From: a virus
Virus record (IMG/VR): IMGVR_UViG_3300029908_000015
Location: 17,185 to 81,184 of that record
Direction: 5' to 3' (one strand)
DNA length: 64,000 nucleotides
A model generated the notes under the pieces. That model saw nothing but the letters and a program-made list of their open reading frames with translations, made no database searches and was not told the DNA's origin. Within the stretch, counting starts at the first letter, position 1. Every line of letters starts with the position of its first letter. A program made the translations under genes and the position numbers. This document shows, piece after piece, positions 1-64,000 of the stretch.

Positions 1-14
1 GGCACCGTACTTAA

Positions 15-1031
15 ATGAGACCACCATTTAATCAACCAAAACTTTATACCACCCTATTGAGCGAACCGCATGGTACAAACTATGCGGTTTATTCAATGGT
101 TGCGTTAGATGAAATCACCCGTCGAACTCCCGACGCATTATTAACCGGGGAAGCAACAAAAAAAATAATTACCCATTGCTGCCCAGACATTATCGAACCC
201 GATAATTTATTAAGTTGCGATATTCAGCATCTATTGGCGACTATACAAATTGCTTCAACCGGCCCTAAGATAGAATTCATTGTCGCGTGCCCTAAATGCG
301 CTAATAAAGATACGTACGAAATTAATTTATCTTTAATGATAAACTCACTAACTGCAAAATTATGGAATGAATCATTCGAAATTCCATATGAAGACCAGAG
401 TCTCAAAATTTTTATTCATCCGCATTCTTACAAAGAATTTAACGAGTTTTCTAAAAATGATTTTCGTTTAAAAAAGCAAATTTATCAAATTACCCAATTA
501 GAATCTATCGACGGGTATGAAGAAATGCTATCTTCATTGAGCACAGCCCAAAAGAATAATGTTTTAACCTATCAGTTTAATACGCTCGAAAAAATTGTTA
601 TCGACAACAATATTGTCGTTAATGAAAAACAATATTTAGAGGAATGGTTTACCCACATTGATAGACAACTTCAAAAAAAGATAACCGATTATATTGTTTC
701 GGCTGAAAAGCAAGCATATTTACCTGATATGAATATATCATGTCCTGCCTGCGGTAACAACTATTATTTGCCTATTGATTTAGATTTCGGAACACAATTT
801 CGTAATAAGTTAATCGTTATGACCGAAAATGAGATTATAAGTGAAATAGAGCACATGAGTAAAGACAATAAAAAATTGTCAGATGATCTGCTTAAAATAA
901 TCTGGTATATGAGAGGATCAATTTCATATTCAGAATCCGTCTATTTAACAATAGACGATAGAACAACAATAATGGAAATCATAAAAGAGAATATTGAAAC
1001 CTCAAAAAAGTGTGGTTTTCCGGTTATCTAA
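15..1031 (+). CDS. T4 gp26/gp51-type baseplate hub protein
   Basis: 338 residues. The overall shape matches the T4 gp26/gp51 baseplate family, whose T4 members help build the baseplate hub; these proteins act during tail assembly. Two CxxC pairs, CPKC at residues 92-95 and CPAC at 243-246, each followed by a short beta-type stretch, suggest a zinc-binding protein. It is the only large intact plus-strand gene here; it ends at a strong hairpin and faces the minus-strand genes, so its operon lies to the left of the window. Family assignment rests on memory of the family, not a search. Confidence 0.7.
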   Translation: MRPPFNQPKLYTTLLSEPHGTNYAVYSMVALDEITRRTPDALLTGEATKKIITHCCPDIIEPDNLLSCDIQHLLATIQIASTGPKIEFIVACPKCANKDTYEINLSLMINSLTAKLWNESFEIPYEDQSLKIFIHPHSYKEFNEFSKNDFRLKKQIYQITQLESIDGYEEMLSSLSTAQKNNVLTYQFNTLEKIVIDNNIVVNEKQYLEEWFTHIDRQLQKKITDYIVSAEKQAYLPDMNISCPACGNNYYLPIDLDFGTQFRNKLIVMTENEIISEIEHMSKDNKKLSDDLLKIIWYMRGSISYSESVYLTIDDRTTIMEIIKENIETSKKCGFPVI

Positions 1032-1040
1032 AAATAAAAA

Positions 1041-1066
1041 AGCTAGCATAATTAATTATGCTAGCT
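1041..1066. terminator. Bidirectional terminator between convergent genes
   Basis: A 12-13 bp perfect stem (agctagcataat / attatgctagct) flanked by A runs on the left and T runs on the right, lying 10 bases after the stop of the baseplate gene and 30 bases before the end of the convergent minus-strand gene. Confidence 0.85.
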
Positions 1067-1094
1067 TTTTAAATCTATTTAAACAAGTTCCATA

Positions 1095-1772
1095 TTACTC
1101 CGAAACGTTTTTTGGGGTATTTTTTGCCCCCTTACGTTTAGCGGGCAGAAATGCAGCGGCCTTTTCTTCCAATGATTTTGCTTCTTCAATGAGAAAATTA
1201 GCCGTTTCCATTAATTTCTGACTATTGGTATGAAGCTCGGCAATGAGATCGGTATTATTAGTCTGAACCAGCGGGCTAACTATTGGTAAACCACTAGCAG
1301 CATCGGCGGAAATTTTTAAATCCGACGCCGATTCGAGTTCATTCGGTTTCTTTTGTTCTGCCTTTTTATTAATGCCGCGGCCTGCATCAAACTGCTCAAG
1401 TTTTTGCGCCGCAGCTCCACCCTCTTCAATCTTACTCAACATATCATTTAACTCGCTAAGATAGATCTTATTCCGTGAATCGGGCTGAACGAATACCTGC
1501 TTAGTCGGACGCTTCTTAAGATGGCCCTCTGTATGCAACGTTGTGAGCAAATTTCTGCCGTCAGGTAAAACCATCTTAAAAGCCTCATCCATCAAATTTT
1601 TTGCAGCCTGGCCCGCTGCACTATTAAGAACTCGAGTGAGATGCTGCAAATAAAGTGGCGGCATCTTATCGGGATATACTACAAGGCACATATGCTCCTC
1701 GCCTGGAATTTGATGTGTCATTATGATGATGTTTTTTGCATTATCTAATCCAACATGTTTTGTAAAACTCAT
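1095..1772 (-). CDS. Hypothetical protein with C-terminal coiled coil
   Basis: 225 residues, not recognised. The first 130 residues look globular. Residues about 135-170 are polar and low in complexity, and the last 50 residues form a Glu/Ala/Lys-rich helix that looks like a coiled coil, ending in a basic tail. The start is supported by the ribosome site AGGAG 6 bases upstream and by a consensus sigma70 promoter at 1819-1847. It is a single-gene transcription unit ending at the shared terminator at 1041-1066. The strong promoter suggests early or constitutive expression. Confidence 0.7.
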   Translation of the reverse strand: MSFTKHVGLDNAKNIIIMTHQIPGEEHMCLVVYPDKMPPLYLQHLTRVLNSAAGQAAKNLMDEAFKMVLPDGRNLLTTLHTEGHLKKRPTKQVFVQPDSRNKIYLSELNDMLSKIEEGGAAAQKLEQFDAGRGINKKAEQKKPNELESASDLKISADAASGLPIVSPLVQTNNTDLIAELHTNSQKLMETANFLIEEAKSLEEKAAAFLPAKRKGAKNTPKNVSE

Positions 1773-1818
1773 TTAAATCTCCTAATATTAGTTACTTCTT
1801 GTATTCATGAATATATTA

Positions 1819-1847
1819 ATTATATGCGGCTTGTATCGAAAAGTCAA
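1819..1847 (-). promoter_or_regulatory. sigma70 promoter (TTGACT-N17-TATAAT)
   Basis: The -35 box TTGACT (1842-1847) and -10 box TATAAT (1819-1824) are separated by exactly 17 bases. It points to the gene starting at 1772, leaving a leader of about 40 bases that contains the AGGAG ribosome site. Confidence 0.85.
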
Positions 1848-1948
1848 GATTTATTTTTGCATTATATCGAATCACGCTGATTTTAACAACGCCACACCCA
1901 GCATGATTATTTACACCGAATATCTTAAATATTTTGCGAGCCACACAG

Positions 1949-1976
1949 AAAACCCCACCAATATTGGTGGGGTTTT
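1949..1976. terminator. Terminator after the metallopeptidase gene
   Basis: Perfect stem AACCCCACCAAT / ATTGGTGGGGTT with A and T runs on either side, 14 bases beyond the stop codon of the minus-strand gene ending at 1990. It would stop leftward transcription before the promoter at 1819-1847. Confidence 0.85.
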
Positions 1977-1989
1977 GTTTGGAAAATTT

Positions 1990-3330
1990 TTACATATTCT
2001 TTAAGTCGATATATGCGTATTCACCAAAAGGTGGAACAATGTTGGGAGTAGAAATTATCCAGGTTACATCAGTGTAAAATTCATCTCCCCAGGTATTATT
2101 TGGATAGCCATCAGTGAAAACGATTAGCCTGGTTGGAACTATTCCTTCTTCCTTAAGATAATCAAAAATACTTTCGAAGGAAGTACCGCCACCACCCATA
2201 GGTTGATAGTTGCAAATATCTTCACCATTTTCGGAGGTAAAAGTTTGCGGATTTAATACCACGGTATCGAAGCAAAAAACTGTGATAGCATATTGAGGAA
2301 ATTGTTGCATCATTCCATTAACTTCGGAAAGAAATTGTTGAGCTTCCTTCGAATTAATCGAACCGGACTGATCGATTGCAACAACAACGTTAAGCATTTT
2401 TTCAGTGGTAAGTCCGGGAAGAATAGCTTCCAAACCCCAACCCTTACGGCAAATTCGAGTAAAACTGTAATCAGCCGGAATCATACTATCAATCTGGCAT
2501 TGCAGAAGTTCTCGCCAATCCATCTTCGGGGCCGTTAAATTCTGAATTAACCGATTGATACCGGCCGGAAGAGAACCGGCTGCGCAAAGTTTTGCCGCAT
2601 TGACAATATTGTCGCGCATCTCAGCTTTGATCTGATTACGCTCTTCATCGCTTAATTTAGCGGGACCGGATTTTGATGGTTTCCCATCCTGCCCGCCATC
2701 ACCAGAACCGTCGCCCGTCTGGCTCGGATCTAAATGCTCATCCAACAACTTATCCAGCATTTCGTCTAGTGACATCTGACCAGATCCGCCACCCTGACCG
2801 CTGCCATTGTTTTTTTGCTGATTCTTTTGGAGGTCTTCGTATACGTCCTCACTCAGCCATCCACGATATTTAATATCGTGCAACCCGACATCCTGTTTAA
2901 CTTTATGCGTGCGTCCGGTAACCGGGTCCTTTACTTCAACCTCTTCCGTTGGAAATTTTCCAACATTCGCTAGAATCAAATCGTCATTAACGACATAATC
3001 AGCGGCGCAATTATACAATTTCCTATTTCGACCTTCATTTCGGCCTAAATGGTCAAAAACCAAATGACTGATTTCGTGAGCGAAAACAAACACGAGCTCA
3101 TCGTTTGTTAAATTATCGACGAATCGATGGTTATAATACAAATATTTTCCATCTACCGCCATCGTGGGGCACCACTCGTCAGCAGGTTGCATTTGCAGCC
3201 GCATTGCCAACGACCCGAAAAACTTCTGCGTCCAAAGCATCCCTACGCGAGCTTGAATAATCTTCTCGTGTACACGATCTTCAACCTCTTTCGAGATTGG
3301 CTCTTTTGAAATGTTTGCCTTCTTATCCAT
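1990..3330 (-). CDS. Metallopeptidase/VWA-domain protein (DUF2201-type)
   Basis: 446 residues from the ATG at 3330. The N-terminal part has the zinc metallopeptidase motif HEISH (residues 85-89), preceded by a strand-rich segment; a Gly/Asp/Ser-rich linker (about 175-225) follows, and the C-terminal half is a von Willebrand A-like domain with the metal-ion site D-Q-S-G-S at 320-324. This arrangement is typical of the VWA-like/putative metallopeptidase family that pairs with MoxR AAA+ ATPases, and such an ATPase lies directly upstream. The pair probably remodels a target complex using ATP, but its role in phages is unknown. A further in-frame start 28 codons upstream would fall before the promoter, so 3330 is preferred; no ribosome site precedes it and the promoter predicts a leaderless mRNA. 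An internal GTG near codon 20 with an AGAGG upstream is the alternative. Confidence 0.8.
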   Translation of the reverse strand: MDKKANISKEPISKEVEDRVHEKIIQARVGMLWTQKFFGSLAMRLQMQPADEWCPTMAVDGKYLYYNHRFVDNLTNDELVFVFAHEISHLVFDHLGRNEGRNRKLYNCAADYVVNDDLILANVGKFPTEEVEVKDPVTGRTHKVKQDVGLHDIKYRGWLSEDVYEDLQKNQQKNNGSGQGGGSGQMSLDEMLDKLLDEHLDPSQTGDGSGDGGQDGKPSKSGPAKLSDEERNQIKAEMRDNIVNAAKLCAAGSLPAGINRLIQNLTAPKMDWRELLQCQIDSMIPADYSFTRICRKGWGLEAILPGLTTEKMLNVVVAIDQSGSINSKEAQQFLSEVNGMMQQFPQYAITVFCFDTVVLNPQTFTSENGEDICNYQPMGGGGTSFESIFDYLKEEGIVPTRLIVFTDGYPNNTWGDEFYTDVTWIISTPNIVPPFGEYAYIDLKNM

Positions 3331-3336
3331 GATTAA

Positions 3337-3365
3337 AGTATATTGCCTTTCCACAAAAAAGTCAA
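3337..3365 (-). promoter_or_regulatory. sigma70 promoter with six-base gap to ATG (leaderless)
   Basis: TTGACT (3360-3365), 17-base spacer, TATACT (3337-3342), then six bases and the ATG at 3330. Transcription starting about seven bases after the -10 box would begin at the start codon itself. Confidence 0.75.
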
Positions 3366-3406
3366 GAAAATTTAAGTCCTTTAAAATCAACAGACCATTA
3401 AAATAC

Positions 3407-3470
3407 CGCCCCACGAGCGTTTATGCCATACCCAGCCACGTTCAGACCCCTTAAGGGGCGTCGTGGGGCG
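3407..3470 (-). terminator. Large inverted repeat after the AAA+ gene
   Basis: Arms CGCCCCACGA (3407-3416) and TCGTGGGGCG (3461-3470) enclose a second palindrome CCCCTTAAGGGG (3447-3458). On the minus strand the structure is followed by GGTATTTT, so it may act as a terminator for the upstream AAA+ gene; it could also be a protein-binding site. Confidence 0.5.
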
Positions 3471-3500
3471 TTATTTACAAAATTGCCCCTTTAAAATCAA

Positions 3501-3518
3501 CAAGTTGCAAAGCAACTT
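3501..3518. terminator. Small hairpin, terminator-like
   Basis: AAGTTGC-AAA-GCAACTT, a 7 bp stem with a short loop and TT after it on the plus strand. It sits between the 44-base palindrome and the larger inverted repeat in the 249-base gap between the ATPase and the metallopeptidase genes. Confidence 0.4.
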
Positions 3519-3527
3519 TTATCGTTC

Positions 3528-3571
3528 AATCAACGAGCCAAGCAGGTTTAAACCTGCTTGGCTCGTTGATT
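3528..3571. repeat. Perfect 44-bp palindrome
   Basis: Both halves are 22 bp and exactly complementary, with no loop, centred between 3549 and 3550 at GGTTT|AAACC. It ends eight bases from the stop codon of the AAA+ gene. It could be a terminator stem, an operator for a dimeric protein or a cruciform; the sequence does not decide. Confidence 0.9.
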
Positions 3572-3579
3572 ATACCATA

Positions 3580-4791
3580 TTACCGAGTGGTTTGCAGTGC
3601 ATACTTCGCAAACTTCTCAATAAACTGCGGCCAGCTCTTAAGGTTTACAAACTGATACTTTGTACCCTTAAGGGAAACGCCAAAATTAAAATTGGAAAAT
3701 TCCATACGAGCCGCCATCATTCCAATTTCCAATTCCACCTGAGTGAGAATGAAGCCGTTAAAATTATCTAGCATCTTCATCCAAGTTTTCACATCGTTGT
3801 CGTTATTCCACTTCCGATCAGCAACCTTACGGTTCGAAACCGAAATGGATGTTCCTGTAGTAACACTATTATTCGTCCAAAATTCATTCATTTCGTACAG
3901 CATACCCACAATCAACTGATAGTGAGCAGAAATCTCTCGAGTATTAATCGTGGTAACCTTGCCGTTAAGAATATCAGACGGCTTCGGCAATCCCTTACCA
4001 ACCTTCAGGTATGCCATAAAATCGGTGGCAGTACCCGCGCCCACAGCAGACGTCATGAATTCACGAATTTCCGTATCACTCAGCTTCTCCTCGTCGGGCT
4101 CGGTGGTAATCAACTGGCTCGCAAATTCATAGCTGCGCGGAGTAGGAAACGACTTGTCGGCGCTAGTTGGATCAAATTCATAGAGCTTATGCCGAAAAGT
4201 CGAAAGGAAGGAAACGATATCCGGATGAATCTTGGCAGGAATAGCCCAATCAAGCCATGAATCAAAATCGGCCTTAATTTCAAAATGAAGGAACCGGTTT
4301 GACAACGGCGCCGGCATACGGAAGGTAACACCGCGATCTGTTTCGCGATTGCCAGCGGCGAGGACGCAAACATTATCGGGCAACGTATATGTTCCAACCT
4401 TACGGTCAAGAACAAGTTGATATGCAGCGGCTTGCACCGACGGCGGAGCGCTGTTCATCTCGTCAAGGAAAAGAATGACGATTGGAAAACCGTCGCAAAA
4501 TTCCTTGGTTGGTAATTGCTCGGGAGGAGCCCAGCACATTACATTACGGCCATTTTCATCCTTTGCAGGATACGGAATGCCCTTAATGTCAGTCGGATCC
4601 ATCTGGCTCAACCGAATATCAATAACAACTCCGCCGAGTTCCTTGGCGAGCGCATTGATACCGCAGGACTTTCCGAGGCCAGGGCCACCCCAAACAAACG
4701 CGGGACGCTTAACCTTAAGGCACCGCTTGAGCCGGAGAACCAGATCAGTCATGGTAAGAGCATTAGATGTGTCAGTTCGATTTGAAACCAT
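3580..4791 (-). CDS. MoxR-type AAA+ ATPase
   Basis: 403 residues. The Walker A motif GGPGLGKS is at residues 35-42 and the Walker B motif ILFLDE ends near residue 111, followed by a sensor 1 segment ending in AAGN. The order and the short N-terminus fit the MoxR branch of AAA+ ATPases. These act as chaperone-like remodellers with VWA partners, and the next gene downstream is a metallopeptidase/VWA protein, so the two probably work together. The start is supported by AGAAGGGG about ten bases upstream and by a promoter at 4825-4853. The gene is GC-richer than most of the window, as is its partner, hinting that the pair was acquired together. Confidence 0.85.
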   Translation of the reverse strand: MVSNRTDTSNALTMTDLVLRLKRCLKVKRPAFVWGGPGLGKSCGINALAKELGGVVIDIRLSQMDPTDIKGIPYPAKDENGRNVMCWAPPEQLPTKEFCDGFPIVILFLDEMNSAPPSVQAAAYQLVLDRKVGTYTLPDNVCVLAAGNRETDRGVTFRMPAPLSNRFLHFEIKADFDSWLDWAIPAKIHPDIVSFLSTFRHKLYEFDPTSADKSFPTPRSYEFASQLITTEPDEEKLSDTEIREFMTSAVGAGTATDFMAYLKVGKGLPKPSDILNGKVTTINTREISAHYQLIVGMLYEMNEFWTNNSVTTGTSISVSNRKVADRKWNNDNDVKTWMKMLDNFNGFILTQVELEIGMMAARMEFSNFNFGVSLKGTKYQFVNLKSWPQFIEKFAKYALQTTR

Positions 4792-4824
4792 TGTTTTTTA
4801 ATCCCCTTCTTTTTGACTACTATT

Positions 4825-4853
4825 ATAGTAGCAAACTTGGGTTGATATGTCAA
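4825..4853 (-). promoter_or_regulatory. sigma70-type promoter of the AAA+ gene
   Basis: TTGACA at 4848-4853. With a 17-base spacer the -10 box would be TACTAT (4825-4830); a perfect TATAAT lies three bases further (4822-4827, spacer 20). The leader of about 25-30 bases carries the ribosome site. Confidence 0.6.
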
Positions 4854-4862
4854 CCGGTAATT

Positions 4863-4973
4863 TTAACGGTTTCGCGCAATTCTTTTCAGCGTACGACGAA
4901 ACTTGATCTGGTGATACGCAATCGGACTCATTAAAATGAGTGTAAACCCGAGCGGTAGCAAGTATTGAAGCAT
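4863..4973 (-). CDS. Small single-span membrane protein, 36 residues
   Basis: Short gene read directly from the sequence. The ATG at 4973 follows AAGGAGA by ten bases and lies in the first 30 bases of the transcript from the promoter at 5002-5030. The product has one hydrophobic stretch of about 19 residues at the N-terminus (starting LQYLLPLGFTLIL) and a very basic C-terminal tail (KFRRTLKRIARNR), which should face the cytoplasm. No family is recognised; small phage membrane proteins of this kind are often involved in lysis timing, superinfection exclusion or membrane effects, but nothing here points to one of these. Confidence 0.6.
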   Translation of the reverse strand: MLQYLLPLGFTLILMSPIAYHQIKFRRTLKRIARNR

Positions 4974-5001
4974 CTTTTGCGTTCTCCTTACCAACAAATA
5001 T

Positions 5002-5030
5002 AGTATAACGCATTCAGATCAGGATTGCAA
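5002..5030 (-). promoter_or_regulatory. sigma70 promoter, leftward of the divergent pair
   Basis: TTGCAA (5025-5030), 17-base spacer, TATACT (5002-5007). It drives the 36-residue membrane protein at 4863-4973. Confidence 0.75.
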
Positions 5031-5038
5031 GCATTTTT

Positions 5039-5118
5039 AAGTCCTTTATTTTCAACAAATAGTGGTAAATCCTTTGTTTTCAGTGTCAAAAATAATTGTT
5101 ATCTTCTTTGTTTTCAGC
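5039..5118. promoter_or_regulatory. Repeated motif TCCTTT-N4-TCARC between divergent promoters
   Basis: Three related units at about 5039-5057, 5068-5085 and 5101-5118 (core TCCTTTRTTTTCARC; the third reads TTCTTT). Two more copies with AAAA in the middle lie at 3374-3392 and 3486-3502, the first just upstream of the promoter at 3337-3365. The spacing to promoters suggests an operator for a regulator that is not identified here. Confidence 0.45.
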
Positions 5119-5139
5119 ACCCGAAAAAATTTATTTCGG

Positions 5140-5168
5140 TTGCGTTCGACATCGAAGTACGTTATACT
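5140..5168 (+). promoter_or_regulatory. sigma70 promoter, rightward of the divergent pair
   Basis: TTGCGT (5140-5145), 17-base spacer, TATACT (5163-5168). It drives the plus-strand string of small genes from 5193 to 6545. Confidence 0.75.
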
Positions 5169-5192
5169 ATATTTGTTGGTAAGGAGAGCATA

Positions 5193-5519
5193 ATGACTGA
5201 TCTCACATCACTAGCCGCTATTCACGCAACCGCGCTGGTCGCTGCCAAAACCGCTGAAGCCGAATTCCGTTTAAAATACGGAGAACCAGCATATTGCGGA
5301 TTTGCGTGGGTTCATGTATCAGAAAAAGGTAGTACCCGACTAGGCAAGGCACTCATTGCTCTTGGCTTTCGTAAAGCCTACGGCGGTGGGTTGAACCTAT
5401 GGAATCCTGGTGGAAGCGGATCGCAAAGTATGGACCTCAAAGAAGAGGGCGCGAACGCGTATGCGGCAGTTTTTCAGCAAGCCGGTATTAAGGCCTACGC
5501 AAGTTCCAGAGCCGATTAA
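5193..5519 (+). CDS. Hypothetical small protein, 108 residues
   Basis: First gene of the plus-strand small-gene operon. The ATG at 5193 follows AAGGAGA by about six bases; a longer reading frame upstream begins before the promoter and is rejected. The N-terminal 25 residues are Ala-rich and helical, followed by a Gly-rich segment around residues 70-85. No known family is recognised. Its position directly behind a strong promoter suggests early expression. Confidence 0.65.
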   Translation: MTDLTSLAAIHATALVAAKTAEAEFRLKYGEPAYCGFAWVHVSEKGSTRLGKALIALGFRKAYGGGLNLWNPGGSGSQSMDLKEEGANAYAAVFQQAGIKAYASSRAD

Positions 5520-5551
5520 CCTCAACACCGTTACTGTAAGGGAGTGATAAA

Positions 5552-5755
5552 ATGCAGATCGAAAAAGGACCGCTATTCGCTGGATCTCGGAGGTACGCTA
5601 AAAATATATACCGAATCGAAAACGGCCTTTGCACCGGATGTGGCTACAGGCCATGCCGCTGTAAACTATCAGCAGGACGAAGGCGCAGCAGAGCGCAATG
5701 GAAGTTGCTCACCCCTGTAGAAGCTTTCCGTGCGCTTTGTAAGAGGCTGTCTTAA
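5552..5755 (+). CDS. Small Cys-rich basic protein
   Basis: 67 residues, ribosome site AAGGGAG seven bases upstream. Four cysteines in the pattern CTGCG...PCRCK near residues 27-37 form a likely zinc knuckle, followed by an Arg-rich stretch. This could bind nucleic acid, but the family is not recognised. It lies 32 bases after the preceding gene in the same transcript. Confidence 0.6.
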   Translation: MQIEKGPLFAGSRRYAKNIYRIENGLCTGCGYRPCRCKLSAGRRRSRAQWKLLTPVEAFRALCKRLS

Positions 5756-5820
5756 TAATTTAATTGCTAGGCGAGATCCTATTTTCACGCCGGTATAACA
5801 AACATTTTCGGAGGAAAGCA

Positions 5821-5994
5821 ATGGCATCGAAAGCAGCAGAAAAACAACCCGATTTAAATGAGATGGTCAATGAATGGGTCGGCAGACTTTGTATCGCAAT
5901 TGGCAAGGGCAACTTCCGTGACGAGGTTTCTCTCATGTTGCAATACGGAATGAACATTGGTTATGATCAGGGCCAACGTCACCCAAAAAAGTAA
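5821..5994 (+). CDS. Hypothetical small protein, 57 residues
   Basis: The ATG at 5821 is preceded by GGAGG at the right distance; an earlier in-frame ATG at 5764 has no ribosome site and is rejected. The product is mostly helical with charged residues and no recognised motif. It is the third gene of the small-gene operon. Confidence 0.6.
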   Translation: MASKAAEKQPDLNEMVNEWVGRLCIAIGKGNFRDEVSLMLQYGMNIGYDQGQRHPKK

Positions 5995-6025
5995 TCGGGT
6001 TTTCAACCTTTTTTCGGAGAAAAAT

Positions 6026-6184
6026 ATGAATTTTTCGGCATGGCTTGTGGTAGCGTCAACGTTGTTTTTTCAGGACCAAAATAAGAAGCCCAGCATTAAT
6101 TCCGAGCAATATGCGGATGCGCTTCGAAATTATTGGGATGGTATTACCGCCGAACATCAATCTCTGTTGTGGAGAAATGCATGA
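6026..6184 (+). CDS. Hypothetical small protein, 52 residues
   Basis: ATG at 6026 follows CGGAGAAAAAT. The N-terminus starts with a short hydrophobic segment, then a polar helical tail. The stop codon overlaps the start of the next gene (ATGA at 6181-6184), so the two are probably translationally coupled. Not recognised. Confidence 0.55.
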   Translation: MNFSAWLVVASTLFFQDQNKKPSINSEQYADALRNYWDGITAEHQSLLWRNA

Positions 6185-6360
6185 TTGCAAAGCCGAATAC
6201 TGTTGTTGGTGAGTTAGCCATTTGCTCCAATTGTGGGCGTGGATTGCACTGGATAGAAAAATATCGAATCTGGGTTCATCTGAGCAATGATAGCCATTAT
6301 TGCACTCGGGAACCGTACAATTTTGAACCCGAAATATCTAGCAGCGAGGAGGCAGAGTGA
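6181..6360 (+). CDS. Small zinc-ribbon-like protein, 59 residues
   Basis: Starts in an ATGA overlap with the previous gene. CSNCG near residues 16-20 and a later H-Y-C at about 41-43 may form a small zinc site; the C-terminus is acidic. The next gene overlaps it by a GTGA. Function unknown. Confidence 0.55.
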   Translation: MIAKPNTVVGELAICSNCGRGLHWIEKYRIWVHLSNDSHYCTREPYNFEPEISSSEEAE

Positions 6361-6545
6361 AGGAATTTACAGATACCGAACGGCTTGACTGGGTGATGAA
6401 CCATACGGGAGCGGAATGGGATTTCACATGGCAAACTGAAAACCATTGGATTCGATATTTTTCAGAAAGTTATTGGCATGTCGCAGAGGGAAAAAACTAT
6501 CGAGAATGTATTGATAGTATTTTAAGAGGCGAAGTAAAAAATTAA
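6357..6545 (+). CDS. Small phage protein, 62 residues, GTG start
   Basis: GTG start at 6357 overlapping the previous stop codon, preceded by GAGGAGG. The N-terminus, with a T-E-R-L-D-W element, resembles small accessory proteins seen in many phages; the sequence is unusually rich in Trp and aromatic residues. Last gene of the plus-strand operon, followed by a terminator. Confidence 0.6.
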   Translation: MKEFTDTERLDWVMNHTGAEWDFTWQTENHWIRYFSESYWHVAEGKNYRECIDSILRGEVKN

Positions 6546-6565
6546 ATTTTTAAATATCTTATAGC

Positions 6566-6596
6566 AAAAAGCCCACATTTTAAAATGTGGGCTTTT
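6566..6596. terminator. Bidirectional terminator between convergent operons
   Basis: AAAAAGCCCACATTTT / AAAATGTGGGCTTTTT, a 13-16 bp stem with A and T runs on both sides. It ends the plus-strand small-gene operon and the long minus-strand modification operon whose last gene stops at 6600. Confidence 0.9.
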
Positions 6597-6599
6597 TCG

Positions 6600-7253
6600 T
6601 TATGAATGACTGATTCCAGGAATGCATTGCGCTTTAAAAAATTCTCGTTCGTCATTAGCTATCGAGCTGTCTTCATACCAAGGAAGATGTTCAATTACAT
6701 AGGGAAAATCTAACCTTACATGCCCGGCAGGCGGCCACTTTGCCCAGCCTGGCTCATACATTGCAAATGTAGTGTCTATTGCAGCACGCCAACAATCGCC
6801 TTCTTTAGTTCGAGTATCCCAATACTTACCTTCACTAATTAGCATTTCTTGTTTCTTTGCATAATGCGCAGGAAGATTATCGATTCGAATAGCCGGTCCA
6901 ACTTTAATAGGAGCATATCTATCGGCAACTTCGTTCATTTTCCTTACTAAATCTTTCGGACAATTTGCATCGGGGACAACATCGGGATCGGTAACAATAT
7001 AACGAGAAGTTTGAATCGGAGACAACCCTAAATGCCAAAATGCATCTTGACCCAAATTTTTCTTTCGATTCAAAACCAATAAATTACTTTCATCATAATA
7101 TTTCAATAAGGGTTCCCAGGTCGATGCATTGTCAATCACTGCAATTTGAGTCATTCCCGCCGAATGCAACCAATCAACCAATTTTCGAAACCCACGTTCT
7201 AAATTATTAAAATTTGTAATATAAATAGGAGTTGCTTTCCAATCAGTTATCAT
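6600..7253 (-). CDS. GT-A type glycosyltransferase
   Basis: 217 residues. A Rossmann-like N-terminus with IAVIDNAS, then the metal-binding segment TDPDVVPD near residue 88, fits family-2-like glycosyltransferases. No membrane segment is present, so it should act in the cytoplasm, most likely on DNA, a modified base or a capsid protein. It overlaps the stop of the upstream gene by four bases and is the last gene of the modification operon, which also holds a GT-B enzyme and two sugar-type oxidoreductases. The substrate cannot be read from the sequence. Confidence 0.7.
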   Translation of the reverse strand: MITDWKATPIYITNFNNLERGFRKLVDWLHSAGMTQIAVIDNASTWEPLLKYYDESNLLVLNRKKNLGQDAFWHLGLSPIQTSRYIVTDPDVVPDANCPKDLVRKMNEVADRYAPIKVGPAIRIDNLPAHYAKKQEMLISEGKYWDTRTKEGDCWRAAIDTTFAMYEPGWAKWPPAGHVRLDFPYVIEHLPWYEDSSIANDEREFFKAQCIPGISHS

Positions 7254-7741
7254 TCACTTTCCTCAGTATATTCGAACTCTAAATCAAGCTTTTCTACTAC
7301 AAAGTCATCTAATTTAATTTTAAAATCAGGTAACGTTTTAGGAATATCTCCCTCATAATTTTTAGCAACAGAAATATGAGGAATATATTCCGCAAAATCA
7401 TATGTTGCACCCATATCTTTGGATGCATTAAAAATAGTTGTCAGCTCCGAATCTTCTAATTTTAGAACTAGCAAATGATCTTTCCCAAAAATTTCCCAAC
7501 CGATAGGATTAACATTAATAGGAACTTCTGGATTAAGATTGGCTAGCTCTGGCACTGGCTTACGAGAATAAACAATAGTTACATGATATTCGCTAGGATC
7601 CACCAAATTCTCAAAATTCTTCTCTTTTAACCAAGCCGATAATTTATTACGAGACTTATCGGATAATGTCATCTTAGCATAGGTACCCGACGTGGGTTCT
7701 TTCTGTTCCTCTTCCATTAAAAAATCACTAAACAATTTCAT
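7250..7741 (-). CDS. 2H phosphoesterase, Acb1-like anti-CBASS protein
   Basis: 163 residues. The two catalytic motifs of 2H phosphoesterases are present, H-V-T at 53-55 and H-I-S at 122-124. As I recall, T4 Acb1 (gp57B) uses H44/T46 and H113/T115; the spacing of 69 residues is the same here. Surrounding text, SGTYAKMTLSD at the front and ATYDFAEYIPH before the second motif, also fits. Acb1 cuts the cyclic nucleotide signals of bacterial CBASS immunity. The second motif has Ser instead of Thr, which many 2H enzymes tolerate. No clear ribosome site was found; the gene follows its neighbour by five bases. Confidence 0.75.
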   Translation of the reverse strand: MKLFSDFLMEEEQKEPTSGTYAKMTLSDKSRNKLSAWLKEKNFENLVDPSEYHVTIVYSRKPVPELANLNPEVPINVNPIGWEIFGKDHLLVLKLEDSELTTIFNASKDMGATYDFAEYIPHISVAKNYEGDIPKTLPDFKIKLDDFVVEKLDLEFEYTEESE

Positions 7742-7746
7742 ATTCG

Positions 7747-8115
7747 TTATACGTATCCTCTTGCAAAATTTTCGATATCATCCTGAAATTTAAAAAGCAA
7801 AGCAATCTGTTCATCAGCAATATATAAAATCGAATCTGTTGATTTTCCGTAAAAATAATGAGGGGAAGGCATTCGAGTTAACCCGATAAGAAGAGCGGCG
7901 GTCCATGTAATACCTAGCGGTATACTAAATTCGTAAAAGGAAATTTTGGCTTCGCGAAAACGTTCAAATCCTTTTTCACTTAATCGCATACTACTATTAT
8001 TTCCAATACGATGCCACCAAAATTTATCTTCGCCATATGGCAATTCGATGCCAGTACGGCGCAAATATCCACGATATACTTTAGCAGTCCATTCGTCTTT
8101 TGTTAATAAACTCAT
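7747..8115 (-). CDS. Conserved-looking phage protein of unknown function
   Basis: 122 residues. It begins with a DEW...YRGYL helix, has a short basic central part and a hydrophobic helix near residues 70-85, and ends with a charged segment. I do not recognise a domain. The start overlaps the end of the PurA-like gene by four bases, indicating translational coupling within the operon. Confidence 0.65.
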   Translation of the reverse strand: MSLLTKDEWTAKVYRGYLRRTGIELPYGEDKFWWHRIGNNSSMRLSEKGFERFREAKISFYEFSIPLGITWTAALLIGLTRMPSPHYFYGKSTDSILYIADEQIALLFKFQDDIENFARGYV

Positions 8116-9143
8116 AGTGATAAAGTTAATCCTACGTTAGGAGAGTATCCAATATAAGATACTGGTATTCCAAATCTATGCTCTATGTCCCAAATAAAAA
8201 ATTTAGTTTTATCTGTTAAATCATCAAACCTTTTTGCATTAATATTCTCACAATCTAAATAATCAACAAAATTAATAGCTAATTTGGTTGGCCGATTAAT
8301 TTCAATTGCTCTCTTTAATAATTCATAGTCAAATCGACCGACTCTTCTTAATTTTTTAGTAACCGTTGTATATTCCTTGATTGAATGAGAATACCCACTT
8401 TCCTCCTGTAGCGTTTCCCAATCAATTTCATTATATAATGGCACAGCCTGCTGACCGGCTACTCTGATTGGAAAGGTTCGAAGTACCATAACTATTTCAT
8501 TTACCAATAAAGGACTAATTCCGCATTCACTGATGCATCCCGACGCAGAAGTATCTCTAGAAGTTGCTTTAGGATAAAATCCGCCGTGATAAAGTGAGAG
8601 CCCAAATCCTTGGGTGCCTTCTACCAGAATATTTTTACCATCATCGATACCTGTATTTATTTCCTTCGATGCATCAACTATAAAAGATTTAATTTCAGGA
8701 ATATCTTTTGCTAATATAATATCATTACCACGAAGAATCTTACGAGATACCGCCGCGCCAACGCCACATAATGTCGAACTAATATTAGTTCGCATATTAA
8801 GGTCATTTTCATCTCTAATATCTTGAGGCTGAATTATCATAGCATTTGCGTCGATACCAACTCGTTCTGGTCCTAATTTTAATAAATTTAATTCGGCTAC
8901 CAGAACATCGATATCAATTAAACCTCCGGACGGAATTAGCAATCTAGAGTTTAACCTAAGAATTCCGCTAGGTATTTGTCGAAGCACATGATTTACTCCA
9001 TAATTATCGGTAAAACAATGTCCCGAATTTGGGCCGCCGCACCTAACACATATATCGATATTTTCTTTTTGCGTTATGAAAGAAGAAATTTTACCTTTTC
9101 CTTCAGAGCCAAACTGACCGCCAACAACTACCCAAACGCCCAT
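8112..9143 (-). CDS. Adenylosuccinate synthetase homologue, PurZ-like
   Basis: 343 residues from the ATG at 9143, with AGGAG seven bases upstream. Clear PurA-superfamily signatures: GSEGKGK at residues 12-18, CGGPNSGH, IPSGI, VEGTQG and a TTVTKKLRRVGR segment. The bacterial enzyme reads GDEGKGK here; its catalytic Asp is Ser in this protein. The protein is also about 90 residues shorter than bacterial PurA. Both traits are, to my knowledge, those of phage PurZ enzymes, which join aspartate to dGMP on the way to 2-aminoadenine (base Z). A role in plain purine supply is possible but less likely without the Asp. It directly follows the RNase H gene (1 base gap). Confidence 0.8.
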   Translation of the reverse strand: MGVWVVVGGQFGSEGKGKISSFITQKENIDICVRCGGPNSGHCFTDNYGVNHVLRQIPSGILRLNSRLLIPSGGLIDIDVLVAELNLLKLGPERVGIDANAMIIQPQDIRDENDLNMRTNISSTLCGVGAAVSRKILRGNDIILAKDIPEIKSFIVDASKEINTGIDDGKNILVEGTQGFGLSLYHGGFYPKATSRDTSASGCISECGISPLLVNEIVMVLRTFPIRVAGQQAVPLYNEIDWETLQEESGYSHSIKEYTTVTKKLRRVGRFDYELLKRAIEINRPTKLAINFVDYLDCENINAKRFDDLTDKTKFFIWDIEHRFGIPVSYIGYSPNVGLTLSL

Positions 9144-9144
9144 A

Positions 9145-10137
9145 TTAACTCCTAGGAAAAGCCGTTCCAAGCAACTGAGAAAAATAATTTGCCTGGTCAC
9201 TAATTTTATTTAACTCATACTTCCCACAGAATTTTAAAAAGTGAAATCCTAGCTGAGGGACCGACTTTGGTTCACACGCATCGGCTATTGTTTCAGAAAT
9301 TACCGTACATATTTCATCCGGTTGTTTAGACAAATCAACTAATCCCACATTACGGTTGTAATCATCTAACACTCGATGCTCTAGGCCCTCATGATCTGTC
9401 CAACGAGTTAACATAAAAGCATTCCAAGAAAATCCCTGTCTATTTCGATCATCAAACGCTTCTTGCATACCCACTTTATTCTTTGATCCTTTTTTACGAG
9501 CTCCCGGGTAGGCGGCGAATACATTATCTGTTACGCAACCACGCACCGCTTTCTCAAATACAGACCAGTGTGGGTCATCTGGCATTTTTGGAGAGCCGGT
9601 TTTTTTATCTTTTACAGGATTATTTTTATAATCAAAAATACCGTTAAGTGTAATAGTTTGATCCATAATACCATCATACATTGTAACATTGTCGGCGAGT
9701 AGCTGAACAAAATCTTTATCCGAACTTACAACAATATGGGCATCATCAGGATGGGACTGAATAAATCCAGCTACCAAATCATCGGCTTCTAAAATGGGAT
9801 TATATAAAACAGTGCAATTGGTACGCTCAGTTATAAACTTTTGAAAATCGGAAAACGCCGAATAAAAAATAGTGTCTAATTCTTGCTGTGCCGGCGTCGC
9901 TAGCGCTCTTTTTTCCGCGCGATTTCTTTTATATGGAGCGTAAACCGATTTCCTCCACGATTTTCCATCAAATGCAAAAATTATATGGTCGGCTTTCTGC
10001 ACTCGCCATAACTTTCCCAAACTTGCGAAAATAATATGCAGACACATACCGGCAATTTCGTCAGGTGTTCCTTTAACCGTGTACTTGGACCGGTTAAATA
10101 AATGGGATGCGTCAACAATTAAAAATGTATTCTTCAT
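9145..10137 (-). CDS. rnh: T4 RNase H-type 5'-3' exonuclease/flap nuclease
   Basis: 330 residues. Acidic metal-site motifs of the FEN-1/T4 RNase H family are visible in order: an N-terminal DASHLFNR, AFDG with SVYAPYKRNR, EADDLVAG near residue 118 and SSDKDF near 138. In T4 this nuclease removes RNA primers on the lagging strand. A C-terminal helical part follows, as in the family. The start at 10137 follows the upstream gene by three bases. Confidence 0.85.
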   Translation of the reverse strand: MKNTFLIVDASHLFNRSKYTVKGTPDEIAGMCLHIIFASLGKLWRVQKADHIIFAFDGKSWRKSVYAPYKRNRAEKRALATPAQQELDTIFYSAFSDFQKFITERTNCTVLYNPILEADDLVAGFIQSHPDDAHIVVSSDKDFVQLLADNVTMYDGIMDQTITLNGIFDYKNNPVKDKKTGSPKMPDDPHWSVFEKAVRGCVTDNVFAAYPGARKKGSKNKVGMQEAFDDRNRQGFSWNAFMLTRWTDHEGLEHRVLDDYNRNVGLVDLSKQPDEICTVISETIADACEPKSVPQLGFHFLKFCGKYELNKISDQANYFSQLLGTAFPRS

Positions 10138-10140
10138 TAG

Positions 10141-10626
10141 TTAGTCCTTATCTTCATAATCACCATAATACTTTTTTGCAAGACGAGCTAAAATAATAAG
10201 GGCTTGATCAAATGTGGCCGCGCCGCAATCAAGACGAATATCATGAATATGCTGCAAACATGGTTTTTCGCGACAGCCTTGCTCCCAACATTCTGCTGTC
10301 GTCCATTCCATCGGACCAAATTCTAACCAACATTCAACATTCTTATTAAGAGATTTATCCTTATTAACAACTCGGGAATCATCTACTTTAGTATAATGAA
10401 TATCGAAATTTTCTTGAATAGAATGATGGAAAACTCGATCAAATCGTTCCTGATATAATTTCGTGCCATCTGCTTTTTCAAACGCAACATATCTATTATC
10501 GCTACGAAGCCCAAGATCCTTGACTCCAATAAGAACATCCGAACGGTATTCAACCATAAATTTCGGATGTTTGTGAAGAAACCAATATGCATCGTACGAA
10601 TTTTTAATGATGTGCTTTTTACTCAT
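10141..10626 (-). CDS. Hypothetical protein, 161 residues, leaderless start
   Basis: No family recognised. The product is an alpha/beta mixture with a Cys-containing segment (W-E-Q-G-C-R-E-K-P-C) near residues 115-125. It has no ribosome site; instead a sigma70 promoter at 10633-10661 ends six bases before the ATG, predicting a leaderless mRNA. It also lies inside the modification operon and can be transcribed from upstream. Confidence 0.65.
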   Translation of the reverse strand: MSKKHIIKNSYDAYWFLHKHPKFMVEYRSDVLIGVKDLGLRSDNRYVAFEKADGTKLYQERFDRVFHHSIQENFDIHYTKVDDSRVVNKDKSLNKNVECWLEFGPMEWTTAECWEQGCREKPCLQHIHDIRLDCGAATFDQALIILARLAKKYYGDYEDKD

Positions 10627-10632
10627 AAAATT

Positions 10633-10661
10633 ATTATATACTTTCTAACTTTAAAATTCAA
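10633..10661 (-). promoter_or_regulatory. Internal sigma70 promoter, six-base gap to ATG
   Basis: TTGAAT (10656-10661), 17-base spacer, TATAAT (10633-10638), then six bases to the ATG at 10626. The -35 box overlaps the stop codon of the preceding gene. Confidence 0.7.
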
Positions 10662-11029
10662 TAATTTTCTGATCTACCATTCTCTATTAATTTCTTTTTT
10701 ATCATTCGACGTTTATCAGGATCGGCAATTTCTTGTTCAAATTCATCTGTGAACATGCTGTAACTTATCTGTCGAAACCAAGAATCAACCATTTCTTGAT
10801 CGTTATGTCCTCGATATCCATATTTAATTAATCGAGCGATAAAAATGTCATTCCAATCCAACTCAAAAGACCCCTCAGATAAATTATCCGGGTCTATGTC
10901 GAAATGAACAATTCCAACCCAGGGTTCTTTCGCAGCGGTTGCAGCATTTTTTTCGGCTAATAAATCTTTTGATAATTTCGCAGACCTATGTTTCTTAAAT
11001 ATTTTTCTTAACTTCGCACGTATTGACAT
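10658..11029 (-). CDS. Hypothetical phage protein, 123 residues
   Basis: A basic N-terminal 35 residues precede a domain with GIVHFDIDPDNL and SFELDWNDIFIARL, which resembles a small protein family common in T4-like phages but without a known role. It sits two bases after QueE in the operon. Confidence 0.65.
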   Translation of the reverse strand: MSIRAKLRKIFKKHRSAKLSKDLLAEKNAATAAKEPWVGIVHFDIDPDNLSEGSFELDWNDIFIARLIKYGYRGHNDQEMVDSWFRQISYSMFTDEFEQEIADPDKRRMIKKKLIENGRSENY

Positions 11030-11031
11030 TT

Positions 11032-11883
11032 CTAACTACCCCATACATTTTTCCAGAGTTCAACCTGGAGTCTCGGTGAATATCTATACCCATTTGTGAT
11101 CGCCAATTCAGCAACTCTTTTATTTGTTAAATTATACGTTTCGGTGGTTCCCCCGACTGGCATGACATACACCGAACCGGTAAACCCAGCATCTCGATAT
11201 TCTTTCACCGCTAATTTTGCATCGTCGAAATCTTCTTCGGTCCCGACAACAAACTTCAAATATGTTCTACTACCAGGAATCATTGTATATCCTATAACTA
11301 CCTTAGGTTTAATAGATGACTCCCAGGTTTCACCTGAGCAAGGCAATTTTGCGCTAACCGAAAAAGTAGTTTCTAACTTGCTATTATTAAAGTGCCGACA
11401 AAGAGCCATTCTTAGTTCACTAGTAATTTCCATCGTACCATTCGTTTCAAAAGTGAGATGTGTTAAGCCCATATCGCGTTTAACAAATTCATCTAACAAT
11501 TCTGGGTATTGTTTTTGCCAGGCCAATAATGGTTCTCCACCAGTTAAAATTAAATGGCAATCCTGATTAAATTTCCCGTTATGCAATAATAGCTGAATAC
11601 GATCTGCAATTTGTGATATCGTTTGTTCTGGACTAAAATCCTTAAATCGTGGATCCCACGACATATAGGAATCGCAGCCTGTAGAAACCAATGGAGCATC
11701 TTCATATTTTGTCAATTGTTCGGGTAAAATTGTAAAGCGTTCTACACTTTTTTCGCCGCGCGGCATTGAGAAGCCTTCGCACTTTTTATTGCAGCCAAAT
11801 ACCCTTAGAAAAATTGAAGGAACCCCCTGATACATTCCTTCTCCCTGAAGCGATTCGAAAATTTCACCAACCTTAATTGCCAT
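11032..11883 (-). CDS. queE: QueE, 7-carboxy-7-deazaguanine synthase (radical SAM)
   Basis: 283 residues. It opens with the QueE signature IFESLQGEGMYQGVPS and FLRVFGCN, then LTGGEPLLAWQ and FETNGT. The iron-sulfur cysteines are CxxxC (near residues 31-35) followed by the third Cys 35 residues later in GCDSY, so the cluster loop carries a long insertion compared with the usual CX3CX2C. The enzyme rearranges carboxy-tetrahydropterin to 7-carboxy-7-deazaguanine (CDG), the third step after FolE and QueD, both upstream in the same operon. Ribosome site AGGAG is seven bases before the ATG. Confidence 0.85.
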   Translation of the reverse strand: MAIKVGEIFESLQGEGMYQGVPSIFLRVFGCNKKCEGFSMPRGEKSVERFTILPEQLTKYEDAPLVSTGCDSYMSWDPRFKDFSPEQTISQIADRIQLLLHNGKFNQDCHLILTGGEPLLAWQKQYPELLDEFVKRDMGLTHLTFETNGTMEITSELRMALCRHFNNSKLETTFSVSAKLPCSGETWESSIKPKVVIGYTMIPGSRTYLKFVVGTEEDFDDAKLAVKEYRDAGFTGSVYVMPVGGTTETYNLTNKRVAELAITNGYRYSPRLQVELWKNVWGS

Positions 11884-11890
11884 AATTCTC

Positions 11891-12421
11891 CTAATTTACA
11901 TAAATCAACTTAATTTTGGTTTCATCAAACATCGAAAGTGAAATTTTAAAATCCTCACCCCATCGAGGATGATCTACGTCTGGGTTAATGCACGAAATTT
12001 CTTTAATACCGGCTTGAATAATTGCTCCTGCACAACCTTAGCAAGGAAACCAATCTAATGCAATCCCCATTCCTTCTAGCGACGTTCCGAGACGAGCTGC
12101 ATTATAAATTGCATTCGTTTCGGCATGAACAGTATATTTGTATTTTAACGGACGCTCATTTCTTTCATCTATTTTCTTAATTGCTTCGAGGCGAACTGCA
12201 CGCGGAATTGAACAACCCACTTGACGTTCGCGTTCTTGTAATTTCAAGTCAAATGCCTCTCCTGAATCGTATACTCCTCTAGGAAACCCGTTATATCCAA
12301 TACTAACGATTGAATTAGTAGTTGGATTGTAAATTACGGCGCCAACCTTTGAGGATGTATCTTTGCTCCACTTAGCAAAAAATGATGCAGCCTCTACAAA
12401 TCTTTTATTCCAATTAATCAT
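11891..12421 (-). pseudogene. cd: dCMP deaminase interrupted by TAA in the active site
   Basis: The frame from 12421 encodes a typical deoxycytidylate deaminase with VHAETNAIYNAA (His zinc ligand and Glu), but stops at TAA (12038-12040) right after F-P-C. Reading on in the same frame gives G-C-A-G-A-I-I-Q-A-G-I and about 49 more residues to a TAG at 11891, exactly what should follow in the family. The stop therefore replaces one variable residue of the zinc motif PCxxC. Without readthrough the protein lacks a zinc ligand and should be dead. A sequencing error, a recent mutation or suppression are all possible. Full length would be 177 residues, similar to T4 Cd. Confidence 0.85.
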
Positions 12422-13476
12422 TATTTAAAAAACCTCATCATACCGTGTGAACTAAAAAACTTTGAATATGAATTATCCAAATAATTTTGGGTAGCAGATC
12501 GATCATACAATGAAAGAATAAGTCGTATTCGCTCGACTAAATTCATTCGATTTCTTTCATAAGATTTCCAATTTTCTGTCCACACAGACGGATACAAAAA
12601 ATCTCGATCATGCTTAAAAATTTCTGAATAACTTAATCTATCCGGGGCAATTGGTATTGCACCTAAAATTGGTCCCTCGGATCCCATCGAAATACCCAAG
12701 GTTTCCTGCAATGCCGCGGAAAAAACAATTTTACTCTTTGCCAGCAAAGTATGATACTCATGTTTACTTAGCGGTGTATCTTGGCAAACAATAAATTTCA
12801 TCTCTGGAATATATTTAGCAAGATCTCGAAAAATTTCAACTTGCTTTTCTGGTGCGATTCGATGGGGAAATAAAATAATATCTTCTTTTGGAATCGTTTG
12901 ATATGGTTTTAATACATCAACCATATATTCATAAGGATGCCCGCATCGAATAATTCTTAATGGTCCAATATCTTCACCTGTATGCGGATATGCTTTGAGG
13001 AATAAATCCTTATGATAATTGGTTGCAAAATATACATGATCATATGCAAAAAACATGCTCTGCTCTGCATACTGAATCCATTTTTTTGGACCAATTAATC
13101 TTCCGAGAAAATCTTGAGAGTCATAATTTCCTGCATGTATCTGGGCATGAAGTGTTACTGGAATACCCAGTAATTCACTCATATATTTTACATTAATTAC
13201 TGAGGGATTCCAAAAATCAGTAAACAGAAAATGATCACCGGCTTTAATAATGCCATCACAAAACATTCTACTAATCTGTTCAAGCTGATTACTTTTCCAG
13301 GCATTTGTTCCACCGAAGTTTAAAAATGCTCCTGGAGTAGTTGCCTCTGGGATGTTAGTTGGGCCAGTTATAACCGTTACATCAAATCCTTTTGATCGAA
13401 GTAACTTTGGAATATGAACGCTCCACTGGGAAGTGTAACGATTTTCCAAACTTTCGAGTTCAACAATATATATCAT
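12421..13476 (-). CDS. GT-B type glycosyltransferase
   Basis: 351 residues. The N-terminal half has a Rossmann-like sugar transferase start and the C-terminal half the donor domain with LFPHRIAPEKQVEIFRDLA and later GISMGSEGPILGAIPIAP, where the Glu is where nucleotide-sugar binding is expected in GT4-like enzymes. It overlaps the dCMP deaminase start by one base and follows QueD by eight bases, so it is part of the base-modification operon and could glycosylate DNA bases. AGGAT serves as ribosome site. Confidence 0.7.
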   Translation of the reverse strand: MIYIVELESLENRYTSQWSVHIPKLLRSKGFDVTVITGPTNIPEATTPGAFLNFGGTNAWKSNQLEQISRMFCDGIIKAGDHFLFTDFWNPSVINVKYMSELLGIPVTLHAQIHAGNYDSQDFLGRLIGPKKWIQYAEQSMFFAYDHVYFATNYHKDLFLKAYPHTGEDIGPLRIIRCGHPYEYMVDVLKPYQTIPKEDIILFPHRIAPEKQVEIFRDLAKYIPEMKFIVCQDTPLSKHEYHTLLAKSKIVFSAALQETLGISMGSEGPILGAIPIAPDRLSYSEIFKHDRDFLYPSVWTENWKSYERNRMNLVERIRLILSLYDRSATQNYLDNSYSKFFSSHGMMRFFK

Positions 13477-13484
13477 AATTAATC

Positions 13485-13937
13485 CTATTGGATAAATTCC
13501 ATATGAGCGCCGTTTTCTCCATCTTCGGAAATATCAATAATTACATCTCTGCTAGGATATCTTTCCTCAATCTGAATAAACAAATCCTCACACATCATTT
13601 CACAGGATCTATAATCCAATTTAAGAATTTTATCATCATAAAAACTTTCGAGCCACTGTTTAAAAAGGATAAATTCTATATCTCGATCGTTCGAATTAAC
13701 AGAAATTTGAACTTTAAAATGGAAAATATGCCGATGAGGTGAAGCAAGATAAGAAACTTTTTCTAACGCAGGATCGTCTGCTGCGGCAGGATAATAATGA
13801 ATGCCAGATTTTTGGAATGTAACCCAGATAAATTTATTTACATTTGATAATCTAAGAGCTTGATTATTCTTATTTGCTATTTTAATAGCAGATACTATTA
13901 ATGCTTGTTCCTCTTCAAGAGTGTTTTTATTTACCAT
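13485..13937 (-). CDS. queD: QueD-like 6-carboxytetrahydropterin synthase
   Basis: 150 residues. The zinc-site core reads SPHRHIFHFKVQI in place of the usual HGH, with a possible first His in GIHYYP and a C-terminal Glu in E-N-G-A-H-M-E-F, matching the 6-pyruvoyltetrahydropterin synthase fold. The Cys usually found a few residues before the HxH is absent, so the catalysis may differ. Between FolE and QueE in the operon, it would supply carboxy-tetrahydropterin. It overlaps the upstream dehydrogenase gene by seven bases. Confidence 0.65.
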   Translation of the reverse strand: MVNKNTLEEEQALIVSAIKIANKNNQALRLSNVNKFIWVTFQKSGIHYYPAAADDPALEKVSYLASPHRHIFHFKVQISVNSNDRDIEFILFKQWLESFYDDKILKLDYRSCEMMCEDLFIQIEERYPSRDVIIDISEDGENGAHMEFIQ

Positions 13938-14824
13938 TTAATATATCCTCTTCCATAATTCTTTGGCCTATTTAAGGCATCGCTGAATGCTTTCTGCCAT
14001 TCACTATTACGATCATAACAGGTAGTCCAGAATTTGTCAATGTCTAAATAATTTGATTCAATATAGAGTCTAGCCTTATGCATTGCATCTAGAAAACATG
14101 ATGCTCTGGGACTAGGGTGAACCACAACAGCAGAGGCCCAATCCATTTGAGAAGTATCCATCTTTTTACCAACCGCATTAATAATCAAAGCTTCGTTATT
14201 CAAAATATTTTCCGAGGAAGTTTCATTGCCAGCTCGAATATCAATGATTATATCATAGCTATCAGAATGTCGTTCATTAAGAGTTATACCTTCCGATAGC
14301 CAAATATCTAAATTACTATGCCCATCAATATCAATAACTCCGATATTATTATATAGTTTTAATGTCTGATAGGCAACATATGCAAGAAATCCAGTTCCTA
14401 ATATTAAAATATTTTTACTATAATAAATCTTATCCGGCATTAATGTACACGGAAATAATATCAAATTAATTCCGCACGCAACCGGTTCTAAGATGTATTT
14501 CGGCGCAGCTTCTGGAACAAATACATATTCATTTGCACGAACGTTATAAAAATCTGAATATGCAGGCTCGCCGCGAGTCGCGACATAATCTCCAACGCTG
14601 ATATCCTTTATATCCTTACCAACTTTTGTTACCTGTCCCAAACCTTCATGTCCGGACATAGTATAAGGTAAGGTAAATTTACCTTGCATCATTGCAATAT
14701 CACTGCGACATATACCGGTCATTATACTTTTAACTTCAATTTGATTGCTATCTGGCTCGGGTTTATCCCAAAACATTTCTCGAAACTTATCGTCCCCATC
14801 TGTTACTAATAATCGAGTTTTCAT
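13931..14824 (-). CDS. Zinc-type alcohol dehydrogenase-like oxidoreductase
   Basis: 297 residues of the medium-chain dehydrogenase family: GICRSDIAMMQG with a Cys ligand, MSGHEGLGQVTKVG with the His and Glu, VGDYVATR, and LEPVACG. A nucleotide-binding GTGFLAYVAY follows. It is about 50 residues shorter than typical members and lacks the structural zinc loop. Substrates of the family include sugar alcohols and inositols. With the oxidoreductase next to it and two glycosyltransferases in the same operon it probably makes a sugar-like precursor for DNA decoration; this is inference. Confidence 0.75.
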   Translation of the reverse strand: MKTRLLVTDGDDKFREMFWDKPEPDSNQIEVKSIMTGICRSDIAMMQGKFTLPYTMSGHEGLGQVTKVGKDIKDISVGDYVATRGEPAYSDFYNVRANEYVFVPEAAPKYILEPVACGINLILFPCTLMPDKIYYSKNILILGTGFLAYVAYQTLKLYNNIGVIDIDGHSNLDIWLSEGITLNERHSDSYDIIIDIRAGNETSSENILNNEALIINAVGKKMDTSQMDWASAVVVHPSPRASCFLDAMHKARLYIESNYLDIDKFWTTCYDRNSEWQKAFSDALNRPKNYGRGYIKW

Positions 14825-14868
14825 TTATACCTTATCTAAAATCACTATTTGATTATTTTCGGCATCAT

Positions 14869-15741
14869 TTATAGCGTATGTAAAAACCTATCAATTTTAT
14901 ATTGGTTATACCAAAAATCTTCATTATCAAAATTATGAAGACAATCTAAAATCATTGATTCATATGCTTCTTCTGGACAAAGACCCAATGGAAAGAAATC
15001 TTTTCCATTGAAAAAAATACCAATTCGATCTGGTTCGTTTGTTTTCCACGCGGCATCTAAAATATATGTTTTCCCGCAAATATCGGCTACAATTTTTGCA
15101 GTATCGTCCACATCATATACTCCGTTTTCATTTACCGGTCCATAATCAGAACCATCGTGCGCAATAGTTTTTAAATCCCAAACCTGACGTTTAATATTCT
15201 CAACAACGGTGCAATACTCCCAATTTGCACCGGCTAGTGCAATCATAATGCTAGCAAGATGTGGAAGAATATCCTTACTAATTCCACCAAGAGATTTTGC
15301 TTTTTCAGTAAACCACGAACCCGGGCGAGGAACTCTATTCTTAGTTCGCCACTCGATATCTATTATCTCTGTTTTTGCCGCTCGTTCGATTAACGCCGGA
15401 ATTTCTTTTCGCCACATATTATTTTTAGTCATAGTAATTCGAGTGTTAGGATTTAATCCTACCAATCGATTCCATCGTAATTGGCTTTGCACTCCCGGCT
15501 TTTCGACGAATACAATATCCGTTTTAGCTGCAATTTTTTCAGCTATATCTTCATGCAAATAATTAGGAACACAAATATGGGCTATATCAAAATGCATTGT
15601 ACTTGGAATCTGTTCAACCGAAGTATAATCCGGAAACTTCAAAACATCGGGATCTACTCTAATAATAGTAGATCCCGCTCGTTCGTAAATTGGCCTATAT
15701 ACAGCATCGCCAAAACCACAACCAACAATTAATATATTCAT
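14869..15741 (-). CDS. Gfo/Idh/MocA-family oxidoreductase
   Basis: 290 residues. The N-terminal Rossmann start is NILIVGCGFGDAVY, and the family's EKP signature appears as VEKPG near residue 98. The C-terminal alpha/beta domain includes GGISKDILPHLASI, where the catalytic His of the family lies. Members oxidise or reduce sugars and inositols with NAD(P). It lies between FolE and the zinc dehydrogenase in the modification operon, suggesting two redox steps on the same small molecule. Confidence 0.75.
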   Translation of the reverse strand: MNILIVGCGFGDAVYRPIYERAGSTIIRVDPDVLKFPDYTSVEQIPSTMHFDIAHICVPNYLHEDIAEKIAAKTDIVFVEKPGVQSQLRWNRLVGLNPNTRITMTKNNMWRKEIPALIERAAKTEIIDIEWRTKNRVPRPGSWFTEKAKSLGGISKDILPHLASIMIALAGANWEYCTVVENIKRQVWDLKTIAHDGSDYGPVNENGVYDVDDTAKIVADICGKTYILDAAWKTNEPDRIGIFFNGKDFFPLGLCPEEAYESMILDCLHNFDNEDFWYNQYKIDRFLHTL

Positions 15742-15743
15742 TA

Positions 15744-16439
15744 TTAACCTTTCATAGATGCAACAATATGAAAAAATTCATCCTTTTGGGATTGTGATTC
15801 CCTGATAGAACCGCGTACAACACTTGTTGTAAATGCGCTTTCAGCAGCCTGAACGCCGCGCTCTGTAAGACATCCATGAGATGCCTTAATTAGTACGGCT
15901 ACACCCTTTGCTTCTGTAATACGTTCAATTTCATCTGCTATCTGAACCGTTAATTCTTCTTGAATAGTTGGACGATTTGAAAACCATTCCGTAATGCGAT
16001 TAAATTTAGATAATCCAATTACTTTCTTACCGGGGAAAACACCGATATATGCAACACCGGTAATATTTTGGAAATGGTGGGCACAAACCGAATGAATTGC
16101 TATTGGTCCTGCTACTAATAATTGATCATATTCTTTTGCGTTCGGAAAACTAGTAACCTTAGGCTCTGGCAAATAACGCCCACTAAGAGTTTCAGTAATA
16201 TACATCTTAGCCATACGGTGAGCGGTATCTTTTGTATTATGATCGTTACGAGTATCTATTACTAGACTAGATAATACCGATTCCATTTTCCTTGCTACTT
16301 CGTCTTCTAATAAATGTAATTCGGGGGGATTGATAAATTTACTAATATTATCCGTTGATTTAAAATTTGCATTTGCTCGAGTAATACGTTCTTTAATAAC
16401 CTCGGAAATACAAACCGTTCCTTCTACAATATTCTGCAT
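15744..16439 (-). CDS. folE: FolE, GTP cyclohydrolase I
   Basis: 231 residues. The catalytic region SVCAHHFQNITGVAYIG and the downstream VIGLSKFNRI and SHGCLTERGV carry the zinc Cys/His ligands and substrate residues of GTP cyclohydrolase I. An N-terminal extension of about 40 residues is not typical. It makes dihydroneopterin triphosphate, the first step towards 7-deazaguanine. First gene of the operon: a perfect sigma70 promoter lies at 16467-16495 and AAAGGAT precedes the ATG. The absence of other folate genes supports the modification role. Confidence 0.9.
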   Translation of the reverse strand: MQNIVEGTVCISEVIKERITRANANFKSTDNISKFINPPELHLLEDEVARKMESVLSSLVIDTRNDHNTKDTAHRMAKMYITETLSGRYLPEPKVTSFPNAKEYDQLLVAGPIAIHSVCAHHFQNITGVAYIGVFPGKKVIGLSKFNRITEWFSNRPTIQEELTVQIADEIERITEAKGVAVLIKASHGCLTERGVQAAESAFTTSVVRGSIRESQSQKDEFFHIVASMKG

Positions 16440-16466
16440 TATTATCCTTTTTATTCGATATAATTA

Positions 16467-16495
16467 ATTATAAACCATAAAATAGTATTTGTCAA
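16467..16495 (-). promoter_or_regulatory. Consensus sigma70 promoter of the modification operon
   Basis: TTGACA (16490-16495), 17-base spacer, TATAAT (16467-16472): both boxes perfect. It would transcribe folE through the glycosyltransferase ending at 6600, with a leader of about 20 bases. Confidence 0.9.
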
Positions 16496-16567
16496 ACATG
16501 AATAAATAATGTTGGCCACTACGCTAAGAACGTATGCCAACTCTAAAGCCCCAAGGAGGCAATCAGC

Positions 16568-17700
16568 ATGGATATTTATTCAGACAAAACTATCAACTTC
16601 GTATTATGTTCTATGAAAATTCATCATGGAAAATATTCTTATCCTCAAACCATATTTCGAATTAACACCGAAAAAGTAATTATAACATGCCCTATACACG
16701 GAGATTTTCAGCAAACACCCAAGATGCATCTTAACGGTACTAACTGCCGATTATGCTCTTATAAAAATAACTCTGAAAAGTATACAAGAACAAAAGAACA
16801 ATTCATTAATTTAGCCAATAAAAAACATTTGAACAAATATTCATATGATAAATCAATATATGTAGGCTGCAAAATTCCATTAATAATTACCTGCCCTATA
16901 CACGGAGATTTTCAGCAACTACCGGCCAATCATTTGATAGAAAGTGGTTGTTCCTATTGTTCTCATGGTGCGGTACGGCAAATTTTATTCGAAAGGCAAA
17001 TATAATTCATAAAAAATTCTATACATATCAAGATTCGGACTGTAGGGGCAGTGAAATACCATTAACTATTACCTGTCCCATTCATGGAAATTTTAGTCAG
17101 AAACCAGTTAATCATCTTCGTGGCAGTGGTTGTCCTGTATGTGGCCGGGATCGAACTACCTGGAATTTAAATGATTTTCTATTAACAGCTAATAAATTAC
17201 ATAATAAATATTATTCTTATGAAAAAATTATTTGGCGCGGTGCACAAGAAAAAATTGAAATTATTTGTCCAAAGCACGGATCTTTTTACCAAAAAGCATA
17301 CGGTCATATATATGGTGCCGGTTGCCCAAAATGCCATCTAAGCCACGGTGAAAGAGTAGTTGAAAAATACCTATCAGAAAATCATATAATATTTTCTGTG
17401 CAAATTAAAATTCCAGAATGACGTGACAAAAAATCGATGCCATTTGATTTCGGTATTTTTAATTCTTCAAATAAATTATTAGGACTTATCGAATATCAAG
17501 GAGGTCATCATTATCTTAAAGTTAAATGGAATAAAAACATGACAGAACTTGAGGCTGAAAGACGATTAAAGAAAGTTCAACATCATGATAAGCTAAAAAT
17601 GGAATTTTGCCAGAAAAATAATATTCCATTTTTAGCTATTCACTATCAAGATAATGTTTCTGCGGTACTTTCAAAATTTATTACTCGTATAAATTATTAA
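16568..17700 (+). pseudogene. Broken zinc-ribbon-repeat/VSR-like homing endonuclease gene
   Basis: Three reading-frame pieces form one gene. Repeated modules of about 60 residues with ITCPIHGDFQQ and a closing CxxC pair are followed by a VSR-like nuclease end (MPFDFGIFN, GLIEYQGGHHY). The gene starts well (AAGGAGG, ATG at 16568), shifts frame around 16975-16985 and meets an in-frame TGA at 17419-17421 between P-E and R-D-K-K, where homologues usually have Cys or Trp. Such proteins are free-standing phage endonucleases. It is on the opposite strand to its neighbours, a sign of insertion, and its end overlaps the 3' end of dpdA by 20 bases. Confidence 0.75.
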
Positions 17701-19198
17701 AAGATGTTAGGGAATTTTTAGTCTTTTTTCCGGTATTCCTACTAGGTGTACCGGAAAATTTTTGCCAGTATGCAGTATAGTGATCTATTAATTTCATAGC
17801 CTTACCATAATCACTGGTTGAAAAAATATCCTCGATAATGTCTTTTAAATACAGTCGATCATAGTACATCATTGGTTTATTACCTTTTGCAAGAGTTGAT
17901 AATGCCGCCGGATAAAGCCCAGAGTCATATTTCTTATTGCATTCTATTACAGTCATAATATGCATATATACATTATGTGCCATTTGCAAAGCGTAACTAA
18001 ACGAATCAAACGAAGTCTTTCCGATTTTGCCTAACTTATTTAGATCCGTTGGCCCGTATGAACAAATATCATGCCCGGTTAATCGAGCACTAATCGGACT
18101 GTCGATAAATTCGTCAAATATACCATCTTGTTCGAGAATATCTTTTAAGGATCGCATGTCGGTTGAATATTTTTTATCATCGATAAACGGCGCAACAAAA
18201 AAAGTCCAATCATCTTTAGATGCATCGAATAATTTATAATAAATTGTGGCAAACGTCGAAGAAAGGAACGGTGTTGCGCAATCATAACTAAGCGTTATTT
18301 TTGGATTATGATATTTGCGCAATGCTTTCTGCACATCTGTTAATAACAAACTCCATTCTAAATTGCTATTGCCTAAAAAGTGAATCCAATCGTGAATGCC
18401 GGGTTCCAAAAGGCCATCAAATCTCTGCTGAACCAACATCTTTAGAGCTAGGTGAGGATCCGCAGATGTCTGACTACCATAGGCCCAGCCATTAAACGGA
18501 GATTCATATTGTTTCGGATCGCAATATTTCTTTACTTGCTTATACCAATCTTCTGCTTCGGCGTGTGTATTTCCCTGCAAAATATTAAGAAATTTACACG
18601 ACCCGTTTCGATTTCGCATAAAATATTCGTTATTAATTTGCGTTGCCTTAACTGCGTCTGCATATGTATTAATGCCTGTTAACTTTCGAACTCGATCTTT
18701 CTTCACAATAACTGGACTAACATCAAGTGTCATCCCGTATTGTGCTTTTAGATTGCAATCCATCCAATTCAAAACTTGTTTACGTTTTGCCCCAGCCCTA
18801 GGACAATTAGGATCTTTCCAATCGCCGGACCATTTTTCATTTCCGGATAGAATCTGAAACCCGCCACTATCGGCTAGAATAAAATCAGTTTGATCCCGCT
18901 CATATACCATCGATTCAGATTGTGCAATTTTTGTTAAATCCGTGTGCCCGGCTGAATAAAGATTATGACTATAATTAAAATAACCATTCTTTTTATCTAA
19001 CCAATTTAAACCATCAATTGATCCGTTGAATCCGACAGGAATTCTAGACGGATCAACCTCACCACGAAGATGATATTTTTGTCGTCCGATATATCGTATA
19101 AAAAATGTGCTAAGTGCAGGCAAATATAATGAATACTTCGCTAATCCGGTTTTTGGATCAAATAACTCTTTATCAATATTATGCTGTGAAAATTCCAC
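17681..19198 (-). CDS. dpdA: DpdA, DNA-guanine transglycosylase
   Basis: About 505 residues from a GTG at 19198 that overlaps the previous stop; an in-frame ATG at 19240 would add 14 residues. Signatures of the TGT/DpdA superfamily: ILADSGGFQIL (substrate Asp), NWMDCN, MTLDVSPVIV and SYDCATPFLSS. The tRNA enzymes' C-terminal zinc cluster is not apparent, which points to the DNA enzyme. DpdA swaps guanine in DNA for a 7-deazaguanine base; FolE, QueD and QueE, needed to make the precursor, are next door. Confidence 0.85.
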   Translation of the reverse strand: MEFSQHNIDKELFDPKTGLAKYSLYLPALSTFFIRYIGRQKYHLRGEVDPSRIPVGFNGSIDGLNWLDKKNGYFNYSHNLYSAGHTDLTKIAQSESMVYERDQTDFILADSGGFQILSGNEKWSGDWKDPNCPRAGAKRKQVLNWMDCNLKAQYGMTLDVSPVIVKKDRVRKLTGINTYADAVKATQINNEYFMRNRNGSCKFLNILQGNTHAEAEDWYKQVKKYCDPKQYESPFNGWAYGSQTSADPHLALKMLVQQRFDGLLEPGIHDWIHFLGNSNLEWSLLLTDVQKALRKYHNPKITLSYDCATPFLSSTFATIYYKLFDASKDDWTFFVAPFIDDKKYSTDMRSLKDILEQDGIFDEFIDSPISARLTGHDICSYGPTDLNKLGKIGKTSFDSFSYALQMAHNVYMHIMTVIECNKKYDSGLYPAALSTLAKGNKPMMYYDRLYLKDIIEDIFSTSDYGKAMKLIDHYTAYWQKFSGTPSRNTGKKTKNSLTSFNNLYE

Positions 19199-19392
19199 TA
19201 TGTTGCCACCTGTATCGGTAATACTCGAACTGTTTGCCAAAAACCACCGCCGTTATAATATGCTATATATTCTTGCTGAATTTCAACCGGTTCTAGCCAA
19301 TAAACATATCGTGTTTTGGGATCGGTAATTTTTAAAAATGCAAATTTAACTTTTGACCGTACGGCTCCGTATTCAACTTCTTTCCAATGCAT
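19198..19392 (-). CDS. Small hypothetical protein before dpdA
   Basis: 64 residues, not recognised, rich in aromatic residues and probably all beta. AAAGGAAA is about five bases before the ATG. Its TAG stop shares a base with the GTG start of dpdA, so the two are likely coupled. Confidence 0.6.
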   Translation of the reverse strand: MHWKEVEYGAVRSKVKFAFLKITDPKTRYVYWLEPVEIQQEYIAYYNGGGFWQTVRVLPIQVAT

Positions 19393-19412
19393 ATTTTTCC
19401 TTTCTTTTAAAA

Positions 19413-19432
19413 GAAGGGGGATAAATCCCCCT
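19413..19432 (-). terminator. Terminator of the sliding clamp transcript
   Basis: AAGGGGGA-TAAA-TCCCCCTT, an 8 bp G/C-rich stem, followed on the minus strand by CTTTTA-type bases. It lies six bases past the clamp stop codon and just before the small gene at 19392. Confidence 0.8.
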
Positions 19433-19438
19433 TAATCT

Positions 19439-20170
19439 TTATTTCGCTAGCGAAAGTACTGTATATTGATGAACCGCGAGCCCAGTTGTTACCTTAATCT
19501 CCATTGCGCCGGCATCCGCAATTGAAAGCACCTTATCTCCGGTTAGACTCAAAATTGCTAACACGTTTGACAGCGGCCATTCACGGGGTGTCTTAATGGA
19601 GCCAGTAACTCCGGCGGCGAACACAAATTCACCAGTATGCGAACTATGATCGCCTAAGACAAGGCAAAGATTTCCATTTGATACAGATGCGGTAAATGTA
19701 TTTGCGCTGCCTGCGGCCTGAGTCTGAAATTTCAACCGTTGAATTGCATTATCGGTTGGTACGATTGAAATATTCCAAGCAATTGCCTTACGAGTCTTAG
19801 AAGGTAACTGCTCTTCAACTACATCTCGGCTCATGAATCGATAATCGTTTCGGAAATCTCGAGATGCATTCGCAAATGAAATACCAACGGGAACATCTGT
19901 TCCATTAACCGTCTGCTTCGTTACCGTAATGAATGCGTTTTCCTTATATTCTGGAATATTTAAAATAGTATTAAGACGACCTAAATCGTGCAAACCAAAA
20001 ACCCCTTCTAATTCAGGAATTGGCTGCACAAATTGTGAATTAAGAACAACCGTTTTGTCTGCGGCCATTGCATTAAGCTCGGTAGCAGTATCGGTGCCAG
20101 TAACCTTAACTAGATCAAGAAAACCTAGAGCATGGGAGTATGCGATTATTTCGCGTAGTGTGTCAATCAT
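19439..20170 (-). CDS. 45: Sliding clamp, T4 gp45-type
   Basis: 243 residues from the ATG at 20170, which has AAGGAAAA in front; a further start seven codons upstream lacks one. The PELEGVFGLHDLGRLN segment and the repeated beta-rich layout fit phage sliding clamps. The clamp tethers the polymerase to DNA and, in T4, also activates late promoters, which matters here because ATAAATA-type late promoters occur in the window. Own promoter at 20205-20233 and terminator at 19413-19432 make it a single-gene unit. Confidence 0.75.
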   Translation of the reverse strand: MIDTLREIIAYSHALGFLDLVKVTGTDTATELNAMAADKTVVLNSQFVQPIPELEGVFGLHDLGRLNTILNIPEYKENAFITVTKQTVNGTDVPVGISFANASRDFRNDYRFMSRDVVEEQLPSKTRKAIAWNISIVPTDNAIQRLKFQTQAAGSANTFTASVSNGNLCLVLGDHSSHTGEFVFAAGVTGSIKTPREWPLSNVLAILSLTGDKVLSIADAGAMEIKVTTGLAVHQYTVLSLAK

Positions 20171-20204
20171 TTTTTCCTTATGAAAATACAAAAGTTTATA
20201 ATTT

Positions 20205-20233
20205 ATTATAACGTAAAGTTAGAGTAATGTCAA
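20205..20233 (-). promoter_or_regulatory. Consensus sigma70 promoter of the sliding clamp
   Basis: TTGACA (20228-20233), 17-base spacer, TATAAT (20205-20210); leader of about 30 bases with the ribosome site. Confidence 0.9.
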
Positions 20234-20244
20234 GCAATTTCAAC

Positions 20245-21453
20245 TTATTCAAAAAAATCAAAAAAGGTATTAATTTTACGAGTCCCTTCTTCTATTGCTT
20301 TCCATATTGGTAACTTTCCCAAGAGATTTTCTAACTTTTTATCTACCACCGCGGCAATCATTGCATCATTGTCAAATGGTAGTTTAGTAAACCAATCCGG
20401 TAGATGGGATTCATCTGTTGGATAAGCAACCGAAGTCATATTCAGTTGATTCTCTTTTAAAGGGCAAACCACACACTTCTGCCCATCAACGATACGAGTA
20501 TGAACATTATCGTTATTCATTTTTCTTAATGAATTCCAATTAATTGCCGCTCTGACGTGTCCAGGAACTCGATTACCTTTTCCTTGTGCAATTTGGTCCG
20601 CATAAAATGTTAGCTTGTTGACACGCTTCGGTGTACCTTGCTCATGTAATGGCAATGCTTTAAACTTATCCTTGAATATATTAATTTTTGCTGTTAAATC
20701 ATCAACTGTTTTACCTTGTAGTAAATCCATTAATATTTCACTTAAAAATTTCTGGCAAACTTCCGGGGTATCACTGCGACGCAAATCTAATCCCATTGCT
20801 TTTAATTTTAAATGATCGTCACCATAAAACTTACCATCTTTAAAATAATTAAGAATTGCATATCGTTTTTTAGTAATATATAAACCACGATAACCTACTG
20901 ATTCGCAAGATGATTTAATTAATTGACCAAATTTATCCGGACAATTATACGATCTCTTCATATAATCGGCGTAAGAATCGTTAACTTGCTCTCCAATCTT
21001 CAAATATAGCTGAACTGCAATATCTCGATTCCATTCAACTTGACCTTCATCTATCATATCTTTCATCACTGGCCAAGCCGAAAATTGAGTTGAATCTGTA
21101 TCCCCATAATGAATTGCTCTTCCTAGATAGTTATATTCTCCAGTTATACATTCATTAACAAACGAACTCTGATGCCTTACAATTCCCCTACCGGTTAAAG
21201 TAACCGATTGCCCTACACGTTTGTCAAAAAAACGAGAACTTGGTTGGAGCAGCGTTCCATATGTCGCATTGAGTAGGAGTTTTTTTGCGTGCTGCAATCC
21301 ATCATAATATTCTACCTGTTTTTTAATTTCCGATATGTTTTTAGAAAAAATTTTTCCATTTCGGATTTCAAGATTATTATTTGTTATAAATTGTTTAATA
21401 TCCGAGATATTTCCATTAACAAATAACTCCCGAAGTTTTTTTACTTCCACCAT
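20245..21453 (-). CDS. 43: DNA polymerase, family B, C-terminal part
   Basis: 402 residues containing the second half of the polymerase palm and the thumb: motif B as KKLLLNATYGTLLQ near residue 58 and motif C as YGDTDS near residue 118. It starts with its own ATG, inside the last 13 bases of the endonuclease gene, so translation is likely coupled to it. Together with the product of 22733-24388 it makes up a complete polymerase with no obvious missing block. The two chains must assemble to be active. Confidence 0.85.
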   Translation of the reverse strand: MVEVKKLRELFVNGNISDIKQFITNNNLEIRNGKIFSKNISEIKKQVEYYDGLQHAKKLLLNATYGTLLQPSSRFFDKRVGQSVTLTGRGIVRHQSSFVNECITGEYNYLGRAIHYGDTDSTQFSAWPVMKDMIDEGQVEWNRDIAVQLYLKIGEQVNDSYADYMKRSYNCPDKFGQLIKSSCESVGYRGLYITKKRYAILNYFKDGKFYGDDHLKLKAMGLDLRRSDTPEVCQKFLSEILMDLLQGKTVDDLTAKINIFKDKFKALPLHEQGTPKRVNKLTFYADQIAQGKGNRVPGHVRAAINWNSLRKMNNDNVHTRIVDGQKCVVCPLKENQLNMTSVAYPTDESHLPDWFTKLPFDNDAMIAAVVDKKLENLLGKLPIWKAIEEGTRKINTFFDFFE

Positions 21454-22634
21454 ATATGATCCTTATTATAATTATACTCAGATAATGGCATCATTACAAC
21501 ACCTATTTCCTTTAATGTTTTACCACCATATATTTCCGAAAACCTAATTCGTTCAGCAAATTTCCTTTTAGTGGTGCCGGGAATAACAAAATTTAGTATT
21601 GATAAATCCCTGGGACTATGATTTTGCAAGGCACACCGTGATTTCATATACTTTAAAAAATCACCAAGTAAAAAATAATAATTTTCAAAATTAGCAACAA
21701 TTACTTTTTCCAATGATGTGCCCGCTACTCGATAATATGTATTTGAAAAATCTTTCTTCCCGATTAATTTAAATTTTTTATCACGAATATCTAATACTCT
21801 TTTATTATTTGGATTATTCGCAGTTGCAAACCCTTTATTTTTAAAAATTCTTCCTTCGATAAATCCTTCAGGACGTGGCGCATTTTCATTAATTCTTAAA
21901 GTTTCCCCGGTAGTATTATTTGACACCCATCTTGATTCTGTTATATATGAATAATCGGTGTGTTTTAACCAATCGGGGTATCCCTTAACAAACCCAGGTA
22001 AAATTTCATGCATTTGTGCTACTTCTCTCGTTTTAGGATTATACTGCCATATTTTACCAGTAAAATTCCGGCTGCATAAATCCTTTGACTCTTGGGTACG
22101 CACTCTACCTGTTTGAAAAGGCTCCCACTCATCTGATTGAGATCCAATCGACATACGTAATAACTCTTTGGTTATTTTATGACGATAAATATTCGTATCC
22201 GCAAATAATTTCGACATATAATCACGCTGTTCTTGTGTTCGCACTTTCCCGGTATTATTTTCAGATATTAGTTTTGCAAATTCTATACGAACGGCCTGAT
22301 ATAACCGGCAGTTAGTAATTCCTCTAGATTTTGAGACACGGCGCATCTGATTAAATGAGTAAATACAACTGCGATCACGAATTGATTTAAATAATAGATA
22401 ATGTAGAAGATAATGAGCTTTAGGTTCAACAACGATAATATTCCAGGATTCATGCTTATATTCAGGAAATATCGCCACCGGCAAAATATGATGTTTCTCT
22501 ACTGAACCCAAACCCGATTTGACTAAATCCTGCGGTAAAAATTTTAGCAATTTAAAATATCGAATAAATTGTCTTTCGTTTTTAACTTTTCCGGTATTGC
22601 GAAACATATTTTCCATGTAAAATAAATCGAACAT
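21441..22634 (-). CDS. HNH-type homing endonuclease between the polymerase halves
   Basis: 397 residues. The nuclease core is EKHHILPVAIFPEYKHESWN followed about 15 residues later by H-Y-L-L-H, as in HNH endonucleases, near residues 46-80. The remaining 300 residues contain modular DNA-binding repeats with TGKIWQYN and RTQEQRDY/RTQESKDL elements. Its place exactly at the break in the polymerase gene suggests that the enzyme split the gene by homing. GGGAT lies about eight bases before the ATG. Confidence 0.7.
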   Translation of the reverse strand: MFDLFYMENMFRNTGKVKNERQFIRYFKLLKFLPQDLVKSGLGSVEKHHILPVAIFPEYKHESWNIIVVEPKAHYLLHYLLFKSIRDRSCIYSFNQMRRVSKSRGITNCRLYQAVRIEFAKLISENNTGKVRTQEQRDYMSKLFADTNIYRHKITKELLRMSIGSQSDEWEPFQTGRVRTQESKDLCSRNFTGKIWQYNPKTREVAQMHEILPGFVKGYPDWLKHTDYSYITESRWVSNNTTGETLRINENAPRPEGFIEGRIFKNKGFATANNPNNKRVLDIRDKKFKLIGKKDFSNTYYRVAGTSLEKVIVANFENYYFLLGDFLKYMKSRCALQNHSPRDLSILNFVIPGTTKRKFAERIRFSEIYGGKTLKEIGVVMMPLSEYNYNKDHIWWK

Positions 22635-22732
22635 TTAATAATCCCTATATAATGTTTTTATCATAGTGAACTACCGCGATTCAATGCGTTCTAACGCACG
22701 TGAAGTACACACGGGCTTGACTCGTAAAGCCA

Positions 22733-24388
22733 CTAAGAGGAAAGAGCATCAATTAAATTATCTGGTATCGTTATACCAAATGATAAATCTACAAATTCTT
22801 CTTTTTTTGCTTGTAGTTCTTTTCTTTCTGCATACCATTTAGCTAATAATCCAGGAATAATCGCTTCTTGATCATAACTAAAAATTGTTCCGTTACCACT
22901 TAGCATCCATTTCTGATCGCTATAAAAAATGATATCATAAATCTGAGAAGCTGAAAGAGTATCACTTGTACCTGTTGATTCCCAATCAATAATAATATCT
23001 ACGCCAGGTTTTCGATCAATAACCGCCTGATATTCTAGAGTTGAAAAAACACCCTCCCACGCATGAGAATAAGTCATGCCTTTTTGTGACATTTTTTCAG
23101 CAACAAATGCCTCTGTAAGTGTGGGGCGCAACTGTCCAATAATAGTTTCTATTCCCATGTTTAATGCACGAATTGTACTAGGATATAGTGAATTAATATC
23201 AATTACACCTAGCCATTCGTGAATTCCTACTTTTGGATCGGCTACATATGCGCCTACTGCGGCTGGCTCGTCATCGTCTTTCTGAGAACTATATTTTGGT
23301 TTATTTGGAACAATCATACCCAAATCATGGGCTCTATTAATAATAGCCTGGTCTGTTTTGGCTACGGTTCCCATACAAGTAGGTAAAAGAGTGGTTGTAT
23401 CATGGGCGACAACATTAATAAGTTCAATAAACTTTAATTTATTGTCTAACTGCTCCAATAGATTAACATCTTGCCTATTATATCTAATAAATAATTCAAA
23501 ATCATTATTATATAAATCATCTAATGAACCTTTATATTCAGTCTTACTACTTCCTAATTCATATTCAGCAATAGAATTTAATGAATATGAATGACGTTCT
23601 TCATATGTGAATTTTCGGTATAAATCCATCATATCGATATGAATCTTGCCAACTAATTCATACGTCTTAAATTCTTTACCATATTTTTCAACTACTTTAG
23701 CCTTTGGTTTTTCATTCCAGGATAATTCACATAATCTACGAGTATCATCTTTACTCATCACTCGTTGGATTCGATTAACAAGATATGGAATATCGAATCC
23801 TTCGCTATTCCATCCTGATATAACATCGCTGTCTTCTAATATATCGAGAGCGGCATTAAGCATATCAACTTCATTATCGAACACATATGTGTTCTCGAAT
23901 TTATTTGCTATACTCTGCCCCTCGTCGAAAGTAATAGTTTTAGGTGGAATTGCTACAGTAATTAGTTTATTACACCAAACTAGATCAATTGTAATTGCGG
24001 TTATTTTATTAAAGGGGTCCTCGATGGGCGAGTATCCCTTATCCTTATCGAAATCAACTTCGATATCGATAAGAGCAACATGAAGATCAGGAGCGGGCTT
24101 ACCTTTATAATTTTCCGATAAACATTTAAAAGTAAGATTTAAATCTGACTCCCAAATCTTTTTATCTGTACCTTTAAGGATCGCTAGTTCTTTGTAAAAT
24201 TCACTAGAAGTTTTAGGGGTAATTTTTGTTAGAGGCGTATTATAAATTGATTTATAAGACCCATTCGGATCATCGATATAGAAACTATAATCGACAGGAT
24301 AATTATTGAACACTCTCTTGCCATTGACTCGTTCGATAACTTCAATACGATCATTCTTACGATCTATTCTAGCTGTAATATATGACAT
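22733..24388 (-). CDS. 43: DNA polymerase, family B, N-terminal part
   Basis: 551 residues. Proofreading motifs are present: Exo I as LIDIEVDF (near residue 106), Exo II as ISGWNSEGFDIPYLVNR and Exo III as YNRQDVNLL; then palm motif A, DINSLYPSTIRALNMG. It ends with a TAG after I-D-A-L-S-S in the loop before motif B, which is in the separate gene 20245-21453. There is no ribosome site; the promoter at 24395-24423 places the mRNA start at the ATG. Confidence 0.9.
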   Translation of the reverse strand: MSYITARIDRKNDRIEVIERVNGKRVFNNYPVDYSFYIDDPNGSYKSIYNTPLTKITPKTSSEFYKELAILKGTDKKIWESDLNLTFKCLSENYKGKPAPDLHVALIDIEVDFDKDKGYSPIEDPFNKITAITIDLVWCNKLITVAIPPKTITFDEGQSIANKFENTYVFDNEVDMLNAALDILEDSDVISGWNSEGFDIPYLVNRIQRVMSKDDTRRLCELSWNEKPKAKVVEKYGKEFKTYELVGKIHIDMMDLYRKFTYEERHSYSLNSIAEYELGSSKTEYKGSLDDLYNNDFELFIRYNRQDVNLLEQLDNKLKFIELINVVAHDTTTLLPTCMGTVAKTDQAIINRAHDLGMIVPNKPKYSSQKDDDEPAAVGAYVADPKVGIHEWLGVIDINSLYPSTIRALNMGIETIIGQLRPTLTEAFVAEKMSQKGMTYSHAWEGVFSTLEYQAVIDRKPGVDIIIDWESTGTSDTLSASQIYDIIFYSDQKWMLSGNGTIFSYDQEAIIPGLLAKWYAERKELQAKKEEFVDLSFGITIPDNLIDALSS

Positions 24389-24394
24389 ATAACT

Positions 24395-24423
24395 ATTATA
24401 TAACCGCTATCTATAGTTGTCAA
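24395..24423 (-). promoter_or_regulatory. Consensus sigma70 promoter of polymerase, six-base gap to ATG
   Basis: TTGACA (24418-24423), 17-base spacer, TATAAT (24395-24400), then AGTTAT and the ATG at 24388. A leaderless polymerase mRNA is predicted. Confidence 0.85.
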
Positions 24424-24427
24424 GAAA

Positions 24428-24688
24428 TTACTTTCTACCAACACTGTCTAGAATCTTTTCAAGATCATCTAAATCATCTTTCTGGGAAGCAAAATCACCT
24501 TTTTGTGCACGAGTAATTGCACTTTTAAGTAACTTGGCAGGTATTTCCAACTCCTCTGCAATTGCTTTTACAGTGTCAGATAAACCTTCTTTTAGTGATT
24601 GAATCTCATCCTGTGTCCTAACACCGTCTGTGATCAAATCCTTTAATCTTTGAATTTCTGCTGGGCCAAAACTTGCGGGTAATGCCAT
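24428..24688 (-). CDS. DsbA-like double-stranded DNA-binding protein
   Basis: 86 residues, helical and charged. The layout, a helix with KDLITDG, a central ELEIPAKLLKSAI and an acidic D-D-L-E-K tail, resembles the small T4 DsbA family that binds DNA near late promoters. Ribosome site AAGGAGA lies about seven bases upstream. It is directly before the polymerase gene. The assignment rests on similarity of pattern only. Confidence 0.6.
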   Translation of the reverse strand: MALPASFGPAEIQRLKDLITDGVRTQDEIQSLKEGLSDTVKAIAEELEIPAKLLKSAITRAQKGDFASQKDDLDDLEKILDSVGRK

Positions 24689-24749
24689 TAGCGTTTCTCC
24701 TTATAAGTAATTATACAGCATATACGTATTATTGTGAAGATATTAATTA

Positions 24750-25340
24750 TTATATTGTATAGTGGAATTTATTCGGCATATTTTTCTTAATATCAAAATC
24801 TAAAAAATTATCTAATTGATTTTTATATTCGTCGTATGATACGGCTATATAATTTCCATGTATACATATTTCCATTGATTTTTTAAGAGCAATTTTAATA
24901 TTTGTGTTATTGTATTTCAACGTCGATACAAACTCTTCGGGCGACAAATTTTCTAACTCCTGCTTCGATAATTTAAGTTCTTCATGTAAATCAGCATACC
25001 GGCAAAAGGAAAAATCAAAACCATTAATGGGAAAAATAATATAAGGGTTTCCATAATACTCAGTTGAAAAATAGTCACTTGCGCAAAAAATACTATTTGA
25101 TCGTAATGCCTTAAACCCGGCGGCACGCAACTTACTATCAATTAACTCTTGCAAATCAAGAGTAGTATCCATCGGCTTTCTATTAATAGGTGATTGACCG
25201 TTAATTATAGATTTCTCCGATTTAATTCCTCGGAACAAAACCTTATTACATGAACGAAATATTTTTAAAATATTCGAGCAGTCTGATTCGATTATATAAG
25301 AAAATTTACTAAGAGACCCATCAAATTCTAGTAACTTCAT
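24750..25340 (-). CDS. ADP-ribosyltransferase-like paralogue 1
   Basis: 196 residues from the ATG at 25340 (AAGGAAGG just upstream); an earlier ATG lacks a site. Conserved blocks of the paralogous family: F-R-G at 36-38, ALRSNSIFCAS (78-88), IIFPINGFDF, and M-E-I-C-I-H-G-N-Y with E157. The order Arg / Ser block / Glu follows the R-S-E scheme of ADP-ribosyltransferases such as T4 Alt and ModA. The start M-K-L-L-E resembles a T4-type prohead protease site. Last gene of the effector operon. Enzyme activity is inferred from motif order only. Confidence 0.55.
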   Translation of the reverse strand: MKLLEFDGSLSKFSYIIESDCSNILKIFRSCNKVLFRGIKSEKSIINGQSPINRKPMDTTLDLQELIDSKLRAAGFKALRSNSIFCASDYFSTEYYGNPYIIFPINGFDFSFCRYADLHEELKLSKQELENLSPEEFVSTLKYNNTNIKIALKKSMEICIHGNYIAVSYDEYKNQLDNFLDFDIKKNMPNKFHYTI

Positions 25341-25350
25341 TTTACCTTCC

Positions 25351-26208
25351 TTACTCGTCATCGTCTTGATCTTCATCACCTTGAAAAATAGGAACTTGCC
25401 CTAATAATTCTAATTGATCTGATTTTAACCAGCAACTCGATTCACAGTCATATCCGTACGTAAATTGTGTTGCTCCATCATAACCAGCATAACTATATGA
25501 CCCGAAATTATAATGATGAATGCAATCAAAATGCTTCTGTAATTCTTGCCAAGGAAAATCTTTTTTAATCAAATCATCCGGAGACCCGTATGATTTTATT
25601 CGTTCCCATTCTGCAGGATCTAAATATGCTGAATTACCACGGCCCAATTTTTCAAAAATTTCATAAATTATTTTTGCATCATCGGTTGAATCTAATTCAT
25701 AAACTACAGTGTTCGGCTTAACCTTGTATACATAACCTATTTTACTTTGCCTAGATATTCCCAAATCTCCCATTCCATAGGCTTGTATAAATTTATTCCA
25801 TCCGCTTGTCCACTTACCATTTGGTAATTTCTTAGCGGTACTTGTCCATAAAATTGCCCCAACTGGTTTATTATTTCCGGGTAATACCGGGGAGCCGCCG
25901 GCTATAACAGGAGCGCCCTCGTTTAAATTTCTAGACTCCATCGCAGTATCAATATAATTTTTCGCCCAATCGGTAAGATTCCCCTCATCGTCGTATGAAT
26001 ATTTTGCCCTATCTTTAAGTAAATAATCTGATCTTTCTTTTTTCGTAGTATATGATACTGATTTTCTGGGTATAAAAAGCTGAAGTGTTCCGTTAGGAGC
26101 AACCGTAGTGCCATGTTTTTTGTAATATTCTAGGGATTCTCTAGCAGCTTCTATTGGATCATATATTGCTTCAATTTTTTTCTTTTTTGCAAATTCATCT
26201 ATTCTCAT
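25351..26208 (-). CDS. Putative packaged protein with N-terminal MRIDE tag
   Basis: 285 residues, no known family. It has the cluster's N-terminal tag M-R-I-D-E, a basic helical start, and a central region with ILWTSTAKKLPNG and YVYKVKPNTVVYELDS that could be a distant relative of the neighbouring ADP-ribosyltransferase-like proteins (W-T-S as Ser block), although no Arg or Glu motif can be placed with confidence. The C-terminus is very acidic. Start in the same operon, 10 bases before paralogue 1. Confidence 0.55.
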   Translation of the reverse strand: MRIDEFAKKKKIEAIYDPIEAARESLEYYKKHGTTVAPNGTLQLFIPRKSVSYTTKKERSDYLLKDRAKYSYDDEGNLTDWAKNYIDTAMESRNLNEGAPVIAGGSPVLPGNNKPVGAILWTSTAKKLPNGKWTSGWNKFIQAYGMGDLGISRQSKIGYVYKVKPNTVVYELDSTDDAKIIYEIFEKLGRGNSAYLDPAEWERIKSYGSPDDLIKKDFPWQELQKHFDCIHHYNFGSYSYAGYDGATQFTYGYDCESSCWLKSDQLELLGQVPIFQGDEDQDDDE

Positions 26209-26374
26209 TAAAATAGCTCCATATCAATGATATATCGCAGGTAAGGCAGCGACATTCTAATAATCTATTACTCCATTAAGCGGCTACAACTCGATGATTA
26301 CCATCAATTAAATAATCTTTTCTGTTCCATTATTTAACAATAATATTGTTCACGTTAAACTCATCAAATCTCAT
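26209..26374 (-). pseudogene. Remnant of a tagged ParB-like gene
   Basis: An ATG at 26374 with GAGGT upstream starts M-R-F-D-E-F, again the cluster tag, but TAA follows after 14 codons. In the same frame, after the stop, comes D-Y-L-I-D-G-N-H-R-V-V-A-A, the core of the ParB/sulfiredoxin-like fold, then a second TAA. This is best read as the decayed remains of a gene; a 14-residue peptide is possible. Confidence 0.6.
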
Positions 26375-26375
26375 T

Positions 26376-26842
26376 TCATACCTCGCCTGGAATAACTAAA
26401 ATTTTCGGATATGGCTCAACCCCACATATTTTAGCTGCATTTAACCGAGTGTTCCCTGCCGTTAATACTCGTTGACCATAATGTTCTATTACCATCGCCA
26501 TAGGAATTGCATCGTTATTTTCAAATCCTCTTGCAATTCTAAATGGATCTCTAACATAATCAGAATAATACAAACTTATATCTTGCATCATCTGCAAAGA
26601 ACTACCATTTGTCAATCTAGAAATTGAATTAAAATTATCGTATGACAGACGTTCAATTTTGCCCCGTAAAACCGCTAGTTTAGCATTTTTCCAGGTAGAC
26701 CAGCAATTAATATCTGGTAATCCAATTACATCAGGATAATCTCTGTCATTTAAATGTTTGAGATCAAATTCTTTCCGCAACTCGGTATCATTAGGCAAAC
26801 GCCAATTATCATAATGAATTTGTTTAATTTCAAAAGTCTCAT
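26376..26842 (-). pseudogene. ParB-like gene with a frameshift after the start codon
   Basis: The long frame codes for a protein ending in TAGNTRLNAAKICG, a ParB/sulfiredoxin-like core, but it has only a weak TTG start at 26798 and continues upstream without ATG to residues that read E-T-F-E-I-K-Q. A normal ATG at 26842 overlaps the previous stop (ATGA) but is out of frame by one base. Adding one base after codon 2 would give M-R-T-F-E-I joined to the long frame, which matches the tag of other cluster members. So a one-base deletion, a sequencing error or a frameshift event is likely. Confidence 0.6.
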
Positions 26843-27414
26843 ATAATTACTCCAAGCCAGTCTTGAAACCAATATGTTGAAAAAGAATTATAACGAACTG
26901 CTGCATATTTTCCATGAAGGTAAACTTCTACTCCGGTATGCATAGCAAATCCTAAATCAGTATCTTTAAACTCCAAATCTTTAATAAATTTATCTGTTGA
27001 CATATTTTGAATTTGAGGAACATTATATTCCATTTCTTCTGTTAAATCTCGATATTTGCAATATGTATAATCGAATCCGTTAACTGGAAAAATTACATAT
27101 AAACTTCCGCCATCGGCGTATGCTATAGCATCATTCTCCCGACCCGTGCAAAAAATACTATTTGATCGTAATGCCTTAAACCCGGCCGCTTGTAACTTGT
27201 CGTCGATGGCAAATGATAAAAATCTAGGAGTATCTCTTGGCAAACGATTTACTGGTGACTCGTCAATTAAATACTTCTCGGAACTCGCTATTCCTCGGTA
27301 TAAAACTTTTCTATTCTCGCGATACAGCACCAAAATATCAGAACACTTTTCTTTAATGAAAGAAATTATTGCATCATTACCGCTTCCCGAGTTATTGATT
27401 TCTGTTAATCTCAT
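26839..27414 (-). CDS. ADP-ribosyltransferase-like paralogue 2
   Basis: 191 residues. Blocks: L-Y-R-G (Arg40), ALRSNSIFCTG (82-91), YVIFPVNGFDYTYC, and V-E-V-Y-L-H-G-K-Y with E163. The tag M-R-L-T-E is at the N-terminus. The start overlaps the stop of the Nudix gene (ATGA), so both are made together. As close to a minimal version of the family as the window offers, with no insertions. Confidence 0.6.
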   Translation of the reverse strand: MRLTEINNSGSGNDAIISFIKEKCSDILVLYRENRKVLYRGIASSEKYLIDESPVNRLPRDTPRFLSFAIDDKLQAAGFKALRSNSIFCTGRENDAIAYADGGSLYVIFPVNGFDYTYCKYRDLTEEMEYNVPQIQNMSTDKFIKDLEFKDTDLGFAMHTGVEVYLHGKYAAVRYNSFSTYWFQDWLGVII

Positions 27415-28418
27415 ATCTTACCATCGCAGGCCTTAACAATGTTACTTTGACTCTTACGTCCGATCCGATAAAATTCATCGGCGGTTAACCATTTTGTTTC
27501 ACTAACTTCAAAACCAGGTTTATCAAAATCTACGGGATCGGTTACTTCCCCAATAAAAATAGTCATCTCACTGGTTTCTGTATATCCTGTTATTTCACCT
27601 TTCCAACCAATCTTAACGGTGTTAGAAATCAAATTTGAAGGTCTCAACCCGCATTCTTCGTTTGCTTCTCTAAGCCCTGCTTGCATTTCGTTTTCACCAG
27701 CATCAACATGCCCCTTTGCAATCATGGGCTTGTCCCCACCATACGACGGATCGCTGCTAATAACAAATAACATTCGAGCTACGCCGTTATTATCTCGGTA
27801 ATACGGAATAAATCCGGCTTTTTTAATTTGGCTACGATCCCAAGCTTCTTCTAAGTTATTGGACATCGTACCTTTTAATTCACATTCAGCACAACAAAAT
27901 TTCTGGTCAGTCGAATGAATATTTTTAAATGTTATTCCACAAACTGGACATTTTTTATCAACTGTTTTATCCGCATTTGCAAATTCATTATACGTTAAAC
28001 TTTCTTGTACAAGATCCCTCTTTTTCATTTTACGCATAAAACCATCTGGGCGATGAAGGAAAGACGAAATGAGATCTTCCTTCTTACTTCCAATATTGCC
28101 ACCCTCAGCAAATGTATTGGCGATTTCTGTAGCCGCATTAACTATATCATTCATTGTTAATTTACGAGGTTTTTTTCCTCGCAATTCTTCCCACATTAGA
28201 TACATAAAATCCGAAGGATCATCATATATCTCAGCTAATACTTTTTTATTAGTCATATTAATTCTCGAACATCCCATAAATTTTGTACTTAAAATTTTTG
28301 ATTTCTTGGGCTCAGCACCTAAAATAGGGCCGAGCTCGTCAACTTTATCTTGTGGCCCGAGCCACTGAGAATTTCTATACGATTTATCAGATCCTAAAAT
28401 TGTTTTTTTCTTTTTCAC
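27411..28418 (-). CDS. Nudix hydrolase with zinc-ribbon linker
   Basis: 335 residues, GTG start at 28418 overlapping the preceding TAG. A perfect Nudix box (GX5EX7REUXEEXGU) occupies residues 236-258, including LREANEECGL. Before it lies a zinc-finger-like segment, CPVCG at 157-161 and FCCAEC near 175-179, and an N-terminal 150-residue part rich in Lys and Asn that is not recognised. Nudix enzymes cleave nucleoside diphosphates linked to another group, often ADP-ribose or NADH. Being translationally coupled to ADP-ribosyltransferase-like genes on both sides makes ADP-ribose or NAD the first substrates to test. Confidence 0.8.
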   Translation of the reverse strand: MKKKKTILGSDKSYRNSQWLGPQDKVDELGPILGAEPKKSKILSTKFMGCSRINMTNKKVLAEIYDDPSDFMYLMWEELRGKKPRKLTMNDIVNAATEIANTFAEGGNIGSKKEDLISSFLHRPDGFMRKMKKRDLVQESLTYNEFANADKTVDKKCPVCGITFKNIHSTDQKFCCAECELKGTMSNNLEEAWDRSQIKKAGFIPYYRDNNGVARMLFVISSDPSYGGDKPMIAKGHVDAGENEMQAGLREANEECGLRPSNLISNTVKIGWKGEITGYTETSEMTIFIGEVTDPVDFDKPGFEVSETKWLTADEFYRIGRKSQSNIVKACDGKI

Positions 28419-29356
28419 TATTTCACCAAACTTAAAAAGTCAAATCGTCGTCTTGCGGCTTCGTAGCAATCGTTATCTATTGCAATGTAAGCCCCATGCA
28501 CCCAAACATCTTGCCCTTTACTCAACGCCCATGCTAAATCAGTATCATAAAATTCATTCACCCGCATATATTCTTCTACTATATCTGGGTTAGTTGGTTC
28601 TAAATTAATCTTTTCGGATATTTTATCAGCCTCTTCTCTAAATTCTTCAAATATAGGATATTTTTGCACCAAAATATAAAACTCTTTTAATATTTTATTT
28701 ATTTTGCCGCGGATCTGATAAATCGTATGGTAATTCTGTATAATAGTACCTATAGTGTAGGCATCTTTTAAAAATTTTTTTACTTTTATATCTGAACTAG
28801 CTATCGTATTGAATTGTTTTTTATAAAATGCAGACTCTAGTATCTGGTCTATTATTAACCTATGCACATGCGTTTTTAATTCAACTAAAGGACATATATA
28901 CTCTCTGGCAGTAGTCCAGGTCCATCTTTTACTATACCCAAAAGTAAATCCGTTAATAGGTAATATTAGAAAAACTCGGCCCCAGGATCCGGCATCAGAA
29001 ATGCTTGAAGTGCAAAAAATACTATTACTACGCAATGCAGTAAATCCAGAAGATGACATACAATAATCTGCATACTTAACGGCCTTCGCGATTTCATCGT
29101 TAGCCAAACGCTGTTCGATACTTTTTCGTTTTGCTGGAGGATATCCCATAAAAATGGTTGATCCACCCGAAACGCCTTTTATCCCTCGATATAGATAATT
29201 ATCAGATTCTTTTGCATCTTTTAAAAATTCAGAGCAATTTTTAAAAATCCATTTTTCAATTTTGGCTAGCTCAGTCGCGGCCGAGGTATAGTTAATCGAA
29301 GAAAATGTATTCGGCTTCAGCATAGCGGGATCCGGCATTAACTCATTTATCAACAT
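28418..29356 (-). CDS. ADP-ribosyltransferase-like paralogue 3, with helical insertion
   Basis: 312 residues. Blocks: L-Y-R-G (Arg57), ALRSNSIFCTS (107-117), LILPINGFTFGYS, and D-V-W-V-H-G-A-Y near 283-290. The usual Glu is Asp283. Between the third and last block lies an insertion of about 100 residues, mostly helical, shared in part with paralogue 5. Tag M-L-I-N-E at the N-terminus. Ribosome site AGGAG six bases upstream. Confidence 0.55.
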   Translation of the reverse strand: MLINELMPDPAMLKPNTFSSINYTSAATELAKIEKWIFKNCSEFLKDAKESDNYLYRGIKGVSGGSTIFMGYPPAKRKSIEQRLANDEIAKAVKYADYCMSSSGFTALRSNSIFCTSSISDAGSWGRVFLILPINGFTFGYSKRWTWTTAREYICPLVELKTHVHRLIIDQILESAFYKKQFNTIASSDIKVKKFLKDAYTIGTIIQNYHTIYQIRGKINKILKEFYILVQKYPIFEEFREEADKISEKINLEPTNPDIVEEYMRVNEFYDTDLAWALSKGQDVWVHGAYIAIDNDCYEAARRRFDFLSLVK

Positions 29357-29384
29357 GTTTTACTCCTATTCCCTATATCTTGAT

Positions 29385-30023
29385 TTAGTCGAATTCTTCA
29401 TTTTCTGGGTTATACTTAACCGGTAGACCCTTAAAATCATCGGCATTAATTTTGGTTTCTTCATGCTTAATAGCAACATAAGCGCCGTGAATCCAAACAT
29501 CATAATGATTAATTAATGGCCATTGCAAATTAGTATTGTATAATTCATTGTAATCTAAAAATTCTTCTACATGTTCTGCATTCATCATTCTAGGACGAAT
29601 ATTATATGCGCACGCATTACAATTAGTAAAAGCCTTACTATATCCAAATGTAAATCCATTAATAGGATATATTTCATATACCTCTCCCCAAGATCTCGCC
29701 GCCCCGGTAAAAGAATTACAAAAAATACTATTACTTCGTCGAGCCGGCCATCCCGCTAACTTGAGAAGAAAATCAACCTTCTCCGCGGCCTCTGTTGAAT
29801 AATATTCAACCGTAGGTCGATTTTCCCTAGAATAGCCAATAAAAGATTCTCGGGTTTCGTTCTTAATACCGCGATATAATTTATAATCACCCGCAACAGA
29901 TAAAAATTCGGAGCAATGCTCAACAATCCAGGATTGCAATTTATCCGATTTATATCTAGCAAGAGATAATTGCTGTCCGGGTTTTAGCAAATCAACTCGA
30001 TTTAAAATTTCATTTAACCGCAT
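29385..30023 (-). CDS. ADP-ribosyltransferase-like paralogue 4
   Basis: 212 residues from the ATG at 30023 (AGGAAGAAGAG upstream); a longer frame that overlaps the neighbouring gene is rejected. Blocks: L-Y-R-G (Arg51), RRSNSIFCNS (95-104), YEIYPINGFTFGYS, and D-V-W-I-H-G-A-Y with Asp175 in place of Glu. Tag M-R-L-N-E. Most similar to paralogue 3, with which it shares the Asp, but lacking its insertion. Confidence 0.55.
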   Translation of the reverse strand: MRLNEILNRVDLLKPGQQLSLARYKSDKLQSWIVEHCSEFLSVAGDYKLYRGIKNETRESFIGYSRENRPTVEYYSTEAAEKVDFLLKLAGWPARRSNSIFCNSFTGAARSWGEVYEIYPINGFTFGYSKAFTNCNACAYNIRPRMMNAEHVEEFLDYNELYNTNLQWPLINHYDVWIHGAYVAIKHEETKINADDFKGLPVKYNPENEEFD

Positions 30024-30195
30024 TTTTTCTCTTCTTCCTATGTCGTTTAATCGGAGAATAAATTGATGAATTAGGGTCACCGCCAAAAAACTGTCCAGCC
30101 GGAGGTGTACCCATTGGGCTATTAACAGTTGATATAGATCCAGAGCTTGTTCCCCCGCTTGATCCATTTTCTCGAATTATGTCTTTTATCTTCAT
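30010..30195 (-). CDS. Short Gly/Ser/Pro-rich protein with MKIKD tag
   Basis: 61 residues from the ATG at 30195, which follows a late-type promoter motif by five bases and has no ribosome site. After the tag-like start M-K-I-K-D the sequence is flexible (Gly, Ser, Pro) and ends with a highly basic tail (K-R-H-R-K-K-R-K), as expected for a DNA-associated internal head protein. Its end overlaps the start of paralogue 4. Confidence 0.55.
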   Translation of the reverse strand: MKIKDIIRENGSSGGTSSGSISTVNSPMGTPPAGQFFGGDPNSSIYSPIKRHRKKRKNAVK

Positions 30196-30200
30196 ATTAA

Positions 30201-30207
30201 TATTTAT
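30201..30207 (-). promoter_or_regulatory. Late-type promoter motif (GATAAATA)
   Basis: GATAAATATTAATATG on the minus strand ends in the ATG at 30195; the same 16 bases occur before the gene at 34636. Related to the T4 late promoter TATAAATA. Confidence 0.6.
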
Positions 30208-30635
30208 CGTTTTATTGTTGAACGAAGGAACCAAGCAAATTTTTCTTGGGAATCGATTAATCCTTGCACGAAATTTTGTAACCCTAATTGATCGGGTGCC
30301 GATGCGTTAACTTCATTAAGAACTTCTATTAATTTTTCATTATCAATCAACAATTCTTGAATCATTTCTTGCGCAGGTAAAATACCAGCAAAATCAGATA
30401 ACACCGATAATCCCATTATTTGTTGAAGACCGAGGGGAGTAAAAATATCAAGTGCTCGCATCTCTTCTCCAATCCCATCATAGGCAGTATCAACCGATTC
30501 ATATATGAGTTGTAATAATTTATGCAATTCATAAAATCTCGGGCCAGTAATATTAAAGTGTGCAATATGAACCTTAATTGTATAATGTAACACCGTAGCA
30601 GTCGCTACCGCCAGCACTTCCTCTAAATTTTTCAT
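30204..30635 (-). CDS. Dps/ferritin-like protein
   Basis: 143 residues, all-helical. The ferroxidase residues of Dps line up exactly by spacing: H26 (in KVHIAHFNITG), H38 (Y-E-L-H), D53 and E57 (D-G-I-G-E-E), equivalent to H51, H63, D78 and E82 of E. coli Dps. Dps proteins bind DNA, store iron and use up peroxide. It sits among proteins thought to be packaged in the head, so it might protect or compact DNA. Ribosome site AGGAG; gene in the same orientation as its neighbours. Confidence 0.75.
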   Translation of the reverse strand: MKNLEEVLAVATATVLHYTIKVHIAHFNITGPRFYELHKLLQLIYESVDTAYDGIGEEMRALDIFTPLGLQQIMGLSVLSDFAGILPAQEMIQELLIDNEKLIEVLNEVNASAPDQLGLQNFVQGLIDSQEKFAWFLRSTIKR

Positions 30636-30720
30636 TTAATCTCCTATTTTGAAAATTGAATCTTCTGCTTTTCATTTAATTTAGAACTAATCTTCCAATG
30701 TTTTAATTGTATATTCGGCA

Positions 30721-30984
30721 TCATGCCAGTTGCCCATCCTTGGCATCCATAATTTTAATAACTCTGGATAATATTTCAGTTTTTATGTCAGAGTTATTCC
30801 AATCTTTATCAACAAACAGATAAAATGGTTTCCACTTATTACCAATTATTTGCATGATTACCGTACCAATTTCCCCAAAACCTTTACAATACCCAGATAA
30901 TACATACACCGAAATTTTTGAACCGTTAGTTAATTTTCCAGTCCATTTAATTTTGTTCGAATTGTTAATTTCATTTACTCGCAT
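30721..30984 (-). CDS. Small tagged hypothetical protein, 87 residues
   Basis: Not recognised. It begins with the tag M-R-V-N-E-I-N-N-S-N, almost the same as the first ten residues of paralogue 2 (M-R-L-T-E-I-N-N-S-G). The rest is a small beta-rich domain with SKISVYVLSGYCKG. There is no evident ribosome site. Confidence 0.55.
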   Translation of the reverse strand: MRVNEINNSNKIKWTGKLTNGSKISVYVLSGYCKGFGEIGTVIMQIIGNKWKPFYLFVDKDWNNSDIKTEILSRVIKIMDAKDGQLA

Positions 30985-31010
30985 AGTTATACTGCTTTTA
31001 AAATTTCTGA

Positions 31011-32081
31011 TTATTTCTTTAGACCAAAATATTTACATAATAATTTGTCATAATTAATTTCTAGAATATCCTGTCTAATTGCTACATAATGCCCACAAAT
31101 ACATACCTCATTCCTCGTTTTCATTGCTTGATCAAGATTATTAGTACGTATGTTATGATATTTTAAAAAATTATTTGATTGTTGCTTACGATCACTTGCC
31201 TGCATAATAAGTTTGTACGCGGTTTTTATGTTGGCGGATGAAATTGAATTCAACTTATATTTTTTAGCAATCTTGCAATAGGTATCTAACGTTGTTTTAA
31301 TTTTTAATAATTCTTTATTCATGCTAGCTAAGACATCGGCTGTGTCGTAGGCATCAAAAAATCTAGCATCTGACCAATATTCTTCAATACTTTCTATTAT
31401 TCTACCGTCCGTTCTTGATAGTTCGGAAAAATCTGGAAAGGCTACGGAAAAACTCCTCAATAAAGTTAATAATTTTTTAAATTCTATATTGCTATCAATT
31501 ATATCATCCACAGATATTTCCCAATCTTCATGCTTACTCCAGGTATATGAAAATCCATCACAAGGAAAAATACAAAATATATGCCCATAACCATCTGCAC
31601 CCAGACTGTTACTTATACAAAAAATACTATTTGATCGTATTGCCTTACAACCACCAAGCGATAATAATTCATCCACATTTTTTTGAATTTTTTTCGGAGT
31701 ATCCAATGGACGTCTATTCAATCGTGAAGCACCTATAAAATAAACCGTTTTGGGATCTATATCTCGTGATCCGCGATATAATAATGAACTTGATTTTTTC
31801 ATGTATCTTAAATATTCACTACAATTCTCCTCTATAAATCGGCAAACTTTTAAAAATCGAAGTTTATCTTTATCCCGCATTGATGCGGGATAAAGATTTA
31901 GCAATATTTTCTTGCTAGGCGTTAAATTTGCACTAAATAAGTCGCCTTCTACCGTTGATCCCGGTTTTAATTTCTTATAATTTTTCATAGGTAATTTACC
32001 CACTCTCTTAATCTTTTTCGTGATTTTAATCTCAGTTATCTTATTGTATGAATTAATAATCATTTTTAGCAATTCTCTCAT
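31011..32081 (-). CDS. ADP-ribosyltransferase-like paralogue 5, with helical insertion
   Basis: 356 residues from the ATG at 32081, inside the end of the upstream fusion gene (29-base overlap); a longer frame back to 32189 is rejected. Blocks: L-Y-R-G (Arg103), AIRSNSIFCIS (147-157), FCIFPCDGFSYTWS, and E-V-C-I-C-G-H-Y near residue 330. A helical insertion of about 130 residues precedes the last block, as in paralogue 3. A possible protease site I-T-E lies at residues 15-17 rather than at residue 5. The first 45 residues are very basic. Confidence 0.55.
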   Translation of the reverse strand: MRELLKMIINSYNKITEIKITKKIKRVGKLPMKNYKKLKPGSTVEGDLFSANLTPSKKILLNLYPASMRDKDKLRFLKVCRFIEENCSEYLRYMKKSSSLLYRGSRDIDPKTVYFIGASRLNRRPLDTPKKIQKNVDELLSLGGCKAIRSNSIFCISNSLGADGYGHIFCIFPCDGFSYTWSKHEDWEISVDDIIDSNIEFKKLLTLLRSFSVAFPDFSELSRTDGRIIESIEEYWSDARFFDAYDTADVLASMNKELLKIKTTLDTYCKIAKKYKLNSISSANIKTAYKLIMQASDRKQQSNNFLKYHNIRTNNLDQAMKTRNEVCICGHYVAIRQDILEINYDKLLCKYFGLKK

Positions 32082-33657
32082 TTTTATTAACAGATTCATT
32101 AAAATCATTTGCTGCTCTCTGCCGATAATCAGTTGGCACATTAATTGTCTTCTTACCATGACAATATACGCATTTTTTCTTCTTGCCATTTATTAATGTA
32201 AATCCTTTTCCATCGCATCGAAGGCAAGTTAGCTGCGCTTCACTTATCTCTAAACCCGGAGTATCATTGGAGTTTATTACTTCATTCATCCCAATTTTAA
32301 TTATTTTATCGAGTAAGGTTTTATTATTTAATGCCACAGCTATATATTTTCCATGAATATAAACCTCAAACATTTTATTCAATGCATCGGTTAAAAAAAG
32401 ATTAGTAAAACCATATGTTTGTGTGAATTCCCTGGCCGGCATATTAATCGAATCATTAACAAATGAATTATCACTATAAGTATTGTCTTCATTAAACAAA
32501 ACGTAGTGTAATCCAAATTTTCCTGTTAAGTCAAGTGCTCTTCTACACCAGGTATATGAAAATCCATTTAAAGGAAAAATAACATATACTTTTCCGTGAT
32601 TAGTCTTATCATGATCATTACTATAATTACTGGCAATCAACTTATCCGACGTACAAAAAATACTATTTGATCGTAATGCAGTAAATCCAACTTTGGATAA
32701 TGCCGAATCCAATAATTCCGATGCTTTCTCATTTGAATCTACCGGCATACGATTTTTAACTTCTTTCCCAAATAAAATAGGTTCGACCGAATGAATACCA
32801 CGATATAAAAAATCATGATCTTTATAAATTTGCAAAATATCTGTGCAATTAGTTTTAATAAATCTAACTATTCTATCTTCTTGATTAGGCGTCATACTTT
32901 CTTTTAAACTTTTAAAATATTCGACCTCGCCTTCATGTTTTGCGTCAGCTCTATGACTATCAAAAGTTCCGAGATTCTTACCTTTATGGGAAAGCAATCG
33001 ATATTTTCCATTCTTTAATTTAACAATATGTTCGTCTAATTTTGGCGGGGATAATAATACTCGATCGAGTATTACTTTTATTTTATTAACTTTCGTAGAT
33101 TTAGGGTATAACTCTTGAATGATTTGATATCTGTCTGTTTCAGAGCCGTTTGCATACATTTCACGAATCTTACTAGCAGAGCTAATATTCTGGCCAAGTA
33201 TTTTATATTGTATTGCTGGAACAACTACATAATAGGCATGCTTATCAAATGTCTGCAATGGAGTAGTAGATGAAACTGGATATGGCTGCATATACGAAAG
33301 TTCCCCATTTTTCTTAATAGGAGAACCAAGGCGATCTCGATCTTTCGATGATAAACCAAAAATTAAAACGGTATTTGCTGAATCATATTTTCCAGTTATT
33401 TCGGTAGATTTATACGGACTTACTACTTCAACAAATTTATCTTCAGGAACTCCTGCTTGCGCAGCTAAAAATCTCTTCTCTGCAAATGAAAATGGTCGCT
33501 CAGACATTTTATTTGAACTAGCCACATATAAATCTGCCTTTGGAAATTTATTTTTAAGATAATTATATACTGCGGTATGCCCAGCCGACCATGGGTGAAA
33601 TCCACCGGGAAATATGCAGAGCTCGTGATATCTAGTTTCAAATTCAGAAAGAAGCAT
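32053..33657 (-). CDS. Nucleotidyltransferase fused to ADP-ribosyltransferase-like domain and zinc finger
   Basis: 534 residues in four parts. Residues 10-200: a nucleotidyltransferase of the NMN/pantetheine adenylyltransferase fold, with FPGGFHPWSAGH (16-27) and ISSASKIREM (158-167). Residues 210-250: a short K-N-G-K-Y module ending in VEYFKS common in phage head proteins. Residues 262-450: family paralogue 6, with L-Y-R-G (Arg286), ALRSNSIFCTS and E-V-Y-I-H-G-K-Y (E431). Residues 478-499: two CxxC pairs in DnaJ-type C-x-x-C-x-G style. N-terminal tag M-L-L-S-E. If the first domain makes NAD, the fusion would join NAD synthesis and use in one chain. Confidence 0.7.
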   Translation of the reverse strand: MLLSEFETRYHELCIFPGGFHPWSAGHTAVYNYLKNKFPKADLYVASSNKMSERPFSFAEKRFLAAQAGVPEDKFVEVVSPYKSTEITGKYDSANTVLIFGLSSKDRDRLGSPIKKNGELSYMQPYPVSSTTPLQTFDKHAYYVVVPAIQYKILGQNISSASKIREMYANGSETDRYQIIQELYPKSTKVNKIKVILDRVLLSPPKLDEHIVKLKNGKYRLLSHKGKNLGTFDSHRADAKHEGEVEYFKSLKESMTPNQEDRIVRFIKTNCTDILQIYKDHDFLYRGIHSVEPILFGKEVKNRMPVDSNEKASELLDSALSKVGFTALRSNSIFCTSDKLIASNYSNDHDKTNHGKVYVIFPLNGFSYTWCRRALDLTGKFGLHYVLFNEDNTYSDNSFVNDSINMPAREFTQTYGFTNLFLTDALNKMFEVYIHGKYIAVALNNKTLLDKIIKIGMNEVINSNDTPGLEISEAQLTCLRCDGKGFTLINGKKKKCVYCHGKKTINVPTDYRQRAANDFNESVNKNERIAKNDY

Positions 33658-33667
33658 TTATAAATCC

Positions 33668-34636
33668 TCAGTTATATTTATGAAAGAATGGCCCAAGAAT
33701 AAGATCCCCTTCCTGTGAATACAATTCTTTATTAATTTGTAAAATCCATTCAGGCGCAATGTTCTTTCTTCTATAATTTTTTAAAAATAAATGTGTTTCT
33801 ATCGGAATATCACCGTAAACCTGCAATACACCTAGCATTCGATGTCTACCTTCATGATCTATAACTTTAGCTGCACTTCTAAAATTTAAGTCTTCCCAGT
33901 TACTCGGAATTTGGATACTTAAAAATGGGCTTCCAATAGAATTACCATTTTTAATATATTCTCGCATATTATCTACCGAATCAGAAAAATGTGAGAAAGA
34001 CGGTGTCAATGACAAAAATGAGCTCGGCTTCATTGCTACCCGCAACCCAAAATAATCTATATCTTCATTATTGGGAGTTGCACCGGCACCTCTCTTATTA
34101 TCTATTTTAACTTCCTCAGATATATTCTTTGAAAATATTTTTGATAACTTTTTAAATGTATTTTTAACGCCCGAATCTTCGTATAATATTCCGATTCCAC
34201 CCGCAACATTCCAGGATTTAATATTATCATCCAAATCGTCGATTAATATATTACTATTCCCAACGTATTCATCTTTATTAAAAGCAAAAATAGCGGGAAT
34301 ACCCCCTAAACCATTCTTTTTTAACCATAACTTTTTCCCTGCTATACATTCTTCTGTATTAGGAGGGCCCACGGGACGGCTTAAAAAAATATATGGAATT
34401 TTTCTATTGTCGAACCAAGCTAATAATTTTTTTCCATTTGGCATCCATTCTAAATTTGCAAAGAATTTCTTAATGTCGCCGTTATTAATAACATTGCTCC
34501 AATACTTATTGTTCCATCCATAGGATTCAAATTCCTCTAGCGTAAGATGATTAAAATCAGCCGCGCCCTTAGCACAATCTGCCAGACACCCATCTAGATC
34601 TATAAATACTTTGCGTTCGATTTCAGAAATTCTCAT
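33668..34636 (-). CDS. HAD-like phosphatase fused to a ParB-like domain
   Basis: 322 residues. The N-terminal 170 residues have HAD signatures, FIDLDGCLADC (Asp nucleophile and second Asp) and NILIDDLDDNIKSW. The C-terminal 150 residues carry D-H-E-G-R-H-R-M-L-G, similar to the catalytic turn of ParB/sulfiredoxin-like proteins, preceded by YFGLRVAMKPSSF. Tag M-R-I-S-E at the N-terminus. A late-type promoter ends five bases before the ATG, predicting leaderless late expression. The small molecule or protein acted on is unknown. Confidence 0.65.
   Translation of the reverse strand: MRISEIERKVFIDLDGCLADCAKGAADFNHLTLEEFESYGWNNKYWSNVINNGDIKKFFANLEWMPNGKKLLAWFDNRKIPYIFLSRPVGPPNTEECIAGKKLWLKKNGLGGIPAIFAFNKDEYVGNSNILIDDLDDNIKSWNVAGGIGILYEDSGVKNTFKKLSKIFSKNISEEVKIDNKRGAGATPNNEDIDYFGLRVAMKPSSFLSLTPSFSHFSDSVDNMREYIKNGNSIGSPFLSIQIPSNWEDLNFRSAAKVIDHEGRHRMLGVLQVYGDIPIETHLFLKNYRRKNIAPEWILQINKELYSQEGDLILGPFFHKYN
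33675..33681 (-). promoter_or_regulatory. Late-type promoter motif (CATAAATA)
   Basis: TCATAAATATAACTGAGG on the minus strand lies upstream of the fusion gene starting at 33657; GAGG serves as ribosome site. Confidence 0.55.
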
Positions 34637-34641
34637 ATTAA

Positions 34642-34648
34642 TATTTAT
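34642..34648 (-). promoter_or_regulatory. Late-type promoter motif (GATAAATA)
   Basis: GATAAATATTAATATG ends in the ATG at 34636, identical over 16 bases to the motif before 30195. Confidence 0.6.
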
Positions 34649-34677
34649 CCAATAACTCGATTAGCAACAAATAAAAA

Positions 34678-34701
34678 GCCTATCATGATTCATGATAGGC
34701 T
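34678..34701 (-). terminator. Terminator between two minus-strand operons
   Basis: GCCTATCATGA / TCATGATAGGC stem with A runs on the left and T runs on the right. It separates the structural/glycosyltransferase genes upstream from the effector operon starting at 34636. Confidence 0.85.
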
Positions 34702-34724
34702 TTTTATACTGTTATTTTTACTTT

Positions 34725-34925
34725 TTATCGATCAAAAATTCGAGCTAATGTACAATCAATAGCTTGAAACGCGGAAATTCGATTAATATCATTAGTGTCA
34801 GTCGAAGTTACTACATTAATTAAACTTAATGCCATCTTTTCAGCTCGAGTTAGTTCACTGTCATTTAATGTCCCACTAGTCGGCAATACCTTAATTAACG
34901 CATCTTGTAACACGCTTTGTTCCAT
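34725..34925 (-). CDS. Small hypothetical protein, 66 residues
   Basis: Helical, no known family. AGGAGAATAAT lies before the ATG, one base after the glycosyltransferase stop codon. Last gene before the terminator at 34678-34701. Confidence 0.6.
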   Translation of the reverse strand: MEQSVLQDALIKVLPTSGTLNDSELTRAEKMALSLINVVTSTDTNDINRISAFQAIDCTLARIFDR

Positions 34926-34926
34926 A

Positions 34927-35814
34927 TTATTCTCCTATTTTAATTGGTGTAGCTTTAGTTTCAATGTATTTGGCCAAGGCCACCAAATCTGGCTTAAGAG
35001 CAAGCATGGACTCTTCGTCCTTTGTTTCATCTTGGCGAGACGCGATTCTCGGCGTCAATTGTGGGTTTGCCTCTAGAGAAAGACCCATAGATTTATATAA
35101 ATTAGTTGGATCTCCCGGGAAAACAAAAGTGCCGCAATGATTTAGTCGTATAGATGGGTCAGCAAAAATTTCGCCGCCAATTGCTCTGTAACGACAACAG
35201 AAAAGCCAATCCTCGGAAAGATATTCTTTTGTATCAGGGCTAATAGAGCAATCAAATAACGCATAGCAGAATGGATTGAACTTTGGATCTAGTCCGATAT
35301 TATTAGTAAACTTTGTGTGTGGATAAGATACCATCATCTTATTAAAAACTTCCCGTTTAATAAGCATGAACCCCGTACCCAAACGACTGACAGGAATTAA
35401 TCCATCAACTGATTGTAATTTACCATCCGCGGCTACATTTTCAGGAGATACATTAACAACAAAATCGGTAGGGAGATTTTTCTTGCTATATAATCCGCCA
35501 ACAATATCTTTATCGTACAGCAGAAGCTTAAAAATATATTCTGGCTCAAATCCAATATCTGAATCAATAAAAAGCAGATGGGTTGCTACAGAATTCTCTA
35601 AAAACTTCGCAACGAGATGATTACGACCGCGCGGAATTAGGCTTTCGTTAATCATAGTGTCTAGTGACAACGGTAATCCAATTTTTTGCGCATACATGAA
35701 AAATTTAATTAATGATGTCGCGGTTTCTGTGAACATCATGCCGGCATAGCATGGCAGTGCAATTTGCAAATGCATTTTTCTAAGAGCTTCAGCTTGTTCT
35801 TGCGTAATATTCAT
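34927..35814 (-). CDS. GT-A type glycosyltransferase
   Basis: 295 residues. Core motifs: IALPCYAGMMF at the N-terminus, LLFIDSDIGFEPEYIF with the DxD metal site near residue 88, and KDIVGGLYSKK. A later E-D-W-L-F-C is where the general acid/base of such enzymes is often found. It resembles a glycosyltransferase type seen in other large phages. Its neighbours are small virion-type genes, so capsid or DNA may be its target; it is not in the base-modification operon. Confidence 0.75.
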   Translation of the reverse strand: MNITQEQAEALRKMHLQIALPCYAGMMFTETATSLIKFFMYAQKIGLPLSLDTMINESLIPRGRNHLVAKFLENSVATHLLFIDSDIGFEPEYIFKLLLYDKDIVGGLYSKKNLPTDFVVNVSPENVAADGKLQSVDGLIPVSRLGTGFMLIKREVFNKMMVSYPHTKFTNNIGLDPKFNPFCYALFDCSISPDTKEYLSEDWLFCCRYRAIGGEIFADPSIRLNHCGTFVFPGDPTNLYKSMGLSLEANPQLTPRIASRQDETKDEESMLALKPDLVALAKYIETKATPIKIGE

Positions 35815-35879
35815 TCTAATCCTTTGTAAATCTAGAATTTGTTCTTAATCGCGATTTAAACCCCAGTCATATCTTTCAT

Positions 35880-36143
35880 TTAAAATTTTCTTAGCTTCGG
35901 CCCATTTTCTCTCTCAGCATCAGGAACTCCCGAAATAGAATGCCAGCTAGCGTTCCATCTAGTTGCTGTATCATACGCCGATAAACAATCCAATAGATAA
36001 TTAGCCAGAATAAAATCAGGAGTGTTAGTTGAGTTATCAATTGAAAATGTATTAAGAAGATCGGTTAGAGATCGAATTAACGAGGTTTCATTCGATTTTT
36101 CGCAGAACCCACTTGCGCAGGTATCTTTATTACAATCACACAT
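35880..36143 (-). CDS. Hypothetical protein with Cys-rich N-terminus
   Basis: 87 residues. The first 14 residues hold four cysteines (C-D-C...T-C...F-C), a possible metal site; the rest is helical. AGGAAA precedes the ATG. Not recognised. Between glycosyltransferase and small structural-type genes. Confidence 0.55.
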   Translation of the reverse strand: MCDCNKDTCASGFCEKSNETSLIRSLTDLLNTFSIDNSTNTPDFILANYLLDCLSAYDTATRWNASWHSISGVPDAERENGPKLRKF

Positions 36144-36152
36144 ATAATTTTC

Positions 36153-36578
36153 CTAATAAGATAATTTTATTGACGATAGAATGCCGTCGGAAATATTTGA
36201 AACATTTGCGCGTAGCCAGGCATATTGGCCAGTAATTGTGTAAAAGGTATTTGTATTATTTGAAATAAAATTCGGTGTGCCAACAACTGATAAATTGTTA
36301 TAAAATACTAGTTGCTCGTCTGAATCACCGGTAATTGTATTTGTCAAAGGAATACTTACCCAGGGACCGGAAGAAGAATCCCTGGATAAACTTGCTTCAA
36401 TTACAATGTTCCCGGTAAAATTAGTAGTCTGAATTTGCATAGTTTGAAAACCACCGGCTTTTAGAGAAAGGCCAGCAGCTTTAACGGGTTCAGATATATG
36501 AGTTGGTTTTTTACTTTCATTACCAACGCCGCCGCGAAAATCTAATCCCGAAACCATTACAATTCCAAAATCTGTCAT
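36153..36578 (-). CDS. Hypothetical beta-rich, virion-type protein
   Basis: 141 residues, nearly all beta with many Ser, Thr and Asn. Segments such as QTMQIQTTNFTGNIVIEASL look like small capsid or tail decoration proteins. No family assigned. The start overlaps the end of the next upstream gene by four bases. Confidence 0.5.
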   Translation of the reverse strand: MTDFGIVMVSGLDFRGGVGNESKKPTHISEPVKAAGLSLKAGGFQTMQIQTTNFTGNIVIEASLSRDSSSGPWVSIPLTNTITGDSDEQLVFYNNLSVVGTPNFISNNTNTFYTITGQYAWLRANVSNISDGILSSIKLSY

Positions 36579-36742
36579 CGACTAACTTCTACCAATATAG
36601 TTGCATCTTCTAATAGTCCCTCTACCGCGGCCTGCAATGTTTCGATCTGATCATCCGAAATCATTTCGTGAGGATCGTTATCATTATCACGAAGTATGGT
36701 CGATAAAGTAATTGTAATGTTTTCATCTAAAATTTTTGCCAT
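36575..36742 (-). CDS. Small acidic hypothetical protein, 55 residues
   Basis: ATG at 36742 with GGAGAAATAAC upstream; an earlier start lies inside the ClpA gene and is rejected. The product is acidic and contains a D-N-D-N-D-P segment. It is coupled with the beta-rich gene that follows. Confidence 0.55.
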   Translation of the reverse strand: MAKILDENITITLSTILRDNDNDPHEMISDDQIETLQAAVEGLLEDATILVEVSR

Positions 36743-36743
36743 G

Positions 36744-39005
36744 TTATTTCTCCTGTACCGGTTTCTTAATGGAAATAGGAAAAGTATTAATTGCTGTTCC
36801 AATTACAAGATTATTACCCACCCAATCTAAATTAACAGTCGCTCCGTTTGGAATGATTCCGTTTAATAGTTTAACGCTAAGTGGATATCTAATTAAAGAA
36901 TCAATAATACCAGAAATCTTTCTTGCCCCATATTCATTACTCTTATTTAGCTCGAGCACATGGCTGATAAGATTTTCAGTCGCAATAATAGTTAAATTTT
37001 TATCGGTAAGCGCAGCGATTTCTGCAATTTTTGTTTGTGCGATTTTACGATAACTAAGATCGTCCAAACTATTATATTCAATCATAGCTGTAATGCGTCC
37101 TCGGATTTCAGTGAGGAAAACATTATTAATAGCCTTTGTAACTGCACTCATGCCATTTGAGTCCGGAATAAAACCTAAATTAATCTTACTCTTTTCTCGA
37201 CTGCCTACATTACTACTCATAATAATAATTGTATTTTTGCAATCGGCTGTTTTTCCACTGGCACTTGAAATAGTACCTTCATCCATCATCTGAAGAAGCA
37301 AGGTGTATAAATTTGGATTTGCTTTTTCGATTTCGTCGAAAAGAATAACCGAATTTGGATGCTTCATTAAATCGTTGATAAGTTTGCCTTCTCCTGCATC
37401 CCCATCCCCATATCCTTTATATCCAGGGGGCGCACCGATTAATGTCGCCATTGCGTGATCTGCCTGATATTCACTCATATCGTAACGAAGTAAATGCATA
37501 TTCATATACGATGCAAGTTGCTTTGCGGTGTAAGATTTACCTACGCCGCTAGGGCCGGTTAGTAAAAAACTACCAATGGGTTTAGATGGATCTCGCAACC
37601 CGGCTTGTGAAATAATTAGGGACTCGGCAATTTTATCAATTGCATGTGTCTGATGGAAAATTTTTGAATTTAGGGTCTCTCGAATATTAAGAATATCGGC
37701 CGCGTTATTCTGATCAGTCGTCTTAACCAAAATGCCGGTACTAGTTTCGATCTCTCGAATAATATCCAATTTTGTAATACGCTTATTCTTATCTTTAGCA
37801 ACCGTTTTACGGGCGCAAGCAGAATCGATCAGATCAATTGCTTTATCTGGAAGCTGCCGATCTGGCTGATAACGAACGGATAATTCGACTGCGGCTTCGA
37901 TTGCATCGTCCTGAATACGGCATTTATGGAATTTATTAAAACTGTTCTTAACTCCTTGAAGAATTAAAATAGTTTCTGCTTTACTCGGTTCCTTTAGAGC
38001 AAGCAATCGAAACCTACGCATAAGAGCGGTATCTTTCTTAAATGTCTGGGTATATCCATCCCATGTAGTTGCTGCAATAACTTTAATATTACCGCGACTA
38101 AGTTCAGGTTTCAACATTGCTGAAAAGGCAACACCGGAATCATTTGAGCCGCCTCCGGAATTAATCTGTTGAGCCTCATCTATAAAAAGAATGGCATTTT
38201 TTTCATTAACTAATGCGGCTAAGACATTCTTAATCTTTTCCTCAAAATCTCCTCGGAAATGGCAACCGGCTAAAACCGATCCAACATCTAGACTATAAAT
38301 AATCTTATCTTTTAAAGTACTGGGTACAATACCCGCATTAATATTACGAGCTAATCCTTCAATTAATTCCGATTTACCTACTCCAGGTTCCCCAACCACA
38401 AGTACATTATTCTTTTTCTTCTTCGACAGTGCATGTGCAATGTCAAACAATTCAATTTCCCGGCCAATTAGCACATCGGTAGTACCTTTAACTTTTTCAT
38501 TTAAATTCACACAAAATTCAGCTAATGCGGTAGTTGACTGTGTATCAGACGTTGTTAATTGATCTAGTCCGTCAATAATTTTGGAAGTAATGCCGTATTT
38601 CTCTAGAAAATAACTAGCATACGACTCCTTTTCGTTATATAACTTACGAAAAATATCACCAAAAGTTACTTCTCTGCCATATTTTGTGGCTTCGGAGTAA
38701 GCCGAAACTAAAACTTTTTGCACCGAGGCTGTAATTTGCCCAGTCATAATATTCGGCTCGTTACTGGCAATTTTATTTTGAAGTCTAGGAGTTTGTGCTT
38801 CGATAAACTTTTTGATGGCCTCAGCCATCAAACTAACCGAAACTCCCTGATTTTCGAGATACTTCCGGACAGATGAATACGACAAACTTGCATAAAGAAT
38901 ATGTTCGAGAGTAATAGTTGTTTGATCTAAATTAATAGCAAGCTGAAAACTAATATCAATAAGATTCTTAATTAACGGCGATCCGTTCGAAGTAGCAGTT
39001 GGCAT
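36744..39005 (-). CDS. ClpA/ClpC-type AAA+ unfoldase
   Basis: 753 residues with the complete Hsp100 layout: an N-terminal double-helix repeat domain (about 10-140), a first AAA+ module with Walker A GEPGVGKS (205-212) and LFIDEAQQI, and a second one with GPSGVGKS near residue 485 and ILFDEIEKANP. No middle coiled coil as in ClpB is seen, so it is closer to ClpA. Such proteins thread substrates into ClpP or remodel them. No ClpP gene is in the window; it could use the host's. A DnaJ-like gene lies directly upstream. Confidence 0.9.
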   Translation of the reverse strand: MPTATSNGSPLIKNLIDISFQLAINLDQTTITLEHILYASLSYSSVRKYLENQGVSVSLMAEAIKKFIEAQTPRLQNKIASNEPNIMTGQITASVQKVLVSAYSEATKYGREVTFGDIFRKLYNEKESYASYFLEKYGITSKIIDGLDQLTTSDTQSTTALAEFCVNLNEKVKGTTDVLIGREIELFDIAHALSKKKKNNVLVVGEPGVGKSELIEGLARNINAGIVPSTLKDKIIYSLDVGSVLAGCHFRGDFEEKIKNVLAALVNEKNAILFIDEAQQINSGGGSNDSGVAFSAMLKPELSRGNIKVIAATTWDGYTQTFKKDTALMRRFRLLALKEPSKAETILILQGVKNSFNKFHKCRIQDDAIEAAVELSVRYQPDRQLPDKAIDLIDSACARKTVAKDKNKRITKLDIIREIETSTGILVKTTDQNNAADILNIRETLNSKIFHQTHAIDKIAESLIISQAGLRDPSKPIGSFLLTGPSGVGKSYTAKQLASYMNMHLLRYDMSEYQADHAMATLIGAPPGYKGYGDGDAGEGKLINDLMKHPNSVILFDEIEKANPNLYTLLLQMMDEGTISSASGKTADCKNTIIIMSSNVGSREKSKINLGFIPDSNGMSAVTKAINNVFLTEIRGRITAMIEYNSLDDLSYRKIAQTKIAEIAALTDKNLTIIATENLISHVLELNKSNEYGARKISGIIDSLIRYPLSVKLLNGIIPNGATVNLDWVGNNLVIGTAINTFPISIKKPVQEK

Positions 39006-39024
39006 AATGTCCCTTTCATTTATA

Positions 39025-39054
39025 AGTATAAAACATTATTCATACGTAAGTCAA
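39025..39054 (-). promoter_or_regulatory. sigma70 promoter of the ClpA-type gene
   Basis: TTGACT (39049-39054), 18-base spacer, TATACT (39025-39030); the leader contains AAAGGG as ribosome site. The -35 box overlaps the end of the DnaJ-like gene. Confidence 0.75.
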
Positions 39055-39641
39055 GAGAAAAACGAAACTAACTGAATAAAAAGATCTCCTCGCAGTTTTG
39101 TTTTTCGATTGAATAAACCAGCATCGGGTATTCGATAAATTGTTTTTGATTTACATCTTTTCGGTATCGAAATTCGGAATCGTACGCCATCGGGTCCAAT
39201 TATTGTTATTTCCCCGCCTACTATACTCTTCCAAAAAGATACTCGAATTTTTTGAATTAATTTATCGGCTATTACAATAAAATCATTGGGCATTTCTACC
39301 TTAATTTTTGCTTGCAAAATAGAAAATCGATCTTCCTCTAGCTGAATATTTCGAAAACATAACGATTCTCCAGTTTTAATACCGGCAGGTATTGATAATC
39401 GAAAGGTTCGATTACCATCATTGGACATAAAATATCGTTCACATCCTAATATAGAATCTTGTAAAGATATCGCAATTTTAATCTGAAAAATTGTATTAAG
39501 ACATTTGTTATATTCAAGATTCAGCAAATTAAATTTTTCTGCGGCTAGCGGATCAGTTGGATGTAAATCTGGATGGCATTCTTTTGCCAATTTTCGATAA
39601 TTAGAGTGAATTTGATTGAAAAAGATAGAAGAGTTAGGCAT
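39051..39641 (-). CDS. DnaJ-like co-chaperone with shortened J domain
   Basis: 196 residues. It starts with YRKLAKECHPDLHP, helix II and the HPD of a J domain, without helix I. The remainder is the DnaJ C-terminal beta domain, seen from LSIPAGIKTGESL, VGGEITIIGPDGVRFRISIP and the closing R-G-D-L-F-I-Q. No Gly/Phe or zinc region is present, as in CbpA. It should bring unfolded clients to the host DnaK, and adjacent ClpA suggests a joint role. Confidence 0.75.
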   Translation of the reverse strand: MPNSSIFFNQIHSNYRKLAKECHPDLHPTDPLAAEKFNLLNLEYNKCLNTIFQIKIAISLQDSILGCERYFMSNDGNRTFRLSIPAGIKTGESLCFRNIQLEEDRFSILQAKIKVEMPNDFIVIADKLIQKIRVSFWKSIVGGEITIIGPDGVRFRISIPKRCKSKTIYRIPDAGLFNRKTKLRGDLFIQLVSFFS

Positions 39642-39664
39642 TATTCACCCCGTGCTAATTAGAT

Positions 39665-40117
39665 TTAAATTCGATATTGTAATTCCTTCTCAGTTTCTTG
39701 CTTAACTATAAATTTAATAGGTGGGCATAATCCATTCCAAAATTCTGGTGTGCCATCTGGCATTTTTTTTCTTAGTGCATCATTTGTTACAATTAATTCT
39801 ACTTCTCTCCAAGCCAAGCTCGATCTCGATTCATGCAGGGATAAAATTTCAAATCGAAATTTGTCTTTTCCTCTTAAGGTAATTTCTTCATTTAATGTCT
39901 TACAACTACCGGTATATTTTTTCCAATTCGATTCATTTATTACTTTTTTTCTATTTGTTCTGTTTTTAATTTTTTTTCGGGTTGTCATAAAAAAGAATTT
40001 CTTGCCGATATATTTGCGATTGGTATCTATACATGTAATTTTATACACAAAGCCAATCCATTCAGTTGGATCAAAATTAAATGGAAATTCCCAATGTCCT
40101 ATGTCTATTTTTTCCAT
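39665..40117 (-). CDS. GIY-YIG-like nuclease domain protein
   Basis: 150 residues. F-V-Y-K-I-T and R-K-Y-I-G-K-K near residues 23-40 stand for the GIY and YIG elements; a later F-R-F-E-I-L and E-V-E-L-I fit the domain's rest, with the catalytic Arg and Glu candidates. The N-terminus contains a Trp-rich segment. Could be an endonuclease or a DNA-repair-type enzyme. The motif CTAAATA lies five bases before the ATG, as in late genes. Confidence 0.6.
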   Translation of the reverse strand: MEKIDIGHWEFPFNFDPTEWIGFVYKITCIDTNRKYIGKKFFFMTTRKKIKNRTNRKKVINESNWKKYTGSCKTLNEEITLRGKDKFRFEILSLHESRSSLAWREVELIVTNDALRKKMPDGTPEFWNGLCPPIKFIVKQETEKELQYRI

Positions 40118-40172
40118 ATCAATATTTAGCTGAACATACCGAAATAAGAAAATAGTTAACTATTTTATCGAA

Positions 40173-40688
40173 TTATTTACCGATTATTAAATTTTTCGCA
40201 GCTAATTTTTTATTGGAAAATATTTTCTTTTGTCTATTACGTGATTTGTAATAAGCGGCGTCTTTTAAAATTCGTTGTCGAAAAATCCATTCGTTGTCTT
40301 TTAAAAGAATAGCAATTGAAATCGTATTTGGATTTAACTGAAATAATAGATCAGTGTCATTAAAAAAATCAATTATGTCATCTCGTAAAATTCCTATACG
40401 AAAATTTTCGGTTTTGCTATAAGAAATTATTCCCTTTTCTTTTAAACTATAATATTGTTCTATAATTGACATAAAAATATAATTGGGAATATCTTGCCAA
40501 TCGCAATACAGTTTAATTTCATTAATTGTATCAATCCAAAAATTTTTATCTATTTCATTAATTGAATTGTCGAAGTCAATTATCATATTCCAAAAATTCA
40601 TTGATATATCAAAAAATATTAAAAATAATTGTTTTTGCAATTCATTTAATTTAATAATTTCATCTTGATAATATGATACATATTTCAT
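40173..40688 (-). CDS. Hypothetical protein, 171 residues
   Basis: Helical, rich in Ile, Asn, Asp and Lys, no known domain. The start at 40688 has AAGGAAA about ten bases upstream; a longer frame from 40778 runs through the 161-bp hairpin and is rejected. It ends with a basic segment (K-S-R-N-R-Q-K-K). Function unknown. Confidence 0.55.
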   Translation of the reverse strand: MKYVSYYQDEIIKLNELQKQLFLIFFDISMNFWNMIIDFDNSINEIDKNFWIDTINEIKLYCDWQDIPNYIFMSIIEQYYSLKEKGIISYSKTENFRIGILRDDIIDFFNDTDLLFQLNPNTISIAILLKDNEWIFRQRILKDAAYYKSRNRQKKIFSNKKLAAKNLIIGK

Positions 40689-40707
40689 AAATATATTTCC
40701 TTGTTTT

Positions 40708-40868
40708 GCTTTTCCGAGTGGTGGATGACAACACCAAGCGAAAGCGATATGCGAAGCCAGTGAACGACAGTGAAACATCTCATCAAATATTATTAAAATT
40801 TTTCACTGTCGTTCACTGGCTTCGCTTACTGGCGCTTTCGCTATGTGCTCTCCACAAGTCCGAAAAGC
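40708..40868. repeat. Long imperfect hairpin, 161 bp
   Basis: Inner arms of 25 bases (40751-40775 and 40801-40825) are perfectly complementary. Further out AGCGAAAGCG (40737-40746) pairs with CGCTTTCGCT (40833-40842), and 40708-40725 pairs with 40851-40868 except for three positions. The loop is AT-rich. It is far GC-richer than the flanks, as in a small inserted repeat element. Confidence 0.85.
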
Positions 40869-40920
40869 GAAAATTTTAAATATTTTTGATGAATTAAAAA
40901 TAAAATTATGGTTATTTTAA

Positions 40921-41367
40921 AGACAAAGACGCTTGGGGCGCCTCCCGTCTCTTTGGAACAACTTCCAAACTAAACTCCAATCCTTCCTATCCCGCTATAT
41001 CATTAAGATCCGGCTCTTCATTTTGGGCTTCCGGGGCTTCATAGGAATTTCAGCGGTTATGCTGTACTGAAATAAGACCGTGCGGTCTATGATTGATCTG
41101 AAAAACACAACGCAATTATTTCAAATGAGTTTAGCAATTTGAAATAACTATATCAGGATTAGGAGCATTACGCTCTCGCCTTTACCTGTCTGTCTTTGTC
41201 ACTTTTCTCAAGCCATGATAGCTATATTGATGGGGGGACCCTCCAGGTAGTACTCTACCAACGACATTGGACACTAGGAGTTGCTGGGTGTTTAAGGCCA
41301 ATAACCTTTGATCTAAATTGTAGGTATTGCTCCATATTTGCTACTCCATAAGTATTTTCCATGATTA
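40921..41367 (-). ncRNA. Candidate structured RNA, about 450 bases
   Basis: No gene in this gap. A perfect promoter (41374-41402) would start a minus-strand RNA near 41367. Along it are hairpins at 41246-41259 (GGTAG/CTACC), 41266-41302 (nested ATTGG/CCAAT and ACAC/GTGT), 41163-41175 (GAGC/GCTC), 41116-41147 (11 bp perfect), 41075-41088 and 41047-41073 (ATTTCAG/CTGAAAT). The end has a terminator-like stem around 40922-40957. A 35-codon frame starts near the 5' end without ribosome site. No match to tmRNA, RNase P or a group I intron was found by eye. Confidence 0.5.
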
Positions 41368-41373
41368 ATATAC

Positions 41374-41402
41374 AATATAACATTGATACGTTAACTTGTC
41401 AA
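41374..41402 (-). promoter_or_regulatory. sigma70 promoter of the candidate RNA
   Basis: TTGACA (41397-41402), 17-base spacer, TATATT (41374-41379). No coding gene with a ribosome site follows for more than 650 bases. Confidence 0.8.
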
Positions 41403-41415
41403 GACATTTTTTATT

Positions 41416-42717
41416 TTATTTGAAAAAATAATTTGCTTCTTCTATCTGTTCAACTGTAGCATTGGGAAAAAATAAATTTCTCATATTTTGAGCCATAGCC
41501 TTAGTTGGTAGATATACAATATTGTTATTATATGCTCCGGTTCTTAAGGAACTACGTAAAAGACCTTGATATGAGTGAGATAGCGTATGATGCATTAAAA
41601 TTTCGTCAGCATCGAATCCGAGATCTACCATTTTTTTCTGGTACGCGGGTGGCCACCTATAAGCACCAGATTCTCCGTAATTATGTGTACCAACATAGGT
41701 GTTTAATCCCTTAACTTCAAACGGCATAAAAATAGGATTTTTAATATGGGTAAATTTATTACCTTTATTATTCTGTAACAAAATTTCGTTATCACCAATT
41801 GAATTTCCAACTAATAGATCGAATAATTCGAAATTGGTAAGAGTTGGTTCTATAAGATTTTTTGAGTTGTAGTAATTTTTACTCCATAGACTAATTTTTT
41901 CGGTCATCCATTTGATAGTAATAGGTTGATCGTGCTTATCAAATCTTTTAGGAATTACAAACTCTTCAATTGCAATGCCTTTTAACTTAAAATAGGCTAT
42001 GATTTTACTACGTTGAATTTCTGCGCCCATTAAATAAATGTTTTCAAAACCTTCAAATATGTTGGTATTTAATTCAGCCCACATTTCGGCTTCGTAATTA
42101 CCAAATTTAAAAGCTGTCAATGATGCAGTATCCGCATATATTTTCATATTGGGATTCAATATCAATTGAATAAATTTTTGGAATGGCGGGTAAATAAAAT
42201 CGTCGCGAAAGCAAAGAGTTTTTAAAAATCGCTGATCTTCTTTTGAGAGACGTTTTCGCTTAATAGACGTGTACCCACCGGCATTTATTTTGCAGGTACT
42301 AATTTTTTCAATATCTGCCATTAGGTCATTACCGAATTCATAACTTGATGCATCGTCCGAATCAAAAGTAATGAAGTCAGTTGGTTCTATTTCTTCATCA
42401 ACAAAAACAGTCCAATTTTTTTTATTCGGAAAATTCAAAATATTCTTAAATGCCGCATGTGTAATAATAAGGACTTCGCATCGTAATGGTATTGTTAGAT
42501 ATGCATTGATTGCCTTAGTAACACCCATACTGTCATTTTCCATATAATTGATAATTTTATATGGGGTATTTCCCAATCGTTTAGCAATTTCGTATTGCAA
42601 ATCGGTTGAGGGGGTTACGAAAAGCACTCGTTTTTTGTTATTAACGAGTTCTTTAGATAAGTTAACAGCAAAATATGTTTTGCCGGCCCCGCACAACGAA
42701 TTAATATATCTTATCAT
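41416..42717 (-). CDS. Superfamily 2-like helicase/ATPase
   Basis: 433 residues. Walker A is CGAGKTYFAVNL at residues 9-20, Walker B appears as TVFVDEE, and a motif VI-like LSHSYQGLLRSSLR lies near residue 395. The ends of the protein match a two-lobe helicase, although the intermediate motifs are weak. Members of such a group often work on RNA or on structured DNA. It has no ribosome site and a consensus promoter six bases from the ATG. Confidence 0.65.
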   Translation of the reverse strand: MIRYINSLCGAGKTYFAVNLSKELVNNKKRVLFVTPSTDLQYEIAKRLGNTPYKIINYMENDSMGVTKAINAYLTIPLRCEVLIITHAAFKNILNFPNKKNWTVFVDEEIEPTDFITFDSDDASSYEFGNDLMADIEKISTCKINAGGYTSIKRKRLSKEDQRFLKTLCFRDDFIYPPFQKFIQLILNPNMKIYADTASLTAFKFGNYEAEMWAELNTNIFEGFENIYLMGAEIQRSKIIAYFKLKGIAIEEFVIPKRFDKHDQPITIKWMTEKISLWSKNYYNSKNLIEPTLTNFELFDLLVGNSIGDNEILLQNNKGNKFTHIKNPIFMPFEVKGLNTYVGTHNYGESGAYRWPPAYQKKMVDLGFDADEILMHHTLSHSYQGLLRSSLRTGAYNNNIVYLPTKAMAQNMRNLFFPNATVEQIEEANYFFK

Positions 42718-42723
42718 CGTTTG

Positions 42724-42752
42724 ATTATAATTGATTTTATGCCGAATGTCAA
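42724..42752 (-). promoter_or_regulatory. Consensus sigma70 promoter, six-base gap to ATG
   Basis: TTGACA (42747-42752), 17-base spacer, TATAAT (42724-42729), then CAAACG and the ATG at 42717. Predicts a leaderless mRNA for the helicase-like gene. Confidence 0.85.
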
Positions 42753-43312
42753 GCTATTAATTCCTTGATAAGTGCATTGAATTTTTCTTCCGCCAAGAAC
42801 ATACATTTTCCAGTAATTAGTATTTCATTACCTGATGTAGTTGCCTTTAACAAATTATCCTGCCTAAATGAATATAACGAAGTAAACTCGTTGGGATCCA
42901 TGTCTATAATTTTAGGTGCGTATTTTGAATATTTGCCCTGATCATAATTCGTATATAAATCTTGCATCGTTTCTGACCATGTGAACTCGAAGTTATTGAA
43001 TGGGAAGGTTATGAAAATTTTTCCATATCTATTTGCCACAGATCTTTTATTTGTGCAGAAAATACTATTCGATCGTAGAGCCTTAAATCCTGCTGCTGAT
43101 AATTTTTCATCAAATATTTTTTGTTGTTTAATAGAAAATGACATTGGGTGCCTATCGGCAACCTTAGAAATAATAAACATATTTTCTAATCGGTGTGATC
43201 CGTGATAAAGAAATTCACCCGAAGATTTGTAGAAATCAACAATTTGAGAGCAAGATTTGCTGATAAATTTTTTAATATTATTGAGGTCTGGAGTAATTTC
43301 AAATTCTCTCAT
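42749..43312 (-). CDS. ADP-ribosyltransferase-like paralogue 7, altered Arg
   Basis: 187 residues. Same family as the cluster at 24750-33657: ALRSNSIFCTN (78-88), ITFPFNNFEFTWS and E-I-L-I-T-G (E163). The first block reads L-Y-H-G, with His37 where the others have the Arg thought to bind NAD, so this copy may have lost or changed activity. The N-terminus is M-R-E-F-E. It follows the tail fibre gene by overlap (TAATG) and should be expressed late. Confidence 0.55.
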   Translation of the reverse strand: MREFEITPDLNNIKKFISKSCSQIVDFYKSSGEFLYHGSHRLENMFIISKVADRHPMSFSIKQQKIFDEKLSAAGFKALRSNSIFCTNKRSVANRYGKIFITFPFNNFEFTWSETMQDLYTNYDQGKYSKYAPKIIDMDPNEFTSLYSFRQDNLLKATTSGNEILITGKCMFLAEEKFNALIKELIA

Positions 43313-45042
43313 TAATATCCTATTGCTATCCAGAACGCAGTTTCCCCACTACCACCGCAAATTATATTAAAATGATCGGAATCTGTTGGCGCTGCCGCCA
43401 TTGGTTGGGGTACTCCTAGTGTTACACGCGGCCCGTTATCGGTAGCAACCATTCCAAAACAAGCATGGGTAAATGGGGTAGTAAAGGGAAAATTTTGTGT
43501 AGTATTATCCACAAGTGACGGAGTCGTACCCCATTGCAAGATTAGGCCACCCGGAAAATATTGATATCCATTGCCGCTAAGAGCATGAGTTAAAAATGAA
43601 TTAAGATTGTAGTTACCCCATGCTGCTAATGCCGAGCCTGCATTTATAAGCGGAGATCCTACAGAAGGTGGCGCTGCCGTAGGTAATGATATTTGGCCCG
43701 CACCTCCTTGATTAATTACCGTAGTTCCTTGAATGTGTAAATCACTTTGCGCAGTAACTAGTGCGTCTAGAGTTGAAACACCATCTACTGAAAGTTGATT
43801 TTGTACCGTAAGAGTGCCATTAACAGTGGTGTCACCAACCGAATCAATTGTTAATAGATTAGTGCTGCCGCCAAAAGTTTGAACTACAAGAGCTTTTGGT
43901 GCGGTCGCGCCGGGCTGTATTGTTACATAACTTGCCGTTTCCGCTCCTGTAATCAGCCCGCCTAGTATAGCAGTACCCAATACAGAAAGATTTTCTGAAA
44001 TTAATAATGATTCACTAATAGCAGCCGAATTTGCTACCGTTAACGGACCAATTATATTTGCACCGGTTGAATTTACATTGCCTGCTATATCAACAGTATC
44101 GTAAACTTCAATATTTTCAACATTTAAAGTATTTGGAATTATTACATTCTCACCCGTGCTATCTAATGTTAGATTAGCAGTAGCGGATAAAATACCATTT
44201 TGATTAAACAATACTTGATTATTACTGCCAGGTACAGTACTATAAAGCGAATTAGCTACAACTAAATTATTTATATACACGGTACCAGTTATATTTGCTA
44301 ATTCTCCTGCAACCAACGTGTTTCCATTAGTAGCATAAAGAACATTGCCATTGTTAACCGATAGTACTGTATTGTCATTAACATCAATAGACATGCGAAG
44401 TTGGTCATTGTCGCCAATTGATATATCGTTGACGTTATAAATTCCGCTGCCGGTAATACCGTGCGTCGGTGAAGTGACAAAATTTATGCCGGGTCTAATA
44501 TTTCCAAACCCTGCTATACCTGGACTAATGAGATTATCTGAAGAGACAATAGCAATAAGATTATCATTAGCATATAATTCTAGATAGATAATATTACTAT
44601 TAGACGCTAATGCAGTTACCACAAATCCTTCTAGCCCGGTGCCTTCACTTCCCGGAGGCCCAATTAAAATCCATTGATTAAGAGTTATATCCCATACAAA
44701 AAGTTGTTTATGTACGGTGTCAAACCATTCGTCACCTTCTAATGGATTTAATGGGGCTACCGCGCCGGTAGTAATAACACTTATTGGTTTGAAAATTGTT
44801 CCATTCCAGAACTTAATGATATTAGAAACGCTATCGAACCAAAATTGTCCTATGAATGGATTTGGGGGAGGGGTAGAGTTTGCAAAATTTTCAGTTATTC
44901 TAACTAAATCTTCATTTAAGACCGTACCGAAACCTGGATATTTTTTTCCGATAAGAGTAAGGCCGCCATAAGCAGATACCATTTGAGAATCGGGGACGTT
45001 TGTTAAAATATTTCCATTAGTTAAATTTACTTTATATCCCAT
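43312..45042 (-). CDS. Tail fibre protein with gp53-like C-terminal domain
   Basis: 576 residues. The N-terminus, with LTLIGKKYPGFGTVLNE and GQFWFDS, is of a type seen in baseplate-attached fibres of many T4-like marine phages. The middle is a beta-repeat shaft with many V-x-N-x-L elements. The C-terminal 85 residues, with FPGGLILQWGT and FPFTTPFTHAC, look like the gp53-like fibre tip domain. AAGGAAT precedes the ATG. Confidence 0.75.
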   Translation of the reverse strand: MGYKVNLTNGNILTNVPDSQMVSAYGGLTLIGKKYPGFGTVLNEDLVRITENFANSTPPPNPFIGQFWFDSVSNIIKFWNGTIFKPISVITTGAVAPLNPLEGDEWFDTVHKQLFVWDITLNQWILIGPPGSEGTGLEGFVVTALASNSNIIYLELYANDNLIAIVSSDNLISPGIAGFGNIRPGINFVTSPTHGITGSGIYNVNDISIGDNDQLRMSIDVNDNTVLSVNNGNVLYATNGNTLVAGELANITGTVYINNLVVANSLYSTVPGSNNQVLFNQNGILSATANLTLDSTGENVIIPNTLNVENIEVYDTVDIAGNVNSTGANIIGPLTVANSAAISESLLISENLSVLGTAILGGLITGAETASYVTIQPGATAPKALVVQTFGGSTNLLTIDSVGDTTVNGTLTVQNQLSVDGVSTLDALVTAQSDLHIQGTTVINQGGAGQISLPTAAPPSVGSPLINAGSALAAWGNYNLNSFLTHALSGNGYQYFPGGLILQWGTTPSLVDNTTQNFPFTTPFTHACFGMVATDNGPRVTLGVPQPMAAAPTDSDHFNIICGGSGETAFWIAIGY

Positions 45043-45051
45043 TAGTATTCC

Positions 45052-45660
45052 TTATGCCGCGAGTGAAGATAGTGTTGATATACGAATCGTATAAGTTATG
45101 TTAAGCAGACGATTAGCGCTTTTTAAAACGGGGGTAAAGATTACATGTGTTAACAATTGCCCGGAACTACTAACGATTCCCATTTCGTCAAATGCATATT
45201 GGCTATTAATATTATTTGAATTATCAAATGCTATTTGATTAGCCGGCTCACCGTAATTTAACATACATGATATTACCATATCTGTATATGCTTTCCCGGG
45301 AACATGGTCGTACGTAATATTATTATCTGTTGAATCGGTATCGGCTGAAAAATTATTGTTTATTATTTTGCTATACGTTTGATTATATAATGCTGCGGCT
45401 GTGCCAATAGTGTTTGGAGGATTATAGGTTATAATACCCGAACTGCTAACCGTTGTTCCGCCATTGCCGAACGCTAATGAATACACAAATCCAGTTTGAC
45501 TATAGGTAGAAGCATTAAGCGGCCCACTTATGAGACTTTGTACAATAGCGACAGACATTGTTTCAAAGTTAATAGAATTTGACTTGTCAACTAAAATTTC
45601 TTTGGTTATTGGGTCGATAATTTTAAGATGACCGCTTAAAATAATATTTTCGTTTTCCAT
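45052..45660 (-). CDS. Tail/baseplate structural protein
   Basis: 202 residues, mostly beta, with a G-H-L-K-I-I-D-P start and a Gly/Thr/Ser-rich middle. Similar proteins occur next to large baseplate genes in marine myoviruses; no precise family. ATG follows directly on the stop of the 42-residue gene upstream. Confidence 0.6.
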   Translation of the reverse strand: MENENIILSGHLKIIDPITKEILVDKSNSINFETMSVAIVQSLISGPLNASTYSQTGFVYSLAFGNGGTTVSSSGIITYNPPNTIGTAAALYNQTYSKIINNNFSADTDSTDNNITYDHVPGKAYTDMVISCMLNYGEPANQIAFDNSNNINSQYAFDEMGIVSSSGQLLTHVIFTPVLKSANRLLNITYTIRISTLSSLAA

Positions 45661-45789
45661 TTATACTCTCTGGTTAATGCATATTTTACTATTTGTTAGT
45701 ATTATATTGCCGTTGTCTTTTTTTTCGATTATAATTATCTTAAGGTGTTCAACCGCAGTAATAATCGGAATTTCATTTGGCTTCATCAT
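45661..45789 (-). CDS. Small protein, 42 residues
   Basis: Short gene read directly from the minus strand: double ATG at 45784-45789, TAA at 45661-45663 touching the next start. Residues form a short strand-helix pattern with EHLKIIIIEKKD. A late-type motif GGCATAAATA is one base before the ATG. Its coverage of the whole gap between two structural genes supports it as real. Confidence 0.55.
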   Translation of the reverse strand: MMKPNEIPIITAVEHLKIIIIEKKDNGNIILTNSKICINQRV

Positions 45790-45790
45790 A

Positions 45791-45797
45791 TATTTAT
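45791..45797 (-). promoter_or_regulatory. Late-type promoter motif (CATAAATA)
   Basis: GGCATAAATAT immediately before the double ATG of the 42-residue gene. It lies in the last codons of the preceding gene. Confidence 0.5.
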
Positions 45798-47410
45798 GCC
45801 GGGATAAATGCACCTTGTGAAAGCAAAAATGTCGAAATTGCAGAATTTGAATTAGCTAATGGAACATTAGCCGAATCATACCACGAGGTTGAACCCGGAT
45901 TCGCGGTAACTTGTTGGGTGAACGATGCCACCACGATTTGTGAATTAGCTAAATGAACATTTGGTATACCTGTGCCGGAAGTGCCGCGCATTAATCCCGA
46001 TAAAATATTACTTGTTCGATTAATATATAGATAAGTTATACATTCGCCATTTATAAAAACTTGCCCTCGAAGATTAGCCGCTAATACGGGAGTTATAAAT
46101 TGATTGGTATTTTGAACAGATATAGTTGAATCAGTTGAATTAAGATTGGCAGTTAATGTGGATACCGCATTTGCTCCTAGGCTATAATACGTAACGTCGC
46201 CAGTTAAAGTAATAACTACATTACTATTTGCCGGTATATCAGACGGCAAAACTAAATTATTATTTTTAATGGACCAGCTAGCCGATGGAAGACTTATTCC
46301 ATCGATTTGTATAGTAGCTGAGTCATTATCTAATGTACTCCATGGCACTTTATAGATAAAGGAATTTGCTGTAGTAAATTGATAAGAATCGAATGGGCCA
46401 ATCGAAATGCTATCTTTGAAAATTCTATAGCCTAATAATAAGGCATTTGCGTTAAAATAAGGATTAGCTATATTAGAAATTGGAGCAGAGATATTTGATA
46501 TATTTGAACTTAAATATGAACAGTTTGCATTTTGAAAAACATCGATCTCTAGAGTATCAAAAATTTGTCCCTCTATTCGTTCTTCGGGAGCATGACTAGT
46601 CATGCTATCTACAAATCCTCCACCGTAAATATTAATATCTTGCGCTCGGGTACCTAAAGTAGTATCCGTTGATAGACTATAAATAGAATTTTGCTCGTTT
46701 AAAGTTACTACATGCCGCGCAACCCCTTTTGTTACTCGAATATCACCGAATTTTCCTAATAATGGATTTTCCCCATTTTTGTTGGCGCCAATAGTTAATA
46801 GCGCCGGACCATTGGTCCGATTAAGTACCTGATACGGGGGTATCGAATTTGTTATTAATTGATCGGGAATACTAATTAATGCGGTAGCAGCGTTACCTTG
46901 TAATACTCCGTCTAAGAATAAATAACATTTGCTGTCTTTACGTTCAACACTAACAAAATGGGTAGTAGTTTCAGAAACTTGATTCCCTAGTATTGAAAAT
47001 AATATCTCGCAGGCCTCTACTAGAACAGTTCCAGATACGATTACATCGCTAGACAATGTTACATTTCCATTAATAAAAGTATATTGATCGGTAGCTAATA
47101 ATGTGCCGTTATAAAATATTTTAATATTACTGGCTTCGGCTCCTGGTAATTGGAAAAAATTGTTGCCGCTCGAAAGAATTATTGGCCAGCTACTTTGAAG
47201 GGCATATGTATTAATATTTCCATTTTCCAATAATGTAACGAATCTAGTTTTTTTGTATAAATCGGTAGCCGAGGATTCATTATTAGTAATTTCGAATAAT
47301 GTTTGCGCCCCAATGTGGCTAAAGGTCTCGACGAAAAATTCTATCGTGAAATCTTGATAACCAAAATTATAATCGCTATCGCCTATCGCTCTTGCGTATC
47401 CGTTGCCCAC
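45794..47410 (-). CDS. Tail protein with LamG/concanavalin-like domain
   Basis: 538 residues, GTG start with AAGAGG upstream. The N-terminal 240 residues show a LamG-like fold pattern: NFGYQDFTIEFFVET, HFVSVERKDSKCYLFLDG and F-G-D-I-R-V-T-K. Such domains bind carbohydrates and often belong to receptor-binding parts. The rest is beta-rich. It follows the 1659-residue protein by eight bases in the same late unit. Confidence 0.7.
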   Translation of the reverse strand: MGNGYARAIGDSDYNFGYQDFTIEFFVETFSHIGAQTLFEITNNESSATDLYKKTRFVTLLENGNINTYALQSSWPIILSSGNNFFQLPGAEASNIKIFYNGTLLATDQYTFINGNVTLSSDVIVSGTVLVEACEILFSILGNQVSETTTHFVSVERKDSKCYLFLDGVLQGNAATALISIPDQLITNSIPPYQVLNRTNGPALLTIGANKNGENPLLGKFGDIRVTKGVARHVVTLNEQNSIYSLSTDTTLGTRAQDINIYGGGFVDSMTSHAPEERIEGQIFDTLEIDVFQNANCSYLSSNISNISAPISNIANPYFNANALLLGYRIFKDSISIGPFDSYQFTTANSFIYKVPWSTLDNDSATIQIDGISLPSASWSIKNNNLVLPSDIPANSNVVITLTGDVTYYSLGANAVSTLTANLNSTDSTISVQNTNQFITPVLAANLRGQVFINGECITYLYINRTSNILSGLMRGTSGTGIPNVHLANSQIVVASFTQQVTANPGSTSWYDSANVPLANSNSAISTFLLSQGAFIPA

Positions 47411-47418
47411 TGTTCCTC

Positions 47419-50400
47419 TTATTGATTCAAAGTTAATGCCATTATTAAGCTGTTTTGTGGTTGTATATTAGTATTTAATAGAGAAGAATCTATTTTAAGA
47501 TTCGACCCATAATTGACTAACTCTAATTGTTTTTGATTCCAGGATAAATCGTTAATATATGTTACTGAATTAACCGCTTCGAAAGTAATAGTTGGACTAG
47601 CCTCGTTATTTAACGATTCAAATCCATAAATTATTGGAGTGTATGGTAAATTAAAATATGGATCTCCTGCTAAATTTCTAGGGAATGGCTGATTTGGAAT
47701 AGGAATTATTATTGTTCCCGGCGTATATCTAGTAATGCCTGTCGTCCATCGTAATTCATCGAGGTATCCAGAAAAAATATTTGCACCTGAAATTTCAGCT
47801 CCTATAGTTAGACTTGAATCCGAAAAAATTGGTAACCCAATATTTGCGACAGATTCGTTTAACATTCCATTAAAATATATATAAAGATTATTGCCGTTGC
47901 CCTGTACAGTAATATAAGTCCAGTCATTGATAGTTACTGGGAGAAGACTAGATATGAATGCATTACTTGTGTTTTCACCAAAGCAAATATAATTTGCACT
48001 ATTTTTATAAATAACCATCCCATTATTACTAGAATTATTTAACCGGGTATCAATCAACGTCATAATATTTGAATTGATATTTGAAAAGTTACAGAAAAAT
48101 TCAATAGTAAAAATATTGGAAGTATTTCCTAAATCATTTATATCAGGACTTGCTTGATTTGCCGTTATATACTGGGATGATGCGCCCCCAAAATACCCGG
48201 ACGAATTTCCAAACCTAGCATTGACCATAGATAATCCTGTATTAGTTATAAGATTTGGATGCCATGCAACATTAAGAGATGTAAACTCAGAATCGTCATC
48301 TATATCATATAGAGATCCGGTTGGAATTGAGTACGTTTGAACCATGTCTCCGCCATTAACAAAAACACCTGGATACTCCACGTTATTCATTAATAGTCGC
48401 GCCTGATTTGCAAACATATTATTTGTTGGTTCATATAATGCTGTAATTCTATTCATTGCCGTTGATTCAGCAATAGAATTATTATTTGCTATATTTCTTT
48501 GGAAATTAACACTAAATGTCGCGCCGTAACCAATAGAATTCACGGTAATATCAGTCGTTAACACATTTGCGATGTTGGACGGAAAAGAAGTATAATATTC
48601 GTCTTCTGCGGGTACTAATGAAAAAGTTGATATAGAATTATTATGTGAACTATCAATCGATGTAACTAATATAGTTGCACTATTTGAATATGTTCCTCCT
48701 TCCAAGTTTAATAGGTCAAATACTTTATAATGCTGTCCGGAGTTAACTAGCTCAACATTAGCAACTGAAAAAATTGCACCTTCAACGAAAGCGCTATTGG
48801 CGGTATCATATAAGACCGAGCTAACAGGATAAGAAACATTCGCATCTAGATATTCGATGGAAGAACTTACACGATCAAAGCGCAATGTCGTATCTATTGA
48901 CCTAATAAGACTACTATTGTTAATGTAATTATTGTTCCATGCTGAATAAACTGGTAATTGTAAGGTTACTGGATCCGAACTAACAGATCCGTCTGGGGTT
49001 CTAATAAACCCGTTAACGGTATCTATTACAGGAAGGAAGGGAATAGTTATATTTCCGTTGGAATATACAGGAATATTATTACCATTTATATAGGTATACG
49101 CGGTATTAAACGGTATTCCGTTATAATTTGGTCCCAGTACGTATGGATAAGTTGGTACATTATTGTTATCAACTGTAATAAAATATGCATAAATTCCGTT
49201 TGGATATTCCGGGGTAACACATTGACGACCATTATTTTCGTCTAATGTACCTAAATTAGCAACATAATTAAAATCTTGAATATATTTGCCGGAAGGCGCC
49301 GAATAAATTGCTAACTGCAAGCCGTTAACAATAGGTTGCCCACTCGCATCTAATCTAGGGATTAATGACAACTCATAACTACTAGTATTTTTAATTATTC
49401 CCCCGGTGCCATTGGCATTTGCAAATCCGTATGGGCCATAAATTGGACTACCGTCCCATGCATATCCTATTATTGGGCTATGAGAAGAAGAATTTTTAGT
49501 GTATAACAAATACGGATCCGAAAAATATTGAAAAACACCATTTTCATTTGGATAACCGGCACCGGGGTCTAGACCATCTTGTATTGCTTCCCATACCGAA
49601 TTTATTGTTAATGTTTGTTGATTTGCTATATTTCCTAGTTGATAGAGTGTTTCGTTTTCACCACTGTTGGAGCTATAAAATGGAATTCCATTTGTAGCTA
49701 ATGCCTCTGGCCCGTTAACATTAATAATAGTGGTAAATGTAGTATTGGCGGTTTGAATACTTTGTGGAAAGCCAAAGGACCAATTTTGCGGTTCTACCGC
49801 GGTTTCATCATCTACCTGAGGAAAGTTAGTTGCATAATTTGGTAACCCATTACTTGTAACATAAAAAGAGGTTGCGTCTGCGAAGACGCCGGTTATATTT
49901 GAAAACTGGCTTAGTTGTAACAGACCATTTGGTCGTACGTTATTAGTATATTCTAGAACAATATTTGCATAATTATTATCGTATTGTGCAGGTAAATCAA
50001 AATCTGATATTCCTATATTTGCATAATCGTCAGATGTGTATGTATCATTGAATTGACGTATTCGAGTATGGAATGGAGTAGTCTCTTGAATAAAATTTTC
50101 TATTGTTGATTGATTGTCTGGCTCATAATTTCCTTGAATATTAAGACTACGATTTGTATAATTCACAGATACGAAACTAGTTTTAAATAACCAATCAAGA
50201 TTTTTATTTTCAGACATAATATATTGGATAACCGCATAAAATGCCCGATCGGCAGCCTTAGTAAGATCATCGTTTCCAACTAAAATCATGTCGTTAAGAA
50301 TGCTGGTTATCATTCTAATTTCGAGATATGGATCATTATCAAATGGTTCCGCGTCAAAGGAAGACACATCAAACCCAATGCCAGAAGAAATAAAATCATA

Positions 50401-52398
50401 AAGATTTGGTAAAAATTGAATAGAGCCATTGTGAATTAAAATAGGTTCTAGTTCAAGTATATTTGAATCTAAAGAATTTGCGGTTGCTAGATATATGCTA
50501 CTATTACCGTTTTCCCCATTAATTTGAACAACGTCATTAAGTTTATAGGTAATTTGAGGAAGATCACCGATTGAATTTAGGCTGTAAGTTGGCTGAGTCG
50601 AAATATAATCTGGGGAATACCAATCAATATATTTCCAGTTCTTACTAAGATCATATAATTGCGTTTGTACGATTTGCCACTCACCATTTGATACGGCTAC
50701 TATTGACCAATAATTATTAAGAGTAGAATCTTCGGTTAATAAAATTCGGTAATTTTCAGGAAAAAGAGTAATGTCTAGTTGATTAAGAATAGTTCTATTC
50801 GACAGTTGTTGAGAAAAACCCGAAATAGGTAATGGATCGCTCGCGCTTAATGCAGATATAATTGCGCTAGATGTCACTGCTAAATTTGCTAATTGTGAAT
50901 TAATAACAGAATAATAAATGTCTAGTGCTGTTACTCGATTAACAAAAATTGATTGAACCGGGTTTTCTAAGATTCCGGTTTGCTGACTACTAGGTAATGT
51001 AATGTCGGGTACTAGAAGGTCGAATGAGGTAACTCCAGTTAAACTATCGATAAATTTTTGATAGATTGGAGTGTGATACCATGACTTTGTACCATCGTTA
51101 CTAATTAACGCAAATTCATTGTGGGGTTGATTATCGGCAGATTCTAGAACATAATCTATATGTAAAATAACGGTGTTTGCAGATATAAATTGGTTAATAT
51201 TCCACACAGCGACGGCATTAGTATCGATAGCCGTTAACATAGGAATTCCAGAATTTGGAATATTTGCCAAGGCAGATATTAATTGATCAGTAGACATATC
51301 ATGTCTTGTACCGGGCAGAGTTTTATCATATACCCAGAATCCATAGGGAGCATTAGATGCTGCGTCAAATGTATATGGACAATTGGGGTCGGTTATATAT
51401 CCGTTTGCATCCGAACTTGAATATGCTGCGGGTGGAACAGCGCTAGATACCCACTCATATACTTCGATTTGGGAGTTTGGGAACCATTGATTCCAATCAG
51501 ATGCCCGTTGTGAAATCGTGCCTAATTGTGCATTTACTGTCTTAAGATTTTGTGTCTTGAACCAGGTTTTTCCTAGTTGAGCGTTTCCCCATTTTTCATT
51601 ACCCGGGCTAGTAAAGGTGTTTTTAGATTCAATTAATGTCCATAACTTACTGTTAAAAACGCTTCCACTTTTTCCAGCGTGCAGGGCTTGATAAAGTAAT
51701 CCACCGTAAAGCACACGATCGCTAATGTTATACAATGCTCCAGGCATCCAATTTGGAATATTATAAATTGCTGGATCATTGTCACATATATAATCTAAAT
51801 TTTCATCAAGTGTACCTGGTAATATGCCAGATGATAGGTCGACTACTTCTAGATCAACTAATTTAATTTTGGTAACAGAGTCATAAATCCAAGCTCTGCT
51901 TATGCTAGCCGGGTCAATAGGCAGCTCTTGTGAAGTTTCGACAGTCCAACCATGCGATAAATTTGTATTATTAAAAATTTTTATTGTTTCTTCGGGATTT
52001 GCCGAATCGGTAATAAAAATGTTTTCGATATTTCCAGCATATATTAGATTCGGCTGAACACTTTTTTCTAGAATAATATTGTTAACAGGGGTAAGCTGAA
52101 TTATATCCTGTGTAGAATCTACCCAGGTTCTTTTCGTTGTTAATACCTGATAAATTGTAATATTTTGAGCGGATTCAGTTGTTAATTCTATAAACTTATT
52201 TTGTAACCCATCAAAGTATGTACCGTCCAAAAAAGAATCTTCGGGGTTTGGCACGGATTGATTGTTTATAGTTTTAACGGTGCCAATAAGATCGGGTCCT
52301 AACCATTTGGTGTTTTGTCCCACTTGCTGAAATACAGAGTCCGACGGAACAATAGAATCAACCAATACGAATTTACTGAATACGCTTTGACTTATCAC
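47419..52398 (-). CDS. Giant tail/baseplate protein with YHYH and LamG-like domains
   Basis: 1659 residues, GTG start with GAGGGAG upstream. A YHYH-type domain is recognisable near residue 980 from IIGYAWDGSPIYGPYG. A LamG-like domain lies near residues 1430-1550 (IFTIEFFCNFSN, WTYITVQGNGNNLYIYFNG), similar to that of the next gene. The rest is a repeat-rich beta structure with many Asn and Ser. Likely a part of the baseplate periphery or a long fibre base. The motif ATAAATA is 18 bases before the start. Confidence 0.7.
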   Translation of the reverse strand: MISQSVFSKFVLVDSIVPSDSVFQQVGQNTKWLGPDLIGTVKTINNQSVPNPEDSFLDGTYFDGLQNKFIELTTESAQNITIYQVLTTKRTWVDSTQDIIQLTPVNNIILEKSVQPNLIYAGNIENIFITDSANPEETIKIFNNTNLSHGWTVETSQELPIDPASISRAWIYDSVTKIKLVDLEVVDLSSGILPGTLDENLDYICDNDPAIYNIPNWMPGALYNISDRVLYGGLLYQALHAGKSGSVFNSKLWTLIESKNTFTSPGNEKWGNAQLGKTWFKTQNLKTVNAQLGTISQRASDWNQWFPNSQIEVYEWVSSAVPPAAYSSSDANGYITDPNCPYTFDAASNAPYGFWVYDKTLPGTRHDMSTDQLISALANIPNSGIPMLTAIDTNAVAVWNINQFISANTVILHIDYVLESADNQPHNEFALISNDGTKSWYHTPIYQKFIDSLTGVTSFDLLVPDITLPSSQQTGILENPVQSIFVNRVTALDIYYSVINSQLANLAVTSSAIISALSASDPLPISGFSQQLSNRTILNQLDITLFPENYRILLTEDSTLNNYWSIVAVSNGEWQIVQTQLYDLSKNWKYIDWYSPDYISTQPTYSLNSIGDLPQITYKLNDVVQINGENGNSSIYLATANSLDSNILELEPILIHNGSIQFLPNLYDFISSGIGFDVSSFDAEPFDNDPYLEIRMITSILNDMILVGNDDLTKAADRAFYAVIQYIMSENKNLDWLFKTSFVSVNYTNRSLNIQGNYEPDNQSTIENFIQETTPFHTRIRQFNDTYTSDDYANIGISDFDLPAQYDNNYANIVLEYTNNVRPNGLLQLSQFSNITGVFADATSFYVTSNGLPNYATNFPQVDDETAVEPQNWSFGFPQSIQTANTTFTTIINVNGPEALATNGIPFYSSNSGENETLYQLGNIANQQTLTINSVWEAIQDGLDPGAGYPNENGVFQYFSDPYLLYTKNSSSHSPIIGYAWDGSPIYGPYGFANANGTGGIIKNTSSYELSLIPRLDASGQPIVNGLQLAIYSAPSGKYIQDFNYVANLGTLDENNGRQCVTPEYPNGIYAYFITVDNNNVPTYPYVLGPNYNGIPFNTAYTYINGNNIPVYSNGNITIPFLPVIDTVNGFIRTPDGSVSSDPVTLQLPVYSAWNNNYINNSSLIRSIDTTLRFDRVSSSIEYLDANVSYPVSSVLYDTANSAFVEGAIFSVANVELVNSGQHYKVFDLLNLEGGTYSNSATILVTSIDSSHNNSISTFSLVPAEDEYYTSFPSNIANVLTTDITVNSIGYGATFSVNFQRNIANNNSIAESTAMNRITALYEPTNNMFANQARLLMNNVEYPGVFVNGGDMVQTYSIPTGSLYDIDDDSEFTSLNVAWHPNLITNTGLSMVNARFGNSSGYFGGASSQYITANQASPDINDLGNTSNIFTIEFFCNFSNINSNIMTLIDTRLNNSSNNGMVIYKNSANYICFGENTSNAFISSLLPVTINDWTYITVQGNGNNLYIYFNGMLNESVANIGLPIFSDSSLTIGAEISGANIFSGYLDELRWTTGITRYTPGTIIIPIPNQPFPRNLAGDPYFNLPYTPIIYGFESLNNEASPTITFEAVNSVTYINDLSWNQKQLELVNYGSNLKIDSSLLNTNIQPQNSLIMALTLNQ

Positions 52399-52415
52399 AG
52401 ATTACTCCCTCTTCT

Positions 52416-52422
52416 TATTTAT
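52416..52422 (-). promoter_or_regulatory. Late-type promoter motif (GATAAATA)
   Basis: GGGATAAATAAG upstream of the ribosome site and GTG start of the 1659-residue gene. Confidence 0.5.
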
Positions 52423-52477
52423 CCCCAATTATTGAGCTTGAATTGCCATATCTCTAACGGACATGGCAGTTCACGAT

Positions 52478-55400
52478 TTAAATAATGCCTCTTAACGGTG
52501 CAGTCGTTGTCATCGGAGAGAAGTGATGAATACCAGGGGGGATAATTGGCGAAATATTCCCAAGGTCGCCGCCGGAGTTCTTAAGACTCCACAATGCTTG
52601 AAAAATTGATGTTGGCGGGCGATCTCGAAAAATATTTCCGGTAATTGCAGGCGGAGTAAAAGTAATTTCGGTATTTGTCCAGGTATATGGAAAATTAGTT
52701 ATACCGGTGGATTGTAATGTTTGATCTATAAATAAAATCAAATTATTATTAGCTATAGATGCTGTAATCCCCGAATAATTAGATAAAGAATTAATATCAT
52801 TAACCAAAGTTAATGCATCAGTTCCAGATCGAGTGATAACCCAATCATTTACATTAAATGACGGTGTATTCAATACTAAATCTGACAGAGGAATACTTTT
52901 TGTAGATGCTAGTTGAGTATCAAGTGAGTACAAATAAATTGCTCCTGTATTATTGTTACTACCAGGGCTGCCTACTATTAACTGATTATTCTGTACGTCT
53001 AATGACATCCCAAAATAGTAATCTGTACCATTTGGCGGCTGTATAAATTGTGAAAGTGCGAAGCAAAATCCTTCGATTTGAATGACACTCCCCGCTAATA
53101 AATTAGGAGAAAAACTAATATTAGTAGGATTATCACTCGGATATGAGTATTTCGAAGGTGATAATAATTGTCCATTAACAGTTATTGAAGAAATAGATGA
53201 AAATGGATTTATTGTTGTTATGTTGGCCGTAGCTGCGGCTTTATAAGTTTTTTCAATAACTCTATTAAAAATTATAATTCCACCAAAATTACTATTAAAT
53301 TGTGGTACGCCGACAGCTATTATTTCTCCTGCTGCGTCGCACGCCATCGATGTCCCAAACCCAGAATTTTGTCCCGTCGGATCAATTAAACTGCCTTGAA
53401 ATTTATAATATTTGGTTAAGCCAGATACTGAAACAATATCCGAATCAGAAATTATTATATTTGGATTAATTATATTAATCACATTACCCGAAGATATACT
53501 ATAATCAATTCCGGGTACTAGAATATTTGGAATAGCATTAGGATAATTTAAAACAATTTTTATGCTATATTCATCTAGAATGCTGTTATTAACTGTAATT
53601 GAATTACTTGTCGTTGAAAGAACTGAATATGAAAGTAACGGAACCGTTTGCAGTGAATATACTGCTATACCGGCAAATCCCGCAGCGGTCATAGATTGAA
53701 TTGAGACATATAACCAATTATTATCACTCATTGCAAAATTATAACCAAAATTTGAATTATTTAAAGTTGGCATGGTAACACCATCGCCGCTTAAAATTTG
53801 AGTGACAATTGGTACATTTAAGTCGTTTAATTGAGTAATATATACCTGTCCAATATTAGTAAGAATATTATTGTATCTTGTTGTTGCTGAGATTGCTCCT
53901 ATTCCTTGATGGCATATAACTTTTCGGCCCAAATTAAAGGTTGTCGGATTTAACGGCTCAATTGCATATATTTTAGAATCTAACGCAGGTAGAGCAATAT
54001 TATTTGAAGTAATTGTTTGTGATAACACTCGTATTTCTACTTCTCCAAAACCATCAGCCGATGATGGTTTTCCGGACCATATCATTTGTGAAGCAGAATC
54101 ATAGAATAAAGAGGCAACTAAATCTTGATTAATTACATCCTCATATGCTATTTCGGTGGCATATGGGGTAATTAGTGTATATGCTGCTTCACCAAAAGAA
54201 TCGGTTGTAACATATATATGATCGTCAACCGCTGATATATTACTTTCGGCTATAGATTTTCCTCTTAGACTTCGGTTAGTCCATATTGACAATTCATCCC
54301 ACGCCGGAACGTAACTAATATTTGAGATATTTGAATTTGCAAAATTACCTACAATCGTTAGATTTGCATAGCTATTTGCAGTAGGTGCAATATAGTAATC
54401 TAAAATTTTAAAAGTTCCTCTGATGGAAATATTTGAATTAGTATCAGAATGATCAATAATAATAACATCATTTTTAACTACTCCGATATCCGTCGAAATT
54501 CCAAAACTAATAGAATTAGATGTTAGTTGGGTTATAGAGTTTATTTTTGTGTTTGCTCCGGTAAAAGTTATAACATCCCATTGATTTGGTCCATCGGCAA
54601 GTGTATTAGACTCGATCCAAAATGAACCCTGATTTTCAGCGATTTTTAATATATTATCTTGTGAGGTGCTTTGCATCATTGTCGAAATATTTGCAAAGAA
54701 TAATGATGCTTCATCTGATTCGATAAATTCTGGAATTTTTTGATAGGCCTGAGAAATAATATTTTCTGGTAATATTGGCCCGCCGTCAATGAATTTAGGA
54801 TTGGTTAATTTAAGATTACCATAATTTTGAATAAAATCATTCTGCCAGTTAGTAGATTTTTCATATAGATTAAATGGAGTAACTTGAATTGTTGAGGTAT
54901 CGTTGATATCTGGAGTAGAGACAAACGATATAACCAATGGATTTTGTGTATTGGTTGAGGGTGGAAGACTCACGTCACCATATCCGGTTCTAGCTGTGGC
55001 ACCGTATTCACCGACTTTCATTGCGTATTCTTCATTTAATGAAACCTGGGTGTTAAACTTCGAGGTAGACCCGCGTCCGTAACTGTTCAGCGCATTTACC
55101 GTGCCTTTTTCTTTAATCCATCCTCGATAAAAATTTGTTTGCCCGGCTGGATCGATGCCCAATGAAGATAGCCAGTCTCGCTCGACGTACCCAATAGTGT
55201 TATTTCTTAGTGTCACTAAGTCTGTTAAATATGGTCGATAATTAATATTGTATGCATTACTTAAATCAACAGCTTTAAGTGATAGGTTTGGTAGTAATTG
55301 ATTTGTAAAAGTTGTAGAAATACGCTTAAATTGACTATATTGGAAAGAAGCAGCTCCTATAATGTCAGAGTTCGCGATGTAATTAAAATTTTTCCATTTA

Positions 55401-58400
55401 ACCACTGCACCCAATAGATAATCTTTATTTGGAATCCAGGAATCAACTTGATTTGTTGTTAAAATAAAGCCAGGAATATCTAGAGAGCCAGTCCAGTTGG
55501 CTGTTTTCTGCCCAGATATTAAGAGTCTATTTTGTCGCGATCCAGTGACGGGGTCGTAAATTATATCATTAAATTCTGAAACATTATTAATAACAAATCG
55601 GTGTTCATAGTTAACAATATTTGCAGCGATGCACGCAAATACGCTGCCGTCTTGATTTGTTATAGATACTGTATTCCCAGTTCTATATACATCGAAATAT
55701 TTAGGATCAACAGAATTACCATTTACATCGAGAACTAGACTAGACAGTGGATCCGATAAATCATATAAAGTTCCGGACGTTGCTGTGTATTCAATTATTG
55801 CAGAACTAGGATTAAGAACTAATGATAGATCATTGCTTCCCCAATTAACTAGACTCCATTTAACAAATTGCAGAGCCGCATTTGACCAGTCGATTTTATC
55901 TTGATCGATGTTTACATTAAATGAAATTCCATTTGTTAATAAAAATTGACCATATCCTGCAAGAAAATTAATAACCGATTGCTGATCCGGCAATGTTGTA
56001 TTATAAGGTATAATTGTTGTTTTACTACTGAAAATAGCAGGATATGTAAAGTTATTATTTCCAACTCCCAACGGAATCGACGCCGCGGTGGTGGCAGCGG
56101 CATAAATGGTAAAGTATGGATTATTACGATTGTATCCAGTTATTTTATACCCCGTATTATTGCCGGCAATTGAGATAATTACCCCACTATAATTGATTGT
56201 ACCTACCGGGGTGCTAGTATTAAGGAACAAGGAGTAATCGGCATCCGGGATCATTTCCTCGGCCCCGACATCTGCTGGGTTGTTCGGCGAAGCAAATACC
56301 GATAAATTTTGAACATCGGTAAATCCTGCCATACTGTAAGCTAATTCTACAAATGTAGAATTTAATGTTGTTCTTAATATAGAAGGATCCTGCCCATTGC
56401 GTCGAATATATTCTACTGAATAATTAACGATGCTATTAACAGGGGTTGCATCGACGCTATTAATTATTATCTGATTATTTGAAGCGAAAAAATTATTTTG
56501 AAATTTAAATTGATATGCCCCGTTCGTTGGGGTATAATTATTCATATCCCACGTGGTACCTAGCATGAATAAAGGATTTTGAAGAATTAATGCGCGTAAT
56601 CTTGAAAACGGATATATGCTACTTCGTTTCCAAGCAGTTTCTACTGGGCCGCAGTCTCCATAAATAAATCCATCGGGTGAGGAGCTATTATTAAATGTTC
56701 CTACTACTGCCTCATTAGGATTCAATAAAATACCATTTTCGTTCACGGGAATAACATCCAGCATTCCCACTCTGGTTCCATAACTACTAAGGGAAATGCC
56801 ATTTGGATTACGAATAATACCATTTGCAATATCATTCCACATTACATTATTTTCGCCGGTATATGGTGCTGGACCATATGTTGCATCCCACCATGACGGC
56901 TTAATCGACAGATTAAGCATTTCCCATGGACGAGTATTTACATTCTCGGAATTATAGAACCAATCATAAATTCCCCTCCAGTATCCTAATAATGGTTGCC
57001 CAAATTTATCAAGACTTGAATTCCAGTTCCAGGTAAATAGATTATTCTCGTCGTAGAAATTATTATCTGAACTGATATTATATTGTGCCGTCCATTCATA
57101 AAACATTCTTTGCGAAATATTTAATTGTTCGGCTTCAGAATAAACGCCGGTTGCAAATTTACTTGTTTGATGAACCCGGGTTTCTATAATATCAACCCAC
57201 TGTTGATTGTTAACCTTAAGATTATTATATACACGTAATTCATAATCCAAAAGTAAATTATCACGATAATCATTGAAGCATTCTGTTATGCTTCCGTCAT
57301 GACCTTGAATAACTTTTCTAGGAGTTTGATATGTATAATCGATATACATTTGCGGAATGAATGCCGCAGCAAGACCTAACTTAGTTGGAGTTGCCGGTAT
57401 GAAAGATCCACTAGTGTTGGAAATCTCATATATATTAATTAAATCTTTTAGGTTTAATGTTCGTAATATAGTTAGTATATTATCTGTAGTTTTATAATCA
57501 ATTCCATACGTAAGTTGGGTTCCATTTATGTAAACCTGTAACGATTGATAATTTGAAGCATTCCAATTATAAACTTGTGTTAAATTAAATGTAACAGCTC
57601 TAACATTAGAAACTGTTATCGACGTTTGCTTCCCGCCCCAGTAACACATATCGCTTGAAGCCCAGGGTTGGCCAGATGTGTAAATCGAGGCAATAGTCTG
57701 TAATGCGGTATCAACCACCTGTTTCGATGATAAATTTTGCGCATTTGAAATCTGGGAAAACGTATTAATTAATTTTTGTTTAAAGGAAATATAGTCTTCA
57801 CCCGCTGATCTAATAGCCTGATCTATATCAAACTGGGGGTTTGTTAATAATAGGGCTGGCAAAATTGGTAATGATTCTTGATATAGCATACTTCCAGCAA
57901 CGCCCTGATAAGAATTAAGCTGTAAGTCTATTATGCGGCTAGAATCATTTGCGTTAACCTGGCTTGTAGTAGCATGATCTCTAATATTACTCATTGTTAA
58001 TACAGGCAAACTTTGGCCTAGAGGATTATTGCTAAATGCCGAAGGAACGTCGTACCAAGCATTTGTTATTGGTGTTGCACTTTGAATTTTAAGAAAAACA
58101 ACACTATTTACAGAGATTAGATCAAATTTAATGGTAACAACAATTTTTTCACCGAGTTGGACAACGGTAAATTGATCGGCTGATAGTTTGGTGCCATCTA
58201 CAAAAATCTGTGGTGACAATCCATTTAATAATGTTCCAACCATTCGAATAATATTCGATCCAAAAGCGACAGTATTTTGATATAATTGCCTATCACCGTT
58301 AACATATTGCCACGCATCATATATTGATTCATCATGGGAAATCGAATCAATTTGGTGCGCTCTTCCTATAATAATGCTTTGCGGATTGGTTCCTGTAGTT

Positions 58401-59800
58401 AGATAGGAAAAAGTATCAGATACATAATTATTTGTAAAAATAACATCGTTTAGATTGCCAATTGGACCATATGACAGCGGAAATCCCAATACAGAATCAT
58501 TTAATCCTACTCCAATTTCATATGAAAAAAGACTGCTGCCGGCAAAATCTGAATCTGGATAAAATGAAACATTAGCAAGACTATTACCATTCAGATCAAA
58601 CACATCAAATAACGGCGCCTGATTAATACCGGTTTTATTCTGCGAGGATACAGCCCAATTTGATCCGTCAAATATTATTGTCTCATTGCTGCTTGTAACC
58701 AATGTACAATTATTCTCGACCGCGACTTGCGATGGGGAAAGATGAATTACAAAGTTATTTGTATTATTTGGATCAATAAAATTAACGGTATAAAGTGTTG
58801 CTCGTACGTTGCTGTTTTTGTCGCCGGCAAAAATTACACTATCACCAGATTTTAGTGATGTACCATTATATGAAAAACTAGCTGCACCTTGTACAATTGA
58901 AAAAGCATTAGGTGTGTAAAAATCGACGTATGTAACTGGTGATAGACCAATTCTTCCCTGATCAAATAAAACTAAAGGTATAAATTCAATTATTGGCCGA
59001 TTTGCTGCTATGAAACTCTGGGGAGTATTTTCCAAGGACAGCGCTGATATTATAGCATTGACTGTATCTTTATGTACCCATAAGTTTGAGCGACTCCATA
59101 AATTAAGATCTGGAGCAGAACGGTTTATTGTCAAATAATCAGGAGGATTATTTTGATCGGCGGCAAACGAAGGAGTTAGAATGTTTGTTAACGGAATTAA
59201 AACAATTTCTTTTCCAACACCTTCAACAATATAACTTACGTTAGCAATTGATACAATCATGCCGTCTAATAATGTTATATTATCTGATGTTATATAAGAA
59301 ATATGGCCCTGCACATTATTAATAGAATCATTAATTTCTATGCTATTATTCCAGTACCATGCATTAACGGATTGAATATTATCTACCGGTTGATACAGCC
59401 AATAATAATTTTGATAATTTATTAATTTGTCGATGTCGACAAATCCCTTCCAACTATACATTCCGGAAGTTAATATTCGAGCCCAGTCAGATACGATGCC
59501 ATCTTTGTTTGAGGTAGCATTAAGTACATCAATAAAATTAGAAATATTGGTTATGTTATTTTGGTCGTCTGTCGTAACAAACGCTGATTCTAATTGATAA
59601 TTCTGCCTAGGCGCGGTTGACTCTAATAGGTAAGAGCCGTCTAGCAATGTGCCATTTTTCCATTGTCTTCCGATATAACCATTAAATCTAGATAGTTGTG
59701 GTGGGGAAGTTAGCACATCTAACGTGCTATCTAGAAATCTTTTATTCGGACGCGTTCGTAAATATGGCGGTAAAAAATCTATTGTTTTTGATATTGGCAT
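52478..59800 (-). CDS. Giant virion protein, 2440 residues
   Basis: The longest gene in the window. The N-terminus (P-I-S-K-T-I-D-F-L-P-P-Y-L) resembles structural proteins found in large T4-like phages of marine origin. Near residues 2150-2290 are FG-GAP-like repeats (GFGTSMACDAAGEIIAVGVP and YFGMSLDVQNNQLIVGSPGS), blades of a propeller often used for binding. Most of the chain is beta-rich with many Asn. No catalytic motif was noticed. ATG at 59800 with a late-type motif five bases upstream and no ribosome site. Confidence 0.75.
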   Translation of the reverse strand: MPISKTIDFLPPYLRTRPNKRFLDSTLDVLTSPPQLSRFNGYIGRQWKNGTLLDGSYLLESTAPRQNYQLESAFVTTDDQNNITNISNFIDVLNATSNKDGIVSDWARILTSGMYSWKGFVDIDKLINYQNYYWLYQPVDNIQSVNAWYWNNSIEINDSINNVQGHISYITSDNITLLDGMIVSIANVSYIVEGVGKEIVLIPLTNILTPSFAADQNNPPDYLTINRSAPDLNLWSRSNLWVHKDTVNAIISALSLENTPQSFIAANRPIIEFIPLVLFDQGRIGLSPVTYVDFYTPNAFSIVQGAASFSYNGTSLKSGDSVIFAGDKNSNVRATLYTVNFIDPNNTNNFVIHLSPSQVAVENNCTLVTSSNETIIFDGSNWAVSSQNKTGINQAPLFDVFDLNGNSLANVSFYPDSDFAGSSLFSYEIGVGLNDSVLGFPLSYGPIGNLNDVIFTNNYVSDTFSYLTTGTNPQSIIIGRAHQIDSISHDESIYDAWQYVNGDRQLYQNTVAFGSNIIRMVGTLLNGLSPQIFVDGTKLSADQFTVVQLGEKIVVTIKFDLISVNSVVFLKIQSATPITNAWYDVPSAFSNNPLGQSLPVLTMSNIRDHATTSQVNANDSSRIIDLQLNSYQGVAGSMLYQESLPILPALLLTNPQFDIDQAIRSAGEDYISFKQKLINTFSQISNAQNLSSKQVVDTALQTIASIYTSGQPWASSDMCYWGGKQTSITVSNVRAVTFNLTQVYNWNASNYQSLQVYINGTQLTYGIDYKTTDNILTILRTLNLKDLINIYEISNTSGSFIPATPTKLGLAAAFIPQMYIDYTYQTPRKVIQGHDGSITECFNDYRDNLLLDYELRVYNNLKVNNQQWVDIIETRVHQTSKFATGVYSEAEQLNISQRMFYEWTAQYNISSDNNFYDENNLFTWNWNSSLDKFGQPLLGYWRGIYDWFYNSENVNTRPWEMLNLSIKPSWWDATYGPAPYTGENNVMWNDIANGIIRNPNGISLSSYGTRVGMLDVIPVNENGILLNPNEAVVGTFNNSSSPDGFIYGDCGPVETAWKRSSIYPFSRLRALILQNPLFMLGTTWDMNNYTPTNGAYQFKFQNNFFASNNQIIINSVDATPVNSIVNYSVEYIRRNGQDPSILRTTLNSTFVELAYSMAGFTDVQNLSVFASPNNPADVGAEEMIPDADYSLFLNTSTPVGTINYSGVIISIAGNNTGYKITGYNRNNPYFTIYAAATTAASIPLGVGNNNFTYPAIFSSKTTIIPYNTTLPDQQSVINFLAGYGQFLLTNGISFNVNIDQDKIDWSNAALQFVKWSLVNWGSNDLSLVLNPSSAIIEYTATSGTLYDLSDPLSSLVLDVNGNSVDPKYFDVYRTGNTVSITNQDGSVFACIAANIVNYEHRFVINNVSEFNDIIYDPVTGSRQNRLLISGQKTANWTGSLDIPGFILTTNQVDSWIPNKDYLLGAVVKWKNFNYIANSDIIGAASFQYSQFKRISTTFTNQLLPNLSLKAVDLSNAYNINYRPYLTDLVTLRNNTIGYVERDWLSSLGIDPAGQTNFYRGWIKEKGTVNALNSYGRGSTSKFNTQVSLNEEYAMKVGEYGATARTGYGDVSLPPSTNTQNPLVISFVSTPDINDTSTIQVTPFNLYEKSTNWQNDFIQNYGNLKLTNPKFIDGGPILPENIISQAYQKIPEFIESDEASLFFANISTMMQSTSQDNILKIAENQGSFWIESNTLADGPNQWDVITFTGANTKINSITQLTSNSISFGISTDIGVVKNDVIIIDHSDTNSNISIRGTFKILDYYIAPTANSYANLTIVGNFANSNISNISYVPAWDELSIWTNRSLRGKSIAESNISAVDDHIYVTTDSFGEAAYTLITPYATEIAYEDVINQDLVASLFYDSASQMIWSGKPSSADGFGEVEIRVLSQTITSNNIALPALDSKIYAIEPLNPTTFNLGRKVICHQGIGAISATTRYNNILTNIGQVYITQLNDLNVPIVTQILSGDGVTMPTLNNSNFGYNFAMSDNNWLYVSIQSMTAAGFAGIAVYSLQTVPLLSYSVLSTTSNSITVNNSILDEYSIKIVLNYPNAIPNILVPGIDYSISSGNVINIINPNIIISDSDIVSVSGLTKYYKFQGSLIDPTGQNSGFGTSMACDAAGEIIAVGVPQFNSNFGGIIIFNRVIEKTYKAAATANITTINPFSSISSITVNGQLLSPSKYSYPSDNPTNISFSPNLLAGSVIQIEGFCFALSQFIQPPNGTDYYFGMSLDVQNNQLIVGSPGSNNNTGAIYLYSLDTQLASTKSIPLSDLVLNTPSFNVNDWVITRSGTDALTLVNDINSLSNYSGITASIANNNLILFIDQTLQSTGITNFPYTWTNTEITFTPPAITGNIFRDRPPTSIFQALWSLKNSGGDLGNISPIIPPGIHHFSPMTTTAPLRGII

Positions 59801-59805
59801 AAGTA

Positions 59806-59812
59806 TATTTAT
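59806..59812 (-). promoter_or_regulatory. Late-type promoter motif (CATAAATA)
   Basis: GCATAAATATACTTATG ends in the start codon at 59800, so transcripts from it would begin close to the ATG. Confidence 0.6.
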
Positions 59813-59831
59813 GCTTTGAAAAATAGTAGAT

Positions 59832-60203
59832 TTAGAGCCTGTTAATGTAGTTACCTATTTGGTCTAAAAACAAGGATGGGGGAGGAAGTTTCATTATGGA
59901 CCTACCTGTGCTCCAGATGTAGCTGATCTCCACGTTCTTGATCCAGATATGATGACTGCTTGACTGGACCTCAGCCCCCGACACCATGCTTGCCCAGTAA
60001 TTGGATGGGTGAGAACCGCTCTCCGCAGGGACAGCCGCCGTCAGGATCGTAATTCCGTCGCTGGCGTAGACCGCTGGGGTGCCGATTGGAGCGAGAACAT
60101 TAACATCCGTCTCCCCGGTGATTCCCGCGCCGTTATCAAACAGGAAGCCGAAGTCGTAGCTCCCATCCGAGTTGCTCTGCATAGTTGTGATTCTGTCTGC
60201 CAT
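59832..60203 (-). CDS. Small protein after the tail fibre, maybe fibre-associated
   Basis: 123 residues from the ATG at 60203 with AAGGAG upstream; a longer frame overlaps the fibre gene and is rejected. It starts M-A-D-R-I-T-T-M-Q and is beta-rich. It follows the fibre gene by eight bases and shares its high GC content, so it was probably gained with the fibre. An attachment or assembly role is a guess from position. Confidence 0.6.
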   Translation of the reverse strand: MADRITTMQSNSDGSYDFGFLFDNGAGITGETDVNVLAPIGTPAVYASDGITILTAAVPAESGSHPSNYWASMVSGAEVQSSSHHIWIKNVEISYIWSTGRSIMKLPPPSLFLDQIGNYINRL

Positions 60204-60211
60204 GATGCTCC

Positions 60212-63200
60212 TTAGTTTCCTTCGCAGTGATAGAAGAGGTTGCCGGTCAGTGATGGGAAGGTGAACGTCACCGCCGTGTTGCTTTGTGCGCTGTTGTAGA
60301 CGTTGGTTGCCAGCGTTGTACTCGCGTTCGCCGTGCAAAACGCCGCATTTGTCCATCCAGAATTGGCAAAGGTGATAGTCACGGATGTTGCCGCGCTCAG
60401 GCCGGTGATCTCGCCACCCGCATTGGTGGAGTAGGCCGCGATAGTTCCCGCTGAGGTTATGGGCGCTGTTGCTGTGATGTGCTGAGTGCCGTTCAACCAG
60501 GTTCCCACCGTTGCAGTGTTGCCCACCGTTGAGGTGTTGCTGCCGTTCCCAACTGCTCCGTTGCCAATCACATTTTCATTCGTGTCGCCGCTGGCCTTTG
60601 CCTCCGTGTTAGCGCCTAGGTAGACGCTGTTTGAAGAGGTTGCGTTGGCTGTCGAACCGTCGCTGATAAATTGACCAGCCTGGTAACCCTGCGCGGAGTT
60701 GTAGTTGCCGGTCGTGTTGGAGTAGAGGACATTGTACCCCTGCGCGGAGTTGTAGTTGCCGGTCGTGTTGGAGTAGAGGGCATTGTACCCCTGCGCGGAG
60801 TTGTAGCTGCCGGTCGTGTTATATGTTCCGCCCCCGCCCTCGAAAATGTTGTGCAAAGAAGCCAAGCCTTGATACAGCATGGTAGTCGATACTGCGCCAG
60901 TCGAGTCTTTCCCCGTGTACGAAAAGGTTGTGATGGGGTTGATCTTCTTTGCGCTGATCGCTATCGTCCCGTTAAAAGCCGCAGTCGGCGTGTAGGTAAG
61001 CGAAGTTCCATTCGCCTTCGGACTGAATGTGAGTGTGCTGCTTGCCGCCGTGCTGCTGGTATACGTCTGTGCTGTCCCGATTGCGACTGTTACCGTCCCA
61101 CTGCCCGTGTTGCCTGTTATTCCTGCCGAAATCTGGTAAAAACTTCCACTCGTAAATCCTGTGCAAGTCAGCGGTGCGGTCGTTCCAGGTGCAACGTAGT
61201 TGGGATAAGTCCCTGTCCAGCCGGTGCCGCTGCATGTTCCGCTGGTGGTCAGTTCTGGTCCAAGCGAGGCGGAATCTGTGGCTGATGTGGCTGCCGGAGA
61301 TGTAATCGAGCCTACAGTTAGGATCGGAGTGCTCAAACCTCCGATTGGAGTCAGGGTCCCCGAATCGTTCAGCGTCATAAGCGACTGCCATGCAGTTCCG
61401 CTGCTATTCGGAGCCCACCACTGATGGGCATAAGAAGACGCCCCGGTATAGAGTCCCGTGTACCAGTCTGCCTCTCCGTTTCCCGTGGAGGCGTTGAAGC
61501 CCGCCATTGCCTCAGATTGAGACGCGAACGGAAGCACGCCACCTGCATAGAGATTAGCGCCCCCGACGCTACCAAACGAGCGGATAGAGCTTGCTTCCAG
61601 CGTGATTGTATTTCCATATTTGCAAACTCCATTGTATTGATTGCAAAAGGTGTTAGTACCTGTTGGGTCGGTTACAGCATACCCATCAAATGATCCGAAA
61701 AAGAAGTTTCCTGCATTAGTCGTCGTGTTGTTGATGACGATCCCGTTGTTCGTGTCCCAGATAGAGAGGTTGGTCCAATAATTCTGCTGCCAGGTGCCCG
61801 CTCCATCGATTTGGATTCCAATATCGCCGGGGATCAGGGCCTGAAAATTGTCCGCGATAAAGTTATTTCGTGCTATCAGTCCCGTCGATGTCGGATTGAT
61901 TTCCGTGCCGATGATCGAATATGAATCCTGCACCCCATTAAAGCTTACCGAGTTGATGAAACCTGTCGTTGTGGCTGTGAGGTATCGACCGTATTGAAAG
62001 CCCTCAATCGTCACATCGTTGAACGCGACCGTGTAAATCGACTGCGTAGCCGCGTTCGTTGCAGATATATAGATCGCAGTGCCCGTTCTGACGGGATAGG
62101 CGGTGAGTTTCGAGTGCTCTAAGGTTGTCTGACTTCCATCGCGGTAATTGTCAGTATAGCTTATGACTTCGCCAGAGAATGCCGCTTGATTTGAGGCGTC
62201 AAACCAACATCCGGTGATGATAGAATTGTTGTTCTGAATCACCATCGTTTCAGCGGCGGTCGTCGGCTGAAATTCCTGCCCAAAGTCGCATTGTAACTTC
62301 TGGCCGTTCCCTATAGTAATCTGCGCCATTGGGAAGACGCCTGTGCCAAGTCCGCGTGTATCGCATGTTCCTTTTCCAGACGGCAGCGCGGCAAGGCAGG
62401 CATTGATCTTTGCACCCACATCTGCGCCGGGAAACTGTGCCACAGAATAAACTCCATTCACAGCGCCAGCCGCGACGTTGCCTGAGAACGATGCGCTGGT
62501 GCCGCTGAGTGCGCCGGTCAGCGTGCCGCCAGTGAGGGGAAGATAGCTGCCGCTACCGCCTGCGCACCCCGTCGTTGTAAGCGCCCCGCCTGTGCCGTTG
62601 GCGCAGACCGGAGACGTGCTGGGAGTGATGTTAGTAGGAATAATCGCCGGAGAAGACATCGATCCTGGAACTAGAAAATTTCCGCTTGGATCAAGCGTCG
62701 CACAGAGAGATGGATTATTGGACCCGTACATGCAGTACCACTTGAAACCTGCTGTGTTGAAGGTTTTGAGATAAGCACCGAATGCTGCGCCCTGCTGGTA
62801 ATAGTTTCCACCAGCACCGTTTACCCCGAAACCGTAGCCAGTTAGATTCTCTCCAGCGGAAGTAACCCCATTATTGAGCAGAGAAGAGTTAGTCTGAAAA
62901 GAAGTCGTCGCCGTTCCATTCGTGGCTGTACCAGAAGCGAAACTATTATTACTGACGTTTCCCCATATCGGGCTGAAGTAACTTAAGCTTCCAATCGAAG
63001 CTGCAAAGGTGTTTGTGTTTTGAAATACAGCGCCGGTGCCGTCTATAGAAGCGCCTCCGCCGATGAAGCTATTTTGTATAAAACTTGTGCCTGAGTACAG
63101 AATTCCGACACCACCAATTCCGCTCGGATTTTCATAGGTATAGCCAAAAAACGTATTATTAATCGCATTGCCTAGAGTAGGATTGCCCGTGGCATTTAGT

Positions 63201-64000
63201 TCGATTCCAGCCCCGCTTCCGGTAGCCTGCACATCTTCGAATATATTATCGTTCACCCACCCGTTAGAAGAAGCCGATATATAAATGCAGCGATAACCTC
63301 CGTAGCAGCGGATGTGCTTGAATGGAATGAAGGCAATGCCATAATACGAGGCGGTTGAAGATACATAAATGCCATAACCGCCCGGCTGCCCTTCGGCAGA
63401 CTCCGCACTCACATTGAAGTTGAAGTCCTCAACTCCCCCCGTGGCACCATCAATAGAGTTTTCGTTGATTGTGATTTCCTTCCCGGTATAAGCTGCTGTG
63501 CTAGGAAAAGTAGTATGAAGGCCCTTGATCGTTCCGTTCGGTCCCTTTAGGAACATGTTCGTGGAGTTTGTCGAAGGAAGTACATTGGTGGCAGGATCAA
63601 AGAGCAACGTTTGGGAAGGCCCTGACATGCTACCCGGAGCAACATGCACCTGCGCCGCAATATAGATTGTTAATGCTCCGTAGCATCGCGCATCCACTGT
63701 GCCGCCGCTAGAGATGTCCGCGAGAGCCGCCGTAATCTGCACATCGGCGGTCGCCCCAGCATAAGAGCAGGAAGAGACAATACTGTTCACAGCGCCAGCC
63801 GTGACGGTGCCTGAGAATGTGCCATTACCAGTGGACCCGTCCAGGGTAATCGACGGTGCGATCGGAGTGCCTACCGCGAAGGTACCAGGAGCTGTTACAA
63901 CCTGCGAACTACCACTGCCTGTTGCGGTCCATCCAGACGGCAATCCTGTAAAACTAGAGCAAGTAATTGCTCCATTAGATGCGGTTGCTAATACAGGACA
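60212..64000 (-). CDS. Tail fibre, partial, two beta-helix modules and a repeat stalk
   Basis: The frame is open to the window's right edge, so the N-terminus lies outside. Two large modules, each starting with an A-G-A-V-N element followed by a right-handed beta-helix pattern (second one with ADVGAKINACLAALPSGKG), resemble pectate-lyase-like fibre domains. The C-terminal 250 residues hold three 17-residue repeats of the YNSAQGYNALYSNTTGN kind and a YLGANTEAKASGD segment like trimeric adhesin heads. The final residues include two cysteines. GC content is clearly above that of the neighbouring tail genes. Confidence 0.75.
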   Translation of the reverse strand, partial: CPVLATASNGAITCSSFTGLPSGWTATGSGSSQVVTAPGTFAVGTPIAPSITLDGSTGNGTFSGTVTAGAVNSIVSSCSYAGATADVQITAALADISSGGTVDARCYGALTIYIAAQVHVAPGSMSGPSQTLLFDPATNVLPSTNSTNMFLKGPNGTIKGLHTTFPSTAAYTGKEITINENSIDGATGGVEDFNFNVSAESAEGQPGGYGIYVSSTASYYGIAFIPFKHIRCYGGYRCIYISASSNGWVNDNIFEDVQATGSGAGIELNATGNPTLGNAINNTFFGYTYENPSGIGGVGILYSGTSFIQNSFIGGGASIDGTGAVFQNTNTFAASIGSLSYFSPIWGNVSNNSFASGTATNGTATTSFQTNSSLLNNGVTSAGENLTGYGFGVNGAGGNYYQQGAAFGAYLKTFNTAGFKWYCMYGSNNPSLCATLDPSGNFLVPGSMSSPAIIPTNITPSTSPVCANGTGGALTTTGCAGGSGSYLPLTGGTLTGALSGTSASFSGNVAAGAVNGVYSVAQFPGADVGAKINACLAALPSGKGTCDTRGLGTGVFPMAQITIGNGQKLQCDFGQEFQPTTAAETMVIQNNNSIITGCWFDASNQAAFSGEVISYTDNYRDGSQTTLEHSKLTAYPVRTGTAIYISATNAATQSIYTVAFNDVTIEGFQYGRYLTATTTGFINSVSFNGVQDSYSIIGTEINPTSTGLIARNNFIADNFQALIPGDIGIQIDGAGTWQQNYWTNLSIWDTNNGIVINNTTTNAGNFFFGSFDGYAVTDPTGTNTFCNQYNGVCKYGNTITLEASSIRSFGSVGGANLYAGGVLPFASQSEAMAGFNASTGNGEADWYTGLYTGASSYAHQWWAPNSSGTAWQSLMTLNDSGTLTPIGGLSTPILTVGSITSPAATSATDSASLGPELTTSGTCSGTGWTGTYPNYVAPGTTAPLTCTGFTSGSFYQISAGITGNTGSGTVTVAIGTAQTYTSSTAASSTLTFSPKANGTSLTYTPTAAFNGTIAISAKKINPITTFSYTGKDSTGAVSTTMLYQGLASLHNIFEGGGGTYNTTGSYNSAQGYNALYSNTTGNYNSAQGYNVLYSNTTGNYNSAQGYQAGQFISDGSTANATSSNSVYLGANTEAKASGDTNENVIGNGAVGNGSNTSTVGNTATVGTWLNGTQHITATAPITSAGTIAAYSTNAGGEITGLSAATSVTITFANSGWTNAAFCTANASTTLATNVYNSAQSNTAVTFTFPSLTGNLFYHCEGN
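60689..60820 (-). repeat. 51-bp tandem repeat in the fibre gene
   Basis: Units at 60689-60739 and 60740-60790 differ at one or two bases; a partial third unit begins at 60791. They encode 17-residue repeats of the stalk, and keep the reading frame. Confidence 0.9.

Follow-up and report, generated by a model that had tools for sequence, protein, structure and literature searches.

A PurZ-type synthetase gene in a phage is placed by sequence in a third, mainly cellular lineage

We find that a gene of a large phage, on the minus strand at positions 8112 to 9143 of the window (the whole 64-kb stretch analysed here, part of an 81-kb virus record) encodes a homologue of adenylosuccinate synthetase, P0001, of the PurZ (Ser13) type. 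Judged by its PF00709 match, its signature residues and its place in trees, P0001 is assigned by descent neither to PurZ nor to PurZ0, but to a third, mainly cellular lineage. Z-DNA has been viewed as a phage speciality that depends on enzymes of two lineages, PurZ and PurZ0, with four basal relatives from archaea (PMC12884076). The P0001 gene points to a further lineage that is common in cells and sits there in a conserved operon. It also indicates that the key Z enzyme can occur in a phage whose polymerase is of family B and in which the usual helpers are not recognizable. If the cellular enzymes make Z, then the origin of Z-DNA, a possible part for Z in bacterial physiology or immunity, and partial Z substitution in large phages all become testable. 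In its chemistry P0001 is very probably of the PurZ type. On balance, we favor the reading that it is a synthetase joining dGMP and aspartate to give dSMP, probably driven by GTP, and that the phage captured it from a cellular operon. Beyond the window, the most promising new lead is the widespread cellular Ser-type lineage with an operon of its own.

The synthetase and its active site

The P0001 reading frame is intact, with an ATG at 9143, 343 codons and a stop, and a Shine-Dalgarno-like AGGAG lies five bases 5' of the start codon. The product matches PF00709 with E = 3e-49. Its residues 7 to 18 read VGGQFGSEGKGK, with Ser13 at the position of Escherichia coli Asp13, which bears out the sequence-only reading of a P-loop GSEGKGK in place of the GDEGKGK of PurA. 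The best NCBIfam match was PRK04293, the short archaeal type, at 309 bits (cut-off, 368), and the PurZ model gave 219 bits (cut-off, 300). P0001 fell under the cut-off of every NCBIfam PurA and PurZ model, and is thus claimed by no curated family. An AlphaFold model (pLDDT 88) confirms the predicted PurA/PurZ fold, with TM scores of 0.91 to P. horikoshii PurA, 0.87 to PurZ0 and 0.85 to phiVC8 PurZ. P. horikoshii PurA is the closest solved structure by fold, as it is by sequence (211 bits). At 339 to 340 amino acids it is as short as P0001 (343 residues), which rules out shortness as the mark of PurZ that it had been taken for.

We compared active sites across 126 aligned proteins, of which 17 were Asp-type PurA and 109 were Ser/Gly types (residue numbers follow E. 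coli PurA). Every one of the 17 PurA rows has Asp at position 13, whereas each of the 109 others has Ser or Gly there, and the changes K267 to R and T271 to I split the same 17 and 109 rows without exception. Because all three positions separate the two sets perfectly, Ser13 is not a chance replacement. Thr128 to Ser and Gly298 to Thr also separate PurA from the Ser/Gly types, with few exceptions. P0001, which lacks the catalytic Asp13 of PurA, has the PurZ state at all five positions (S13, R267, I271, S128 and T298) and carries Lys at 303, as do PurZ0 and phiVC8 PurZ. It retains K16, N38, H41, T129, R143, Q224, T239, V273, T301 and R305. The S-2L PurZ structure accounts for two of these states: Ser13 is a neighbor of the 2-amino group of dGMP, and the equivalent of Arg303, the residue that in PurA balances the ribose 2'-O of IMP, has moved away, so that its contact to this oxygen is lost (PMC8342488).

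The GST motif (Thr14) and the Asn or Gln333 of ATP-type PurZ are absent from P0001, which has Glu14 and Asp333. Asp333 contacts the guanine of GTP in PurA. ATP-using PurZs carry N or Q there, and the retention of this Asp in P0001 makes GTP its likely donor. P0001 thus has the PurZ0-like combination of Ser13 with a GTP-type Asp333, and GTP use by PurZ0 was reportedly described by Tong et al. in 2023. Our call on the donor rests on residue 333, because donor statements conflict within PMC12884076, which prints ATP as the preferred donor of PurZ0 and GTP as that of PurZ, against its own introduction (PurZ uses ATP).

At the loop position of E. coli G276, P0001 has Val where the other 125 rows have Gly, so its activity may be altered. 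Among the sequences listed, a GxQA-x-P loop occurs only in P0001 and the acidobacterial proteins, the others having GNSGP; this shared loop adds to the evidence for an acidobacterial-type origin. The Val, the long branch of P0001 in trees (0.46) and the solitary position of its gene would fit a decaying or neofunctionalized capture without catalytic activity. The intact frame with its Shine-Dalgarno-like site, the conserved substrate-contact residues listed above and the confidently predicted fold argue against this, and we consider it highly improbable.

A third lineage

In maximum-likelihood trees, all Ser/Gly types form one clade apart from Asp-type PurA (100/100). P0001 falls inside a mainly cellular lineage (support 99/93), where it is nested with proteins of Acidobacteriota (100/99) that are 52 to 59% identical to it; SH-aLRT values for this placement in another tree were 98 and 99. 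Phage PurZ and PurZ0 fall in the sister branch of this lineage (97/86). Approximately unbiased (AU) tests rejected trees that forced P0001 to group with phage PurZ/PurZ0 (p about 1e-98 to 2e-98) or with Asp-type PurA (p = 0.002). The phylogeny with PurA, PurZ and PurZ0 that the sequence-only reading had proposed therefore places P0001 outside PurA proper. The likeness to the PurZ of Z-genome phages that it had noted extends to substitutions beyond Ser13, but does not extend to descent, given that P0001 stands outside the PurZ and PurZ0 clades. The best identity of P0001 to a protein on a phage record is about 36%, and a Sinorhizobium plasmid protein reaches 42%. Scanning viral contigs with P0001 alone returned no relatives; these came to light only once five aligned Ser-type proteins served as the query.

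Cellular relatives and their operon

A scan of GTDB genomes, combining a pattern from five Ser-type proteins with tblastn, gave 372 Ser/Gly-type loci in bacterial and archaeal genomes, with the closest to P0001 in Acidobacteriota. We examined the best 80 of the 372 further and read 78 in full; position 13 was Ser in 72 of these and Gly in 6. A PF00709 search found a full-length canonical PurA as well in 14 of 15 cellular genomes that have a Ser-type enzyme, which suggests that the Ser-type enzyme serves a second function. These two sets of counts rule out that the cellular matches are plain PurA.

P0001 itself might be an ordinary adenylosuccinate synthetase that tolerates Ser13 and boosts the adenine supply by converting IMP to AMP. 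Its top solved-structure match (P. horikoshii PurA) and its Asp333 would agree with such a role. However, the loss of Asp13 together with K267R and T271I is found in no PurA of our alignment, placement in the PurA clade was rejected, and related cellular genomes have a separate PurA. We regard an ordinary PurA as unlikely.

Cellular Ser-type genes are spread patchily over many phyla, and some lie on plasmids. Upstream of the Ser-type gene, 41 of 70 flanked loci have an RNase_H_2 exonuclease/DUF429 gene, often fused to a small kinase; downstream, 49 of the 70 have a gene for a dCTP-deaminase (DCD)/dUTPase-like protein with a C-terminal extension. The DCD-like gene is often followed by one for a deoxynucleoside kinase, and sometimes by one for adenylosuccinate lyase. 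The order exonuclease/DUF429, kinase, Ser-type PurZ, DCD/dUTPase-like protein and deoxynucleoside kinase recurs in many bacterial and archaeal phyla (examples among loci L011-L090 are L012:3036-7293, L030:5964-10721 and L026:5917-10718). In a second arrangement, the kinase is fused to the N-terminus of the synthetase and DUF7002 follows (L007, L009 and L010; L049/L053/L054-type loci). By analogy, the S-2L-type route to dZTP, in which dGMP is made, converted and rephosphorylated, would suit this set of partners. We did not find the operon described in the literature searched, a limited search that is no proof of novelty, and the same literature reports no assay of any third-lineage member.

The phage and its neighboring genes

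A second virus record, IMGVR_UViG_3300029915_000009 (105 kb; G038 / L293-L297, L256), comes from the same phage, being 99.99 to 100% identical where compared. The two records share window positions 18130 to 63785 where read, and the second extends the sequence by about 59 kb, so that about 140 kb of this phage are known and the genome is incomplete. The extension carries QueD, ThyX, thymidine kinase, dUTPase and a CCA-adding enzyme.

The window genes assigned here to the synthetase neighborhood, the polymerase and the 7-deazaguanine set all lie on the minus strand. A 5'-3' exonuclease of the DNA polymerase I N-terminal/FEN type (9145 to 10137; NCBIfam E = 1.6e-16, phrog_107 E = 1.5e-32) adjoins the P0001 gene upstream and ends 1 base before its start. 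Directly downstream, a 122-amino acid open reading frame without assigned function (7747 to 8115; no Pfam or PHROG match) overlaps the P0001 stop by 4 bases. Two genes downstream of P0001 is an Acb1-like anti-CBASS cyclic-nucleotide phosphodiesterase (7250 to 7741; PF23474 E = 1.1e-25, over the cut-off). The window also encodes a short dCMP/dCTP-deaminase-type protein of 127 amino acids (12038 to 12421), whose NCBIfam matches to ComEB (2.8e-6) and an antiphage deaminase (2.5e-8) are below cut-off. The P0001 gene itself stands alone, without the partners seen in cells: profiles found no exonuclease/DUF429, kinase, DCD-like or deoxynucleoside kinase partner on the 81-kb record, and only weak matches, to dUTPase and kinase, on the overlapping record.

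Some further features stand apart from the synthetase. About ten paralogous proteins of 190 to 390 amino acids (window 24750-43312, L294:15566-19982 and L295:3280-3867) have motifs, FLYRGI...GFxALRSNSIFCT...GNEIxIHGxYxA, that recall the R-S-E pattern of ADP-ribosyltransferases; they match no Pfam family over its cut-off. At another locus, L003:9893-13060, a portal-like protein of 1055 amino acids has an intein-like insert with an HNH-type segment.

DNA polymerase and Z-pool genes

The phage has a family B DNA polymerase gene (20245 to 24388) that is split in two by an HNH-type open reading frame. Its N-terminal half, with the 3'-5' exonuclease domain, lies at 22733 to 24388 (PF03104 E = 3.2e-21; PF00136 E = 2e-9) and its C-terminal half at 20245 to 21453 (PF00136 E = 8.7e-15). 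The intervening frame (21441 to 22634) is probably an HNH homing endonuclease, on the evidence of an HHILPVAIF-type HNH start and NUMOD-like repeats seen by eye. The nearest relatives of the polymerase are in the jumbo phages Phosso, PA5oct and Atu_ph07. No family A polymerase (PF00476) was found on the window's record, and a search for DpoZ gave no match in those parts of the overlapping record that were read. The earlier view that a proofreading family B enzyme takes the place of DpoZ was thus correct. The setting is not unique, given that a family B polymerase and a synthetase of this type also occur together on at least one or two further records of large phages. S-2L is also without DpoZ (PMC8342488).

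Known Z-pool partners went unrecognized in the roughly 140 kb that include the PurZ-type gene. On the window's record, a profile search whose positive control scored 1e-143 did not find DatZ, MazZ, DutZ, DmtZ, DUF5664, DpoZ or PurB, and in the extension the same profiles picked up nothing beyond a dUTPase and a weak match to a kinase. Pfam searches for MazG (PF03819) and YfbR (PF12917) were empty over the 140 kb; that for PF04447 had no positive control. The search for MazZ and DatZ advised by the sequence-only reading therefore recovered neither within this part of an incomplete genome. The gene dutZ is present in 98 of 98 PurZ0 genomes (PMC12884076). The dUTPase-type protein on the overlapping record scores 97 bits with TIGR00576 and 59 bits with a three-sequence DutZ profile, and looks nearer by sequence to an ordinary dUTPase than to DutZ.

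Other phages with related enzymes

Members of the cellular lineage of P0001 are carried by viral contigs L091, L092, L094, L096 and L098. A family B polymerase is present on the 312-kb record of L096 and on the records of L098 and L099 (250 and 95 kb), which may come from a single phage; the records of L091 and L094 have a family A polymerase. On these contigs and L099, no operon partners occur near the synthetase, and no known Z-pool genes adjoin it on the viral records of this lineage. Two further phages carry related genes of other lineages. Streptomyces phage Hiyaa, of the PurZ0 type, has its own PurB-like adenylosuccinate lyase (L005:13471-14844). In Bacillus phage vB_BpsS-140, the synthetase (L004:14950-16071; GGQVGSEGKG) branches deeply as sister to the clade of ATP-type PurZ, and genes for RecA, DnaG and adenylate kinase lie close to it.

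That viral synthetases lack partner genes nearby could also be read differently: Z nucleotides may not be meant mainly for phage DNA. The cellular operon could be a nucleotide-based immune or pool-poisoning system, and large phages might carry the synthetase alone so as to counter that system or to let their own DNA pass for self. The exonuclease/kinase and DCD-type genes that flank cellular loci, the patchy spread over many phyla and plasmids, and the anti-CBASS gene two genes away from P0001 would be consistent with this, as would two type I restriction-modification methylases and two integrases among 58 neighbors at eight loci. But many operons at these loci sit among housekeeping genes, PADLOC-DB holds no system that matches, and it is not obvious how a lone synthetase would interfere. 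A defence role for the operon is a guess from gene content, and we give this reading a minor share of the probability.

A 7-deazaguanine gene set

Within 10 kb of the P0001 gene lie genes that suggest 7-deazaguanine DNA modification. GTP cyclohydrolase I (FolE) is at 15744 to 16439 (NF006824 E = 2.9e-48; PF01227 E = 2.8e-47), and a divergent QueE-like radical SAM enzyme is at 11032 to 11883 (TIGR03963 E = 8.6e-15, below cut-off). A candidate DNA-guanine transglycosylase (DpdA-like, TGT-like) at 17681 to 19240 is named from a DSGGFQ motif only. This motif is invariant with two relatives; the protein matched no sequence in Pfam, PHROG or PDB, and a profile search of solved structures gave no confirmation. 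With QueD on the overlapping record, these genes might make P0001 part of the pathway, acting on a 7-deazaguanine nucleotide. PurA homologues act on deazapurine nucleotides in toyocamycin-type clusters. A cluster of this toyocamycin/sangivamycin 7-deazapurine type, on the rhizobial conjugative plasmid pRL23b2 of R. leguminosarum (L008:11375-19722), comprises FolE, a short PurA, PurB, QueE, an IMPDH-family enzyme, nitrile hydratase, QueC, PRTase and QueD.

The PurA of that cluster is, however, of the Asp type. Among phages whose polymerase or TGT-like protein is related to that of this phage, FolE was present in four of four records tested; a Ser-type PurZ was absent, although one of these phages encodes a canonical PurA. 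The other phages with the PurZ lineage of P0001 have no FolE. FolE and PurZ are thus not inherited as a pair across phages. We had first guessed at a deazapurine-nucleotide role, and dropped it on these grounds; it now seems very unlikely. In this group of phages, PurZ was probably acquired after the deazaguanine set, and since most relatives are without a PurZ-type gene, Z is not a group trait.

Proposed function

As a PurZ-type synthetase, P0001 would join aspartate to a guanine nucleotide. The substrate is most likely dGMP, which would yield N6-succino-2-amino-dAMP (dSMP), and the donor is probably GTP and not ATP. Adenylosuccinate lyase and kinases of the host could then convert dSMP to dZTP, which the family B polymerase of the phage could insert opposite T, alongside dATP. 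Z (2-aminoadenine) in virion DNA is thus possible, and it would replace A only in part unless an unseen dATPase helps. The sequences establish the homology, the active-site signature, the place in the tree and the lack of known Z-pool partners in the roughly 140 kb; we infer substrate, donor and fate of the product. The gene would have been acquired from a cellular source of acidobacterial type that has an operon of nucleotide and nuclease genes. More tentatively, and with somewhat less than even confidence, we suggest that a mobile operon in hundreds of bacteria and archaea may make Z nucleotides, whether to defend against phages or to mark DNA, and that its synthetase may have passed repeatedly into large phages that have ordinary polymerases, here from an acidobacterial host.

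Comparison with known systems

P0001 resembles archaeal short PurA (P. horikoshii PH0438, PDB 5K7X/2D7U; PRK04293) in length, Glu14 and Asp333, and has its highest overall similarity and fold score with it (TM 0.91), whereas that PurA has Asp13, K267, T271, G298 and R303 and falls in a separate clade. With the ATP-type PurZ of phiVC8, S-2L and SH-Ab 15497 (PDB 6FM1 and 7ODX), it has in common Ser13, the signature residues and the fold (TM 0.83 to 0.85). It differs in having Glu14 and Asp333 where PurZ has Thr14 and Asn/Gln333, and MazZ, DatZ and DpoZ were not found in the roughly 140 kb. PurZ0, the GTP-type 2-aminoadenylosuccinate synthetase of the Gordonia and Arthrobacter Z phages (PDB 7VF6), is like P0001 in Ser13, R267, I271, T298, K303 and D333 and has the same fold (TM 0.87). 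P0001 nonetheless lies outside the PurZ0 clade and reads GSEGKG where PurZ0 reads GSEAKG; the partners DutZ, DmtZ and DpoZ were not recognized in the same 140 kb of this incomplete genome, and the polymerase here is of family B. The uncharacterized cellular Ser/Gly-type PurZ-like proteins, for example those of Bryobacteraceae, Granulicella, WOR-3, Lokiarchaeota, Nitrospira and the Sinorhizobium plasmid pMl5, belong to the same clade, are 41 to 59% identical to P0001 and have the same active-site signature. Their genes usually stand in an operon with exonuclease, kinase and DCD-like genes, whereas the phage gene stands alone.

Follow-up and report, generated by a model that had tools for sequence, protein, structure and literature searches.

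A clustered phage gene family with a predicted ADP-ribosyltransferase fold and an N-terminal leader suggestive of head packaging

Background

T4 Alt is the textbook case of a single ADP-ribosyltransferase (ART) that a phage injects into its host. Two further T4 enzymes, ModA and ModB, carry the signature R-S-EXE and are synthesized from early genes once infection has begun (PMC10468400). The Alt propeptide is 7 residues long, and the T4 prohead protease gp21 cleaves at L/I-X-E (PMC9026906). Other head-packaged phage ARTs have been described as MuF fusions and polyvalent proteins, packaging being inferred by the source itself (PMC9503650).

In this report, we analyzed an array of seven related genes in a DNA stretch of 64,000 nucleotides from a T4-like soil phage (the whole of which we call the window), and compared it with homologous loci of other phages. 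The genes had been singled out for their resemblance to ARTs. The central observation is that a short leader is present on the family and on unrelated proteins alike; it was absent from the original prediction, and it changes the story, as a short start tag common to different proteins suggests head loading and injection with the DNA.

A family of seven clustered genes

All seven ORFs are present in the window, on the minus strand (Table 1). In a profile search each of them matched phrog_11975 with an E value of 4.3e-18 or better, and five also matched phrog_12810 more weakly; no function is attached to either group. A profile built from the seven, run against the 81,184-base record of which the window is part, recovered exactly the same genes, and their description as one clustered family is thus upheld. 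In a Pfam search, the seven genes gave no match above the cut-off for the family domain. Three ordered blocks had been thought common to all, which proved right for the R-S-N-S-I-F-C block, invariant across the alignment of the seven, and only partly right for the other two: the first Arg is present in six copies, the seventh (42749-43312) reading LYHG, and in the last block five genes have E, the 28418 and 29385 genes have D, and the 42749 gene has lost the Tyr.

Table 1. Array genes and other features of the window
Feature	Coordinates	Strand	Evidence and remarks
Acb1 (anti-CBASS)	7250..7741	-	PF23474, E 1.1e-25, residues 19-157
ART-family gene	24750..25340	-	phrog_11975, E 2.1e-25; leader start MKLLEF at residue 14 (offset 13); ORF listed to 25379
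Non-family protein	25351..26208	-	Leader MRIDEF; Pfam search at E up to 1 gave no family
ART-family gene	26839..27414	-	phrog_11975, E 4.6e-32; leader MRLTEI; R40, S84-N85-S86, E163
Nudix hydrolase inside the array	27411..28418	-	PF00293, E 5.8e-8; phrog_1185, E 2.7e-14; no leader seen
ART-family gene	28418..29356	-	phrog_11975, E 4.3e-18; leader-like MLINEL; Asp for last Glu; longer insert
ART-family gene	29385..30023	-	phrog_11975, E 3.8e-19; leader MRLNEI (offset 48); ORF listed to 30167; Asp for last Glu
Small non-family protein	30721..30984	-	Leader MRVNEI; relatives with leaders in loci L012 and L069
ART-family gene	31011..32063	-	phrog_11975, E 3.5e-28; KITEI at residues 8-12
Fusion gene	32053..33657	-	phrog_11975, E 3.7e-27, to residues 250-385; leader MLLSEF
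5'-3' deoxyribonucleotidase-like	33668..34636	-	phrog_2643, E 3e-18; leader MRISEI
ART-family gene	42749..43312	-	phrog_11975, E 4.9e-33; LYHG (His for first Arg); MREFEI start, no L/I-x-E

Several of the listed ORFs begin too far upstream. The shared leader points to likely ATG starts near 25340 for the 24750 gene, near 30023 for the 29385 gene and at 32063 for the 31011 gene, the last of which was seen on inspection of the DNA to overlap the stop of the 32053 gene. This 32053 gene encodes a fusion, in which a nucleotidyltransferase-like part (GGFHPxxxGH ... ISSASKIR) is followed by the ART-family domain and then by a CxxCxGxG zinc motif that matches only weakly (DnaJ_CXXCXGXG, E 0.017, below the Pfam cut-off); the closest PDB sequences to its N-terminal part are those of phosphopantetheine adenylyltransferase, at an E value of only 0.15. 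The 42749 gene adjoins a tail fibre gene (neighbour PF21882). The family set exceeds seven: an IMG/VR contig (G001), which matches about 45.9 kb of the window at 99.98-100% identity, has 13 family genes by our count, including one divided between two frames.

An N-terminal leader shared with unrelated proteins

At the N-terminus of most family members is a short leader, M-[KR]-[IL]-x-E-[IL] or a variant of it, which ends in L/I-x-E, the site of the T4 prohead protease. It resembles the start of T4 Alt (MELITELF) and that of gp199 of phage Atu_ph07, which adjoins the portal gene; judged by eye, the SCTP-2 and LR756508 members have similar starts. In counts that include related sequences, M.{1,6}[IL]xE at the first ATG was found in 52 of 72 family ORFs, compared to 8.6 on shuffling, and the remaining 20/72 had no L/I-x-E there. 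Six of the seven window copies, for which the starts were inspected, have, judged by sequence, a putative propeptide ending in L/I-x-E. A relaxed leader, M[KR][ILVWF]x[EQ][ILVF], is missing in 22 of the 63 aligned members.

Outside the family, a strict leader drawn from alignment A2, M[KR][ILVWMF]xE[ILVF], occurs on 20 of 424 ORFs, compared to 0.24 by shuffling. This count, too, includes related sequences, and its ORFs come from loci that partly overlap those of A2: the loci of the family, G001, what remains of the window's own record and some head loci, with those of Atu_ph07 and T4 left out. The same ORFs are enriched for an early L/I-x-E (66/424 versus 23.4), so that this motif alone is not family-specific. 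The tagged neighbours of the array include a deoxyribonucleotidase-like protein (Table 1), and the N-terminus of Acb1, MKLFSDFLMEEE, is leader-like in a looser sense: it does not match the strict pattern, and the Acb1 domain starts at residue 19. For the tagged 25351 protein, a pattern scan of IMG/VR returned only its own copy in G001. A WTST stretch in the same protein prompted the idea of a second ART type.

Head genes and the case for packaging

The window's own record encodes a gp21-type protease (Peptidase_S77, E 1.2e-24) and a gp23 capsid protein (E 5.8e-97). Both are carried by 4 of 13 records and neither by the other 9, possibly as these are fragments. We consider it probable that the array encodes head-packaged, injected ART effectors. 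Packaging, cleavage, injection, NAD chemistry and separate targets are the steps that we infer, and they would proceed as follows. The N-terminal leader, 5-8 residues long, would target each protein into the prohead core, where the gp21-type protease would cut after its L/I-x-E; the mature enzymes would be injected with the DNA, like T4 Alt, and, once inside the cell, every paralogue would use NAD to ADP-ribosylate a host or defence target of its own.

Alternatively, the proteins might be active ARTs made early in the cell, like ModA and ModB, with a leader that serves partner binding or local sorting. Such a scheme would agree with the position of the array, which has non-head genes around it in the window and does not adjoin the head module in its own record, and with the members that lack the relaxed leader. 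Yet the leader is common to unrelated proteins, contains the gp21 motif and resembles the starts of Alt and of the portal-adjoining gp199, and on balance we find early synthesis unlikely.

Atu_ph07 has a homologous array, gp053-gp063 (11 genes, annotated as hypothetical), that falls inside CDS 31-76, where 29 virion proteins were detected by mass spectrometry, a figure known here as a block count (PMC6102473). These proteomic data were rejected as proof of packaging, because 29 of 46 detected leaves 17 undetected, among which all 11 array genes could lie; a random-draw value of 9e-7 was likewise set aside, as it takes all proteins to be equally detectable and does not amount to a test. A relaxed pattern, written after the Atu_ph07 starts were seen, matches 10 of the 47 ORFs in the gp31-76 block, where 0.05 are expected, and 8 of the 648 that lie outside all three virion blocks, where 1.05 are expected; such figures describe Atu_ph07 and do not test the leader. 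The strict leader is found on 0 of the 47 ORFs of the block because the array there uses M[KR]WxQLxE. A macro-domain gene, a candidate eraser of ADP-ribose, was seen in Atu_ph07 only (1 of 13 records).

Evolution of the array

Values of dN/dS ranged from 0.06 to 0.32 in six pairs, indicating that the tested pairs are under purifying selection. In the tree, the partner of five of the seven window genes is a gene from another phage, in each case at starred support: the sisters of the 24750, 26839 and 31011 genes are G002 rows (support 98/90, 100/98 and 97/93, respectively), and that of the 42749 gene is a G005 row (98/91). The distribution of the window rows takes 6 changes, compared to 6.7 for shuffled labels, and 148 of 500 shuffles were as low. 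Recent local duplication as the origin of the array was rejected on account of this cross-phage pairing and of rows that are no more clustered than shuffled ones. The paralogues are kept as counterparts across phages, and the seven, members of a single phage family, are old paralogues. A scan for bacterial relatives gave 16 pattern matches in genome contigs, none of them confirmed, a weak negative since the scan rested on one peptide pattern.

Conserved residues and predicted fold

R57, R83 and S86 are each present in 63/63 aligned members, and position 163 is E or D in 62/62. R40 is found in 55 of the 63 and the first Arg is missing in 8, a loss that, alongside the unchanging R57 and R83, is unexpected for a classical R-S-E site. 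In an AlphaFold2 model of the 26839 protein (pLDDT 93, pTM 0.88), R40 is part of strand 38-42, and S84/S86 and E163 immediately precede strands 87-90 and 164-167, respectively; judged by order and strands only, the three active-site positions of the model thus fall on canonical ART strands, and the proposed order of Arg, Ser block and Glu agrees with R-S-E ARTs, which carry their blocks in these places.

Closeness to T4 Alt, ModA and ModB, which had also been proposed, was not borne out. Position 161, the first residue of ExE, is Glu in only 3 of 62 members; with His for Arg in one window copy, Asp for Glu in two and ExE absent, the genes do not qualify as members of the Alt/Mod group. The missing ExE suggests that the acceptor need not be arginine, unlike that of ModA and ModB. 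Profile comparison did not yield the anticipated link either: there was no ART family in the Pfam tables of the seven proteins, among the 25 of 37 Pfam families listed for the 63 members at E up to 1, or among the 12 NCBIfam families matched at E up to 0.1, and no PDB chain matched the family by sequence.

The structural comparison gave a different result. Foldseek found no PDB match to the 26839 model below E 1.0; 6kyf, which we take to be an ART-fold chain, stood at rank 4 with a probability of 0.06, amid unrelated rows, and the ART signal emerged only on re-alignment with VIA. There, 50/50 of the rows listed belong to the ART superfamily, the best among them being 2aua (Z 7.2, rmsd 3.9, 128 residues aligned), and the match to Arr 9iaf has Z 5.6 and rmsd 3.7 over 90 residues. 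A second AlphaFold2 model, of Atu_ph07 gp060, about a third identical to the 26839 protein and built from an alignment that shares rows with that of the first, gave 10/10 ART rows among those listed, with Arr the best (Z 4.5, rmsd 3.5, 87 aligned). Z stayed below 8 throughout for both models, and KptA and Arr were among the closest structures. T4 Alt, ModA and ModB are absent among the VIA rows listed, from which nothing is concluded. 2aua is BC2332, found among ADP-ribosyltransferase codes as SCOP d.166.1.6 (PMC3000352). Structure prediction of 26839-27414 and the ensuing fold search thus favour the ART-like fold that had been proposed, and we assign the seven-gene family an ART fold as a prediction only, the best Z being 7.2.

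The fold might have been kept for another use, by non-catalytic binders or decoys, for which T4 internal protein I, an inhibitor of a restriction enzyme, is a precedent (PMC3012670), or in RNA or DNA end processing, as in KptA. The members without R40 would be in keeping with this, as would the invariant R57 and R83 and the rank of KptA and Arr; but the constancy of E/D163 and S86, the purifying selection and the fusion of one window member to a nucleotidyltransferase-like domain make such a use quite improbable. A common arrangement only, in a family unrelated to ARTs, is very hard to credit: the best Z lies in the VIA range typical of models without a clear match, and the sequence searches brought up no ART model among the Pfam and NCBIfam matches listed, but two models of rather distant members gave only ART rows among those listed, with the motif blocks at three strands, as in ARTs.

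Implications and comparison with known systems

If the array is injected as we propose, one infection may deliver many host-modifying enzymes together, and ADP-ribosylation, with many targets, would be a main front of early infection by these soil and jumbo phages. A wider reading, which may prove wrong as readily as right, is that large T4-like phages use the capsid for modular delivery: a tag of 5-8 residues would load any product and be trimmed, so that about 7-13 paralogous ARTs, each with its own host or anti-defence target, would enter ahead of any phage gene expression, accompanied by zeta-type kinases, GNATs and a deoxyribonucleotidase that are likewise tagged, and perhaps by Acb1. The leader would make it possible to deduce from the sequence which proteins such phages inject, and a function is proposed for phrog_11975 and for the eleven Atu_ph07 genes gp053-gp063.

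The best structural match to the 26839 protein, the BC2332-like 2aua, is a Bacillus protein with only 8% identity to it. T4 Alt combines ART activity with a short N-terminal propeptide that has an L/I-x-E site, as the array does with its predicted ART-type fold, and both phages have gp21 and gp23 types; however, Alt is one large gene (683 aa), whereas the paralogues here have about 190-530 aa, no ExE and no sequence match to an ART model among the matches listed. ModA and ModB have the order Arg, Ser, Glu in common with the array, which departs from their R-S-EXE at position 161 and adds the leader. Although so large a set of ARTs had seemed unfamiliar, Bacillus phage G has at least 10 (PMC9503650), and is thus a further case of many ARTs in one large phage; the viral ARTs of that study were placed in 16 known families, and there is no mention of Agrobacterium, Salicola or Motura in its main text. 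The T4 internal proteins IPI-III resemble the present case in being diverse and in having nothing in common but a short N-terminal tag for targeting and cleavage (PMC3012670, PMC9026906), although here the tag is carried by an enzyme-like family and several further enzyme-like proteins, and is shorter than the 10 residues of IPIII. Finally, SPN3US is a phiKZ-like phage with an A-X-E site, much longer propeptides and no ART, but its gp53 and gp54 are 34% identical paralogues with an identical N-terminal stretch that contains protease sites (PMC5694885), and by analogy they may serve as a precedent for a leader kept on diverged head cargo.

The seven genes and their relatives

The seven ORFs proposed to encode ADP-ribosyltransferase (ART)-like proteins (starting at window positions 24750, 26839, 28418, 29385, 31011, 32053 and 42749) were confirmed on the sequence, with listed starts that are too far upstream for several of them. 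The conserved blocks assigned to them hold in part: the Ser block RSNSIFC is invariant in the alignment of all seven, while the first Arg is a His in 42749, and the last Glu is an Asp in 28418 and 29385. All seven proteins match phrog_11975, an unannotated phage family (E 4.3e-18 or better), and a profile built from them has exactly seven matches in the 81,184-base virus record. With Pfam at E up to 1, no family was found for four of the proteins, and only unrelated matches, all under cut-off, for the other three.

A pattern scan revealed relatives encoded at 39 IMG/VR loci. When 20 of these loci, in 20 records, were examined by whole-record search, every record matched (1 to 14 matches each, counts that include pieces of split genes). 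The contig G001, which over about 45.9 kb shares 99.98-100% identity with the window, holds 13 family genes, counted by hand from 15 ORF matches: one gene is split over two frames, and another is divided at a search-segment edge. In a tblastn search of 50,697 phage records, the 26839 protein matched only Agrobacterium phage Atu_ph07, which is present under two accessions; when the query was a divergent member, Salicola phage SCTP-2 and two uncultured phages were also recovered. A hand count for Atu_ph07 gives 13 family domains in 12 ORFs: gp053-gp063 in tandem, annotated as hypothetical, and one more at 304.7 kb. In BFVD, 28 viral models, several from Atu_ph07, match at E 1e-3 or better. A scan with one peptide pattern confirmed no bacterial relatives.

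A 778-aa protein with the family domain (L077), taken as Atu_ph07 gp053, is named in BFVD for a zeta toxin domain, and by eye gp063 carries the family domain after a GNAT-like N-terminal part. The 1005-aa protein at L038:1696-4713 is of the polyvalent type: it has a leader-like start, the nucleotidyltransferase-like domain that precedes the ART domain in the 32053 fusion and, by eye, two GNAT-like stretches.

In the tree, five of the seven genes in the window each have a partner gene in another phage with starred support (26839, 100/98; 24750, 98/90; 31011, 97/93; 42749, 98/91; 32053, 95/85), and three Atu_ph07 genes form a clade of their own (100/99). dN/dS ranged from 0.06 to 0.32 in six close, hand-picked pairs, one of which has a dS of 1.94, near saturation. 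The paralogues appear to be old copies that have stayed distinct under constraint, pointing to separate roles.

Predicted fold and active site

The 26839 protein was modelled from a 63-sequence alignment (pLDDT 93, pTM 0.88). The fold search agrees with the original prediction: 92 of 900 chains reached Z 2 or more in VIA-align, and the best 50 of these 92 entries all belong to the ART superfamily. Foldseek alone, against the PDB, gave nothing below E 1.0. Where the PDB title is silent, we take AcrIF11 (6kyf), TreX, TreTu, PltA, OspC3, CopC and KptA to be ART-fold proteins. Matches include Arr 9iaf (Z 5.6, rmsd 3.7, 90 aligned), KptA (Z 4.3, rmsd 3.0, 77 aligned) and diphtheria toxin (Z 4.3, rmsd 3.5, 85 aligned). 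The best among the entries listed is 2aua (Z 7.2, rmsd 3.9, 128 aligned), that is, BC2332 (SCOP d.166.1.6), which the available text of PMC3000352 gives among ADP-ribosyltransferase codes and that of PMC3024214 credits with active-site template matches of a toxin-like kind. The model of Atu_ph07 gp060 (pLDDT 82) reached Z 2 or more with 10 of 121 chains, all 10 from the ART superfamily, Arr being the best (Z 4.5, rmsd 3.5, 87 aligned); the two models are not fully independent, because the gp060 alignment shares rows with that of 26839. No Z reaches 8 for either model, and by VIA-align guidance top scores of Z 7 to 8 are typical of models without a clear match; it is therefore the uniform composition of the two lists that makes the case for the fold. 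The family very probably has an ART fold, and for most members there is a good likelihood of the predicted NAD-dependent transferase activity.

In 26839 numbering, R57, R83 and S86 are invariant over 63 sequences. Position 163 is Glu in 57/62 and Asp in 5/62, and position 40 is Arg in 55/63 (otherwise His 3, Ser 3, Lys 2); members that lack R40 may have lost or changed their activity. In the 26839 model, R40 lies inside strand 38-42, while S84-N85-S86 and E163 immediately precede strands 87-90 and 164-167. These residues resemble regions 1, 2 and 3 of R-S-E ARTs as presented in the available text of PMC3000352, but the family has Asn in place of the Thr of the STS motif and lacks the upstream Glu/Gln of region 3: position 161 is Gly in 28 sequences, Asn in 10, Lys in 8 and Glu in 3. 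R-S-EXE is described as the mark of Arg-specific ModA/ModB (PMC10468400, available text). Of the proposed match to T4 Alt, ModA and ModB, the Arg-Ser-Glu layout is thus retained and the EXE of ModA/ModB is not. Since the upstream Glu is missing, placing the family with Mod/Alt is not warranted, and its acceptor could be something other than arginine.

A leader shared with unrelated neighbors

The first six residues of the family are conserved (Met 61/61, K/R 54/59, hydrophobic, any, Glu 48/61, hydrophobic), even though the 26839 model shows little order over residues 1-10 (block pLDDT 53). A relaxed leader, M[KR][ILVWF]x[EQ][ILVF], is present on 41 of 63 members and absent from 22. The strict pattern, M[KR][ILVWMF]xE[ILVF], is found on 6 of the 66 ORFs of the window, each of them in 24750-34636. 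It stands at the first ATG of 41/72 family ORFs and of 20/424 distinct non-family ORFs, versus 0.24 in shuffles for the latter; the ORFs came from family neighborhoods, G001, the remainder of the window's own record and a small number of head loci, and counts are not independent because several sequences are near-copies. Among the non-family proteins with the tag are a zeta-toxin-like kinase (PF06414, E 2.6e-13) and a GNAT (PF00583, E 2.1e-7); 3 of the 10 scanned, out of the 20, have a Pfam family over cut-off.

Leader-bearing proteins and other features
Feature	Position	Start	Remark
Non-family neighbor	25351	MRIDEF
Non-family neighbor	30721	MRVNEI
Deoxyribonucleotidase	33668	MRISEI
Acb1, anti-CBASS protein	7250-7741	MKLFSDFLMEEE	PF23474, E 1.1e-25, domain from residue 19
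61-residue tagged protein	30010-30195	MKIKDIIRENGSSGG	inside a longer listed ORF
Atu_ph07 tagged protein	290373-290885 (among L079-L103)	MKWQDLSEGIKVYHGSRNN	outside the array
Second-leader proteins, own record's head module	G000:C1:3261-5794 and 9529-9858 (L110)	MNLLEEIxxY or near it
MoxR-like AAA ATPase and adjoining metallopeptidase-vWA protein	1990-4791		PF13203, PF09967
DNA polymerase, apparently two ORFs (by eye)	22733-24388 and 20245-21453		possibly intein or intron
Homing-endonuclease look (by eye)	21441-22634		between the polymerase ORFs

Acb1 carries a looser version of the leader as an N-terminal extension ahead of its domain; this sequence looks like a capsid-targeting leader, and Acb1, if pre-packaged, would act ahead of phage gene expression. 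The 61-residue protein resembles, by eye, L052:604-792 of another phage over its length.

Array starts in Atu_ph07 are mostly M[KR]WxQLxE. A relaxed Atu_ph07 pattern, composed after these starts had been inspected, matched 10/47 ORFs of the gp31-76 block (0.05 expected), 2/63 and 0/51 in the two remaining virion blocks and 8/648 elsewhere in the genome (1.05 expected); the strict pattern matched 0/47 in the gp31-76 block. The array falls within this block (CDS 31-76), which contributes 29 of the 131 virion proteins found by mass spectrometry, their identities being left to the supplement (PMC6102473, available text). The tagged protein outside the array looks by eye like another ART-like or PARP-like one. 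Members in SCTP-2 and LR756508 have, by eye, tag-like starts.

An early L/I-x-E at the first ATG was found in 52/72 family ORFs (8.6 in shuffles) and 66/424 other ORFs (23.4 in shuffles). The window's own record encodes a prohead protease (Peptidase_S77) and a capsid protein of the gp23 type; of 13 records tested, 4 have both. Six more proteins of its head module share the second leader on otherwise different bodies, and are likely internal head proteins.

Comparison with known systems

We consider it reasonably probable that the family consists of head-packaged, injected ART effectors. Multiplicity and packaging of phage ARTs are ideas already known: the available text of PMC9503650 reports ARTs in over 40% of jumbo phages, at least 10 in phage G, and frequent packaging by MuF fusion, polyvalent proteins or Alt-like context, and that of PMC7824862 documents injection of ART and GNAT domains, with many such factors in jumbo phages. 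The latter also describes, in group 2.2 jumbo phages, a chaperone pair similar to the MoxR/vWA pair of the window. The words Agrobacterium, Salicola and Motura are absent from the main text of PMC9503650, and no description of the family, its arrays or the shared leader was found in open-access main text, including PMC7824862, PMC6102473, PMC11242549, PMC13282480 and PMC5512222.

For the leader, the available text of PMC9026906 offers the T4 precedent: a short N-terminal sequence targets head cargo, gp21 cleaves after L/I-X-E, a 7-residue propeptide is removed from Alt, and the host receives ejected Alt. The internal proteins of T-even phages are a varied set of defence proteins with the tag as sole common feature (PMC3012670, in part), and two divergent paralogues of the giant phage SPN3US are identical at the N-terminus, where protease sites lie (PMC5694885, in part). 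T4 Alt and alt.-1 both start with MELITELF, close to MRLTEI of the window and to MKLTELF of Atu_ph07 gp199, which adjoins the portal gene.
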